A stretch of 64,000 bases of DNA from Plumapathes pennacea (taxonomy: Eukaryota; Cnidaria; Anthozoa; Antipatharia; Myriopathidae): contig OZ038462.1 of NCBI GenBank assembly GCA_964036295.1, forward strand, positions 32,880,355 through 32,944,354, given 5' to 3'. Under the pieces are notes generated by a model. It had not been told where the DNA came from. It searched no databases and was given only the letters and a program-made list of their open reading frames with translations. The position numbers and the translations under genes are program-made. Below are positions 1-64,000 of the stretch, piece after piece; position 1 is the stretch's first letter, and the number at the start of each line of letters is the position of its first letter.

Positions 1-432
1 TACCCTGAATCAAGAGGACTGAAGGACCAGCCTGCACCAAATCAGAACACAAGTAATTCAATGGGCGATTTCAGATATGTGTGGCCTCTGTTTCAAAACG
101 AGGCCCAGTGCAAATCAGTTTGATTTGCACGATAATGAAGATGCGCACACATCTCATTTTCTTGGCCTCGTTTTGAAGCAGAGGCAAAAGGCATATCGGC
201 ATATTAATCAGTTACAAGAAGAAACCCTGCATAAAATTCAAAATCATGCACGGCCCCGTTATATCGGAGGCACCCCAAATAGGCACTGTGTACTCACGAT
301 CAAACACGCTTCCCTTTTTCTTTATCTATTACTCCAGGATACCGTAGGCTACACAGTGCATACCACAGACTTGTTGTCATAAACAAAATATTCAGTGTAT
401 CGTTGAAAGTCGCAGTAAAACTACTCAAGAAT

Positions 433-470
433 TGCTCTAAGACGAAGGGCTAACGCTCGAAACGTCAGCT
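433..470 (+). other. Penelope-type terminal motif, hammerhead-like remnant
   Basis: The stretch from 441 reads GACGAAGGGC TAACGCTCGAAACGTC. It resembles the minimal hammerhead core (CTGANGA, short stem II, GAAAC, GTC) carried at the ends of Penelope-like retroelements. The first conserved box is poor (AAGACGA where CTGATGA is expected), so a decayed, inactive copy is likely. No reverse transcriptase is visible nearby. The identification rests on motif memory. Confidence 0.35.
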
Positions 471-574
471 TAATATTCTTAACGGTGTCATCTTTTAGTC
501 GATTTATCATATATTAAATATTAAAGACTTTACTCTGAGCTAAAGTTTTTAACTTGTATAAGTCACACTTAAGT

Positions 575-934
575 TTCACTTTGCCGCGTCACACAATAAC
601 TCGCCTCTGTCATGTTCTGAGACTTTTCTTGAGGACTCCTTGTCATCAGCACCCTTTGTCCGTACCGAAGGTGGTGATGTTGTGGGTGTATTTGACAACC
701 AGCTGTACAAACTGAGCTGTTTCTTATGACCCTTTCTAAACTCCACCGCCTCAGTAGTGGCCGTCTTTAAACGCTTTGTAGACACATCCGACTCGCTAGC
801 GGTTTCCTCCTGTGGCATCTCCTCTTGGACTGGACCCGGAAGCAGCGGTGTGTTAGGTTCATCTTTGGGGAAAGTCTCCATAGGCAGCGATACAGGGTCA
901 CTGTGCTGCGGCGATCTTACCTCCGCTTCTGCAT
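575..934 (-). CDS. BLTP1: BLTP1 exon 29, partial at 3' side
   Basis: The acceptor GGCGTAG|ATGCAG joins exon 28 in phase 1, giving DAEAEVRSPQHSDPV. The block KQLSLYSWLSNTPTTS corresponds to human SFYNWMSN. The frame meets a stop near 576 and the donor is not obvious (best guess AAA|GTGAAA), so the low-coordinate border is approximate. The following exons lie outside the window. Confidence 0.7.
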
Positions 935-3900
935 CTACGCCACATAAACGAGAAGACAAGAATAAGAGGAAAGTAGAACCAAGGAATCAGAAAACAGTGT
1001 GAGCAATATCACATCTAGAAGGATACGCTGAACAAACACGTGATGATTTAAATGGAAACCGCGCCATCTTCTTCAAAAGTTTACAGAACAGAATAATGTC
1101 AAAGTAGATCTTTAAAACCAACGTTTTCCAATAGTTTCTATACTTATTTATATCCTAAGATAGTAGATCTCACTCTGCTGCAAATAATGTGTCAACTTTC
1201 GAAAAACTATATGGACTTGGAAAATACTGCAACAAAGATCGGGTTTCTTACCCAATACGTTCATGTCTATCACTGACGTCTCTTCCAGATGTTGGCTGGT
1301 TTCCTGGATGCTCTCCAGTTTTACCGATTGCCCTTCCACACGACCGGATTTTTCTTCTCCAAAAATAATGGCACGGTCCCGCTCTGTCAGTTTTCCCCGT
1401 CCCACTACTCGCCTCTTGATGGAATTCGAGCCAAAAAAGGCAATTTGTCCCTGCTCCGTTCCAGCTAAGTAACACTTCCACTGCCTGGCTAAGGCGAAGA
1501 TGCCTTTTATCAAATCCTCGTCTCCTGGAATGTCATCTTTAAAAAAGAGAGACGTCTTAACTTTGGATAGGCGGGAGCCCAATACTTGACGCCGCAGGAG
1601 GTAGATAAGCTGACTTGAATGGTCGTCTTGTAGGAAGTGAGCTTTTTCTGTTACCTGTCCACTCACAGGATGCTGAAGAAGGGAGAAAGGTATATGGGCT
1701 GTAGTTCTGTTACTGATTAATTCTTTACGATCAACAGTCGCCACATCCACTACAAATACACTAAACACAAACACAATTACATACACATGCACAGACATAC
1801 ACATGCACATGCACATGCACATGCGCATATACAAAGAGGTTATTACACGGGAAGGAGTGCAATACGGCGAAATATTTTTACGAGTCGTTTTATTTTTTCA
1901 AGCCTGCTTCAGGCGAAAAAAAATATCAAAGCAGCGGTGCCGCTCAAAGCTCGCCCATTCTTGTTGGTCGATAGGGTTCACATGGTTTTTGTTTAAAATT
2001 TTATTTTGCTTTTATAGTTAGTGAGACATTATTCATATTAACAGAATCTGCTCAAAATTGTGCAGAAAGCTCTTTAGTTGAACCCAGAAACTTCCAAAGA
2101 AGAATCTTTTTGTACATTGGACACCTAGATTAGGTTCACTATGTTTCAACTGTTCCATTGGTGACAAATAATTGTGTTCAAAGCCAGGATTGCAGTCATG
2201 ATGCTGTAAATAGTGCAGTACAAAATAATATAAATCAAAATGATAATACTGTTTGTGCAGTTAGTTGCTCAAACAAGAAAGATTGTGATTCTTCAGCTGT
2301 TGAGGAATGAAAAGCTTATTTGAGAGATTATAAAAGAAAGCAAAGAATGGATCAACAATATCTTGCTAAAGATAAGCTAATGAGAATGCACATGAAACAG
2401 AAAAAGTAATCCCAAAGTAAAACAAAAAGAAGATAAAGCTAAGAAAATATACAGAGAAGCAAACCCAGATTATGTGAAAGAAAAAGAGAGACAGGCCAAA
2501 AAAAGAAAAAGGGAAAAGGACCCAGATTTTGTTAAAGAAAAAGAGACAAGCCAAAAAAATACAAAGGCAAACAAATCCACAATTAGTGAGACTAAAAGAA
2601 AAACAGACGAAGCAAAAACAAAGAGTAAACAAATTAAAAACCATTGAGGGTCTTATTAAGCAACTTCATGAAAATATTAAATGTGGACCTGAGTTATGTG
2701 TACTTGCTGTGATCAACTTTGGTACAAAGCTGGTGTGATTAGATGTCATGAACATTCATTCGACTCAGATCTTAATGCATCAGTCAAACTTTGTATCACT
2801 GGGGAAGAAAGTGTGAACAATTCTGAATGGATTTGTAGAACTCGTCATCAAAACATCAAAGCTGGTAAGATGCCAAGTTGTGCAAAGGCCAATAAAATGA
2901 CATTCCCACATAAGCCACATAAAGCCTTAATTTTTATGTTTCGTATTTGGCCGCTGCTTACACAGATAAACATATTTGCAAACCTTAATCTTGCTCTTAT
3001 TTACAAGCTTTACGTGCCTCGTTAGACAGTGATTGGCACGGGTTTCATGCCTTTTACAACATTCGGCAAGAGCAGACGACTTGGGAACAAATTTACTTAT
3101 GTAGCGACGTACCTTACGCCGCACGTACTTTGCGTACCTTACGCCGCACGAACTTTGCGTAATGGAATACGCGAAGGTTCTTTTCTCTCGCTTCCGATTA
3201 GTTTTACCCTTCCACGTAAAATGTTAACGCGACCGTCCGTCAAGCATTTCACGTTCAGATGTTTCTACCGCAACACAATCCTTGCCATTCGATCTGGCGA
3301 CGTGATAGCTTGTGTCAATCACAGCTGTAGAAGCACCCTCGTTTAACGCCTGGTCTTTGTTTACAAAAAAGCACAATGTCTGCGTTTCATGATCACAGCA
3401 TTTCATTAATTTCAGTGTCGCTCAATCGCGGTATATTTTCGTAATCACAGCACATTCCCTACATTCGTAGAAACACCCAGGCCTAATGGCCAAACAAACT
3501 TCGAACGACAAACAAGAAATTCCACATGAAGCTTCGACGTCTTCTGTTTGAACGAACTGCGTAACACGACCATGCCCAAATTTGGAAACTGACAAGTTCC
3601 TTCTTTGGAAATTCCTTATTTGGAAGTCCATTGTTGACACAGAAGCCTGGAAGGACACCGTGACAACTTCAAGCTCGCCTTCACTTCGTGAGGCGAGCTT
3701 AAAAACTGACGAGTAAAAATACAGCCGTATTGCACGACTGTTCGTGTGATAAATTGTTTATTATATGACAAACGAAGCAGGGCAAACTTTCTCGCCGCGC
3801 GCAAAATGGAACAAAAAAATGACTCGTTTGTAAACTTTGCTTGCGAAATTGATCACGTAAGCTAATAAACCAGTTGATCTGGTTCCTGACGAGTGCAATA

Positions 3901-6900
3901 CGCTCCCATTTTTGCACTAGTTTTTGCCTTTATTTGCACTCGTAAATATGAAATCATGTAATAAATAAACATAAACATAACTGCACACGAGGCTTATAGA
4001 ACAAAACCATACAAAATAAATAAAAAATAAATAGATAAATAAAAAAGGACCTACCGCTTTTGGAATCCGCTCCTTCTCGGGCAGCGCCTGTGCCAGCAAA
4101 CACGCTATCACACTATTCACAAAACGCTGCCGAGCCTTGACGGCCGACGACAACAAAGTTTTCAACTCCAGTATGGGAAGCAGCCAAGCTGTGACTACCG
4201 GAACACCAGTAGTGACGAGGCTGTTATACAGATGGAAGTTGGAGGGCACAGTTTTTACAGACGAAGGAGAAGCCAAGTTGAACCAGATGTTGGAGAAATT
4301 AACCGTTACGTCTGTCCGGCGAGCCACTTCGGGATCTCTCTCTTGAAGGTCTTCTTTTACCTTCAAAATCTTCACCCCCGGGGTGCTCTTAGCTTCTCGG
4401 GAATTCTTCAGCAGGGGCTTCGAAGCCTCCAAGTCAGAGTCGCTTTCAATATCAGAGACGTTTCCATCACTGGAAATGCCGAGCGAGCTGCTACAACTGG
4501 ATGAGATGGAACTCGCGTCACTTTGAGTTTCTGTAAGCGGAAGGTCAGTCTTGATTTCTACAGATCCTGTCTCCCTCGCGCAAAGTGGATTGCTGTACCC
4601 CTGTGGAGTAGGAGACGGGTCCAGCTTTGGGGTCCTCCCCCATGTAGACTCTCGACTTGAGGCTTCCGTCTTGGCTTTAAGTTTTGCCATGACTTCCTTC
4701 CCGCTCCCACGTTCCGTCCCGCCTCGAAACACAACGTTATCAAGCCCACACTCCAACATCAAAAGACTAAGAGTTTTGCTCACGTCCAAGTTTTCAGTGT
4801 TAAAGTCTTCTGTAAACCAAGAATACTTGTCACTGTTCACCTGAAACTTGGCCTGTGCAGCTTCCTCTGGAATGGCCGTCGTTATGCTGTGCATCACGTC
4901 CTCCACTTCGCAAAGTCTGCGGAGCTGGAATTGGATGTTATCGCATTTCACATCCCCTGTAGTCATGGTATTACGATGACCCCGACTTTTCCTCAAAGGC
5001 TGTGCATCATCCAAGCTTGCAGAGCGCACATCTTTGGCAACTTCAGTTATAGACTGGGATCTCTGTGAGCCCTCCTCGACTTCCTTTGAGCCCACATTTT
5101 GTATCGGTTTTCTCCTGATAGACAGAAGCTCGGAAGAGATGCTAGAAACCGTTCCAGCCAGCAGCGAAACCGTCGGAACTGCTGTACTTTCGGGCAGGAT
5201 GTCTAGCTCTATGCGCGACTTTTTCTGCGATTCCAAGTCTAACGTCGCAGCTTGGAGAAAACACATATTGATTTTCGAGGTGGATAACATGACGAGCATC
5301 TGGTTTTCCTTTGGTTCTTCGTTTTGTAACGAGGGCGGAGGTTTTGGATTGCTTGGTTCAGTGGCGAGGTCGTTTAGGCGCCGGTGGTACAAGACTTCAG
5401 CGGAGTCTACGCATTTGTCATGCACAAAATCCAAGATAGCGGCAGGATGAAGGAAACTCTCCTGTCTTGCCACCGAAGATAGGTACCTTCACAAATAGAG
5501 AAACAATAAGCTGTGTAGTAGTAGTAGCAGCAGCAGTGGCAGTGGCAGTATTAGTAATAAAACAGGAGTAGCAACAGCAGAAAAAGTATAAATAGTGCAA
5601 TGTAAGTCGAGCAACTGGGATGTTTTCCAAATTAAGTACACATTCAATACATAACACTAACAAATTAATGCACACTGCCACACACAATACAGTCACATAT
5701 ATTTCATCGCACTCCAAACAACAGAGTGGACTTGCGTAACATTCTCCCCACCCAACCCACATCGGGGCCTAAACAAACAACATAATCCCCGAGCGAAGCG
5801 AGGGTAATATTCACGACGCTAATGCAGCATTAGTCGCCTCATTTGAAGACTCCAAGCGTGTCGCCATCTCGAAATTTAATGTTCGTGTGTGTGTGTGTGT
5901 GTGTGGTACGACGTTTTAGGCCAGGTGCCTAAGGCAATGACGTAATAATCATCGATTAGCGTCTCCGCCAGTGCTTTTAAAAGATTTGAACGAAGCAATA
6001 ATTGTACGTAACTGGTTTCACGAAAATGAATTTGAAAACTGGAAAACTTGAAACAGAACGGTCTCGCGAAGCTCGTCTTCAAAAGAGAAGGGAGCAGGCA
6101 CGGGCAAGGCGAAATCGTGAAACGATCGAACAGCGCCAAATACGTCTAGAGAAAAGACGACAAACATGTTATAACCGACAGCATCATGAACGGAAGCGTG
6201 TCGAAGAAACGGCTCCGCAAAAGGAACAGCGCTTGAAAGAAAATCGGGAGCTTCAGACGCCGTTTTGTGTTAAACTCAGATACTTATTCAGAAAGGACAA
6301 GCAACAAAGGTTAGTCAGTGGAAATCGAACAATCACCGTGACAAATATATTCTACCCGTATCTTGTAACTCGATCACTTCAAGAATGTATTAGAATCTGT
6401 ATGCTGATCATTTTCCCTCAAGTATTGTTTTAATACGCTTCTGTCGCCAGTTTCGGCTACTGTATTCGCTCAGAGCAATCGGAACTTGGAGTCTTGAATG
6501 ATTTAGTCAGATGTCTTATTTTTTCTTTCAAGACTAAAACTGTAACAAATGCTGTAATCTGACATGCGGGGCTGATTGCAGCGAGAATCGTTCACAAGCC
6601 CTTAGAAGTATGACTAGGTCTGAAGCCCGTGTATAATTTGAAGTAAACCGTTCAAGTTTTGCTTTGATTCTGGGAGAAATCATGCTGTTTTGAGCTGGTT
6701 CACATACAAAACAATTCGAGCTCATTAAATATGCATGCCTGAGTCTGGAGCATGCAGTCCAGAGTAAAAACAAATCGCACAGGAAGCCTATTTAATTGTA
6801 CTGCCTATAAATTCAAAATTGGAAAATTAGTGTTCCTTTTTTTCCGTACTACGACGGCCGACCAACTTCAAAATTTGAGTATTAAATTTTGAGAACGTGC

Positions 6901-9900
6901 TTGGCAGACTGTATGAATTAATTTGACGTGCCGACCGTGGGAAATACGTACTTCGTCACGCAATCGACTCTTATAACACACACCATTCTTTTTCTCCTTC
7001 CTTTGCGTGTAGCACTTGACTTCGAAGAAAAGGTTGAGTCAACATTTCGGTAAAACAAAGGCTACTCTTGTTGGGAGTACCAAAGTAAAAGTCCCATCAA
7101 TGGCAGAGCGAGGGGGTATCTGCGATTATCGTATTTCTAGTACAATTGGTGAAAAGTTCTTCATGTACCACTCCACTCAGTGTTCACTCACCTTTGCAGA
7201 GCTTCCAGCAGTAGTGGTGAGGCCAGGATGTTGATATCGCCAGCAATCCTGACCAGCACTGTACCCTCGTTCAATGATCTCTTCGGCCTTCTCTCCAGGG
7301 TGTTTGCAGGTGACACGTCCAGTGAGGAAAAGGAGGTCTTGTCTTGAGTATTGATGACAGTATTCCATTGCGTCTTTCTCGACGATTCTTGTTCACTCGC
7401 CTCAAGCATTTCCATGCTGCAACACGAGGGCGGAGGTTAATACGTTTTGATATTACCTTGTATAACCCTCGAGAAGTTCAATTACCGATTAAAAGAAGCT
7501 GAGGAAAAACTAGAACCCATATATTTCGTACAGATCGTACTTCGTTGTGCCACATTTTGACAAAGCAAAAAGAAACGCACTTTTTGAAGGAGTATACCAA
7601 GAAATGATGGTCTTCGGCCAGTTCCTTGAGATTCAGACACGCCGGCCATGTTGAAGCCACTAAAATCTTAACGAGAAATATTTTTTAACCCTTTCACTCC
7701 TCAGCTCAGAATGCAAATTCTCTTTATCATTCAAAAAGAAAACGCATAGGTGATGTAGTGAGAATTGATAGATGAATCAGCTGTCATCTGAGTGAACTAT
7801 GAAATGGCAAAATTCTTCATAATATACGGTAGGTCTATGGAAAAAGAGTGAAGGAGAAAATTGCATTTGATCACTTTTGGGAGTGAAAGGGTTAAAATTC
7901 ACCCAACATGGCCGCCATGAGGTCACATGCACACCTGTCTTCTTTCCGGCCATATTTCGGTTGAGGAGTGGATTTTCTGACTGTGGCGTTGAGTGAGACG
8001 GATTCCTCGCTGGAAGAGCTTCCTTGTTCCTCGTCCTTCCAGCGGCGCTCGGCTCTCTTCCTTCCTTGGTACCTCTTCACCAGGAGCGGCACCTCCAGTT
8101 TGGGCTCACCCCTGCACGTGAACAGGGGCACCCCGGGCAGGAGCAAGTCTTCTGAGTCCGTCTCCTGAAACAAATAACACAATCACAGACTATCAACAAC
8201 AAATACAGCAACGTTATCCTTAAGTACAAACTACGCTCAGTATACAGTCAACTCCATCTTAACACCTCTTCAGTCCGTCTTAGAGGGAGTTGACTGTATA
8301 GCCAATAACTTGAAAAACAGTGAAGACTGCGACTCTCACGACGTGACAGTACCTTCAGGTTCTGGATGATGCTGAACTGTCGCTTTTCCGGCGGCAGCAT
8401 GTAAGGTGTGCTCCAGTTGAGACAATCCATCAGAGTCAGGTGCTGTGAGTATTTGTTTACCAGTGCAGGCGAACTGACAATAAAGCGGGATAAAACTGCA
8501 CTCTCGTCAAACTGCATCAGGTCCACTGGGTCCTCAACCGCTGACACAAACGACTCGGCTGACATGCCTCTACGTAAGGATCTGGAGAAAGACAACGCAA
8601 AAAACGGCAAGTTATTGAAAAGGGTTGAGCTCAGAGGCTCAACTCAGTCTGGTGGTTTTGTCTAATGGCTATACTTAGGTCACGTGTTGAAGTACCAGCT
8701 TGACTGACACTAGTATGGAGTTATGAACACTGGCTACATAACGTCCACTTTGTTAAAAAACAGACGCGCGCACGACAGTATTCCTATTGTAGGCACCATT
8801 TTGACACCTACTTGTCAGACCTTATAACAGGTCCAAGAAACGAACACAAGGTCAAAATATTCAGCATTTCAAAGGGAAGGGCAGATCGTCTAAAGCACAT
8901 CCCTAGTCCTGAGTTAACATACATTACTTCAAAATTGTAATTCAAGCTTCATCCAGTTCAAAAGTTATCATGGTTTTGCATCGATTTATATCGATGAACT
9001 ATAACAAGTAACCTGACTGATACAAGCTTGCTCCGTGCACTTACAACGTAAGTCGAACAATGCACCCTACATACCCATCCAGGTCATCAAGTAAACTCCC
9101 ACACGAGTAGAAAGATCCTTCGCTCTCTCGTGAGAATTGGGAGCCAACTTTGTGCAGTCCAGCTGACTTGGAAGAGGAAGGTTTCCGTGTTGCTCTGTTG
9201 AGGCTCTGGCCCGAACTGCTTCTCGTGTATCGCATTCTCTCGTGCATGTTGGAGCTCGCGTTCTGAGAGCTGCTGTAGCTGATGTACGAGTAACGGTGAC
9301 TAGATGCATTATCTACTAGGAAAAAAACAACAGTAACAAGACAAAAAAGAGAATTACTGCAATTGGTCATTGTTCGTTACTGTTTCTAGTGTTGCTAATA
9401 GGAGCTGTTGTCGCTGTTACTCTGCAATTGTATCATCACTGCCCTATAATCTTACCTGCTCTCGGGTCCAGATCGAATCCGTCAGGTTTGAGACAATTCC
9501 CTGCGCGGTGCATCCTGGGAGAACTGCTCTCGGAGGCGGACACGTGATAACGTTTGCGCGTGAACGCTTCCACGGAGCCCACGGGCGAGCGGTCCATAAA
9601 CGACGGCCCCAGCGCATCAAGGGACGTATCACGGGAGTACATCAGCGGCCTCACACCGCTGTCCAACATATCTGCATCTTCATAAAACCCTCCCTCGCTC
9701 CCAAAGCCTCCCACGCCCGTGTCGTTATCGCTGGCGTCCAGTTTCTCCGCGGAAAAGAACTTCGGACCGTTTGCGTTCTTCCCAAAGAAGTTACAACCGC
9801 CAACACAGCCACAGAAACCGTGCCTCTTGTGCGGATTGCGATGATCTGGGTCCCAAAGAAACCACAAGCGCTGGAACTTGTTGTCGTGCATTTCCAGGAA

Positions 9901-12900
9901 ATCTTTTTGGTCGATGTAGAGTTCCGGGTCGGCCGTAGCGGAAGACACATCGGATATGACGGGTCCTAAGTGGACAGCACCTGCCTCGAGCCAAATGACG
10001 TCTTCATGACCAGGAAAGCGCTTTTGTACGGCCCCCTGCAATAAGAGCTGCGGGTCTTCAGACCAGGGGGCCAGCACAAACTGGCGCAGTCTTAAAGTTT
10101 GGACGAAGAAACTCGCGCCAGATCCCGACTCTTGGCCGTGAAGGTCGCACGTTGCAAATCGTATTGGACTCACCTAACAACAACGTACAACACAAGAGCA
10201 GCGGTAAACAGGATTCATGACGGCAAGTATTTTCTCTCTATAGGTACGTCAACTAAATTTATCAACTCGCTGACAGCATGATCAAACTCTCCTCTTCAAA
10301 GACTAACTGAAAGCCCCTGTATACCAGTGTAACATTTTAGACATTACCCAATGTGGTAAAGGCAAATTTACGCCCATCGACCACTTGTAATTACGCATCA
10401 AAGTGTTTACGTTTACGATGACCCCAATTTTAAACCAAACTGTTCAAAATGTTTGAAGCAATTATTAGGGAAGACGTCAGCAATGACATTAGAACAACAG
10501 TAAATAGAAATCAAGTCAACGTCGCTCTGTTAAACATAAACCACCTAAACATTTTAAATTAAAGATCACGGAATAGCGTTTTGTCTATTCCAACAATCAA
10601 ACGTCGCGCGAATTTGATCATTCGTCGTAATTGGTCTGTTCAAAATGTCATGTTTCCAAGCGCAACTTCAACACATTGGGACATTTTGATTCGATTAACG
10701 AGGAAAAAACTGACTTACCTCCAAGTTACACGCACAGCCAGATTCAACAACAAACAGATTGATGTTCTCAAGCGAGATTCTCGTCATGCGGTACTTCAGA
10801 TCGTCCTCAAAATAACACAAGTGAGACTGAGAGGCAGAGTTTCTCTCCAGAGTTCCTGAAGGCTCTACTCTTGTCTTCGCCTCCGCTTTGCCGGTCACGA
10901 TTCTCGACGCCTTTCGTTTGAAGTTTCTTCTTTCACACACATGCTGCATCCTGCCGTGAATGCACTGTTTGTACTGGCAGGGCGCTTGGAGTTCGTTCTC
11001 TTTGTCAGCCACGTGAAATACAAATGTTTCAGCCCAGTTTCCCAGAGACTGTAACTATGGGAGTAATCCAACAATACCCAGTAAGCATTCACTTGAGATG
11101 TCTGAAGGTCAAAGCTGTAGCAGTTGATTTTGCTGTTGGTGTTGTCTTTCATGGTGTACTTGTAGTACATGTATTTGCTGCAGCAGTTATTATTGTCTAG
11201 CACTAGTTGTTGTGGTGCCGTAGAAGCAGTTGCTGTACGAGTAGTAGTAGCACTACATGCATTTATTACACGACTTCACATTTTCGAGTGCAAATACGGG
11301 CCAAAACGAGTGCAAATATGGGAGCGTATTGCACTCGTCAGGAACCATATCAACTGGTTCATTAACTTACGTGATCAATTTTCGCAAGCAAAGTTTACGA
11401 ACGCGTCATTTTTTGTTCCATTTTGCGCGCGGCGAGAACGTTTGCACTACTTCGTTTGTCGTATAATAAACAATTTATTACACGAAAAGTCGTGCAATAC
11501 GGCTTATTTTTACTCGTCAGTTTTATTTTTTCTCGCCTGAAGCAGGCTCGAAAAAATAAAACCGACTCGTAAAAATACTCCGCCGTATTGCACTCCTTCC
11601 CGTATAAGAACCTCTTTGTATCAGTCTATTAGTAATACTAGCATGAGCAGTATTAGATATGATTTTAGTACTTTTAGTACAGTAGAAGCAGTAGTTTTTG
11701 TAGTAGTAGCAGTTGCGGCTGCTGTTAATGTCCTCTAGCAGTAGTTGTTGTGTTGCTCTTTTTTTGTTGTTGTTGTTGTTGTTGTCGTTGTTGTTGTAGC
11801 AGTAGTAGTAGTTGATGATGGAACACTTTTAGTTCCAGCAAAAGTTGAATTGCTGCTATAATTGATGTCGTTGTAATTGTTAGTCGTAATAGTAGTAACA
11901 GTTTAAGTAGTTGTTTTTGTGGTCATTGTGTTGTCGCTGGTAAAAGTCCTTGTTGTATTGCTAGTAGTAGTAGTTGTTGTCGCTGGTAGACTTGTTCTTC
12001 CAGAGTCTAATCCCAACAAGTGGCTAGGACTGGCTTTGTTACCTGAGGCAGCGTAACTTTGCCTGACAGGATTCCCAGCTGCAGCTCGACCAGCCAGGCG
12101 TACTCCAGAGTCTCCACGTCAGGGGGTCGGTCTTCACCTGAGAACATGGCGTGGCCGCGCAGCTGCAGTCCCGACAAGCTCACGTGACCGTTCGACAAAT
12201 GCTGGCTGCTATAGCCGCGCTGCAGTGAGTGAAAAGGTTGGTTCAGTTTATCACTCGATTGCTTCTGGCTAAAATATTGGCGCAGTAACAGTAATAAAAC
12301 ATCGTAAATGTTTCTTTGAGGACTATTGCATTTTCGTCAAAAGTTGCATAATCTTCAAAACAAATTTTAAATATTCCAGTCAGTTAGATTGCATACAGAG
12401 TGCTAGTTAGGCCGAGCCTAAAAATCTATAAATGAATAAAATACCACAAGATCAAAATGACTATGCACATCAAATAAACTGAACGTATATTTATTTCATA
12501 TTCTTCAAAGAAGTATTTAGCCCCTCCTCGTCCCCCCCCCCCCTCCCCTCCCAACCAGTTGCGAAAAACAAGTTTTGCACGAAATAAACACAAAATGAGC
12601 ATGCGCATACCTCGCTGCTGTCCGTAGTTAAGATTGTGGCGGGGCTCAGGTGCAGCTGTAGCCTCGTTTCCGAGTACGTCTTGTGCATCTCAAACGACAG
12701 TCTCTCCATCAACAGTAGAGGACAGGTGGGTTCCGCTGGTCCACAGTGCTGCAGGCACAGAGGGGATAGTGTTGAATGAAATAATGCGTACTGACTGAAT
12801 ATAACGGCTGGAAAATCATCAAATCAACTTTGGACTTAAGACAGTACGAATCCGCCGCACAGGTAGTGTGTGCTGTGTTTGATCTCTCCCCGCAACGACA

Positions 12901-15900
12901 ACGAGAAAATATGTCTGTCGACCGTGCGATATCTTATTTTTGAGTCAGCGGTAATTGCACAGAACTGCGCCAACGACAGCAAAATTCGAGTGCATATTTT
13001 GTCGCTCGTGTAACGTTTATAAAACCCCAAGACTTGCCAAGAAATGCAAATCTGAGACTTGATAAAAGTATAAATTTCCTCGACACATTTCCTAAAACGT
13101 ACGTTGTGCACAGGAAAAACGGGGCTTGTACACAATGTAAAATTTTACCTCAAGTTAGAACGAGATAAATAGTAATGGCAATGAACGCTGACCAACGGAA
13201 GTGACGTCAAACGTATTTTCGCTATGCCACTCGACACTGGTCTGATAAGTGAGCAGTAAAGTCTAAAAACGCACCTTTGACAGCTCGGCCTTGATGTCGG
13301 TCAGACTGATGAAGATGTTCGCCTCAAAAGGTCTGAGGGAAGGCAGGCTCACCATCTCGACCCCACCTTCCTGCACAAGGCCTGCTTCACTCGACACCTC
13401 CATCTTCGCTGGATTCCCGAGAGAGGAGGCAGCTGCACAGTCTTTAAATTCTTGATCGATACCAAAGTAGTTCTCCTGTTAGAAAATAGAAAAGCTGCAA
13501 AGTTTACACATCAATCCAGCAGTTCCAAAACGGCCGCTGTACCACAGGACTGACCTTTATAGCCAGGACCGCCCTGATGAGCGCGCCACACAGCTTGACA
13601 GCAGTCGGTCCGGCGTCCAATTCCAACGTGATCACGTCCGGTTCCCACTCAGTAGGGTCAACAGGCAGCGGCTTGTTCTTTGGAACCAAATTCTTGGCGT
13701 TTCTGACGATAGGATGATACCTGTACCCAAGCATAAGACCTAATATAGGTACGGACATGACGTCTACCCAACCCAAACTCGCTTCTGTGTGGCGCCTCCA
13801 GCCACGGCTCACGTCTTCATCTGCGCCGCTCGCCCGAGGGTTTTCGTCTGCGCTCTCCACTCCCTCTTCCAAATTAGCCGTAGCAGTGGAGGACCTGGAA
13901 CGAGGCCCAGGCTCCCGGCGTCTCTCCCCGCTGCGCACGAGCGAGAGAAGGCTGCGTCGAAGTGTGTTGTGTTCTGGGAGAAACATCCTTGCAACCAGCT
14001 TGTCAACCTAAAGAAAGGTATGAAGGCTATATGATACAGAGCAAGAAGACGAAGACAACGGGGGAAAAGAAAAAGAAGGCCAGACAGAATAAAGAGAACT
14101 ACAATGAACTCTCTCCAAGGCGGACACCGTCAGGACTATAATTTAGTGTCCGCCTTAGAAAGGTGTCCGCCTTGGGGGTAGTTCATTTACAGAGAAACAA
14201 ATGAAAATTGGTAAGGACCAAATCTGCATGCTGTCCGCTTTAGAGAGGTGTCCGCTCAGAGAAAGAGTTTACTGAAGTCTCCTAAACATTTGCATTCCCC
14301 ATTATTTGGAGCAATCTTAATTCATCGGGACAATGCAAAAAAAATTGCTCGTTTGATCGTCCTGCATCGCAAGTTCATATTGTACTGGAATGAACATAAA
14401 GTATAACTTTCGACATTAAACATGCACTACATGCAAACCTGCAAGAAAAACTTGATGTCCTCGATTTCAGGAACAAACCGGAGATATTGCAACACAAAAG
14501 TCAGGTCGAACAGCTCCCCACAAAACGCCACTTGCGCTGAAAACGAAGAAAAGCATTATCAGGCATTCCGACAACTGTTTCATTTATCACCTTTCCGCGA
14601 CTACTCTCTTGTATCTTTTGAAAATATTGCCTGAGGGAAAGAGACAAAAATGGGCGACTAAATGTCGCCAAACAAAGGCGTCGTCCTCTGCTATCGAGTC
14701 ATAAAACTCCTACTTATCAAGTGCACATTTAAGTGGTGGATGAACTTCAAAAGATCAGATTTAAAGGAGGTTTAAAGGAGTCAGATAGGGACTGCTAATT
14801 ATCTTTAACTTTCGGGAGTCCTAAATATGGCGGATCAAGGATTCGGCGCGCAAAGGACTGTGGTCGAAAGGGACGTTACCATTCTCCTGGCGTGTTGAGG
14901 TGCACTCGATCCAGTTGTGTTGGTTGGTGAGCCACACCATCTCAAAGTCCTTCAGCACAATGTTAAAGCTCCATTCGTACGGCACAAACGTCAGCAGGTC
15001 CGGACAGTAGTTCAACGTCCAGTCATCAATCATTTCTGACAAGTGACACAAAGTATGCTTTCAAAGTTAAAGAAAGTAAAAGAAATCCAAAACGGAACAA
15101 AAGCAGAATCAGAACTCGAATCAAGAACGGTTAAGCAACAGGGCAAACTGATTTCAAACCACTCTCTTCCTTAAAAAGACAAACCCTCAACACTTAGTGA
15201 CGATGAAAGCTTTTTAAACTTTAAAGTTCTCACCTTGAAAAAACAACTTGTGCGCAAAGAGGAAGTGCCACGTGACTTTACACGCTGTGACGTCAGTAGA
15301 CCAGTGCTGCGTCTCGTTCCATACGCGCGGGAAAGAGGTGTGAAAAGCCAGCTGAGGAGGCAGGAAAAACAATATATTTACTACTCCATAATGAGACCAA
15401 AATCTGAGAAACTTTTGAAGTACAATCGTGTATTCGTGAATTTCGATCAATTCCCAGCTAATACCTTACCGACATTAGACTAACGACGCGCCCGTACTAC
15501 ACAAGTCAACGTCGAGCCTAAGGCCTTCGCACTACGTTTGTCCGCTCTCAGACAAAACTACATGTATGTAACAATCAAGTTTATGTGATAAAACGGCCCT
15601 ATTGTCATGCTGTCCATACAACGGACTCTGCATTGAAGAGTACACGCATACCTCTGATCAGTGTTCGGGCAGAAAGATGAAAACCTTATGAAACGACGCA
15701 ATGCCGAACGGATAAATACTTTTTAAACTTACATCTAGGACGTCCGCCTCGACTAGAGGCCTGTAGGACAAACTGGTGGTGGCTTCCACTTGAAAGAGTT
15801 TGGCAACAACTGACGTAGTGTAGCCGTAGTCATTCACTATCCACGGCTGATACACGCGCACATGAGAATCCGCCCCAACACAAAGATGGACAGCTTTCGT

Positions 15901-18362
15901 TTCCTGGACACAAAAGCCAAGAGAGCAAAGGATTAACACGGCATGTAGCTGACATGGTGATCCAGAGGCCAATTTACACGGTGAGATTTTTGCTTACAAT
16001 TATCGTATGCGACTTTCTTACAACACGGTTGCGCGTAAGGGCCTGATTACATGAGCCGGGCTGGCTCGGTCTTACATGGCCTCGTTCTCATGTAACCGCT
16101 CAGTAGATTTTTTAGCAGCCATACCGATATCTCGGCAAACCAGGCCAACCCAGCTCATGCAATCAGGCCTAAATCAACCGCACGACATGCGACTCTTGTC
16201 ATAAGAAGGTTGCATGAGACAATTGTAAGCATAAATCGCAGTATAATCTCTCGTACACTGTAGCCTACGTATAGCCGTGGATCAAGTCAGAACTACAATT
16301 GCCAACACACAATCTTAACCCTTTCACTCCAAAGCCCAGGATACAAATTCTCCCAACTATAAAGAAAATGTATGAGTTATGTAACGAGAATTGATGTTGC
16401 ATCAACTTTCCTCTGAGCAAACTATGAAAACCCAAGCTCTCCTTATTGTATCATATATACCTGATGAAAGACTGGAAGGAGAAAATTGAAGTTGATTTTG
16501 CGACCTTTCAGTGAGGCTTACATGAAGTAAAAAAGCATAACTCTGGGCTTTAACTTCACAGGATATTTGACAGTTAACCTGGCATTCTAGTCTACATCAA
16601 ATCTTACCCGATTCTTGGAGAAGAGAACGTCCATAGTCGTATTACAATCAAACTCAAACTTGACATCCAGGCCAGTGTGAATTCGGCGCTGACCTGGACA
16701 CGATGGTTTGGTAGCCGCCATGCCCTGGTAGTCCAGCGGATAAAAGAAATTTTGTAGAGCAACTCTGAAAAAGAGAAGAAAAAAAAAAAAAAAACGACAA
16801 AAATTCGTCTTGAGGCACATCGTCCGACATTACTCCATTAACGTAATGCAAACAAACGCAAGCCTCATTCGCATACTTACGGCTAAGGCAACTTAGCAAA
16901 AACAATTTTGCTCCTGAATGGCAAAAAAAGGGGGTGCAAAGACCAAAAGCGCAGCAAGCGCAAAACCAAATAAATCACACTTAATAGTCCGTTAAAGATC
17001 TCTGGAGTGATGTGGTGTCCAAACCACGAGCTTACAAAAACTGGACATAGTTGAAATTTAGCTTGCAAGTACCGGATTTAGCAGGAAACGGCGTTGTGGA
17101 GAGTCAAAGCTCAAAATCTTTCCAGGGATACACCCCCCCCCCCCCCCCTCCCCCCTACACAAGAGGCACGCGCCTTTGGCACGCTCACACATTTGGAAAA
17201 CGGTCAGATTTCTGGTGGATCCGCTCTGTACCTCTGCCTGTCAACCCAGGGTCCGTAACACAGCGTGGTTCCCTTGTTGAATTGTACGTCCACTCCCCAC
17301 AGTGGGTCAGAGTCTGGCAGAACTGTTTCGCCGTCAGGTTTGATGCTTGGGATAAAACCTGTGACAGAAAAAGTAACCTCAACAGTCTGCAAAACTAATG
17401 CGCAGGCTATAAGACAACGGTCGCTTAGTTGCGGCTTCTGATAACAAACAGCAGCCATCCATACCTTACAGCGGACAAAAAACAGAGTGCGAGTAGAACA
17501 TATGCAGATAAGAGTGTTCGCAAAACTTCACATTTGTGTTTGTTTCTGCGCAAGCTATTGCGGCTCGAATTTCTCTCCTTAGCGTCTATTGCTTCAATAT
17601 TGCCCTTGAATCGGAAGGGCCCGGAAGCACCAACGCGTGTTATCCGCGTGCAACACATTCATACACAGGTACACTCGTTACTGTAAAACATGCTGCGTTA
17701 GAAGAAGTGCGGATGATATCCTCCAGGTAAAACAAAATCTGGCTCGTTTACCCCTTAATTCCTTCGTACCACCCATCAATTCATCTTAACTTGTATGACG
17801 ACATATTTGCTCTGTTTCACCCCATAAACTATTTTAAATAAAAGGCTTGTGGCGTATGGAGCATGTACCTGGTTCATCTTGGTAGTAGGTTAATTTGCAC
17901 TCAGAGGTTTGCGTGACCACAAATCCTTCACCCATATAACGAGGAGGTCTGCAGTAAAGAAAGTCACTGACTTAAAGAACCGGCTTCAAATAGCGATAAG
18001 TTTGACGAGGTAATGTATGCCATAATAATGAAGCAGAGAAAAACTGCCGAGAGACGATGCCGATCGATTAAGATCAGATGGCTTGAAAACGACCGACGCA
18101 AGCACAGGGACTACAGGCCTGGCAAAACGAGGACAAGTGTGGCAGCAACATTGTTCAAAAATTGTTTTCCGTTTGATCCTAAAGACACGAGATGTGATGT
18201 GCGTATGTTTGTAAGTTTCAAAGCAGCACTCACTCGTCCTGTGCCCGAGCTCCAGTATACCCAGGACTGGGCGAGAGCATCACTCTGACATTCTTTCCTT
18301 GGCATCTCACAAGGTGCATGAACTCGTCCAGTGAGGAATTTGCCTGAAAAAAAAAAAAACAA

Positions 18363-18398
<36 letters not shown>

Positions 18399-21300
18399 AA
18401 ACACACATACACATCAACTGCTACAGATCTTCCAATTGTACTCACTGCACATACTGTAAGTAAATACATTTAAGTGAGCCACGTCCTTAAGGAAACCCCG
18501 GGTGTTCCAACAAATTGGCACTAAATTGTTGGTAATATAGTCTAAATTGAAAAATTGTTTTCTAACAATAGGAGCAGCCGTGGAACGTCATCAAATCCAA
18601 GATGGCAGTGTTCGCGAAATTCAAATTCAAAAATCAAACTAAAATACAGTTTTCTACTACTTCTAAACAAATTTTCAATTTAGGCTATATTGCCAACAAT
18701 TAATGCTAATTTGTCCCAGCACCCGTGGTTTCCTTTAAAGTTGGACTTTTCTTTCACAGATAAATGCACTCATTTCTGGTACATTTGTAGGGTGTCTTTG
18801 CTTCTCAAAGACTACGGTGCTGTACATGTAAGTGTGGACATAACCACTTCATATCAGGGCACCTTGTGGGGCACATTCAGTTCAGGTGCTCTCATGTGAA
18901 GTGGCTGTATCCACATGCAGACTATGAAAGTGACCACAAATAACATGGGGTCCAAATCTCAAGCTCTCTAGATAATCACATTCAGTTGCCAGTAATCAGC
19001 TCCATCGAGAAGAACAGCAAATTTGTAAACTATGGATATTAGTACATATAATTATTATACAACATTACCATATTATATCTAAAGTCTGAATAGGTTTTTA
19101 GCTGTAAATTCAAGTAATGCATGCAAGAAGTCTGTCCTGCTTTTCGCAGAACTTTAGCAACAGTCAAACAGACTGTCAAACAATGTAGAAGAGGGGTCAA
19201 GGGTGATACCTGTGATGTAGTGTAGATTCCTGCTGCACTTTCAAATTGTACACACAGTGTAGTCTCGAGTAACTTGTTTCCAAATGCAACTTTGCCCTGG
19301 TTTGTAAACAAAAACCATCCATATGATCAGTGTACAACTACAGCACCTACAGTACAGCAGTTTTATATACAATACAATACTATTCCTTTAATTATTACTC
19401 AGCCAACACCCAACATATGTTGATAGGTGAGCAGCAAGTTGGATGTAGTCGTAAAAACTGCAGTCAGTCATACTAAGGGTGTGATTAAGAAAATTGGCAA
19501 GCTTGCCAGCAGCCATGATTCAGATTACTTGAAACAATAGCCTGTGTGTCAGACATTCAGTAAGTGACTGCGCGAAAAGTTGGGGCATGGCCAGGGAGAG
19601 GGGGAAAAGGGAACAAAACTCTCCCCCTCTTCCAACACTCTGACCTATTTGCACTCTTATAGTCATCTACCGGACGCTTGCCATGCAGGCTATCAAAAAT
19701 AACTTTCTTCTGAACAAGTTGACAATCTACTGTAGCCCCATAGGAAAATCTGGCAGCCCTGTGCCAATTTTAGTCACACCCTGAATGTGTCAACATAAGG
19801 ATGAGGATACCAGCCTAGTGCTGAATGCTGTAAAGAATGTCTTGATGTTTCAAACTGTTAGCCCTTCATTGAAAAAAAAAATTATAAAGTGGCAAAATGG
19901 ACTGAATGTACTCACAGTGTTTATGTCAAATTTTATGGTAGGAACCAACTCCATGAACCATGATGGCAGGCCTCCTTGAGCACCTTCACTCCTTCTAGAT
20001 ATATTGATGTAAAAATTAAAACTGCTGTACATGTATCCAAGCAAAATCAAGGCTTCCTTAACTTATCCATTACCATAAACGTACAGTTGAAACTAAAAAT
20101 TGTATGTGTACTTAAAAATAAACTGTAATTACATACAGTACAGTATAATTTTGTATACAATGCCAGTTGACCCCAGTGGTCAAGGTAAATAGGCACTCCA
20201 GCCCCTCTCCACCCATCCGCTCAATAAGCATGTAATACTATGAACTTCAACCTACTCTACATGTATCTGTGCCTCTGGATCACTTTTTGTTTCAGGGGCC
20301 AAAATATTTTGGTTAGACTTGGCAGCATCTGGAATGAAATAATGAAGCAACTGAGAGTGTGAATCCTTCACATTCAAAATCATACTTCTAAAATTAATAT
20401 AAAAAACTAAAAATAAAAAATCAGCATCACATCATAAAGAGTATTTACAAGTACTGCACCTCCATATCTTTCCCTCTTGAACAATTCTTCCAGCCTTCCA
20501 TAAAGTCCTGACCTGTTGAATGATGCAAAACATCATCCCTTCATTCCAAACGTACAAAAGCATGCAACTTGGCATTAAAGTTTTGCCAGTTTAAAACATA
20601 TGTTACAAAGATTTTTGGCAGAAACTATAAATAATTCATTTACCTTCACCAATATGCCATGGTAAAAAAGAAGTCTCTGGACTAGTTTTCTCTTGGCTAA
20701 AACTTTCTGTACATTAATACACGTACATTATTATAGCATAACTATCTTTAGAATCATATTTAAAAAACATGGGCTTCTGACAAATATGATGTGACTTTAG
20801 AGCTTACAATAACTGTATACCTGCTGTAAACATGGTATTCCAGACCATTTAACCACACAATGAGTCGCTGTTCTGCACTCTCTGTTTCTGAAACATTTTA
20901 AATTCATGTGATATTAGATAGAACAAAAGAAATCACAATTACCACCCTGAGGATCTTTCACACTCCCAAGCTTAAAATGCAAACTCTCCCAACCTTATAC
21001 TAACAGTAGCAGTGGCTATAAAAAGCCAGTTTCTCTTTACTGCATGATAAATTTCTGATGAGAAACTTAATGAGAAAATTAATGTTGATCACTCATGGAA
21101 GTGAAAGGGTTAAATAAACCAGCTCTGTAAGAGCAGACCTGATTATGTCTGCAGCCTCATTCACCCTCAAAACCACCCAGCCTCCCAAACTTTTGAACAT
21201 GAATTTGCAAACATTTTAATAAGTTAGTACTGCGACAAATGTCTGGTTTTATGCTATTAGCCATAACATCATTCTGTAGGACATACAATGCATATGGTAC

Positions 21301-22663
21301 CTACCAACATCTGATGGAACAACCTGGTAGGGTCGTTTAGATTGCACTGGTTTAAATGGCAACCAATACTTAAAAATTGCAAACCCATCAACAAGTCTGG
21401 AAGAGATGTTACAAACATGAAATTCATTTTATACATTATTCAATACAATATTTACTGTACTTAGGGTGTCTGTTATTTCACGTGGCACTTTTCTGAGTCC
21501 TGACAGATTAAATCTTACTTCATCTTAAAATTGAAAAAGAGAAATTTACTCTATAAACTTAGAAATTAAAATATGATAATATGATTTCCATGGTAACTGT
21601 CAAAATGTACAGACAAATATGCTGCACACCATGAAGATCAACATCTATACAGTTTGTTTTTATTGCATAAAACAGTACCTGAAAGTCAAATCTCTAGTGA
21701 TGTATCTCACATCTCTAAACATGACTTTTCCAGACAAGAATGAAACAGATACAGATCCTACAGAGGAGAGAAAAACATCATTACTGTCAAAGTCAATTAA
21801 TTTCTCCCAAATTCAGCATACCATATATACCATATGCACATAAAACAAAAAAAAATTAGGCTCTTGAAATAAATAAATTAAATAACTAATATTAGTTATA
21901 TACAAAATTGATCCATGCCCACAAAGCTAAATAAAATTAAATACCTCAACCATTTTACTTACAACTACTTATATAGGATGTGATGGAAACTTCTTTCACT
22001 TGATAGAAAGGGTACCCTCGCATTCTCAATTTTTTATGTCAAATAATGCAATTATTGACAAGGTGACTTCCCATCTCACATTCTCTTGATGTCTTTTTAT
22101 TACTTTATTTTTTATGTGGAGAAATGTAGGCCTTAAATGGGTTTCTTTGCTGCCCATTTTTGGGGTCTAGTTTTAGCCTTATGAACCATTTTTGGGGTCT
22201 ACAAATTTGGCCTCAATCGTAACTCCCCGTCACTAGTAGAACTGAGTACACCCCTGGGCCCCCACCCCCTCAGCATGTCTAGAAATTCCCCACCTAATGC
22301 AAACAGGTCTTACTGCCCAAAGGAGTGGGGGGTGGGGTGGATGGTAACAGCTGCAAAATTGATCGATGCAATATGCCAGTTTTAAGAACATATGATTTTC
22401 ATTTTCAAAGACAGAGCTGCACTTTGAACATACATATACATACCAATTTTAAAGTATTGGCCATCTTTCATGTACTTCAAGTTGACGATCTCCGTCAGAA
22501 TAAAGCCCAACATACGGGAGTGGTAAAACGTTAAATAGATAACCCATAGTCCAGCACAGACGCAAGAAATCACCAAAAACACAAAGCTCGATTCGTAGAC
22601 GTCTCCTGTCACCGTCGTTACTTTCTGCGTTGCTGGAGCAAATGTCGTATTCAGATCCACCAT
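575..22663 (-). CDS. BLTP1: BLTP1 / KIAA1109 (tweek) bridge-like lipid transfer protein, 5' half
   Basis: BLTP1 is a giant rod-shaped protein that moves phospholipids at membrane contacts and is anchored by an N-terminal transmembrane segment. Exons read on the minus strand: 22444-22663, 21679-21757, 21305-21396, 20821-20887, 20460-20512, 20261-20328, 19916-19994, 19210-19296, 18234-18343, 17869-17948, 17232-17358, 16608-16764, 15733-15903, 15234-15351, 14880-15035, 14439-14536, 13555-14007, 13275-13475, 12611-12748, 12043-12219, 10719-11048, 9456-10173, 9075-9315, 8353-8581, 7935-8164, 7192-7416, 4055-5486, 1252-1672, 575-934. Nearly all have GT-AG borders and matching phases. The encoded ~2,300 residues follow human BLTP1 (about 5,000 aa) collinearly, for example LEYAWLVELQLG, RQHNWIEC-type and FALARQWK blocks. 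The rest lies left of the window. The start MVDLNTTF has a strong Kozak context (ACCATGG); an in-frame ATG six codons upstream is weaker. Confidence 0.93.
935..1251 (-). other. BLTP1 intron 28
   Basis: Short intron between exons 28 and 29. Apart from the splice sites nothing was recognised in it. Confidence 0.8.
1252..1672 (-). CDS. BLTP1: BLTP1 exon 28
   Basis: The exon encodes HPVSGQVTEKAHFLQDDHSS through IFALARQWKCYLAG to SVIDMNVLG. It matches the family block that ends in KKGLVALARQW. The acceptor was placed at a strong pyrimidine tract ending CTTCTTCAG, because it is in phase 0 and so matches the exon 27 donor. The open frame continues upstream to 1834 through a CATGCA repeat, which is not coding. 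The donor G|GTAAGA at 1251 is clear. Confidence 0.85.
1791..1826. repeat. (CATGCA)n short tandem repeat
   Basis: Imperfect hexamer repeat of CACATG units just upstream of BLTP1 exon 28, inside intron 27. It keeps several reading frames open and so creates spurious ORFs on both strands. Confidence 0.85.
1831..1985 (-). repeat. Dispersed GTGCAATACGGC repeat, partial copy
   Basis: About 95 bases from 1831 match the reverse complement of 11525-11620 (AGGAGTGCAATACGGC, CTGCTTCAGGCG, TTTTATTTTTTC). A third copy lies at 3655-3935. The family forms hairpins through GAGCCTGCTTCAGGC-type ends and is probably a MITE. All three copies are in BLTP1 introns. Confidence 0.6.
2160..2935 (+). pseudogene. Decayed Helitron ORF (DUF6570-type region)
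   Basis: Across two frames the plus strand encodes a lysine/arginine-rich tract (KAYLRDYKRKQRMD, then KEKERQAKKRKREKDPD). After it come CTCCDQLWYKAGV, LCITGEESVNNSEWIC and KAGKMPSCAKANKMTFP. The CxxCDQLWY, EWIC and CAKAN signatures are those of the region found upstream of the Helitron-like N domain in animal Helitron replicases (DUF6570). There are several stops and frameshifts, and homology ends near 2935 before the Rep motifs. It is a dead fragment in intron 27 of BLTP1, on the opposite strand. The family name is from memory. Confidence 0.6.
3109..3162. repeat. Two-copy 25 bp tandem repeat
   Basis: The unit ACCTTACGCCGCACGTACTT followed by TGCGT occurs twice in a row with one change (GTACTT to AACTTT). 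No function is apparent. Confidence 0.7.
3655..3935 (-). repeat. Dispersed GTGCAATACG repeat, second copy
   Basis: Reverse-complement relative of 11258-11500: shared GAGTGCAATACGCTCCCAT, GCGCGCAAAATGGAAC and AATAAACAATTTAT-type blocks. It sits directly beside BLTP1 exon 27 in intron 27. Confidence 0.65.
4055..5486 (-). CDS. BLTP1: BLTP1 exon 27 (largest exon in window)
   Basis: This exon of 1,432 bases encodes RYLSSVARQESFLHPAAILD through ALPEKERIPKA. Conserved blocks are HPAAILDFVHDK, STSKINMCFLQA, NIQFQLRRLCEVEDVMHSITTA, LMLECGLDNVVFRGG, VNFSNIWFNLASP and VTAWLLPILELKTLL; the human counterparts appear in the same order. Between them lie Ser/Glu-rich linkers that look disordered. The acceptor is TTTGTGAAG|GTACC and the donor GCG|GTAGGT. 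The open frame runs on past the donor into intron sequence, so the long ORF to 3917 overstates the exon. Confidence 0.92.
5517..5556. repeat. AGT/AGC trinucleotide microsatellite
   Basis: Run of GTAGTAGTAG then CAGCAGCAG and CAGTGG units in BLTP1 intron 26. Confidence 0.85.
5786..7140 (+). mobile_element. Non-autonomous Helitron, copy 1 (1,355 bp)
   Basis: The element begins TCCCCGAGCGAAGCGAGGGT and ends TATTTCTAG, and it is inserted between A (5785) and T (7141), as Helitrons are. A hairpin (GCAGA ... TCTGC, 7103-7123) precedes the 3' CTAG by 13 bases. A second copy with the same ends and the same A/T target lies at 52890-54264. It contains one short basic ORF (6002-6433) but no Rep or helicase motifs, so it must be mobilised by another element. 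It occupies intron 26 of BLTP1, in antisense orientation. A (TG)n tract lies at 5884-5906. Confidence 0.75.
6002..6433 (+). CDS. Basic Arg/Glu-rich protein of the Helitron
   Basis: The ORF has 143 codons. Its core repeats REARLQKRREQARARRNRET and EQRQIRLEKRRQTCY, and it ends with FCVKLRYLFRKDKQQRL. Arg-rich repeats of this kind precede the replicase domains in many animal Helitron proteins. The copy-2 ORF (53162-53500) keeps about the same length and sequence, including the C-terminal FCVKLRYLF block. Whether it is translated is unknown. The conserved start is probably the internal Met of MNLKTGKLE. Repeated helical charge patterns suggest a coiled coil or a nucleic-acid-binding tail. Confidence 0.5.
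   Translation: MYVTGFTKMNLKTGKLETERSREARLQKRREQARARRNRETIEQRQIRLEKRRQTCYNRQHHERKRVEETAPQKEQRLKENRELQTPFCVKLRYLFRKDKQQRLVSGNRTITVTNIFYPYLVTRSLQECIRICMLIIFPQVLF
7192..11048 (-). CDS. BLTP1: BLTP1 exons 21-26: groove plus disordered insert
   Basis: Exon 21 opens with NWAETFVFHV and includes FEDDLKYRMTRISLEN, matching the conserved DLKYTMIRL block. Exon 22 (9456-10173) includes WLEAGAVHLGPVISDV, KRLWFLW-type QRLWFLWDPDH and a cysteine knuckle (FCGCVGGCNFFG). Exon 23 (9075-9315) is Ser-rich and poorly conserved, probably a disordered linker. Exon 24 contains LMDCLNWSTPYMLPPEKRQ, and exon 25 is acidic and Ser-rich. Exon 26 ends with EGTVLVRIAGDINILASPLL, which corresponds to the family block before EALDRY. 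A Helitron ends only about 50 bases below exon 26. Confidence 0.9.
7689..7891. mobile_element. piggyBac-type MITE, copy 1
   Basis: The termini CCCTTTCACTCC and GGAGTGAAAGGG are inverted and flanked by TTAA on both sides (7685-7688 and 7892-7895), the piggyBac target. Length 203 bp, no ORF. It lies in intron 25 of BLTP1. Confidence 0.8.
8245..8296. repeat. Mini inverted repeat flanked by TATA
   Basis: CAGTCAACTCC at the left and GGAGTTGACTG at the right, with TA flanks. It looks like the two ends of a Tc1/mariner-type element joined by deletion. Intron 24 of BLTP1. Confidence 0.6.
11258..11620 (+). repeat. Dispersed GTGCAATACGGC repeat, longest copy
   Basis: Most complete of three copies (others at 1831 and 3655). 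It contains GAGTGCAAATATGGGAGCG, a GCGCGCGGCGAG block and the hairpin CTCGCCTGAAGCAGGCTCGA. It keeps two long frames open by chance; these match nothing recognisable. Confidence 0.65.
11640..12000. repeat. GTT/AGT trinucleotide-rich tract
   Basis: Long degenerate trinucleotide region with a clean (GTT)n core at about 11764-11790 and AGT/GTT runs around it, ending just below BLTP1 exon 20. A similar tract flanks the upstream side at 11165-11260. Confidence 0.85.
12043..18343 (-). CDS. BLTP1: BLTP1 exons 9-20: repeating-groove region
   Basis: Twelve exons with consistent phases. Recognisable blocks in order: SLDEFMHLVRCQG and VRVMLSPSPGY (exon 9); MGEGFVVTQ (10); LWGVDVQFNKGT and YGPWVDRQR (11); NFFYPLDYQG and MDVLFSKNR (12); AVHLCVGADS and VEATTSLSYRPLVEAD (13); FPRVWNETQHWSTDV and WHFLFAHKLFF (14); LLTFVPYEWSFNIVLKD and QHNWIECTSTRQEN (15); CGELFDLTFVL (16). 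Exon 17 (13555-14007) carries a Ser/Arg-rich low-complexity stretch before TEWEPDVITLEL. Exon 18 begins with ENYFGID. Exon 20 has GHVSLSGLQLRGHAMF. The alternation of beta-strand-rich blocks fits the repeating beta-groove modules that form the hydrophobic lipid channel. Confidence 0.92.
14102..14274. mobile_element. MITE with GTGTCCGCC boxes
   Basis: Imperfect inverted ends CAATGAACTCTC and AGAGTTTACTG enclose repeated GTGTCCGCCTTAG boxes. The TA before the left end suggests a Tc1/mariner-type target. Intron 16 of BLTP1. Confidence 0.5.
16039..16169. mobile_element. 131 bp MITE with TAA duplication
   Basis: Ends GGGCCTGATTACATGAGC and GCTCATGCAATCAGGCC are inverted, and TAA flanks both sides (16036-16038, 16170-16172). 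The target type fits PIF/Harbinger. Intron 12 of BLTP1. Confidence 0.65.
16319..16525. mobile_element. piggyBac-type MITE, copy 2 (right end decayed)
   Basis: Starts TTAA|CCCTTTCACTCC and follows copy 1 through AGAATTGATG and GGAGAAAATTG. The right terminus has diverged, so its end is approximate. Intron 12 of BLTP1. Confidence 0.65.
17133..17148. repeat. Poly-C tract
   Basis: Uninterrupted C run just downstream of BLTP1 exon 12's upstream intron. Similar mononucleotide tracts occur at 12532-12543 (C), 32536-32554 (G), 33217-33235 (C), 48668-48696 (T) and 60820-60840 (G). Confidence 0.9.
18346..18402. repeat. Poly-A and (CAA)n next to BLTP1 exon 9
   Basis: An A run followed by about twelve ACA units. 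On the minus strand this is a (TTG)n/T-rich tract immediately before the exon 9 acceptor, so it also serves as its pyrimidine tract. Confidence 0.85.
19210..22663 (-). CDS. BLTP1: BLTP1 exons 1-8: membrane anchor and start of lipid channel
   Basis: Exon 1 encodes a short lumenal tail, one transmembrane helix around residues 24-45 (FVFLVISCVCAGLWVIYLTF) and the start of the chorein-like N-terminus. Exon 2 has SFLSGKVMFRDVRYIT, exon 4 LIVWLNGLEYHVYSR and exon 5 SGLYGRLEELF; these are the most conserved N-terminal signatures of the family. Exon 7 has SWFMELVPTIKFDI and exon 8 GKVAFGNKLLETTLCVQFE. Exon 6 (20261-20328) ends in phase 0, but exon 7 needs a two-base carry-over, so a microexon between about 19995 and 20260 is probably missing from this model. 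Confidence 0.9.
20941..21109. mobile_element. piggyBac-type MITE, copy 3 (left end decayed)
   Basis: The right terminus GGAAGTGAAAGGG|TTAA is intact. The interior shares AAAATGCAAACTCTCCC and GTTGATCACT with copy 1. Intron 3 of BLTP1. Confidence 0.65.
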
Positions 22664-23029
22664 GGTAGCAAACTTGAGCACAAAAATCTACAAAGGGGCT
22701 CTGTTATAAATTCAGGTTCTCTACGATTGAAGCACACGTCCCCACTCCATTCTAAAAATGACGATGGACGACCGGCTGATTTGGGGTTTCAGCCTCTGCT
22801 GCAGCTATACATCAGTCTCTTGGGTGCATTCCTGCAATTGCGCCCGTAATAGATCAACATTTATACATTGTGTTTCCTTCTCGGTGCGGAACAAATCGAG
22901 AAAAAAATTGCCAACATGCACTATATTCCAGGAATCACTGAACCCAAGGCAAACCCTGAATTGTCTACAAATCATCCCAACTGGTAGATGCTTACCTTGA
23001 AAGACGGCTAGAAAAATAAGCTAAGATCG

Positions 23030-23215
23030 TGCGTGATTTATCCGAACAAAACAAAATGAACGGGGCGAAATAAGCGCCATGTTGGATGAAAGTAATGTGG
23101 CGCCCAGACTCCCAAGACCAGTACCCAGTCTCCTGTTGTGGTTCGCCGCACTTCCGGTTCCTGACCAATCACATCACATCACAGTACTTTTAACTTTTCG
23201 CTCCATAAAGTTTAA
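23030..23215 (-). promoter_or_regulatory. Probable BLTP1 promoter
   Basis: Read on the minus strand, this region has a CCAAT-type box (GATTGGTC), an ETS site (ACCGGAAGTGCGG) and, nearest the gene, CCAACATGGCGC, which resembles YY1. There is no TATA box. This set is typical of housekeeping promoters. It lies about 0.4-0.5 kb above the BLTP1 start codon, leaving room for a 5' UTR. Transcription has not been shown. Confidence 0.45.
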
Positions 23216-24140
23216 AATCCAACGATCTCTTTCAGTCCCTGACCAGAAATAATTATACAGTATGGAAAACTTGGCCTTTGATAAACCTTGCTTAGATTAA
23301 AACTTTTAAAAAGTGAAAGGCTAAAATTTGAAACTGGACACAATTTGTTTATATTTTACGCTCATTGCAGGCAACTCTCAAAGTCTGTTTTTTTTTTTTG
23401 TTTTTTTTTTTCATTCCCCCTCCCCTTTAAGGCAAAACAAGACACAGAGTACTTTAGATTCTGTAAACTCTTATAACATCCATCCACAACTATCAACTAC
23501 ATAATATTGTGTGCATTAACACCAAAGTAACAACTTGTGGTATTACACTAAGGATGAATCTTCATACACACCTCTAACAGGTCACCAAAACATTCACAAT
23601 TTCAATTTTACTCCATGAGAAAGATTAGACAACACCAGTTGTTGTTGCATATACTGTACCACAACATAAATATCATACTCCAATTTATAAATACATTAGA
23701 CTACTTATAATTCTTTTGCTTGCATTTATAGCTATTTTGAGCTTACTAACCTGAAACTCTAGCTATTTCTTGGCAGAAATTTCACAAGTCAAAGTCATAT
23801 ATATTTCATTGTAACTCAAAACCAAAGCATATTTAGGTTTGATTTTAACTAATATCAACAATAATGTATCCAGGATTCAAAACTGGAAGTCCAATAGACA
23901 CCCTCATTCAAAAATTGGGGGTCCAACTAATTAATATTCATTAATAATCAAAGTTGCATCTGATGCATAAACATTCTAGTTCACTTGTATCACAAATCAG
24001 TATTGTACAAGGAGATAAACCCAACTGATGTATTGTAATAAGATCAAAACTCAAACACTCATCAAGTTCTGTTTTTCTCAAGACAGGGAAAACTGAGGCA
24101 CTGGGCTGCTGATGCTCATATTGTCATTAATACTTGTAGC

Positions 24141-27100
24141 TCAAAGAACTAAATTTTCAGGTCTTTGACAGGCCAGGGGAGAACCATGAAGGCTTCTCAA
24201 AGCCTCCACATCACAGTCACACCCCACTACACCTGAGCCAGCACGGAAAATTTCCATTGGCGCACTCAGCTCCCATGAGTCTGTAACAGGATCGTAGGAC
24301 TCCACAGAGTTGAGGTAGTGGCTTCCATTGTGACCTCCCACTGCCCAGATGCGGGTGCCCATCGAGCCTGCTCCAACTCCTCCTCGACAAATACTCAGAC
24401 TTGCCACATATGTCCACTGGTTTGCTTTGGGATCATATCTCTCAACAGAGTCCAGAGGAGAGGAGTCATCAAACCCTCCAATAGCGTAGAGATACTCACC
24501 CTCAACAGCCACACCTACACCTGAAATACAAAAACATTAAATCACCTGTTACAGAAGTTGACTTTGATTTTAGGTTACTGCAGCCAGTGTCAATCCATGG
24601 GGGGAAATGGAAAAACACTACACCAAATGTCTACTTCAAGCACAGTACAAAAAATATGTACATACAGTATAGCTGGACAAAGTCATTCTTCTAACAGTCC
24701 TTATTGTAACAAGGACTGTATGATCTGTGCATAGAGAATACAAGTGAATGTAGCCCTGAGATGAATTCAGGGTTTGGAATTCAACCCCATGACCTCCACT
24801 GGTATCTCAGTGCCGGTACTGCTTGTGGCTACTATACATGATGAATAAGAGAAATATTTATGAGTTACCTGCCCTCCGGCGATTCATTGGAGCAACTGAC
24901 ATCCACTTATTGGTGTGTGGACTGTATCGTTCCACACTCTGTAGAGATGTGATGCCATCATTTCCCCCAACAGCATAGAGAAATCCACCAAAGCCTGCAA
25001 TGCCAACGCCACCTCGTGAGACTGACATGGATGCTGTAGTGCTCCACTCGTCACCCTCTGGGTCATACCTTTGAGAGGGAAACTTCAACTTCAGATAATT
25101 TCTTAGCAAGGGACTTTTACAGCTAGAGGTCATTTGACCAAACCCAAACTCACTCTTACTTCTTATGTACCTCTGGCTGGAAAGAGCAAGAAAATTAGGA
25201 AGCCTACTAGTTACATATGATGACATTTCAAACCATTGAAATGCAGTTTCTTAATAGTTTGTCCTTTTAAGGTGATTCCATCGAAAAAGAAATAGTAATT
25301 GAATTTTCTTAAAACTTTGCACAATTAGTAATTACTTCTAGTACATTAAAATAAATAAATAAAAATAGGGGGTCACCATGAAAAAATAGGCAATTTGATC
25401 ATCTGGACGCTTGCCCTGAAACGCCTAAAAACATATTGTAATAGTGATTCAATGATAATATTTCAAAATTGAGTAAAGATATTTTGTCTAAATTTCGATA
25501 TATCATGGGGAGTCGTATTTTCTTAAAATACATGAAATAAAAAAGGGGGGTCACCATGCTCGTTTTTGCGCAATTGTCCAGGAAAGGGCGAATTCACTTC
25601 AAAATACGTCTTTCCGAGAGGGGACTGGGGCGAGTTTCAACTTTAAAGGTGGCTGCTTCCACAAGGAACGACAAAAAATAAAACTTATTTGCGTAACAAG
25701 TATAAAGAACTTTCGATCTTGAAGTTTCGGTGGTTCTTAATGTCCACCATCTCAAAAGTGTTGTGCGCACTAAAGATGCGCAATGCAAAACTAGGGAATC
25801 ACCTTAAGTAAATAAAGTACATGTACAAGTCAAATCCAACTGAGATCACTGCCCCCCACCCACCCCACCCCCCTTCCCCCTTCTCCACCCAAGAATTTGA
25901 CTGAAGTTTCTGCAAGCTCTTCTAGACATTTGACTCTTGCCGAAACACTGGTCAGCAATAACTATTGTAATCATTAGCTTTCTCATGGGTCTTAGCACTC
26001 TTGCTGATCATGGCATATGGAAAGCTTCAGTTGGAATCACAATCATTCGATTTTATGGTGACCATTCAATTTCTACTGACTGAACTTTGCTGTACATTAT
26101 TTGAGAAAGCATCTGCTAACTGTTCCTTCAATGAAATTTTCATATCTATGGAGCCCAGCCAGAGGAACATTATTTTGACCACGCTTTCTACTTTCGCGAC
26201 ATTTGAGCAAACATTTTCAAAAGGGTAAAATTCCTGGGGGTTTGCCCGGGGGCACTGAATCTCAGTAACGTCTGTCCTGATTATCCTACTTTACAAAAAG
26301 CACCAAAGGTTAACAGCAATAAAAAAAAAGTTGGCAAGTATGTGTCCTAATATAACACCGTACTGTACGTCCTATTATACAACTGTATTGCCTATTATCA
26401 GATGAGAATTGTATTTATAGTACATGTACTGTAAAGACAAACCTTTCAACAGTGTTGAAACAAGTTGTTTCGTCTAATCCTCCTGCCACATAAATAACCC
26501 CTCCCAGCACACCAGCTGACATGCCACGTCTACAAGTCTTCATAGGGACAACGTTTTTCCACCGGTCGTTCTCTGGATCAAAACACTCCACACTGTTCAA
26601 ATGGTGTAATCCATCATGACCGCCGATTGCATATACCTTGCCATTCAAACAAGCCACAGCGACATGCCGCCTAGGCGTAGACATCTTGGCAACACGGAAC
26701 CAAGTATCGTGAAACCAGTCATAGCACTCGACACAACGAAAAGGTTCCCCCGACTTCCCTCGTCCTCCAATGGAAAACAGAGCGCCTGCACAGCATCTTC
26801 GCGGTTGAGTTCTTGGCGACCGAATCAGCGAAGGGCAGAGTTTGAAATTCTTTGCCTCGTCGATTAGATCACGGCATTGTAAATTTGTCGAAACAACGTC
26901 TTCCTCTTCCAGTCGCTGCACTATGGCTGCTGTTGACAGCAAAGGAAGTCGGGTGTGACGAAGTAGTTCAGGCAAAAACTTTGCGCGAGAATCGGTCTCA
27001 TATTTCACCCATGACAGGATTGCTTCCACGACTTGCTCTTCCTGTTTTACGTATAAATGTTTTCCAGAAATGATTCGCAGAAAATGCCTAAAAGAGATCT

Positions 27101-27620
27101 TCAGAAGCGCCTCGGTGTTCATTAAGCTCAGGAAATTAATCTGCGTGTAAATATCCGCTGCTTTCAGGAAATCTTCGCATCCGTGAAGTTCCGCAAAAGC
27201 TCTCATCTCCAAACAGTTGGACGGGTGCAAATGTCGCTCCATGAATTTACAGCAAGCATCAACCACAGAGTCAATCTGCAGCATTGCAGCTGCTGTCAAT
27301 AGTGACTCGATGTTGTCGACACTTATGGCAATTTTTCTGGTATAAATGAAGTTAATCAACTGAGCCACTGCTTCTGCCGCAAGGCCTTGGATGGCGACCG
27401 ACTCCTGCATCGACTCGAGCATCTCGTTCATAAACATCCCTCGAAAATAGTTGCTACAGGAAGCTAAAATAATGCGATGACACCTGATTGTTCGATCGTC
27501 TACTCGTATGATAACATCGCAAAGCTTTCCTTCGCGATAAAACTCTGAGAGGATGTCGAATGCTTGGTCGGGAATACACGTTCCCTCGAAGTTGAATATG
27601 TCAGCAACAACATCACCCAT
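24141..27620 (-). CDS. KLHL8: Kelch-like protein 8 (BTB-BACK-Kelch)
   Basis: Three exons (26443-27620, 24869-25068, 24141-24520) join in phases 2 and 1 to 585 aa; human KLHL8 has 620. KLHL8 is a substrate adaptor of CUL3 ubiquitin ligases. The BTB domain is at about residues 20-130 (GKLCDVIIRVDDRTIRCHRI) and binds CUL3 and dimerises. BACK follows (HPSNCLEMRAFAE, LPLLS, CRDLIDEAKNF). Six Kelch repeats run from about 275 to the end with GG doublets: SIGGRGKSGEPFRCVECYD, YAIGGHDGLHHLNSVE, YVAGGLDETTCFNTVER, YAVGGNDGITSLQSVER, YAIGGFDDSSPLDSVER and WAVGGHNGSHYLNSVE. GGRGxSGxPFRxxECY is characteristic of KLHL8. The start ATGGGTGATG is the first in frame. The gene sits directly upstream of BLTP1 in the same direction. 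Confidence 0.93.
25271..25803. mobile_element. 533 bp MITE in KLHL8 intron 1
   Basis: Ends GGTGATTCC and GGAATCACC are inverted and flanked by TTAA on both sides (25267-25270, 25804-25807). The interior repeats GGGGTCACCATG twice. The TTAA target suggests piggyBac-driven mobility. Confidence 0.65.
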
Positions 27621-28602
27621 CGTGGAAGACTGCTAAAGGAAGACTCCTAAAATGGTCCAGTCCAAAGGATTTTGTACTTTCTCATTCATCTGTGACTGTG
27701 TATTGAAGCAACGCGCTGACAAAGAAAAACCAAAACAGCCTCGGTTAGATGCAATCCATGCGCGCAAAGAGTAATGGGAACTAGACCAATATAACGTCAC
27801 ATGTCGAGAATTCAACCGATCCAGCTAAAAAAGGGTTCGCTTTCGAAATATGATTAATCTTCCCATAAAATGGAACACCTCGGTGAAACAAAAGGCGCGT
27901 AAAGCTGATGAAAGTGTCTATACGTCCTCGCCTTGTCTGTTGTATGGCGCTGAGAACTGCTTGTTAGTTTCATTGGACAATCGACTCTGATTGGTTGAAA
28001 AATGAACATTAGATTTCCGTCCCAGATTTGTGAAACAGTCAACACAATCTTTCAGCTCAATAAAATGAAGCCGACAATTTATTTTTAACCGTACATAGGT
28101 CAAGCGAGGCCTAGCTGAGTCACCACGTCACAGTTGACTGCCGGTGTCAGGTTCAGCCGCAATCTTGTGGATCATGAGTGATAATAATCAAATAAATATG
28201 AGATCTAAATCAGTGTAGATACATACATGCTGAAGCTTTAACTGCACCTGCCAAGTTCACACGTCTTCGAACATAAAGAAAGTCAACACTATGCAACTGA
28301 GCCCGCCGGGCAACACTGAATCTGAACATGCACACTGTCAAACACAAGGCGAAAGCAATAGTCATGCAGTCGAAAAACTGCCAACGAACGTAAACTCCTT
28401 CAAGGAGTAAGAATAAAACTGTAATGATAAGCCATGAAAGGCAACTGTCATAATGAATACTAATCTACAGTGTGTTACTTTCCTGCAAACTATATGTCGC
28501 AATTATGCCGCGGCTTCAATAATGTATTTTCCTTGACTTTTCTAAGCTGTGAGTCAGAAAAATCCGGTTTTACCGTGAAGTGAGCAACAATCTGCTTTTG
28601 AT
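27621..28602. other. Spacer between KLHL8 and GPCR
   Basis: KLHL8 5' UTR and promoter are expected in its left part, and GPCR 3' UTR in its right part. No gene, RNA or clear repeat was recognised. Confidence 0.6.
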
Positions 28603-29574
28603 TCAGTGGCTAATGCGACGACAGCAGAAAAGTGTGTTGTACAACGCTCGTCTGAACTGCTTGTTCATAACACCATAAATTATGGGATTCATTGAACTGT
28701 TGGACGCGACCATGTTTGTATAAACCACGTATATCCATCTTGGTAGAGCGTAGTCCCCTCGGAAGAAGGAAATCAGGTCGACCACAAAGAATGGAGTCCA
28801 GCAGACGGTGAAAGCCAACACAACAGCGATAAGAAGTTTTGTAATTTTGATTTCTTCGATGGAAGGTCGACCGGTGGAAGAAAGCTCGGAGGGAGGTTCG
28901 TTTCTTGAGGCAAACACTTGCATTGTGTGTTGTCTTACCTTCCAAAACACTTTCCAGTAACAAATGCTGATTACCGCAAATGGAACTGCTATTAACAGAA
29001 CCATCATAACCACAAGGTAATCTTTGGTTTTCGTTTGAAAAGTAAAGTAGCACATTCCTTTGCCAGGGTGGAACTTGAAGGAATTTTCGTTAGAAAAAAT
29101 GTAGGGCAGAGGAACAGCAACTGCTAAAACCCAGGAGCAGACAATCATTCCAAGAATCGATTTTTTGCTGTAAATTTTCTGATAGAGATGCAAAGTCTTC
29201 ATCATTTTGAAATATCGATTAACTGCCGTCATAGTAAGAGTTAACAAGGCAACGCTTCCCATGCAAGTGCTAAGTGTGCCTTGTAACTGACACATGAATT
29301 CACCGTAAGGCCAGTATCCCAATACGAACACCCCTGTAGAAAGAGGCATCGCCATTAAAGACATGATGACATCGCTGATAGCCAGTGATATGATGAAGTA
29401 GTTTCTGGAGACGCGAAGCTGCGAGTTTCTGAAAACAGCTGCACAGAATAGGACATTTCCAAAGAGAGCACTTCCAGTTACAAGAAAACTGATGAAGGAC
29501 TCGATGACTGTTGCCTCCAAGCTGCGGTGTGTAAACTCATACGACATTGCCTTGGCGTCCTCGTGAAATTTCAT
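28603..29574 (-). CDS. Class A GPCR, melatonin-receptor-like
   Basis: Intronless ORF of 323 aa with seven helices. TM1 is near 23-48 (LFGNVLFCAAVF), TM2 has SLAISDVIMSLMAMP, and TM3 ends in NRYFKM (the DRY position is NRY, as in melatonin receptors). TM4 has CSWVLAVAVPLPY, TM5 LLIAVPFAVISICYWKVFW, TM6 VVLAFTVCWTPFFVVD and TM7 NSSMNPIIYGVMN. The Cys pair for the extracellular disulfide is present (FMCQLQ before TM3, GKGMCYF in loop 2). The short tail ends CCRRISH, with possible palmitoylation cysteines. Many anthozoan receptors of this type are annotated melatonin-like, but the ligand cannot be inferred. A partial, broken copy lies 2 kb upstream. Confidence 0.88.
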   Translation of the reverse strand: MKFHEDAKAMSYEFTHRSLEATVIESFISFLVTGSALFGNVLFCAAVFRNSQLRVSRNYFIISLAISDVIMSLMAMPLSTGVFVLGYWPYGEFMCQLQGTLSTCMGSVALLTLTMTAVNRYFKMMKTLHLYQKIYSKKSILGMIVCSWVLAVAVPLPYIFSNENSFKFHPGKGMCYFTFQTKTKDYLVVMMVLLIAVPFAVISICYWKVFWKVRQHTMQVFASRNEPPSELSSTGRPSIEEIKITKLLIAVVLAFTVCWTPFFVVDLISFFRGDYALPRWIYVVYTNMVASNSSMNPIIYGVMNKQFRRALYNTLFCCRRISH

Positions 29575-31284
29575 TTTTGCACAGTGTATTAGTAAAACTA
29601 AATCTTTCCACTAATGTGCACCCTGACAACTTCTTGTCACAGTTTTTCTCAGGCTGAAAGTCACTTGTAAGCGGAGTACTTGACCGTTAAGTTGGTGATC
29701 ACTTCTTCATTCGCTGTTATTAACCGCCTGGCGATCTGTAAATACAGGTCTAATTTCGGTTTAGCTAAATCTTTAGCTATGATCTGACATACTACTCAGT
29801 TTTCTGATTGGGCAAACTCCATGAGCTTATGTCCTCTGTCGACCATTCCTTATCCTGATGAAATTAGCGACTTCCGTCAAATGAACGGACAATCGCCCTC
29901 TGAAGCTGGTTTCGTTAAATTGTCTGTTTACTATAAAACTAATTTGCTTCCAAGCAGATGTTTGACATTAAAGCAACTACTTCAAGTAAATTTATGCATT
30001 ATCAGGCTTTGCTGTCCTGTCTTCTTTTTCCCTTTATTTTTGTTCATGAGATTGAGGACACGACACTCAGATGTAATCGTTGGATCGTTGGATTGCGGAA
30101 TAACACACACAAAAAAACCGAGTATCTAAATTTTTAAAAAGCGGAGACACAAAATTTTGGGGATGTGGGTTTAATAGCAACTGTCAAGCTAGAACATCTG
30201 CTGTGTATATTTTTCAAGTCTTCCTTTACCGAGGCCTTTAAGTTGTTGGACAAAATAGAGGAGTCTAAATTAGAATATAGAAAACCAAAAACTATCTTCC
30301 CAAAATCAGCAGAGACCAAACTGTTTTTCATTTTAATTTCAAATCGTCCTATTGTCTAACCGTATATGTGAGATGTCATCATGTAAATCACTCGGTTTGT
30401 CAGCAAAACATAGTTTCCTTCTCGTCATCACTGACAACACTCTTAACATGCAGCAATTATGTGTTTGAGTGTCTGAGTTTCTGCCAAAGTTAAACAATCA
30501 CACTATTTTGCTTGTGTTCGTACAGGTACAGCTGTAATGTTTATCTTGGGTATGTCTTTACCTGGGTATTTGGTTCACACATATATAGCATGTAAAATTT
30601 ATTGTTTTGGTAAAACTCCGCACATGTAATACGGTACCAAAGGTAATAGAACTACTCTTTGTTTTGCAAGGACTAGTGTATACAAAGGTCAGAAAATCCA
30701 CTGAAGATTTCCATATTTATAACAAACTCCTGAGTTAGAATGTTATGACAATATGAAAAAGAAATTAGCGGAGCTCAGACACGGTTAACAGCAGCACTTT
30801 AGGCCGGATGTTTGAGTATGTAGCTGGGTTAAGAGGGTATTAACATAGCCGATTGCTGTTTCGAGCATGAGTGCGGCATTTCGTATACATGTACTCTTCG
30901 AGAGGGCGGTGACATGAGTATCCAATAACGAGATATTACAACCTCAAAAAATACGCCGCAGCTTTTCTCTGAAAGGCCTCCATATAGAATTCAGCTAATA
31001 AAAATGCAGTTTTTATTATACGTATACTTGGATTCGCAGAAGATACGCATTTTTTGAATTGGAAATATATTATTGTCTTCTTTTTTTCTTTTTTTTTCCG
31101 TTGAAACGAATCTATGAAGACAGACTGGACAGTCATATTCAGCATTTTCAATTACGAACATTATTTTTCAATATCAAAGCTTCCTGAATAAGTGTTATAT
31201 ATTATTATTTTAATCTTACTATGCTCAAGTTGTCATTTAGTGATTCGATGTCTCTGCTGGTTGAATTCACTTTGTTGACCGTCT
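29575..31284. other. Spacer between GPCR and its broken copy
   Basis: AT-rich DNA with no supported gene. The ORFs at 29821-30129 and 30165-30359 have no recognisable domain. Confidence 0.6.
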
Positions 31285-31299
31285 TTTTTCGGTTTTGAT

Positions 31300-31925
31300 T
31301 TAACGCCCGCTCACCATTTTTCGCACCAGTCCTTGTAAAGTTCTGAAGTCCCCACTCAGGAAATATTCTCGAATGAGAGCAGAAAGTGTGTTGTAAAACG
31401 CTCGTCTGAACTGTCTGTTTATGACACCATAAATTATTGGATTCATTGAACTGTTGGACGCGACCATGTTTGTATAAACCACATAAATCAATCTTGGTAG
31501 AGCGTAGTCCCCTCGGAAGAAGGAAATCAGGTCGACCACAAAGAATGGAGTCCAGCAGACGGTGAAAGCCAACACAACAGTGATAAGAAGTTTTGTAATT
31601 TTGATTTCTTCAATAGAAGGTCGACTGCTGTAAGAAAGTTCGGAGGGAGGTTCGTTTCTTGAAGCAAACACTCGTAGTGAGTGTTGTCTTACCTTCCAAA
31701 ACACTTGCTGATTACCGCAAATGGAACTGCTATTAACAGAACCATCATGAACACAAGGCAGTCGTTGGTTTTCGTTTGAAAAGTAAAGTAGCACATTCCT
31801 TTGCCAGGGTGGAAGTTGAAGGAATTTTCAGAAAAAATGTAGGGCAGGGGAACAGCAACTGCTAAAACGCACGAGCAGACAATCATTCCAAGAATCGATT
31901 TTTTTGTTGTAAATTTTCTGAGATG
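31300..31925 (-). pseudogene. Broken tandem copy of the GPCR
   Basis: From about 31379 to 31920 the DNA is nearly identical to 28621-29180 of the intact receptor, covering TM4 to TM7. Homology stops at 31920, so TM1-TM3 are absent. Lesions include a one-base insertion in the A run before SIL, a 3-base loss at the SNEN position, and a 13-base deletion after VIS that shifts the frame and removes CYWKV. The stop is also lost: the C-terminus runs on into unrelated sequence to 31300. The open frame 31300-31794 starts in the wrong frame and is a chimaera. TM6 and TM7 themselves (CWTPFFVVD, NPIIYGVIN) are still well preserved, so the copy is recent. Confidence 0.85.
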
Positions 31926-32163
31926 TCATAAAGAAACGAAGTAGGAACGATTCAGTGAACAGATTGGTTCTAGAGGAAAGCGATTTGCATGTACGTTAAG
32001 AATTCTCACAATGCCAAATACGACAGGTGAAATCAATACGCGACAACTTGTAAACGGAATATTTCGCCGGTGATCAGTGAAGGGGTTTATACCTCTGAGT
32101 GGAGAAAGGTGTATCATCTGCCATTTGGATACAAAACTGGAGCAGAACAAAGCTTTTAACCCC

Positions 32164-32554
32164 GGGGACTGGACTCCCATATAAAATGACGGGGATACCC
32201 GTCGTCGGGAATTTTCGTTTTGACCCCTAAGATTACAAAAAATGGGCTTGGCTCGAGCATATTTTGACCCCTAAATGAGTACCTATAAAAGCATACCAAC
32301 AATTTAAAGTTTCGATGCCTTTAATGACTATAAAGATGATATCATAAACCACTTTATTCCTTGCTGTTTCCAAACAAAAAAGTTCATTCGACTGACACCC
32401 GATGCCTAAACGGTACACGTCACATAAAAATGTCAGCGTTTGATGTTGAGCACCTTAAACGGTACCATAGCCCGTGCTTTTGACCCCTAAGAGGTACGAC
32501 GAGCATCCCCGTCCTTTTCTATATGGAAGTCGTCCGGGGGGGGGGGGGGGGGGG
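32164..32554. mobile_element. MITE with GACGGGGAT terminal repeats
   Basis: Left end CTCCCATATAAAATGACGGG and right end (reversed) TTCCATATAGAAAAGGACGG are imperfect inverted repeats of about 45 bases. GACCCCTAA occurs three times inside. The right end runs into a 19 base G tract. No target duplication could be defined. Confidence 0.5.
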
Positions 32555-33459
32555 ACTTTTAGCCCGGCTTTTAAACAGTAAGTAATGTGATGTGATTTGT
32601 AGCGTTTTGTACATCTCGAAAACTCAAAATATTCATTGAAGCAGCGTTTAAAAGTTTGATTCGATTTTCCCCAACTCTCTAGTTCAATGTGGGTGACCCT
32701 TAACATATTGATATAAACAGCTGATATTGAAGATGTTTTCGATAAAGTGATTGTAAGCCAGACCCAACCTTGTGGTATTTTTAGGCATACGCTCCAGTGT
32801 CTATTTATATCCACATTGCATAGTTTGGTGCTTCTGTACCTCCATATGAGATCACTTTATGATGTGGTCAGTGCAAAAAGAACTCGGTCTTTGACGTGCT
32901 TATTCACATCAAACTCAACTGAAAGTTGAAACTTCTCGTCTGGAATACAAGCATGATTATACATGGGCTTCAATACCAAGAGAGCACGAGTTTCGATACC
33001 TTAGTAAGCTTGAGGGCAAGGGAACATCATTCTGAAACCTGGCGACAGACTCCACAATGAAAGCTCTCTACTTTCATTACCATGTGAATAACTCATATAA
33101 TTCAGACACGTATTGTAAAACAAGCTTTGAGTCTGTCATCAAATGCTCGGCCTTGGTAGAATAGAAATCCTGCACCTCAAGGCAACACTGGCGGTTTGCC
33201 AATACAGTGTGTCCAACCCCCCCCCCCCCCCCCCCGTCCCGCCCCGTCCCCCTCCCTAGATGTAAGGTTTAATACGTTGATGGCAAGCAAAAGTACGCAT
33301 AAAAGAGTTCTCCAGTCCAGTAATCAGGGCCAGAGACCATGTGCAGCCTAAGTAAGAAATATCTGGAAATTTTAACAGAGAAAGATTACTGTGCAATTCC
33401 TTTCTTGTCAGCACTTGATCATCGAGGAGCATGTTACCCATAATTTAGCGGACTAGAGA

Positions 33460-36408
33460 TCACCTCAGGCCAACGCTGATGAGCTTGTTTGGCATTGTGT
33501 TTGGATAATGTCCATTTCTGTTGAAAGCCACGCCATTGTAATAGGACGAAGTTGCAGACGTGCGAAAGTAAGTGGACGATGTATCTCCTGACCAACTATC
33601 ACACGCCTTATAATTACCATAATTACCCGAGACCATGAAGCCTGAGTAGAATGAGTCGTCACAGACCAAAAGCTGGTACGAGTAGGAACTGGGGGCAAGC
33701 CCAGCCTGAGGAGTCCACAAGCCTTGCTCGACCGCTCCTTTGTTGTAGCTGTCGATAGGCTTTAGTTTCTGATTGGAGATGCCGGAGAAATATTCCTTCT
33801 GATTTGTCTCTTCGTCGACAAAAAGAATCTCAGTAAACTAAAGGATAAAAATAAACCCGGTGTATAAAATAATGTGGCTTCACTGTTGTGCCAGCTGAGT
33901 CTCCTAGTCTTTTTCTTTGCCTTTTTAGTCTCTCTATTGATTTGTTTTTCTCTCTAACTACCTCTGTATAAGGTCGTAAAACTCAACCACAGACAAACTC
34001 AGTTGTCGGAGCATCACACCGGTATCAAAGGTGATGCATGGGTTCGATTTGTTGGAGCCCGCTTTTTTTAGCAAGCCGGTCTATTTCCTTGCACCGCTCA
34101 CTGTCTGTCTATAATGATTTTCTGTGTTCTGTTATATACAACTTTATCAAATATACTAACAACTAAGAAAGTGATTGTCTGAGAAACTAATTCAGTTAAT
34201 CTTACATACACCAACCTCGATGTTATTACAGTTGGTTCTGTAGCCGTTTGTTCCGTAAGGCAGACTGTTGTCATACGTGGTTTCATCTTTAGGGTCGGCA
34301 AGATTGTTTGTTGTATAACACATGGTCCAGCCTCCGCCGAATGACGTCATGTCGCAGTAGGCTGGAAAAGTGCTGCGAGCGTTACTGGTATGGTTCAGTT
34401 GATACAGGCCATCTGGAAGGCTGGGAAAAGTTTGTTTCAGGACTTGACACGAACTCATGTTTACTGAATAGGAGAGGAAAGAAAATGGTCAAATCACCTG
34501 ATGTATGCATTGACAATAGCATGTTGTATACGTTATCAGATGGGTCAGGACTTGCCTGTATGGTATTGACAGTGACGTCCAAAGTAGGCGAGTACACAAC
34601 TGCATTGGTACTGTCCCGTCTCATAAACAGCGTGACAAGTTCCTCCATTCTGACACGGCAAGGTTTCACAAGGAGTCTGTTGTATTGACCAAAGAAATGA
34701 ATATAGATTTATTAAGGATTCCACTCGCGTTTGTACGTGACACATTACTCATTACAGTGGAACCTCCCTGAGCGACCACCTCTCGTAAGCGACCACTTAC
34801 CAAAAGACCGATTGGTCCCGCAGTCAAATTATTATTTATTAGTGAAACCTCACGTAAGCGACCACCTCTCGTAAGCGACCGCGACCACCTTTGATGCTCA
34901 CCGTTTGAGTTTTTCTATTGTTTTTTACCTCCGGTAAGCGACCACTCTTTACTACCAGAGAGCAATTTTTTGAGCAAGGACCGACTTCCTTGCAGAAACC
35001 GGACCGAAGAAAACACCAACATGCGTAATGTAACGTGCAATAGGGCACAAGGTTGATTTCTTAAAACGCAAGGTGTTATTCACTCGCTAAAACTGCTTTT
35101 CTTGACACTGGTTATAGCTCAATGCTGGATCTCACTTAGACCTCCCATGGTGAGAAATTCCCGTAAGCGATCACCTCCCGTAAGCGACCACCCAAAGCCA
35201 AACGAAGGGTGGTCGCTTACAGGAGGTTCCACTGTATCAAATTCAGGAATTTTGGAATCACTCATTGTTCAAAACAGAGGTTGCAAATCGGATGAAATCA
35301 GATTGTCACATTAAAGCGAACAATTATTTTAGGGGTTTTATTTTGAAACCTTTCCGTTCAAGGTACTTGGAAGACGAAAGTGACGTTGGAACTGTCTTTT
35401 AAAATTATACCCGAGTTGTTTAGCAAACAAAGTCGCAGTCTCTAGCACTTTGTGATAAAGTATAGTTTTCGGATGACTGTCGAAAACCAAAACCAAAGTT
35501 TTAATAATACACCGCCAACCACAGAGTTTACAAGAAACAATTTCAACCAATCGGAGGCCAAAGTATTAATTCGCGTTAGGTTTTACCAGTTCATGCGACT
35601 TGTTTGCTTGCGTGAAAATATTGCAATCAGCAGTTTTGCTTTTTCTCCTGATTGTGGCAGATGGTGCTGCTAAACTTGTTTTGAAAACGAAGGAGAGCGC
35701 GGGAAACGCAAAATCAAATAAATCACATGATTATTAGTTCAATCTGTCGGTGTTACATGAGACGCACGAGCTGACGAGTGATGGCAGGTCGCGACAGGGT
35801 GCTGTTTTGATCGAAATTTGCGTTCGAGCCAATTTCTCGCGGAATACAATAGAAAATCGATAAAGGACAACGAATTTGCGGAGATGTATTGAAAATAGGT
35901 CACGATACAAAAAAGAAATCAAAAAATGAAAAAATGAAAAAAATCGAAAAATGTCCACGGAAGTCTCCGATAAGCGCTAAAAGTGAAATCCTCAATAAGG
36001 TAAATCGAAAATTAGGTATTCTGAGTTTCAACTAAACTTAAAAGTCATTCGCGACAGCAACTTTACCTGAATGCTGTAGTGGTGAAACTGCTGGCTGGGT
36101 TTGAAGTCGCTGGACGAGTTATACTTGTCAGTGGCCAGGAGCTGACATTCGTACTTGTTATTCGCATCTGGTGAATGAGCCTCATTATATGATTTGCACC
36201 GAGTGTTTTTCATGCAGGCAAACGCACAGGAGCCGAATTGGCTTTCTTTGGTAGAAGTTATCACCGACGCGTTCAACATGGTGTGCATGTGTTGTACGAA
36301 GTTTGCATGGCTGTGTTGAGGACCTCGACTCAGATGATGATGCTGTTGGGCGTCAGCTCCCAGGAAGATAGCAGTGAGATAAACCGCAGACATTGTTAGA
36401 AGTTTCAT
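33460..36408 (-). CDS. Gene A: secreted PAN-EGF-fibrinogen-like protein
   Basis: Four exons (36067-36408, 34556-34676, 34216-34463, 33460-33837) join in frame to 362 aa. Exon 1 has a signal peptide (MKLLTMSAVYLTAIFLGADA) and a PAN/apple-like domain (SCAFACMKNTRCKSYN, YECQLL). Exon 2 is a single EGF domain (PCETLPCQNGGTC, CSCVLAYFGRHC). Exon 3 starts a fibrinogen-related domain (LPDGLYQL, YCDMTSFGGGWTMCYTT). Exon 4 gives a Tyr/Ser-rich C-terminus (VCDDSFYSGFMVSG, NGVAFNRNGHYPN) ending LISVGLR. The C-terminal part is not a canonical fibrinogen domain and looks cnidarian-specific. The exon 2 donor is AG|GCAAGT, so intron 2 is of GC-AG type. Paralogue: gene B at 52387-57480. The likely role is extracellular glycan or microbe recognition, inferred from domains only. 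Confidence 0.82.
34755..35234. mobile_element. Tc1/mariner-type MITE, 480 bp
   Basis: Ends CAGTGGAACCTCC and GGAGGTTCCACTG are inverted and flanked by TA on both sides. CGTAAGCGACCACC boxes repeat inside in both orientations. No transposase. It lies in intron 1 of gene A. Confidence 0.8.
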
Positions 36409-36841
36409 GCTTCAAAAACGCAGAGCCGGTAGTGATTCTGAAAATACGAATACTCTCAATTGATGCTTTCTAGATTCGCTGGAAGTCGAACTATCTGGGT
36501 TGCAATAATTAATGCCGGAGAATTTTAAAAATAAACTTTGTCAGAAGCACCTGCCTTGCGGTGGTGATACAGATGCCAATATATAATGATAACGGGTTTC
36601 TGGAAGTTTCCTAACTTTCGGCAAGAAAATGAAAGAGCTCCACCGGGCATATTCAATAGATTGAATGTTTTCTAAACCCAACAGAAAAGTCAAAACAGTT
36701 CAATCGTTTGCTTGCTTAATAATGAAACGACACCACAACTCTATAGAAACATATTCATAAGTAACGAGCCTTTAAATAAATAATTCGCGAATCAGTCACC
36801 ATTCTCAAAAGAACCTCTGAATTCAAATGCTTAGCTTCGAC

Positions 36842-37053
36842 CAGGGACCAGTGTTCAAAGCCCGGTTAAGCTAATCCAGAGATCAAGCCAACAAACTGCA
36901 AGATTTTGTTTAAAGACCAACTAAAAAGCTTCTTTTAGCGGAAAACTTTCAAGTACGCTGAATTCTAAGCAAAACCTTCCCGTTTTTAGGCTTGAAATGA
37001 CCAAATGTTTGCTGCTAATCCAGGATTAGCCTAATCGTTCTTCGAACAACCAG
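36842..37053. mobile_element. MITE, diverged member of the GGTCCGG family
   Basis: Shares TTCAAAGCCCGGTTAAGC, TTAAGCTAATCC and CCAGGATTAGCCTAATCGTT with the neighbour at 37053-37277. The two are adjacent and in the same orientation. Confidence 0.55.
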
Positions 37054-37277
37054 GGTCCGGTTTTTCGAAAGCCGATTAAGGTATTATCCAGGATTAACGA
37101 AATTCTTTCTCTCGACCTCTCTGCCAATAAACTGCAGAGTTTTGTTCAAAGATGGATTAAAAAGCTTGTTCCAGCTTAAAAACGCATAAAGGAAGTTGTT
37201 ATGGACGAAACCTTCACATTTGCAGGCATTGCACCTAATCCAGGATTAGCCTAATCGTGCTTTGAAAAACCGGACCC
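37053..37277. mobile_element. MITE, GGTCCGG family
   Basis: Ends GGGTCCGGTTTTTCGAAAGC and GCTTTGAAAAACCGGACCC are inverted. A third member lies reversed at 49695-49936, sharing AAGCTTGTTCCAGCTT and TCTCTCGACCTCTCTGCCAA. No ORF. Confidence 0.7.
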
Positions 37278-37304
37278 AGGCCCAGAGCTACAAATACACA
37301 CCTC

Positions 37305-37454
37305 GACCGTGTTTAGACGAGATACGTTTACCGCATTTTCTATTGTTCTAAACTACATTTACCCAGGTTTTGTAAATTTTCTACACGCGTGGTACGTTTA
37401 CTTCATTAAAGTAAATGCTTTCACCGAGGTAAATGTGTCTCGTGTGAACACGGC
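37305..37454. mobile_element. 150 bp MITE
   Basis: Ends GACCGTGTTTAGACGAG and CTCGTGTGAACACGGC are imperfect inverted repeats. It carries TTTACC-rich boxes. Confidence 0.5.
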
Positions 37455-38111
37455 ATTAGCTCACTGCACACGGTGCAGCATTGCACTAAACAATTGCACC
37501 GTGTGCCCACCCAATTGCATGCAAAAGTGCGCACAATGTTCCGTGTTGAATCTTCATCTTGCAAAAAGCACAATTTTTTCTTCTGGTCTACGATGGTGAC
37601 GCGTGATGAGCAGGTATGCTTTCCCTAATTGGCGTGGAAATAAAACTACAGTGGAGGACAAAATCAGTCCTTACATGGAAGTTATAGTCGCTCGTGACTG
37701 CTGAACATTTGAAATCAAAATCGAAGTCTGGATTAGTAGTCCCGCAGAGCTTGGGGAAAATACCAGTAACTTACTTCTCAATTAAAGCAAGATGTATACC
37801 ACATATATTAAGTGTAAATGTGTTTTTACACAGACAGCACAATTTGCTAAAATTTTGACCATTTGTGCCCTTGCCGCTTTTACCCACTCAGTCACTCAGT
37901 TCATCTTTCGCCATCTTTGTTTATCAATACATTTGACAGGTGCAGTAAATTTTTAACTAGTAGATCTGTTAGCATTGATATTGTTCGTTACTTTTATTCG
38001 ACAAAACAACCGGCCAAAGTATGCACCTCTCTGTCTAATGCTCGGTTTTTACCACAAAATTTCGCTTTATCCCATATTTCGACCCTATCGTGTTTGCATC
38101 AATCTATATAA

Positions 38112-38291
38112 ACAATAAACTACTTTTGGCGAGGAAATATGCACGGATAATTGTCCGAGGATATTATCTGTTCCGAGAAGCGAACAGTTCCCCGAGAGCG
38201 AAGCTCGAGGGCAACTGTGAGCTTCGAGGAACAGATAATGTCCAAGGACAATTATCCGTGCATATTTCCGAAGCCAAAAGTAGTTTATTGT
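38112..38291. repeat. 180 bp long hairpin element
   Basis: ACAATAAACTACTTTTGGC at the left pairs with GCCAAAAGTAGTTTATTGT at the right. Pairing continues through GAAATATGCACGGATAATTG and its complement, and AACAGATAATGTCC. It is an almost full-length palindrome, probably a MITE, lying about 450 bases upstream of the gene C start codon. Confidence 0.75.
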
Positions 38292-38741
38292 CTTTATTAT
38301 CCTTCAAATATTTCCTCTCGCAGCGCAAATAACGGCGCGGAAACTGTGAAGCTTTTTAGTGCTATCTGGAACTGCTTTTTGACCAATATATTGATGTCCT
38401 CCTCAGTAGTCATCTTGTAATGATTTTTGTGACTAAATAAATAGAACTGTGTTCGGATATTGTCAATAAACAGCGTTAGTTCGCCAGGCGGGGGTTATTC
38501 GCTGATAACGTCCGCTCACGAGCGGACGTTATTCGGTCACGTGTCACGATTCTACCAATCCCCCGCGGGAGGAAATATTTGATGGGTCATAAATGCAAAT
38601 ATTGCACGCATATATAGTGCTGCATAATTAACATTCGCTTATTTGTTACATGTAAGTCTATCTAACACTTTCAAAGTCATTCCCAAACAGTACACGTTGG
38701 CTGGACAACTGCAGAAGCAAATAAAGAACCGATCGAAGATC

Positions 38742-41700
38742 ATGGAATTTCGGTGGATCCCTCTACTGGAGTTTTTTATCTCGTGTGTTCTGTCGTTAGG
38801 AGAGCAAGGTAAGAATACCGTTTTATTACATGAAATCGTGTGTGATACATAGATTTCCGCAACTGATAAATAGGGACTTTAAGCAAACTAGGACGGCGAC
38901 GGCAACGCGAGGAACCATGAAAAAGGTACCTCCATATTCTATGTCTTTATAACTTTGTCTGTTCTTAGGTAGCTAAATTTTTTCCGTTTTTGCCGAGGTT
39001 CTATTGCATTCATCGTCTCCTACTGAGAAGAACGAGTGTCGTAATTTCTCGAAATGCTGTCCACGTCCTGACAACAACTTAAACACGTTTTGTCGCGTGA
39101 AAACGCGACAGACGCTGGGATTCAAGTTTGGTGTGGCAAGTGTCCGCTCGCACCATAAGAATTGTTGAATAAGCAATCTCTGGACTAGAGCGAGAATTCC
39201 AAGAGTGATCAACTTCAATTTTCTCTTTCAATTTCTCACCCGAAAAAATATGATACAGTTTAGGGAACCTGGCTTTGACGTGAACATTATCCAATCAAAA
39301 TATAATACTTTGCTCACACGTCAATCAAACTTCAAAATCCTAGAGGGGGGAGGGACTTCTTTTACCAATTGTCATGATACCTACGCTGTGGTTTTCGGGT
39401 GAAAACAAAGGCCCAGCATAAAAAGAAGCATTTGAAGTCGCACGCGAGCGCACGACGACCCCGAGATCATATCAGTTTCAGATTTTTTCACATGCTCCTT
39501 TTGTGTCTTCTGCAATTATTTCTATTGTTTCACTGACGTTGTCGTTGCCGTTCCAACACGTCAGTTTTTACGTGTTTTGATATCAGCCAAGCAGTGATTT
39601 TGTATGTTTTCGAATTTCTCAGTGGCGGAAACCTAGGTATCACACCAAAGTTTATGAAATAAACAGAATAATACATGGACGCTTGGAGATATAAAATTTA
39701 TCTTCTCGTATCATCTCGATAACTCGATAAATAGCATATCTCTGTGTGCTCATGTATTCTCTATCTACCCCGATTTTTTCCTCTGGTCTGTTTTTCATTG
39801 CCTATTTCCATCACTAACAATCATATATTTTGGAGTTTAAAACTGAAAACTCAAATTATCTTTCTGGCACAACTATGTGCATGAATCTATTCACAAGTTT
39901 GCTAACCGTATAGTTTAAAAAGTGAAAACTCGACTTAGGTATCGCAAGAGAGTACGAGGTAAGAGAACGTATCCCTCATACGTGGCTCTATTCCCAGGAC
40001 AGTTATTTGAAATCTGTTTTTAGAGAAAGTATTATTTTTAGTTAGGCAAGGCTATCATTGAGTTTTTCACAAATATTCATATTATACCTGCAGATGTGTC
40101 AGTGCAAGAGCTCGAGAGTCAGGTCCTGGGCCTCGCTCGAGACCAAAATAGCTCCTGCGCTAAAAATAGACTTCAAATAATTGTCACGAGTCACGGGGAT
40201 ATAGATGTTCTCTTACCTCATACTCTCTTGGTATCCACAGTAATGTAGAACTGTATGTGGGGTCTCGTCGGGTATTTTCTTTTTTCGGGTAAGTTTCATT
40301 CATACTGAGATTTCACGAGATTTGTGCCTTTGAAAACACGAACATTCGTTGCCGAGTAAACTTCCACCTTTGGAGACTTGACTAATTGATAATGAATTGA
40401 GCAGTCGTAAAGAAGTTTTACAAACTAAGAACATATCTTCAGTAAAGGATGAGGTCAAACCAGCTTCAGTTTCTCGTGCTAAGCCAATCTTTACAAACTG
40501 ACAAAATCTCCTCTCGATTGTCATGCAGCTTCAGTTGAATGTTTGCTTCGAGCCGCGAGCCGTTCCTTGTTTCGTTCGAGTGCATTGCTCTTATCGACTG
40601 CTTTGATATACCCAGCATTTAGCCCAAAGTTAGTCCATGAAGAAATGACGGCCTGGGATCGTTTCTAGTTCCGAAACTCAAATTGAATCGCGGAGACGGT
40701 CCGTTGAGTTTATTGTGGTGTAAGCCCCGCGGGTTTCCTCGATTATTCCTTTGCTGTGAGAAGTGTTCTTGGTAGCTTGAAGTCTCGAGTTCGTCTTTGC
40801 TCTCGTACACTTGCTTTTCTGAGTAGTTCAACAGTAAATTATTTTTCTCAAGTCTCCGGCGGCAATCTTTCAGTTATTTTGAAGCAGCTATAGAAAGTAT
40901 CGCACGATTCGCTTCACGGGTGTCTTACGATTGGACGAAACAACTTTTTCACACGTGAAAAAAGCCGTTCGCGACAGTGATTGGCTAATAAAATTTTCAA
41001 ACGAAGTTTTCACGTCAGTGTTTCCGTGCTTAAATCTCAGGCCCCGTCCACACTACGCCGGATAAATTTGAAAACGCAACTTTCACTATGAAAACGCAAG
41101 AAATGTTTTCCGTTCACACTGGAAAACGGATAAAATGTTTCCGGGCCCAAATGTATTGTTATTGCTTTACAAACGTCCCTGACAATCTTTGAAACCACTT
41201 GACGTGACCACGTGAGTCAGAGTTTTCGAAAAGTTCCGTTTTCAAAATGTTTTTCGTCCACACCAAAACGCAAAGCCGGCGTTTTCAAATTTATCCACTT
41301 TGAAGAGCGTTTTCGAAAAGTTCCGTTTTCGTGGACAATTTATCCGGATTAGTGTGGACGGTAGGCCTAACCGTAAGAATAAAGTTGCGTTTTCAAATTT
41401 ATCCGGCGTAGTGTGGACGGGGCCTCAGTATGTATGAAATAAATACATCTATTTGTAAAATTGGTGGCAACCATGCTTATAGCTACGCAAACACATGCAC
41501 TCCTTTTAAGTTCTTCTAAGCTTGCACTGTCCTGGTTCACAGTATAGTTTTTTTCCGTCTCAGAAATACTCGCGCTTCTGGCCAACATAGTTTACTCGAA
41601 ATGGTTTTTCGCTGCGTTTACGAGAAAATTGCACCTCTAATATTAATTTTCCACATAGGAGTAGAACCGGCTTGCAGTAGTGAACTTTCCGCTTAATTAA

Positions 41701-44700
41701 TAGCTGAAACTCAGTTGGTGAATTTGCTTGTTTGATCTGCAGGTTCTTGTCCGCGACAGAATAAATACTTGCCAGATATGCAAGGCAAGCGTCTAACTAA
41801 ACATGTTATTCGCTCCATTGGCGTTCAATCTGCCTCCGGTTGTGAAATCGAGTGTTTCCTGGAAGAATTCTGTGTGTCTTACAACCTGGGACCATTTCAA
41901 CATGGGAGACACGTCTGTGAGCTGAGTAACTCTGACGCCATCCGACATCCACTGGACCTGGTACCTGACCCTGCATACAACTATAGGGAAACTGTCGTAA
42001 GTACTTTTGTAACTCATACCAGCCATAAAAGAATGCAAAAGCACGTTTCAGCTGACGTATCGTATGTGAATAGACACTAACACTGTCCACAGTTAGTTTC
42101 TGCTGTCCAGGACTGAGTTTCCCATATCTTACTTATTTCCAAGCTAACTTTTTCTGTATAGTCTAAAACCATACAGAAAAATACAGCTTCAATCACACGT
42201 TCATAGAGTTTCATCTATGATCTTCAGAACGCCTGCACCAGTAGTCCCTGTCCAAGCAAAGCCAACTGCAGTTCGCTATCGGAAACAGACTACAGATGCG
42301 TCTGTCCTGTCGGCTACACCGGAATGAAATGTGAGACAGGTCTAGACAGTGAGTATACTGTGCCGATTGTGTGGGGTACGTCGAGTATATGTAACGAATT
42401 TAATGTGTCCTTTGTGAACCTTGTTTCTTCATTTTTACTATCTTTGTTCTCTGTTTTCAAACATCGATGACTTGTCTGTTAACTGCATAAATAATCCGGG
42501 TCTTTATAAATGTACGTGCCAGCCGGGGTTCGCCAATGATTCAACGAGGTTCCAATGATTCAACAAGCAATCAGAGATATAATCTGATTATTTGGCCGTA
42601 ATGCGTGCCAACTATAGTGAAAATTGAAGTAAACAATTCGCCGATTCACCAAGGAAGCCCATAGTTTGATTCGGTGCACAGAGGCCAAGTAAAAAACTGA
42701 AAAGTAAGCCTCCTTTTTATCAGAAATGTCACTGTCTACTCAGTCCGTTAGTCTGTGATGTGTCGTGCGTACCATTATATGCGACCCGAAGTTTTCTGAG
42801 GCCTGTTTTGAGCGACCAGTCGTACTATAGCAGCCACGATTCACGCTGTGTAAGCGCCGCTCTTGGCGAAGTCGAATGTTTTGAAGATGACGGAGGCGAC
42901 TTTACTGGGGAACAAATTTTGATCCCTCGATCCTAATTCTGTGAACTGAAAGTTGTGGTATACCAGTCCACTCCTAGCACAAGTTTTCGGCATTGGAACA
43001 AAATAAATTATATAGAACTTGTTGGTTGAGTATGTTTGTTTTTTTTAGCTACTGGGAATGTATGCGAGCAAAACTTTCGAGCTGCTTTACATGAGATATT
43101 TCAAGTAAGCCGTGCGCGTAAAAAGGCTTCGGACCAACCTGCAGTGATTTCTCACGTAGCCTCGCCAAAGACCGTATATTAGGACACATCGTAAAACTGG
43201 CTTTATTTCGAGATTTTGCAATATCCCTGTAAAAATTCAGACATAAATAATATCTTGCAACTGTGGTCGTTCTGAATGAAAATGTGTTTGTTCTCAAAGA
43301 GCTGAACGTGGCCAAAAGTTCAACTTAAAGCGATTTCAATTCCCGATTTCAATCGGCACTCTTGATAATTAAATGTTTAGTGTCGCTTTCACAGAGTACT
43401 TACATCAAAATTCGCTTCTGTGTTTCTCTTGTATCTTTCAAGTTGATGAAAATGAAAAGCCATGACGACTCCTGCAATTTTTTAGTGAGCGCGTACGCTT
43501 TTTTTTGTTTGTTTGTTCATTGTCGTGCACAACTTTCCGATTCAATTTGTAATAATTTTTGCCGTAAAATAGATCAGTTTTTGTTGTAATAGAAAACAAA
43601 TCGCGTACAGTTTGCCGTATCACGAGTATGACGTCATAAAATGTTCAATACTGCAAGTGCTCACGTTCGGAGAAAACGGCGAGAGACAATAAACACTGCC
43701 CCAGAAACATCGCATCGTCAGAACGAGCGCTCAATTTTATGCTGATATTTATATGAAATTGGCAGTTGTGGCACAGTGTTTACTACTAGCACAAACAGGC
43801 TGTTTAACGATGAATTTATTCTGAACTGGTACTTTTCCCGTTTTCTTTGACTTTATTTCTGGGACTATCACAGTCGGGAATATTGCTCTGAACAAGCCTT
43901 CGAGCCAATCCAGTGACTTTCGTCAGGATACTCCAGCTAAGTTAGCAGTAGATGGGAATTTGGATACGGCCATGTCAGGGAAGAGCTGCACGCACACTAA
44001 ACACGACACAGCACCATGGTGGATGGTTGACTTGGGAACCCCTTCGCTTGTAAAAATGGTGTATATTGTGAACAGGGGAGGCTGCTGTGGAGAAAGACTC
44101 AGTGGATTTGAGATTCGTGTTGGTGAGTATCACAGGTTATTTTATAATGTATTTATTGATACGACCGAATTGAGAAAAATCTTCCTGACAATGACGGCCC
44201 TTACGCGTTCGCTCCATTGAGATAATTATTTTGAAGACATTCCATCTCCAGCAGATAGCACGTGTTGTAAATTCTGCAACAAGGGCCATTTTGGGGGTTT
44301 AAAGGTACGTGCAAACGCGCCCAACATTCAACATTGCTGCTCCCAACATGTTGGGGGTGTTTGACTTGTTGAGAGTTGCTGGGCGAAGTTTGAAACGCTT
44401 CAAATTTTGAGCCAACAAGTCCCAACAGGGTTGATTGACATCGTTTAAAGTTTTGTCCAGTGGTTGAATACCAAAAATAATCATTACTAAGCCGCGTGAA
44501 GCTTCATTGAGTTTCTGTTCATGAATTAATTTTCTGGGTGTGTTTGCAGGAGACAATCCTGCGGATGGTGGATCCGCTAATGCACTTTGCGGAAGTGGAC
44601 TCAGCGTACTGCAAGATCAAGGAAAAAATTTTTACTGCGAGGGTCCCCCTAAAGGCAGATATGTGTCTGTACGGATCCCAGGCAGACAGGAATGGCTCAC

Positions 44701-47700
44701 CTTGTGCGAAGTGGAGGTTTATTCTACCGGTAGGTTGAATAATGAATGTATCCATTTATGGTATCTAGGCTATTACCTTAAATTCAGTTGGGAGTACTCT
44801 TGAGGTGTGATGCGTTTTATGACTGAAAGTGCAGAAAAATACGAAAAGAACACGATTACAGAAAGCCCATTTAATTGTACTGCCTATGAATTCAAAACTG
44901 GAATTTTTCCCGTACTACGGCGGCCGACCAACTTCACAATTCAGGTACTAAATGTTTGAGAGTGTGCCCTGCAGACTGCATAAATTAATTTGGCATGTCG
45001 ACCGTGAGAAATACATACAAGGCGTCACGCAATTGATTCTATTTTCAACGCACAAGTATAACACACACTTGACTTCGCGAAGAAATTCAGAACTGTAGTC
45101 GTTCTGAATGAAAATATATTTCTCGAAGAGCGAAAAGTCGCCAAAAGTCAACTTTAAGCGATTTCAATCGGCACTCGTGAGTTGTTCGCTATAAAATAGA
45201 TATTTTGTTGTTGTAATAAACAAATTGCGTAAGGTTTGCCGCTGTTTGTGTTCTTATTAGGGAACTTACGCAATGACACGACGGCAGGCCTCACGACGGC
45301 ACTTCAGCCGAGCGCGCCTGGGGCGATAACGTCAAAATCACTCGCGCGGTCCTGGCTCACGCGAACCGCAATGTTTACACGACTGCATCACGACGGCAAA
45401 CCTGACACTTGTTGCCAGTGAAAATGGCAACATTCAGAGAAGCGCGAGATTGCCTTTTGTTTGCTCACGATGAAGGCGAAATAGACGACGAAGAACTCCT
45501 TCTCTTGTACGACGTAAACACTTCTCGAAATCCAGAGTTTCCGTACTGGAGGTACGATCAGTTTGACTTAGAAGAGATTTCAGATGCGGAGTGCAAAGCA
45601 GACTTTCGCTTTTTGAAAAATGATTTGTACACTCTCAAGGATGCCCTCCGAATACCCGAGGAAATAATATGCCCAAACAGAATTCGTGTGGATGGAATGG
45701 AGGCCCTGTGTATCCTGTTGCGCCGATTTGCGTACCCTTGTCGGTATGGTGACATGATTCCTCGCTTTGGTCGACCTGTCGCACAGCTCTCAATGATTTC
45801 AAGGGAGACGATGAGCTTCATACACACACAACATGGCCATCTTCTGTCTCATCTCTTCTGCCTTCTCCCTATCTACCTCCACTCTATCTCTAGACTGTTC
45901 CTTTTCCTGCCTGGCCTCTAGATCTGCCTCTTTAAATTTGTCGATAATCTCCTCTATCAATTCATCCAAAGGTGTTTTTTCAGGTGAAACACCACTAGCT
46001 GCCTCTTCCTCCCTCATCCTTCTTTTGTATTTTTTTTCCAGCAGATTGTATCTGTCTCGGACAGAGCGTTGCCTTACATGGAAGGCCAGTTGTTGGTTAG
46101 AATTCAGCCTTCCAGCAATGGCCTCCCATGCCTGACCCTCTCTTGTTGATGGCCTGAACCTAAATGGTTTGCCACTACTACTTCTTGGAGCAGAGTCTCA
46201 CCATGTTCATTGCTCCAATCCATTTTTGCATGTGACCTATAAGTAAAGTTAGGTGTGTTACAAAAAATTGTTAAAACATTACTGCAGCAGCTAATAATTT
46301 AGAGACAACATGTGCCTCCTGCATGATACTGGAATTTCTTCTTCGTTGCTTTAGTTGTTTTGATCACAACCTGTTAAACACTCAAGGAAAAATATCACCC
46401 TGACTTTTTCTGAACCTAATATTTACAGTTGCCACATATCTAAATAGCTTTAGTATTGAATTTTTAAATATTAAAATGATCACAGCAGCTCGAAGCCATT
46501 AAATGGAAATCAAACAGGAATAAAATATAAATTTTTCGATCGAACAAAACAATGAACAAATAAAGGCTTGAACCAATGTTTGGAGGCTTAATTTGCAAAT
46601 TTGCAGAGTAAAATAATCGACAAAAAGTCGTACAAAGATGGAATGTTATACCTTAGCGACTTTTAGCCCAACATAACACTATGAAGAGTCCATTAATGAA
46701 CGTACAATGATTTTACAGTTACACTAGTTGTACCGAAAAACTAATGTGCCCAAATCTATCCTGCCGAACTATTCAAGCCGGGAGGATCGCTTGCACAATC
46801 CGGCACATTACTGGTTGAAACAGAAACTTCTCAGCGACTCAACTCATTCAATAAACACAATATACATACTCACGTTCTGATCACAACGTGAAATCCCCCT
46901 CTTTCACGTCCACTACATCGAGACGACGGCTGACGCGACTGTTTGAGACATGCGCACCACGGCCTTTTAACTGTCACGCATTCGTTTTGCCGTCGTGAGG
47001 CCTGCCGTCGTGTCGTTGCGTAAGTTCCCTATTATCACGGCTATGACGTCATAAAATGTTAGTCAAAACTGCAAGTGCTTACTTTCGGAGAAAACGACGA
47101 AGACAATAAAAGAGCCCCCAAAACATCGCATCGTCAAAACGAGGGCTCAATTTTACGCTTATATTTATGTGAAATTTATATAGTAGTTGTTGCACAGTGT
47201 TTACTGTCTCCTAGCACATCAGGCTATTTATTCTGAACTGGTACTTTTCCCGCATTCTTTGCCTCCATTTCTGGGACCATCACAGTCGCGAATATTGCCC
47301 TGAACAAACCCTCGAGCCAATCCAGTGACTATGAGAATACTCCAGCTAAGTTAGCAGTGGATGGGAATTTGGATACGGCCTGGTCAGGGAAGAGTTGCAC
47401 ACACACTAAACACGACACAGAACCATGGTGGATGGTTGACTTGGAAATCCCTTCGCTTGTAAAAACGGTATATATTGTGAACAGGGGAGACTGCTGTGGA
47501 GAAAGACTCAGTGGATTTGAGATTCGTGTTGGTGAGTATCACAGGTTGTTTTGTAATGTATTTATCGATACGACCGAATTGAGAAAAATCTTCTTGACCA
47601 TGACGGCTTTACGCGTTTGTTCTATTGAGAAGGAGATAAGTAGTTTGAAGGCATTTCATCTCCAGCAGATAGCCTATGTTGTAAATTCTACAACATAGGA

Positions 47701-48664
47701 CCATTTGGGGGGTTAAAAGCTACGTGCAAACGCGCCCAACATTGTTGACTAACAACATTCAACATTTATTAAATCACAGGCGGCCCAAGCTGATTGACTG
47801 TGTGACGTCACGGTTGGGTTTTTTAAGAAAATGTATGGGAGATTTTAGTCGATCGATAACTCGAAAAATATTGCGAGAATAGAGCTTAGACTTGCTAACC
47901 TTGTTGTGGTGTTGGTTTTCTTGCTGCTGTAGCGATTTCAGCGTGTTTTGCTGAAGCGCTGAAATCGCTACAGCAGCAAGAAAACCACCACCTCTTAACA
48001 TGTTGGGGTGTTTGACATGTGGTCGGGGGCGTTTGAACATCCTCTTGGGTGTTGTTAGAAGTTGCTGCGCGAAGTTTGAAACGCTTCAAATGTTTGAGCC
48101 ACCGGGTCCCAACAGGGTCTACTGACATCATTCAGTGTTTTTAAGTGGTTGAATACCAAAAAAGATCATTACTTAAGCCGCGTGCAGCGTGACCGAGTTT
48201 CTGTTCGTGAATTAATTTTCTGGGTGTGTTTGCAGGAGACAATCCTGTGGATGGTGGATCCACTAATGCACTTTGCGGAAGTGGACTCAGCGTACCGCAA
48301 GGTCAAGGAAAGAACTTTTACTGCGAGGGTCCCCCTAAAGGCAGATATGTGTCTGTACGGATCCCGGGCAAACAGAAAGTTCTCACCCTGTGCGAAGTGG
48401 AGGTCTATTCTACCGGTAGGTTGAATAATGAATGTATCCATTTATGGTATCTAAGCTCTTACCCTAAACTCAGTTGGGAGTACTCACGAGGTGTGTATGC
48501 GTTTTATTCAGAGCGTTCTGTTCAGACATCGACAGATGACGCATCCAAGTAGCAAAAGCAATAAGCATACAGAGTACGCAGTAGCTTAATCAACACAACT
48601 TTTGCTCTATACTACTGGTGGAGGGGTGGAAAACCCCAGGGGGTGGGGGAAGGGACACTTAGGG

Positions 48665-48696
<32 letters not shown>

Positions 48697-49164
48697 GGAA
48701 CTATTCCGTCTATTCCTATTCCGGAACATTATTCCGGAACAGGAATAACAGAAAAAAAAACATTATACCAGATTTCAAAAGAACAGACTTTGCGCTATTC
48801 CGAAAACAGAGTAGCTGACGTGACAGATTACGACAGAAAAACACTAAAATAACACGATTACCGACTATTGTTTCCATTCCGATTAAACCGCTAGTCCGTC
48901 TTTTCTGTTATCGGGAGCAGAATGAACAAATTACTATTCCGTTAATTCCGGAATCAGAATAGGTCAAAACAGGCCGGTCTTAATACAAATTAGTAACAGT
49001 TAATCAGTTAATTTTAACAATTATTCTTAGTTATCGATGCTGTAGTGGAAAGGATACAAAGAGTACAAAATCTAACTAATGCTATTCATTTTGTTTTTGT
49101 TTTTGTTTCTGTTTTGTCCCTTTCATTCATTCATTGATTCATTCTTTTTTTCTTTGCAGAGTGA
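38742..49164 (+). CDS. Gene C: secreted PAN-EGF-double F-type lectin
   Basis: Exons 38742-38808, 41743-41996, 42228-42348, 43874-44122, 44550-44729, 47286-47531, 48236-48415 and a tiny 49160-49164 join in frame to 433 aa. Exon 1 is a signal peptide (MEFRWIPLLEFFISCVLSLG). Exon 2 is a PAN domain (SASGCEIECFLEEFCVSYN, HVCELS). Exon 3 is EGF (SSPCPSKANCSS, CVCPVGYTGMKC). Exons 4-5 and 6-7 are two F-type lectin (fucolectin/FTP) domains, each with NIALNKPSSQSS, AVDGNLDTA, PWWMVDL, CCGERLSGFEIRVG and LCEVEVYSTG. F-type lectins bind fucose with HX26RXDX4R. The second domain keeps this exactly (R-G-D-C-C-G-E-R); the first has R-G-G. The last exon only supplies Glu and the stop. Intron 1 (2.9 kb) holds a MITE at 41040 and possibly another between 38875 and 39570. 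Confidence 0.8.
41040..41424. mobile_element. 385 bp MITE with TCA duplication
   Basis: Ends GGCCCCGTCCACACTACGCC and its complement GGCGTAGTGTGGACGGGGCC form perfect inverted repeats of over 35 bases that continue into GATAAATTTGAAAACGC. TCA flanks both sides. Further internal copies of the AAACGC/GTTTTC motif lie between. Intron 1 of gene C. Confidence 0.75.
42450..42541 (+). pseudogene. Degenerate EGF-like exon remnant in gene C
   Basis: The plus strand reads DDLSVNCINNPGLYKCTCQ and then PGFANDSTRFQ before a stop. The CxNNPGLYKCxCxPGF pattern is the C-terminal half of a calcium-binding-type EGF, but the first cysteines and both splice sites are missing. It follows the real EGF exon and is probably a lost second EGF module. 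Confidence 0.55.
43258..44830 (+). repeat. Segmental duplication, unit 1 (lectin domain 1)
   Basis: From CGTTCTGAATGAAAAT through both lectin exons to GGGAGTACTC, this block is repeated at 45090-48510. Shared intron sequence (for example GACGTCATAAAATGTT and AACATCGCATCGTC) shows that the DNA, not only the exons, was duplicated. Confidence 0.85.
44857..45078 (+). mobile_element. Internal fragment of the 1.36 kb Helitron family
   Basis: TTTAATTGTACTGCCTATGA, CGGCCGACCAACTTCA and CACACTTGACTTCG align with 6790-7030 and 53900-54140. Both Helitron ends are missing. It lies at the junction between the two lectin duplication units. Confidence 0.7.
45424..45834 (+). pseudogene. Harbinger transposase, N-terminal fragment
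   Basis: Reads MATFREARDCLLFAHDEGEI and then EELLLLYDV, DFRFLKNDLYTLKDALRIPE, NRIRVDGMEALCILLRRFAY, PCRYGDMIPRFGRPVAQLSM and ISRETMSFI. The last blocks are the well-known Harbinger N-terminal signature. After ISRETMSFIHT the frame runs into the reverse strand of the Myb-like gene, marking the deletion junction. No Asp/Asp/Glu catalytic residues remain. An upstream in-frame ATG at 45409 is less likely. Confidence 0.85.
45799..46223 (-). pseudogene. Harbinger Myb/SANT-like accessory protein, one frameshift
   Basis: Starts MDWSNEHGETLL, the usual start of the Harbinger accessory (Myb/SANT-MADF) protein, which carries the transposase to the nucleus and the transposon ends. One frameshift near 46170-46190 is needed before KPFRFRPSTREGQAWEAIAG, RQRSVRDRYNLLEKKYKRR and a charged coiled coil (PLDELIEEIIDKFKEADLEA, then QEKEQSRDRVEVDREKAEE). 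The frame closes at 45799, near the deletion junction, so the true C-terminus may be missing. Confidence 0.75.
46224..46987. other. Non-coding right part of the Harbinger element
   Basis: AT-rich, without ORFs. It probably represents the promoter side of the Myb-like gene plus subterminal sequence. Confidence 0.6.
47914..47986. repeat. Perfect 30 bp stem hairpin
   Basis: GGTTTTCTTGCTGCTGTAGC with GATTTCAGCG is followed by a 13-base loop and the exact complement. It lies in the part of duplication unit 2 that unit 1 lacks. Size and pairing resemble a small MITE or a miRNA-like hairpin; no conservation evidence is available. Confidence 0.85.
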
Positions 49165-49481
49165 ATCCTGGGTGCACTCGGAGATTGCAAGAAAGTTGGT
49201 ACCAACAATTTATGTTTATTAATTTGAAAAGTTTACTTGTAAAGCAAAACCTAGGCAAGTTTTGTACAGCACGTCGAAGCGCATTCGACCAACCAGTAAA
49301 CAAATGATTCTTTAAGGCCAGTGGGACAATCCCCGAAATCAAATATACAATGCTTGGCTTTTGTTTTACGCCTGATTCATCAACCGGACCAACAGCCCAC
49401 TCTGGTTGTTTAGAGAGAAATGTAATCACGATAAAAAAAAAATAATAAAAAAAATTAACTAAAGCGATTAGTATAATTATA

Positions 49482-49616
49482 GGTAATCATATGAGTGCGA
49501 GTGCAATGACTTACACCACGTTTGAAAATTGTACCAGGCGGGTGCAATTTGGTACAATCTTCAAACATTACGAGTGGTGTAAATCATTAATTGCACAAGC
49601 AACTCATATGATTACT
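49482..49616. mobile_element. 135 bp palindromic MITE
   Basis: GGTAATCATATGAGT at the left and ACTCATATGATTACTTG at the right. Inner boxes TTACACCACGTTTGAA and TTCAAACATTACGAGTGGTG also pair. Confidence 0.65.
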
Positions 49617-49694
49617 TGTCATATGACGATGGAAAGTGTTGGAATTAAAAATTCAAACTAATTTTCTCATTTTGAGTGCGGGCACTAATGTCAT

Positions 49695-49936
49695 GGGCCC
49701 AGTTTTTCAAAGCACGATTAGGTTAATCCTGGATTAGATGTAAACTTTCTTGTCATTTAGTAGCCTAAAAAACGTGAAATTTTCGTCCACAACGACTTTC
49801 TTGATAACGTTGTAAGCTGGAACAAGCTTTTTAATCCATCTTCGAACAAACTCCTGCAGTATATTGGCAGAGAGGTCGAGAGAAAGAATTTCCATAATCC
49901 TTGATTAACTAAATCGACTTTCGAAAAACCGGGCCC
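49695..49936. mobile_element. MITE, GGTCCGG family, inverted copy
   Basis: Begins GGGCCCAGTTTTTCAAAGC and ends TTTCGAAAAACCGGGCCC. It is the reverse-oriented relative of 37053-37277. Confidence 0.7.
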
Positions 49937-51290
49937 TGGTTGACAACTAACTCTCGTCTGATAAAGCCGTGGAAAAGTATGAAGGTACAGAAAACGCACA
50001 AAATATTGGTTGACATTCCCCTGAGTGGGAAACGTTAATTGCACTAAATGTAATTAACGTTTCCCTGTTGCACTGAGTGCAATTAACGCCTTTAATATCA
50101 CTTAGTGCAAATTAGCGATTAACTTGCTTGCTCTCAGCCAATCAGATTACATAAATTTTCATAGTCATATGATAAAAGCGGCTCGGTAAAAAGCCACCGC
50201 TATTCGGAGATTGAGTATATTGAGTATAAGCCAATCAGAGCGCGCGGAAAGCACTATTCTCTTGTGGGTTGTATATACTAACAACAGTTACTGAGTTTCG
50301 AACGACGAAATAGCAGTCGATTTACTGGTTACTATACAAGTGCAATCTAAAAAGTAGTGGGCGCTTGATGTGGGTCTATAAAGACTGACATTGCTTTAAA
50401 AGTATTCCCTAAGTACTATTTACAATATGAGTGACGATGTTGTATCTGATTTACAATCTTGAGTCTTTTGGAACCCAAAAAGTTATCAGGAGAAGCACTC
50501 CTGGTTAAAAGAAACTATTCCGCGTATGGAGTGTTGAATAAACTGACTCACACAGCTGACTAGGTATTCAAAAGAAGGCTGGAACTGATGTTACGAAGCT
50601 TCAACAAGACGGTGTGCACATCAAGTCATGCCGGCATTGATGGATTTAAAACTTCAGCAAAATGTTGTGTTTCATCGTTGAATCTTCAGGCCGGTTGAGT
50701 TGGGACAAGAGACTGTTAGACACTTGACCATTACAGAGTGAGGATATTATACCATAGGAACTCACATAAAGAACCACTCAGTGATAACTTCAATCTTTAA
50801 TAATTATTCATATATTTTACATTTTGGTATGCACATGCACAGACCCCGGGTCAACTAGGACCGTGAGACCCACTAATCTATTGCAAACAGTACTACGCAA
50901 AATAATGCTTTTTTTTGTTACCTATTCCCAGAATGATTCTGGAATGAACAGAACAGTATTCCGTATCGTGTGGCCCGCCAGCGATGCTTTGGCTCGCTTT
51001 AGGGCGGCGCTCGTAACTTCTGCGCATGATTGTGAGAGTGGCTTATGCTAGTGCGAGTGTCTGTATAAATTCTTTGGTTTCGTTGTCACATCACCTTAAC
51101 GCAACGTGTTGTTGCCTCGAATATACATCAGAACAAGAACAATATTTGGTCTTATGGTACATTTTGTATTATCTCTTTTTCTATAGAAATAGTCGTCATG
51201 ATGTGCAAGCTAAGAAAAATGCAAAATGCCAATCCTTGTTCAGTCATTTTGCGGCCCATTGATAATACAAAAACTAGGGCAAACATTATT

Positions 51291-51526
51291 GGCCGATTTT
51301 TTAAACAAGGTTTAGACCGCGCTTAAGAAAGTCCTCGTCTAAACAAGATTTAAACAACAGCCATGCTTAATGGACAACGGGCAAACGTTGTCTTTGTAAA
51401 CTAACTCCGATCCATGTTCTAAAAATGCAATTTAACGTTTTACTAACCCTGTTTTACAGCGTCCGTTTAAACTTTAATTTAGCGATAAACCAGGTCTAAG
51501 TTAGACTTTGTTTAAAAAATCGTTCC
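51291..51526. mobile_element. MITE with TTTTTTAAACAA ends
   Basis: Left GATTTTTTAAACAAGGTTTA pairs imperfectly with right TTTGTTTAAAAAATC. It is rich in TTTAAAC boxes. Target duplication not resolved. Confidence 0.45.
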
Positions 51527-52386
51527 TATGTGTTCTCCTAGTCATCATATTTTGATCCTATACTAAAGTTCCACGCACGCTTCTTGAGAACTTGTACAGA
51601 AAAAAAAGAAAGAAAGAAAGAACATAACAAAAGCGTACCGTCACTCCCCTCTGTCCCATGATTTTCAGTGCAGTCTCACTTTCGATCTGTTTTGTAGGAG
51701 CTAAAACGTATTCCCCAACAAAGATAGCAAAAGATACCCTGCCTCTATGTACTACACTACATTATTTGTCACATTTTTGTGCTTCCACCGGAAGGGGTTT
51801 TTGGAGATATGACGTCAGTAGTAGAGGCTTACTAGAAATTCACGCTCCTACCGCAGAGGATCTCCGTGTTTTTCTTTTTTTTTGTTGCAGTTGCTGTCAG
51901 TGTTGTTTTTATCCGGGTATGAAAACACTCAACGAGTTTTATAAAAACACCAAGACTTGCATGTTTAGCTTTTCCATTTCGATAGCATTTTTACAATTTG
52001 TTTGATCATAGAATTAACTGACGTGTCCACTAAAAATATATTTGTGGAACACGACTGTGTGGAACTTGTTCTCGATTATCGTACTGACGAGCACTGTTTA
52101 ATTTGCTATCAGTAAAGGCAACCACCTGCTGGCAAAGAGTTAATTTCCAATTTAAAATATCGTTGTTATGTCAAAGAATCTACAGGTACCATGAAAACGA
52201 CAGGGCGCCGTCCGTTATACAATGTAGGCGACCAAAGTTGTTGTGAACATGCAGGCACCGCAGAGACTTGGAGTGTTATTGATGGTTGACGACTACTCTA
52301 GGGGTCATACCTCCAGGCAACACATTCAATTGACAACATCACTCTCCTGATAACAATGAACAAGCTGCTCCTGTCATGGCGACTCA

Positions 52387-55300
52387 TTATCGCAGACCAA
52401 CACTCACAAGTTTGTTTGGGACTGGTCGATGGCCATTGATGTTAAAAGCTACTCCACTGTACCTGCTACTTGTAGAAGCCGTGCGAAAGTATGGAGAGGC
52501 TACATCTCCGCACCACTTGGTACAACGCTTGAAGCAATTGTTGGTGTAACCAGAGACATGGAATCCAGAATAGAAAGAGTTGTCACAGATCATCACTTGG
52601 TACGAGTACGACGCGTCCGCGAGTCCGTGGGAATCCCACAATCCTTGTGGTGCAGCATTATTGTTGTAACTGTCAATCGGCTTTATATTCTGGCCAGACT
52701 TCCTGGAAAAATATTCCTTTTGTTTTGTTTCCTCATCAATGAATATAATTTCTGAAAACTGGAGAAAGAGGAGAAGACACTTTATTTTGCGACCAATGCA
52801 GGTCGAGCCCTTTAACTACTAATGTTCAACTGTTAACTGAAAATGAAGGTGTGGCCACTGAAACGAATGCTCCAAATGCAAAGCCGTAATCCCCGAGCGA
52901 AGCAAAGCGAAGTGAGGGTAATAATCACGGCGCTAATGAATTAATATAGCCTAACTTGGGGACTCCAAGCCTGTCGCCATCTCGAAATTTAACGTTCGTC
53001 TGTCAGTCAGTCTGTCTGGCGTACGACTTTAGGCGCGGTTACCCTGCATAACCAATAACAAAGGCCGGATCGATCACGTGTGCACTGTAGTTTACTCGGA
53101 ATTTGAGCGAAGCAATTAGATTTGAACGATACAACAATATATCGTAGCTGCGTTCCCGAAAATGGAAAACTTAAAAACTGGAAAACTTGAAACACAACAG
53201 TCTTGCGAAGCTCGTATTCAAATAAGGGAACAGACACGAGCAAGGCGAAATCGTGAAACGAGCGAACAGCGCTTAATTCGTCTCGAGAAAAGGCGACAAT
53301 CCTTTTATGATCGACAGCATCATAAACAGAAGCGTGCCGAAGAAACGACTCCGCAAAGGGAACAGCGCTTGCAAGCAAATCGGGAGCTTCAGACGCCGTT
53401 TTGTGTTAAACTCAGATACTTATTTAGAAAGGACAAGCAACAAAGGTTAGTCAGTGAAAATCGAACAATCACCGTGACAAATATATTCTATCCCGTATAG
53501 CCTGTAACTCGATCGCTTCAAGAATGTATTAAAATCTGTATGCTGATCATTTTCCCTCGAAGTATTGTTTTAATACGCTTCTGTCGCCAGTTTCGGCTAC
53601 CGTATTCGCTCAGAGCAATCGGAACTTGGTGAATGATTTAGTCAGATGTGTTATTTTTCTATAATCTGACACGCGGTGATTGCAGCGAGAATCGTTCACA
53701 AGCCTTTGAGAAGTATGATTAGGTCTGAAGCCCGTGTATAATTTGAGGTAAACCGTTCAAGTTTTGCTTTGATTCTGGGAGAAATCATGCTGTTTTGAGC
53801 GGGTTTACATACAAAACAATTCGAGCCTATTAAATATGCATTCCCGGGGTCTGGTGCATGCAGTCCAGAGTAAAAACAAATCGCACAGGAAGTCTATTTA
53901 ATTGTACTGCCTATGAATTCAAAATTGGAAAATCAGTGTTCCTTTTTTCCGTACTAGGACGGCCGACCAACTTCAAAATTTAAGTATTAAATTTTGAGAA
54001 CGTGCTTGGAAGACTATGAATTAATTTGACGTGCCTACCGTGGGAAATACGTACTTCGTCACGCAATCGACTTTTTTTCAACGCAAAAGTATAACATACA
54101 CCATTCTTTTTCTCCGTCCTTTCCGTGTAGCACTTTACTTCGAAGAAAAGATTGAGCCAACATTTCGGCAAAACAAAGGCTATACTAACTCTTGTTGGGA
54201 GTACTAAAGTAAAAGTCCCATCAATGGCAGAGCGAGGAGGTATCTGCGATTATTGTATTTCTAGTATATTTTATTATTAGTGTTCAGTTGAAACTTTTGA
54301 ACTATTCAATTAACCTTTAAGACCAATATGCACTTAATGAAGCCCTGAATGAGTTATGTTGAGTATTCACATCCAACTCCTGACTTCTCATGTGAAAGGG
54401 ACCACTCAAGAAAAAATGATATATCTGTGTGCAGTTTAATAGCAGTCTGTGCTCGCTTCTAACTCCTGAACTGTCACAGTGAAAGCAACATATGTCACCA
54501 ATCAACGAAAGGTCTAAACGAGTGCACGCTACTATATATCAGTGTTCAAGTTGTTGACGAGCTCGGTATTCATGACTTTTTGCGATTTTATCAACACCCG
54601 TCTCTGTGTGATTAAAGAGTCATGTGTTGAAAATGTAAAGATTAATCTAAGGTACCAACCTCGATGTTATTACAGTTGGTTCTGTAGCCGTTTGTTCCGT
54701 AAGGCAGATTGTTGTCATACGTGGTTTCGTCTTTAGGGTCGGCGCGATTGTTTGTTGTATAACACATGGTCCACCCTCCGCCGAATGATGTCATGTCACA
54801 GTGAGCAGGAATTACGTTGCCAGGGTTACTGGTATCATTCAATTTATAGACACCGTCCTGAGAGCCAGGGTTGCTTTCCTTGATGGCAGCGCAATTTATA
54901 AAACATGAAGCTGAAAAACGATTAAAAATAGTTTAGCCAGGCGCAACTAAATACAACTATACTAGCGGGACCCTGTTAAATACAGGTGGCATCCGTTTTT
55001 TTCTTTTTTTTTTTTCTTTTTTTTTTAACTTGTCTTTCTTTTTGCCTTTTTGAAATGTCTGTTTTAAAGCATCTTGGATGCAGTATCAGACTAATTAAAG
55101 AGCTTAAGGATAATATGGGTCTGGTCAGAGCTACGCAAGCTTATTTAGATTCTCAGTAGAATATTTTCTACTAGTGACGAAAATAAGAAGGCAGCCTCGG
55201 AGTGATGGGGCCAACTCAGTGAAAAATTCTTGAATTTCTGTCGTGGCAACTGGAAAATGGGAACGACGACTAGGTGTGCAAGGCACCAGGGTCATGGAAG

Positions 55301-57480
55301 TTCTTTGGACTCAAGTTTTATCTACTTACGATGTTGGCAGTGATTCCCTGTGTATTTAGAGGTACAGGCGCACTGGTACCGTCCCGTCTTGTAGTCAGCA
55401 AGACAAGTGCCTCCATTTTGGCACGGCGAAGATTCACAAGGACTCTGTTGTATAAAAACGTTAAGGAATAAATCCATTTGTTGTTATGAACTTGTATGGA
55501 CTTACGACGAGCAAGTAACTGCCCGAAAATTGTACAGCCCTGTTAATTACTTTCTAGCTCATAAAATTTAGTGATAGCAAGAAAAATGATAGCGGAAGAT
55601 AATACATTCAAACCCGCGCGCGTAACTTGACGTTGAATAATCTTTTTTCTTGGACTTTGCCTCGCAACGTGTTGCAGCAACTTACGACATCGTTGCACAG
55701 TTTAACACCCCTCCAGCAACTTGTGTCGCAGTTTTTGCCTTGGCGCGACCAAGAGCGCATGTGCAGTTCTTCATAATTATTCAAATCCCGACGTGCTGAC
55801 GTGTGAAATTTACAGCGTGCCAATGGGCCCGGTCGCACTGGAAAGTTTAGTCGATAATAACTCAGCATCGAGAACAATACGAGGGCTTCTTCAAAGTTTG
55901 CTAGCAACTTGCTGACATATATTTCTGGTGACAAGCGCTGTTTGCACTTCGAATAATGTAATTCTCAATATTAATGTCGTTAAAGTTACGAGTGCGACCG
56001 GAGCCAATAACTCTCCAGTATTCTTCAACATAACTAATCGTTGCAAATTGCTGAGATCGCGTTGCACACACCACCTCCGCAACAGTAACGAAAATTTTTC
56101 AACCGTTGCGAGACAAGTTACCGGCTGAGAAAATTGCACAGTGTAACAGCGCCCAGCTTTTCTCTAAAATATACGTCTTATCGTATTATATTTTTGGAGC
56201 TCGTTTCAATCGAGAACGAAACACAGGGTCCAGAGGAGTTCAGTTTGAACACCCGAACTTTACTTTGCAAAAATAAAACCCCACCGCTTTTTACATATAT
56301 TCTGCAGGCCAAAGCTTGTGTATACAGGCTTTGGCCTGGCCCACAAGGTTGCCAAGCCAACTTACGGTAACACTTTGTGCCTCCTGGCGCGACGGTGATA
56401 AAAACAAATAGTTTCCAGTAAGTTTGAGAAAGCAAACAAAACCAACAGACACTTGCACTGGCTATTTGACATAAAAGTTTCTTGATTAAAAATTGATGAA
56501 CACGAAAGGGCGCTAAGCTCGGCAAAAAAGAATCACAATCATATATCTACACGAGTTTACTATCAAACAATTTTATCTGATCAATAGTTGTCTTAAATTC
56601 ACCGTTCAATAGTTATTGACTTCGGAAGATTTACAGCGTCCGGGAATTTTAATAGTACTGATGCTACTTCATATAGAGATGTTCAGTAAAAAAAAAAAAA
56701 TGTGTGGGCGAAGGCTAAAACTTGAGCCGTTTGCACTTAAATAGCTGAAATGAAATTGGTCCAGGATCAGAACCAAGATCGATCGTATTGATGTGCAATA
56801 CACTGTCAAAAAATCACTTAGATCGATCAAGGACTCTTCACATGGGCTTTTTAGAAGAGAACTGATGTCAACTCAAAAATTATTAACATTTTTAAAAAGC
56901 AATTATTTCCCACTAAGAGCTGAAAAAGTTGAGTATGATGTCTTTCTGTTTGTTTATGCCACGAATGTAAAGGGCGCCAGAAAGTGTGGTATATAGATAT
57001 CACCAAAAACACTATTTTAATCCACTACATATACAATACCAAATATAATGCAATATAACATAGGCATATACACCAAGATGTATTTTTTAAGTAGAAAAGG
57101 GTAGCATTTAGGTTTCGTTTTACCTTGATGCTGTAGTGGTCAAAGTGTTCGCTGGATCTGTAGCTGTTGGAGTCTTTATACCTATCGGTTGCCAGAAGCT
57201 GACATTCGTACCTGCTTTTTGCATCGGGCGATGTCGCCACATTATACGAATAACATGCAGCGTTTAGCAAACACGTGAAGGCACAAGACGAGCGTTCCTT
57301 CTCCTTGCTAGTGGCGATCGCTGACACATTCAAAACCTTGTGAGGATGACTCACAAAGTTGGCGTGCCGGCTCTCCTCAGAGCCGCGGTGAAAATTTTGA
57401 TCTTGATGAGCAATGGTAAATTGCAACCAAAAAATAGAACCAAAAGCGACGAAACACCATGATACTGCCAAACCTGTCAT
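52387..57480 (-). CDS. Gene B: secreted PAN-EGF-fibrinogen-like protein
   Basis: Paralogue of gene A with the same four-exon plan: 57124-57480, 55330-55444, 54660-54910, 52387-52758, in frame, 364 aa. Exon 1 has a signal peptide (MTGLAVSWCFVAFGSIFWLQ) and a PAN-like domain (SCAFTCLLNAACYSYN, YECQLLATDRY). Exon 2 is EGF (PCESSPCQNGGTC, CACTSKYTGNHC). Exon 3 has DGVYKLNDTSNPG, CDMTSFGGGWTMCYTTNN and PYGTNGYRTNCNNIE, nearly identical to A. Exon 4 has IFIDEETKQKEYFS, MICDNSFYSGFHVSG and GVAFNINGHRP, ending LVSVGLR. The exon 2 donor is ordinary GT, unlike A. Intron 3 holds a whole Helitron, and intron 1 a repeat shared with 62.7 kb. Confidence 0.82.
52890..54264 (+). mobile_element. Non-autonomous Helitron, copy 2 (1,375 bp)
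   Basis: Starts TCCCCGAGCGAAGC after an A and ends GTATTTCTAG before a T, with the GCAGA/TCTGC hairpin just inside. It is collinear with copy 1 (5786-7140) over its whole length and has the same ORF. It sits in intron 3 of gene B, antisense to it. Confidence 0.75.
53162..53500 (+). CDS. Basic Arg/Glu-rich protein of the Helitron, copy 2
   Basis: 112 aa counterpart of 6002-6433: NLKTGKLETQQSCEARIQ, ARRNRETSEQRLIRLEKRRQ, and FCVKLRYLFRKDKQQRL. It differs by small indels in multiples of three near the start and by an earlier stop after NIFYPV. Expression is unknown. Confidence 0.5.
   Translation: MENLKTGKLETQQSCEARIQIREQTRARRNRETSEQRLIRLEKRRQSFYDRQHHKQKRAEETTPQREQRLQANRELQTPFCVKLRYLFRKDKQQRLVSENRTITVTNIFYPV
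55827..56385. repeat. Composite repeat, copy 1
   Basis: Direct repeat of 62722-63277, about 95% identical by eye. Its first part (55827-56152, ends GGGCCCGGTCGCACTG and CAGTGTAACAGCGCCC) looks like a MITE. The second part contains the hairpin GGCCAAAGCTTGTGTATACAG with GCTTTGGCC. It lies in intron 1 of gene B. Confidence 0.7.
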
Positions 57481-58164
57481 ACTGAGAGACAGTACGTGTC
57501 GATACGAATCTCTGTCGCAATATGTTTCGTAGGAAGCGACTGACAGGTTGATGAAGACAAATAGCCGTTAGAATTGGAATGTTTGGCACAGTGACAAAAG
57601 TAAACACAGGCACACTTCAAATTAATTCTTCGTTTGCAACGGAAAGATATGACGGCGATGTCTTTGTGTTCTGAGTCTTCAGGGTGCAAAACAAGAGCAA
57701 AGGCGCGAATTTTTAACGATCTAATTCTCCTAAAACACCTGCTCCCAAGTGTATATTTTTTCAACAAAAATAGCATTGCTCGGGAAAGCATGATATTCTT
57801 CTTCAACGATCTTGTCTTTAAAATTAAACAATAATCGTTGTTATCAAACAAACACAGCCTGCTGATTAAAAGTAGGGCTACCGACCAATTCCTCTAAAAT
57901 AATGCAAAATTTTTTTGCATGTACACGAAATATCATTATTGCTGTCCGTGAATTCAACCTCCATATTAATATTAAAATGTAATCATTCCCTCTTTTAGAA
58001 AGATTCCCGACGAACACGACAGAGATCGAAATGAAAACTAGAGTGAGGTGTAAGGCAACAGTTTTCTGGCGATCTTGTCAATAGAGAAAACCAATTACAA
58101 GCCGCGCTGTAAAATTGTCAAAACTGCGTTGCGTCGGTGTGGAAGATAATAATTGCACCTATAA

Positions 58165-58301
58165 AGGCTGGTTCACACGAGTTAAGCAAGCGCAAGCGAC
58201 CGGTTCACACGGTGAAATTTGTGAATGAAGCGCAAGAGAATGGAAAAGTTTTCATTCTCTTGCGGTTGCGTTTGCGCTTGCTTTACCGTGTGAACCAGCC
58301 T
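58165..58301. mobile_element. 137 bp MITE with TAA duplication
   Basis: Ends AGGCTGGTTCACACG and CGTGTGAACCAGCCT, flanked by TAA on both sides. AAGCGCAAG boxes pair inside. Confidence 0.75.
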
Positions 58302-58533
58302 TAACAGTTATTATGCTAATGACAATTAAACTTGTGGGTCGCAATGCAGCCGAATGCGATAGAATTCAACTAAGATTCGACTCGAGGCACTCCGTTCAAT
58401 ATGGTGGCCGAGAAATTCCATAAGGATTTTAGCCTTTTTTATTTTTATTTGTTTTATTGTCATTTACTTTTGAACGTGTGCCCACTTTTCAACGTATTTT
58501 TTATTTATAATCACGTGGTGAATTCACAAAGGA

Positions 58534-61500
58534 GTGTTTTAAGAGCGGCTCTCTGTAAATATCGAGAATCGGGCGCCAACTGCCAAATTTCGAAATTCAT
58601 TTTATTTTATCCAAAGAACCTCTTTGGTGAACTGTCTTCGAAAATAATATTCAAAAGTTCAACTGCCTTTTCGTTTTGACAAAATCGCGGATAGTCTGAA
58701 ATGCCCTCTCGACCCCTCGAACCGACACGAAAATGGTGCAAATTTAACAAGCTCGTGTAATAAAACGGTAAACAATCTGGCCATCGCAACTCGTCAGTGA
58801 TTCAAAGTACCTCTTCTTCTTTCTAAAGCACCTAAAATAACTATGGAAACTTGAACTTGTGGTAGTGTTTCGATTTTTCAAAAAGACCAAGGTAAAACCT
58901 CCGAGCGGCAGGTCAAATTTTAGCCAATTTTAATTTCACCAGGAACATTTGGTACATGTCGTTTGAGCAAAAACCCAACGTCAACTGAACTAATAAACAT
59001 TTAAATTTCTTGTCTCAAAAGGTTTTCCGCGGCCCGCAAAAAGCCTCGCGTTGAGAAACATAAACAGTGAGGGTAGTTTGACACAATCGGTACTGGATGC
59101 GGGAAATGGCTTCGGCTAAAACGAAGCATTAAGTAGGTACACAGATGAGAAAATTATCAAACGCTTGACAATTTAAAACTCGATTTGCTATATTCTTTTC
59201 AATTGTGTGACTTAGAGTATCATTTTCGCAGAAAAACGGCGATGTTGTGATGAATAATGAGCACTGATAAGAACCGACGCGGGCACGGATCAGATTACAT
59301 TTTCCGGAATTCAAGAAATTCTTAATACAGAAAGTTTCAACAGTACCACTGCAGTAAAAGCAGGTGTATATTACCAAGTATTTCCACTACAAGCCATAAG
59401 AGTGACTGGGTGGAGTTAAATCAAAAGCTACGGCACGACTTTCAGATAGATTTCAGTGAGTTATACACAATAATCCACTTACCGCGGTCAACATAACATC
59501 TAATTTGCCAACACCAGCTAACAGTAATACGTACTTGCAAACCGAAATCCTTGCTTTCCCATTGAAAAGGGCTTATTATATCAAGACACGAAAGCCCTTT
59601 AACAGAAATTTGATGTTTTCGTGACCAATTCGATGTCCCGCAACCCAAGTGGTGGTAGTAAATCGACATTCGCTTTAGCAATTCAGTGCTGTTACCGTAA
59701 AATGTTTGATGGGGGTTTGATCACTGTTTAAACCTTCGCTATTAAATTAAATTATGATCGTCGACTTCATGTGAAATCGTATAGTCGTGTTTTGCTGACC
59801 CGCTACATATTAGGGCCTTTTATACGAGAGAAAATACGCCGCGGCTCACATAAGACTTGCACGTACTATAAATGGCACGCAATCCACACGTTCACGGCTA
59901 ACACAAGGCGCAGCAGTATCCTGGCCTAGGGGTTTTGTGCTGTTCTTATCTAAGCCGCGGTTTATACCTCAGTCGTGAAACCGTAAATCATTTATACGAG
60001 CAGTTCGCGTCTTTTGAAAGCCGTACTCGTATGAATGGGTCTGCACGTCTTATGTAAGCCGCGGCTTATTTTCTCTCGTATGAACGGCCCTATTGTCTCC
60101 TTTTTGACAAGTATTCATGCAATAGTTTTATCACGTTTATGCCTACTCACTTAATATGTTCGACTTTTTCCGTGAAATAATTAGTGCATCTCTGGCTAAT
60201 CATTCTCGGTGAATTTTTTGAAGTATTTGAAGCACTTCAATGTGATCTTCGACAGGCATTTGCAGTGGACATTTTAGAGAGAGTGTAGTGAGCGAGTGCA
60301 GCTGACGTGTTCCTTCAGCCAGTGTTTGCTTTAGTCTCAACTTAAAAAAAAATCCTAAGGCTGACTGTAATACACGATGTAGGTTCAATGCTCATAATTG
60401 AGCAATCTATTCCAGTGTGAGTATTGATTGACTGCAGCAGTGAAAGAGTCAACTCGAGAACATGCAACGTGCACTATTTACATGTGCGCGTCCAACCAGA
60501 CATTCAGTTCTGTAATATCTTAAAGTCTGTTTAGAGGCTTGTAAGCTTCGGGGGGTGGGGGCACTTCGTATTTGATGGGCTGTACAGGATGGGGAGGCTC
60601 TGCCCGAATGGGCGGGTTCTTTTTAATCAAGCCTCAGGTCATAACTAAATTTGGTACTTCAAAGGGTCGGTAAGAATGTCTGGACAAAGAAAAATCGTAT
60701 TGGCATCTTCTAGAGTTTCTAACAATCATGCCTCCACTGAAGTATTCGTAAATATCGTGTTGCTGAGTTGTCGCTTGCGGTTTTTCAGCGCTTCTTCCTG
60801 TTCAAAGGTATGAAAGGTTGGGGGGGGGGGGGGGGGGGGGATGTTATAAGTATGGAAAAGGGTCACTATGTCGACCCAGGATGGTAAGGGGTTGAAAGTC
60901 TCGGCGGAGCCTCTCCGTATTAAATTTATGATGCGAGTGCCTCTCCCTCTAACCTTTTCTTAAATCCAGATATGCCCCTTATGTTTTGTTCCTGGCATAC
61001 AGAAACGGCTCAGTAGATCCTAACGTTTAGTAGACGGTATCCTCTGGCTTATCTGGCCGGGTGAAAGGTTTCTGCGGCTGAACAACAGATCACCGGCTGA
61101 ATTGTTTCCGACAGCACTGATATGGAAATAAAATAGAACTGCTGATGACGTTTATTTTAGAACTCGGTCACAGGCCGGTTTGTTTTGCTTGCTGAGATGT
61201 TATTTGGTGGATCTGCAAGGCACGACTGTACGATTTCACATAAAACCGCACTTCATGAACCAATTCAACAGCAAAGGTTTTAAAGTCGAGAAATTCAAAC
61301 CATTTCACGGTAACACTTGCTAAAGCGAATGCTGATTAATTTACCACCAACATTTTGCGGGACATTTAAAAGTCACGCAAACGGCATCGAATTTCTGTTA
61401 AAGGGCTTTCGTGTGTTAAAATGACAAGCTCTTTCCAATTGTAAAGCAAGGATTTCAAGTTACAAGTACGTATTACTGTTAGCTGGTGTTGGCAAATTAG

Positions 61501-62464
61501 ATGTTATGTTGACCGCGGTAAGTGGATTATTGTGTATAACTCACTGAAATCTATCTGAAAGTCGTGCTGTAGCTTTTAATTTAACTCCACCCAGTCACTC
61601 TTATGGCTTGTAGTGGAAATACTTGGTAATATACACCTGCTTTTACTGCAGTGGTACTGTTGAAACTTTCTGTAATTAAGAATTTCTTGAATTCCGGAAA
61701 ATGTAATCTGATCCGTACCCGCGTAGCTTCTTGTCAGTGCTCATTCATCAACAACATCGCCGTTTTTCTGCGAAAATGACATTCTAAGTCACACAATGGA
61801 AAAGAATATAGCAAATCGAGTTTTAAATTGTCAAGTGTTTGATAATTTTCTCATCTGTGTACCTACTTAATGCTTCGTTTTAGCCGAAGCCATTTCCCGC
61901 ATCCAGTACCGACTGTGTCAAACTACCCTCACTGTTTATGTTTCTCAACGCGAGGCTTTTTGCGGGCCGCGGAAAACCTTTTGAGACAAGAAATTTAAAT
62001 GTTTATTAGTTCAGTTGACGTTGGGTTTTTGCTCAAACGACATGTACCAAATGTTCCTGGTGAAATTAAAATTGGCTAAAATTTGACCTGCCGCTCGGAG
62101 GTTTTACCTTGGTCTTTTTGAAAAATCGAAACACTACCACAAGTTCAAGTTTCCATAGTTATTTTAGGTGCTTTAGAAAGAAGAAGAGGTACTTTGAATC
62201 ACTGACGAGTTGCGATGGCCAGATTGTTTACCGTTTTATTACACGAGCTTGTTAAATATGCACCATTTTCGTGTCGGTTCGAGGGGTCGAGAGGGCATTT
62301 TAGACTATCCGCGATTTTGTCAAAACGAAAAGGCAGTTGAACTTTTGAATATTATTTTCGAAGACAGTTCACCAAAGGGGTTCTTTGGGTAAAATAAAAT
62401 GAATTTCGAAATTTGGCAGTTGGCGCCCGATTCTCGATATTTACAGAGAGCCGCTCTTAAACAC
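58534..62464. repeat. 3.9 kb inverted repeat (arms about 1.2 kb)
   Basis: Left arm 58534 to about 59750 and right arm about 61261 to 62464 are reverse complements. Near-perfect stretches include the outer end GTGTTTTAAGAGCGGCTCTC and the block at 59098-59230. The outer parts are almost identical; the inner parts are more diverged. The spacer is about 1.5 kb and holds a MITE and a G tract. Each arm keeps a 60-codon frame starting MRWPDCLPFYYTSLLN (58607-58789 minus, 62210-62392 plus). It could be a foldback transposon or an inverted segmental duplication; no transposase and no target duplication were found. Confidence 0.85.
59812..60091. mobile_element. 280 bp MITE inside the palindrome spacer
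   Basis: Ends AGGGCCTTTTATACGAGAGA and TCTCTCGTATGAACGGCCCT are inverted over about 45 bases (with AAATACGCCGCGGCT inside). ATT flanks both sides, a Harbinger-like target. Confidence 0.78.
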
Positions 62465-62721
62465 GGTTCTTTGCGCGCCGGACAAATACTTTAAATATCA
62501 CATTTTCAGGGCGTGTTCAAGGACATTTTAGTAACATGGCGTAGATTAGGTATTACAAAGGAAGAAAAACTAAAAAACTTATGTATTTGGTACTCGTGTA
62601 TTGCTTTTTAATATCTACAAGATGAACAACAACGGTGTGCTTCTTAAAACTTTATAAATAGCAAATCACGAATAAATGGAAAAGCTCAACTATCTACAAA
62701 ACACTAAAATTGTACAACTTA

Positions 62722-63277
62722 GAGCCCGGTCGCACTGGGAAGTTTAGGGATCGACAGCAATACGACGGCTTCTTCAATGTTTGGTAGCAACTTGCTGACA
62801 TATATTTCTGGTGACAAGCGCTGTTTGCACTTCGAATGATACAAATGTCGATATTAATGTCGTTAAAGTTACGAGTGCGACCGGAGCCAGTAACTCTCCA
62901 ATATTCTTCAACATAACTAATCGTTGCAAATTGCTGAGATCGCGTTGCACACACCACCTCCGCAACAGTAACGAAAATTTTTCAACCTTTGCGAGACAAG
63001 TTACCGGCTGAGAAAATTGCGCAGTGTAACAGCGCCCAGCTTTTCTCTAAAATATACGTCTTATCGTATTATATTTTTGGAGCTCGTTTCAATCGAGAAC
63101 GAAACACAGGGTCCAGAGGAGTTCAGTTTGAACGCCTGAACTTTACCTTGCAAAAATAAAACCCCATCGCTTTTTACATATATTCTGCAGGCCAAAGCTT
63201 GTGTATACAGGCTTTTGCCTGGCCCACAAGGTTGCCAAGCCGACTTACGGTAACACTTCGTGCCTCCTGGCGCGACG
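62722..63277. repeat. Composite repeat, copy 2
   Basis: Direct copy of 55827-56385 up to GTGCCTCCTGGCGCGACG. Left and right flanks differ from copy 1. Confidence 0.7.
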
Positions 63278-63942
63278 CATTGGCAGAAATATCGGACAAG
63301 ATGGCCGCCCCGCATGCGCATTGACGCACACAATCCGTTGGCTCTCTCTCAGATCAATAAAGGAAAATGTATGGGACAGATCACAAATTGCATAATTACT
63401 TGTTCCTGACAAAAAACTGGCAAAATGTCCAGCTCGGTAGTTGTAGTTATGACTTAAAGACATCGTTTTAACCGCCGTAGCTCGGTACAGTATTTCGAGT
63501 CCTTCATTCTTCTTTCGAGCGGTAAAACTTACCTTCATTTCACGCTCTGTGAGCACACTGTTTCTTTGTAATTTTCGCAATTAAGCTACATTTGAAGTCC
63601 GTTTTCCGATGACTTGCTTGTGTCGGGTACAGTTTGTCCAGCTCGCGATATCGAGTCAAAGCTTTATAGAGTTCCGTAGAGCCCAAAATGACCTTCGTCC
63701 TTTGAGCCTTAATCTCTTCTCTAAGCCAAAATATATTGCCATGTTTCCTCTAACTCGATGCCATTATGGAAGGCCCGTAGGCGAAGAAACCACGACCGTG
63801 AGATCAATCTGTCATGTTTTCTGGCCGCCATGTTTTGTTATGTCAGTTCCTAGTCCTCCTCAGTCTTAAGTAAGGGTGCCTGACTGTTTTGCTAGGAACG
63901 GGGAGGGTTTTTGTGGAGTTTTTGCCGATTTGCAGGACAGTC
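63278..63942 (+). promoter_or_regulatory. Possible promoter region at right edge
   Basis: Contains ACAAGATGGCCGCC at about 63297 and GGCCGCCATGTT at about 63823, both YY1-like, the first in a GC-richer setting than its surroundings. No TATA box. It precedes a candidate first exon at 63943. Support is weak. Confidence 0.3.
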
Positions 63943-63958
63943 ATGTCCGAGGTCAAAG
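63943..63958 (+). CDS. Candidate first coding exon (MSEVK...)
   Basis: ATGTCCGAGGTCAAAG is followed by GTAATTTT, giving a short first coding exon that ends in phase 1 at a plausible donor. The gene would continue beyond the window, so nothing can be said about its product. This may be a chance match. Confidence 0.25.
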
Positions 63959-64000
63959 GTAATTTTACAGACTATGACAGTTATTCGCTGCAGGAGATCT

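Follow-up and report, generated by a model that had tools for sequence, protein, structure and literature searches.

Ends exchanged among copies of a predicted PAN-EGF gene family with lectin-like C-termini in Plumapathes pennacea

The predicted genes A, B and C of P. pennacea belong to what their sequences identify as an exon-shuffled, lectin-like multigene family, and comparison of gene copies shows that ends and exons have been exchanged among them. Pairings between modules have been broken and remade at phase-compatible introns, and one of these junctions is mapped at the DNA level. The explanation that we favour, with a probability of about 0.75, is that the three genes are members of a large family in tandem arrays whose copies have exchanged ends and exons, that a fibrinogen-like end (FBG) is the older partner and an F-type lectin end (FTP) the newcomer, and that an EGF stalk would present the C-terminal lectin. 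The architecture would then read signal peptide, PAN of an alpha or a beta type, EGF, two calcium-EGF modules in the FBG-type beta genes, and a C-terminal recognition-like end. The earlier note on this DNA had spoken of a shuffled family with interchangeable C-termini, and this is well supported, by gene copies that lie outside the window, where FBG and FTP ends are found on the beta chassis with a sharp breakpoint in an intron. For animals, exon shuffling is as a rule deduced from domain architectures of long standing. In the present case the switch point, the differing ends and a dead left-over exon are legible in DNA whose identity around the junction is still above 90%.

Genes A, B and C in the window

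The window is the 64,000-nucleotide stretch C1:32880355-32944354 of one assembly, a genome of 290 Mb in 24 contigs. The models of the three genes were built from sequence alone as predicted exon chains and are given in Table 1. All three are multi-exon with open frames and compatible intron phases, and their splice sites are GT-AG with the sole exception of one GC donor in A. The three genes of the earlier note exist, with corrections, and C does lie on the opposite strand, flanked by A and B. The architecture is beyond chance, since close copies of each module recur elsewhere in the genome in the same order. A (362 aa) and B (364 aa) have four exons each, for signal peptide with PAN, EGF, FBG-N and FBG-C, and intron phases 0, 1, 0. 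C (477 aa) has seven, for signal peptide, PAN, EGF, FTP1a, FTP1b, FTP2a and FTP2b, with phases 1, 0, 1, 1, 1, 1 and GT-AG introns throughout. The boundary between EGF and end is in phase 1 in A, B and C, for FBG and FTP alike, so that any end starting in phase 1 could be spliced in frame. Judged by eye, the predicted proteins have signal peptides and no membrane anchor, and they are probably secreted.

Table 1. Predicted genes, exons and other features of the window (positions counted from its first nucleotide)
Feature	Position	Strand	Evidence
Gene A	33460..36408	-	gene model
A exon 1: signal peptide (by eye) and PAN-alpha	36067..36408	-	gene model; PAN_1 22.7 bits on PAN part
A exon 2: EGF, GC-AG donor, phase 1	34556..34676	-	gene model
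A exon 3: FBG-N, intelectin/FReD-like start; 3' ~190 bp looks gene-converted	34216..34463	-	gene model and dS
A exon 4: FBG-C (C-terminal part, orphan), with stop	33460..33837	-	gene model
Gene B	52387..57480	-	gene model
B exon 1: signal peptide (by eye) and PAN-alpha	57124..57480	-	gene model
B exon 2: EGF, phase-1 donor	55330..55444	-	gene model; PF00008 23.6 bits
B exon 3: FBG-N	54660..54910	-	gene model
B exon 4: FBG-C with stop	52387..52758	-	gene model; 17 genome matches including itself
Gene C	38742..48552	+	gene model
C exon 1: signal peptide, phase 1	38742..38808	+	70% identical to first exon of beta gene b317
C exon 2: PAN-beta	41743..41996	+	PAN_1 23.9 bits; 94% to PAN of FBG-type b650
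C exon 3: EGF, phase-1 donor	42228..42348	+	gene model
C relic of calcium-EGF exon: lacks the acceptor AG, deleted internally	42461..42555 (approximate limits)	+	
C FTP1 first half, RGG where the motif has RGD	43874..44122	+	gene model
C FTP1 second half	44550..44729	+	gene model
Transposon-like insert flanked by terminal inverted repeats of 47 bp; lies in the FTP1-FTP2 intron, outside gene product	45255..47034	.	
C FTP2 first half, fucose motif complete	47286..47531	+	gene model and PDB alignment
C FTP2 second half, with tail and stop	48236..48552	+	gene model; end uncertain

The signal-peptide exon of C lies about 3 kb upstream of its PAN exon and has a conserved counterpart in one other beta gene, b317, whose first exon came out of a search for hydrophobic starts that have a phase-1 donor; the same search listed nothing for C, of which the stretch covered began downstream of this exon. 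The window shows the same peptide at 38742, and the signal peptides of C and b317 (MGLQWILLLEFFISC.. and MEFRWIPLLEFFISC.., respectively) are 70% identical. This exon replaced another candidate for exon 1, at 41601-41676, whose putative signal peptide seemed unconserved in the sister genes compared by eye. The domain searches of C were run with the N-terminus from 41601-41676, and since all the matches lie beyond residue 37 they are valid. At the other end of the gene the limit is uncertain, there being a donor GTAGGT after the FTP part; the first ~24 residues of the tail resemble other copies and the positions of the stop differ between copies.

It had been proposed that A, B and C share signal peptide, PAN and EGF. 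This stands for the types of module but not for one chassis at the sequence level, as the predicted PAN-alpha of A and B and PAN-beta of C belong to two subfamilies of PAN whose relation shows only in profile comparison (hhalign 93.4%, E=2.6e-7, 25% identity). No place was common to the PAN-alpha and PAN-beta lists among the genome matches listed. Scanned on the PAN region alone, A (22.7 bits) and C (23.9 bits) passed the Pfam gathering cut-off for PAN_1 of 21.4 bits, while in the whole proteins they scored below it (17.3 and 20.0 bits, respectively) and B was not listed. All PAN rows scanned, six alpha and five beta, matched PAN_1 at E<=1. A profile search of the PDB gave no match for PAN-alpha and a single, irrelevant match for PAN-beta (E=0.25). 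For EGF, B scored 23.6 against a Pfam cut-off of 21.5, with A at 20.4 and C at 15.9, and in the PDB the EGF region of C also matched EGF repeats of Notch and Delta-like proteins. PAN might serve in attachment or oligomerisation.

Exchange of ends and exons between gene copies

The genome was searched with single exons; each count includes the query, and the counts of the large families are lower bounds. FBG-N gave 42 matches, nine of them close and on C1, FBG-C gave 17, and FTP-N gave 63 with seven close. PAN-beta had at least 127 matches with ten close (best 150 of 224 candidates scored) and PAN-alpha at least 150 with five in the C1 cluster (best 150 of 245 candidates scored). Assembled into genes, the order PAN-alpha-EGF-FBG is found in A, B, D and E2, and PAN-beta-EGF-FBG in five genes (F, G, b631, b644 and b650), each of which has two matches to the calcium-EGF exon (four genes translated). 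PAN-beta-EGF-FTP is found in three, namely C, b590, which has a stop in its PAN exon, and b615, with 4 kb unread between EGF and FTP. PAN-alpha-EGF-FTP occurs as four sets on chromosome C9. The earlier note counted two recognition ends, which is too few: there are at least three end types in the genome, the third being met on C6 behind PAN-alpha-EGF, with 86 genome matches, fragments among them, and no match in Pfam or PDB. An EGF between PAN and third end was observed in the C6 copies examined only.

Each end was paired with the nearest upstream PAN on the same strand within 8 kb, among the PAN matches listed; for the third end 75 of the 86 rows were used and the 11 weakest, short fragments, were left out. 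FBG-C (n=17) was paired with alpha in four cases and beta in six, the seven without PAN all being on C2. Among the matches listed, FTP-N (n=63) had four alpha, four beta and 55 without PAN, and the third end (n=75) had 40 alpha, eight beta and 27 without PAN. One PAN can stand before several ends, as with the two FTPs of C, the two FBG-C exons of G and at least three pairs of third ends. As a control, a PAN was sought within 8 kb on the downstream side and was found for 3/17 FBG-C, 4/63 FTP-N and 33/75 third ends (versus 48/75 upstream); the arrays are dense, so this control is high for the third end and above zero for the other two. At 33/75, distance alone is weak evidence for the PAN pairing of the third end, of whose 48 upstream PAN distances 21 are just 643-945 bp. 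With the third end behind both PAN types, all six combinations of PAN and end occur.

The best case for an exchange is that of near-identical beta chassis which carry either an FTP end or calcium-EGF-2 and an FBG end. The FBG-type gene b650 lies 1.7 Mb from C; at the protein level it is 94.1% identical to C in PAN and 94.6% in EGF. Between b650 and the FTP-type b590 a single blastn alignment of 1,239 bp (87.6%) spans PAN, intron, EGF and calcium-EGF-1. In windows of 60 columns the identity is 92-98% from EGF through calcium-EGF-1, 82% in the following window and 30-40% thereafter, and the blastn match stops at b650:2587 and b590:2609, about 50 bp inside the intron after calcium-EGF-1, which marks the place of the switch. 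Past the breakpoint, intron sequence is common to C, b590 and b615, with C about 85% identical to the others and b590 and b615 98% identical to each other. The calcium-EGF exon is open in b590, truncated in b615 and a relic in C, and this predicted relic is the trace of an older form of the gene. A "121-bp repeat" at the breakpoint was considered as a dispersed mobile element that mediates recombination and was rejected, the repeat being the calcium-EGF exon itself.

At C1:34.127-34.132 Mb there is a locus with two FTPs that resembles C over its FTP part and the intron upstream of it, has no PAN of either type nearby among the matches listed, and is plausibly a relative of the FTP donor. The same locus would fit a view of C as two units, in which a truncated PAN-EGF copy stands by chance upstream of a separate, PAN-less gene with two FTPs. 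That the calcium-EGF exon between the two parts is dead in C also agrees with this, as do the PAN copies b601 and b317 (beta) and E1 (alpha), for which no end was detectable in the sequence examined. The same order is however found at three loci (C, b590 and b615/b622), which also share the intron sequence beyond the breakpoint (C, b590, b615), the intron phases fit, the frames of C are open and its PAN is under purifying selection (see below), and the four C9 sets are an independent instance of the architecture. Two separate units are thus quite improbable, and C is best read as one gene.

For the order of events, the beta genes that diverge most in the C1 clusters, F and G, are of the FBG type, from which FBG would be the older partner and FTP the newcomer. 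In a tree of ten beta chassis the FTP genes were united in 0% of 200 bootstrap trees; the firmly supported branches of this tree, in which two long branches meet, are nevertheless compatible with one FTP origin, so that there may have been one swap or several.

Exchanges of single exons are suggested by synonymous divergence. FBG-C of F, a PAN-beta gene, is as near to the alpha genes as these are among themselves (dS 0.083 to E2, 0.152 to B and 0.171 to D), whereas its PAN-beta is at dS 0.52-0.78 from nine other PAN-beta. From dS, rather than from a mapped breakpoint, we infer that this FBG-C was exchanged between the chassis types. Between A and B, dS is 2.5 for PAN and 2.8 for FBG-C but only 0.575 for FBG-N (core 0.39), and the FBG-N core of A is at 0.275 from F and 0.263 from b650. 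Strong purifying selection was ruled out as the cause of these low values by three copies on chromosome C2, against which the core is near saturation (pS 0.69-0.83 in seven comparisons). The FBG-N exon of A looks gene-converted over about one exon; its similarity stops at the exon border, which is unusual for simple conversion, and a mechanism limited to exons is possible. Tandem duplication followed by mispairing of copies, with unequal crossing-over and gene conversion, could yield such new pairings of chassis and end.

That the ends were instead gained in ancient, independent events with no recent exchange is highly improbable. FTP-N of the PAN-alpha-EGF-FTP sets on C9 is only 53-55% identical to that of C, and this particular pairing may be old or independent, but only recent exchange accounts for DNA identity of 92-98% that ends abruptly in an intron and for ends that differ by a dS of 0.08 while standing on different chassis.

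The ends and their possible ligands

That C ends in two F-type lectins was confirmed by a Pfam match to F5_F8_type_C_2 in two stretches (E=1.1e-37) and by a PDB search, in which similarity over the domain of ~140 residues was found to FBP32 (E=1.8e-63) and to the eel agglutinin AAA (E=1.1e-27). FTP2 aligns to AAA without gaps over His...Arg-X-Asp-X4-Arg and the Cys pair, so that its fucose motif is complete. By our own count His and Arg are spaced by 26 residues in both FTP2 and AAA as aligned; the motif is printed as HX24RXDX4 in a passage of a review of F-type lectins (PMC5712786). FTP1 fails the motif, having RGG instead of RGD (Gly for Asp), and also has Met in place of a Trp. Among the seven close FTP-N exons on C1 the RGD is kept by the other six, two of which have lost the motif His, and the Trp is retained by three of these six. 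Of the FTPs of C, only FTP2 keeps the full fucose motif, and judged by this motif it may bind fucosylated glycans. In FTP-N, dN/dS was 0.40-0.84 in 15 of 21 pairs and above 1 in six, the stretches being short; these values, above those of PAN, are compatible with diversification and with relaxed constraint alike.

Such values, together with the relic exon, the lost motif Asp of FTP1, the transposon-like insert in an intron and the stop in the PAN exon of the sister gene b590, could also be taken to mean that C is a pseudogene in decay and that the PAN-EGF-FTP form on C1 arose as a failed by-product when arrays recombined. We regard this as unlikely in view of the 477 open codons, the canonical splice sites, the complete motif of FTP2 and the PAN of C, for which dN/dS against seven close beta copies is 0.15-0.31 and indicates that the predicted domain is under purifying selection.

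A and B had been described as ending in a fibrinogen-like domain. This is borne out for the first ~50 residues, which are intelectin/FReD-like; the Pfam Fibrinogen_C cut-off is missed (A 14.8 bits against 22, a relative on C2 21.9 against 22, B not listed at E<=1). A profile of nine FBG ends matched intelectin-1 at positions 1-49 (E=1.6e-7) and had no sequence match past position 56 of 203, and the last ~150 residues gave nothing above cut-off in Pfam or PDB sequences. The predicted structure of the FBG-C exon of B alone had a pLDDT of 37.8, too low to carry meaning.

The earlier note took A, B and C for secreted proteins that plausibly recognise glycans of microbes or symbionts, a possible role for which the fucose motif of FTP2 and, by eye, the signal peptides without membrane anchor speak. 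A serious competitor, which we place somewhat short of an even chance, is that the proteins are structural or cnidocyst/extracellular-matrix components in which swaps of ends tune adhesion and not microbe recognition. Passages of one study report that the FREP family of Nematostella is vastly expanded and that several of its members occur in mature cnidocytes, as well as PAN/Apple-FA58C combinations in Nematostella Polydom proteins (PMC12549020). The complete fucose motif of FTP2 suggests glycan binding, although matrix ligands are compatible with it. In a bolder extension of the glycan-recognition reading, the arrays would be a germline mix-and-match repertoire in which exchangeable ends (FTP, FBG and third) are continually re-paired with a fixed PAN-EGF half, for secretion or attachment, through recombination in introns and conversion of exons. 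Individuals would then differ in the end that a given chassis carries, and the arrays would be the anthozoan equivalent of combinatorial innate immunity; this is speculative and, in our estimation, unlikely.

Swapping of ends could help the animal to vary its recognition of microbes or of its own cells, and the family lends itself to the question of whether animals that lack adaptive immunity refresh what they can recognise through recombination of entire lectin-like ends among tandem copies. The junctions are ready markers for population and expression tests. Their use as such follows from the pervasive tandem duplication in corals, tandem duplicates being almost a third of the genes in two corals according to a passage of PMC10236652, and from glycan-lectin contact as a candidate step in symbiont uptake, the blocking of which does not fully stop symbiosis in the account excerpted from PMC12852126.

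Comparison with known systems

Tandem pairs of F-type lectins are a known layout. The FTP part of C is closest in the PDB to FBP32 of striped bass, to each domain of which FTP2 was aligned, and FTP2 has the residues of the fucose motif. C differs from FBP32 and AAA in that its FTPs are joined to PAN and EGF and that FTP1 is without the motif Asp.

Oyster bindin, as treated in a passage of the F-type lectin review, diversifies by recombining in an intron placed midway in each domain (PMC5712786). It resembles C in its tandem F-type lectin modules, in the intron within each domain and in intron recombination as a source of variety. Here, by contrast, it is entire C-terminal ends, unlike in sequence, that gene copies exchange on a PAN-EGF chassis, and the case is known from one assembly. 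The FREPs of snails and Nematostella, so far as the passages at hand describe them, are likewise a large multigene family with signs of gene conversion and a FReD-like motif, N-terminal in the end. In the present genes, however, only ~50 residues are FReD/intelectin-like, the Fibrinogen_C cut-off is missed, and PAN-EGF stands in place of the IgSF domains of snail FREPs. An F-type lectin protein of Nematostella combines CCP and EGF-like domains, in the same review passage, and shares with C the anthozoan combination of EGF-like and F-type lectin domains; its named domains include CCP and not PAN, and exchange of ends is unmentioned in that passage (PMC5712786).

Within the passages of the respective papers, EGF and PAN are among the domains joined to C-type lectins in cnidarians (PMC8260672), fucolectin-like sequences are present in Aiptasia (PMC2702317) and lectin-like proteins occur in coral larvae and settlers (PMC12960093). 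A PAN-EGF family with exchanged ends is absent from the passages of PMC5712786, PMC10236652, PMC12549020, PMC8260672, PMC2702317 and PMC12960093. A literature search of titles and the starts of abstracts, with most subscription papers and all supplements beyond reach, found none on PAN-EGF genes with exchanged FTP and fibrinogen ends. Shuffling of F-type lectin domains is described in the passage of the review (PMC5712786), and expansions of FREPs are known as well; what the predicted genes of P. pennacea add to these is a multigene family in which the lectin-like ends are exchanged on a PAN-EGF chassis.

Arrays on other chromosomes

A single array at 15.81-15.86 Mb on chromosome C10 of this genome holds PAN-alpha and PAN-beta copies upstream of the same third end type, making it a second candidate site for chassis exchange. 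Relatives of the fibrinogen-like (FBG) end are arrayed on chromosome C2 (C2:35149678-35181370, L057-L060), where none of the seven exons had a PAN match within 8 kb upstream; these genes are PAN-less or differently headed.

Divergent and decaying copies

An F-type lectin (FTP) pair at C1:34128670-34131823 (L014, L015) also lacks PAN, and because the motif His is substituted in both copies (SCACTKND), its ligand may differ. Three copies are decaying: the PAN-beta/FTP gene b590 (L028) with a stop interrupting its PAN exon (C1:34589505-34589762), the similar gene b615 (L027) with a truncated calcium-EGF exon, and an additional FBG-C exon with a stop (C1:32986922-32987209) adjoining the PAN-beta/FBG gene G.

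Repeats and other open frames in the window

The basic open frame (KTGKLET...KLRYLFRKDKQQRLVS...) occurs in two similar copies and is probably a repeat element; the intron of B holding one of them is longer than its counterpart in paralogue D. Receptor and Kelch/BTB labels were given by eye.

Additional features in the window
Feature	Position	Strand	Remark
Basic open frame, copy 1	53126-53497	+	last intron of B
Basic open frame, copy 2	6002-6430	+	
Seven-helix-receptor-looking open frame	28606-29610	-	adjoining gene A
Broken near-copy of the receptor-looking frame	31205-31925	-	adjoining gene A
Kelch/BTB-looking open frames	24144-27632	-	
Transposon-like insert	45255-47034		C intron, FTP1-FTP2

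The insert in C has inverted ends of 47 bp that are 96% complementary, and its open frames resemble those of PIF/Harbinger elements.
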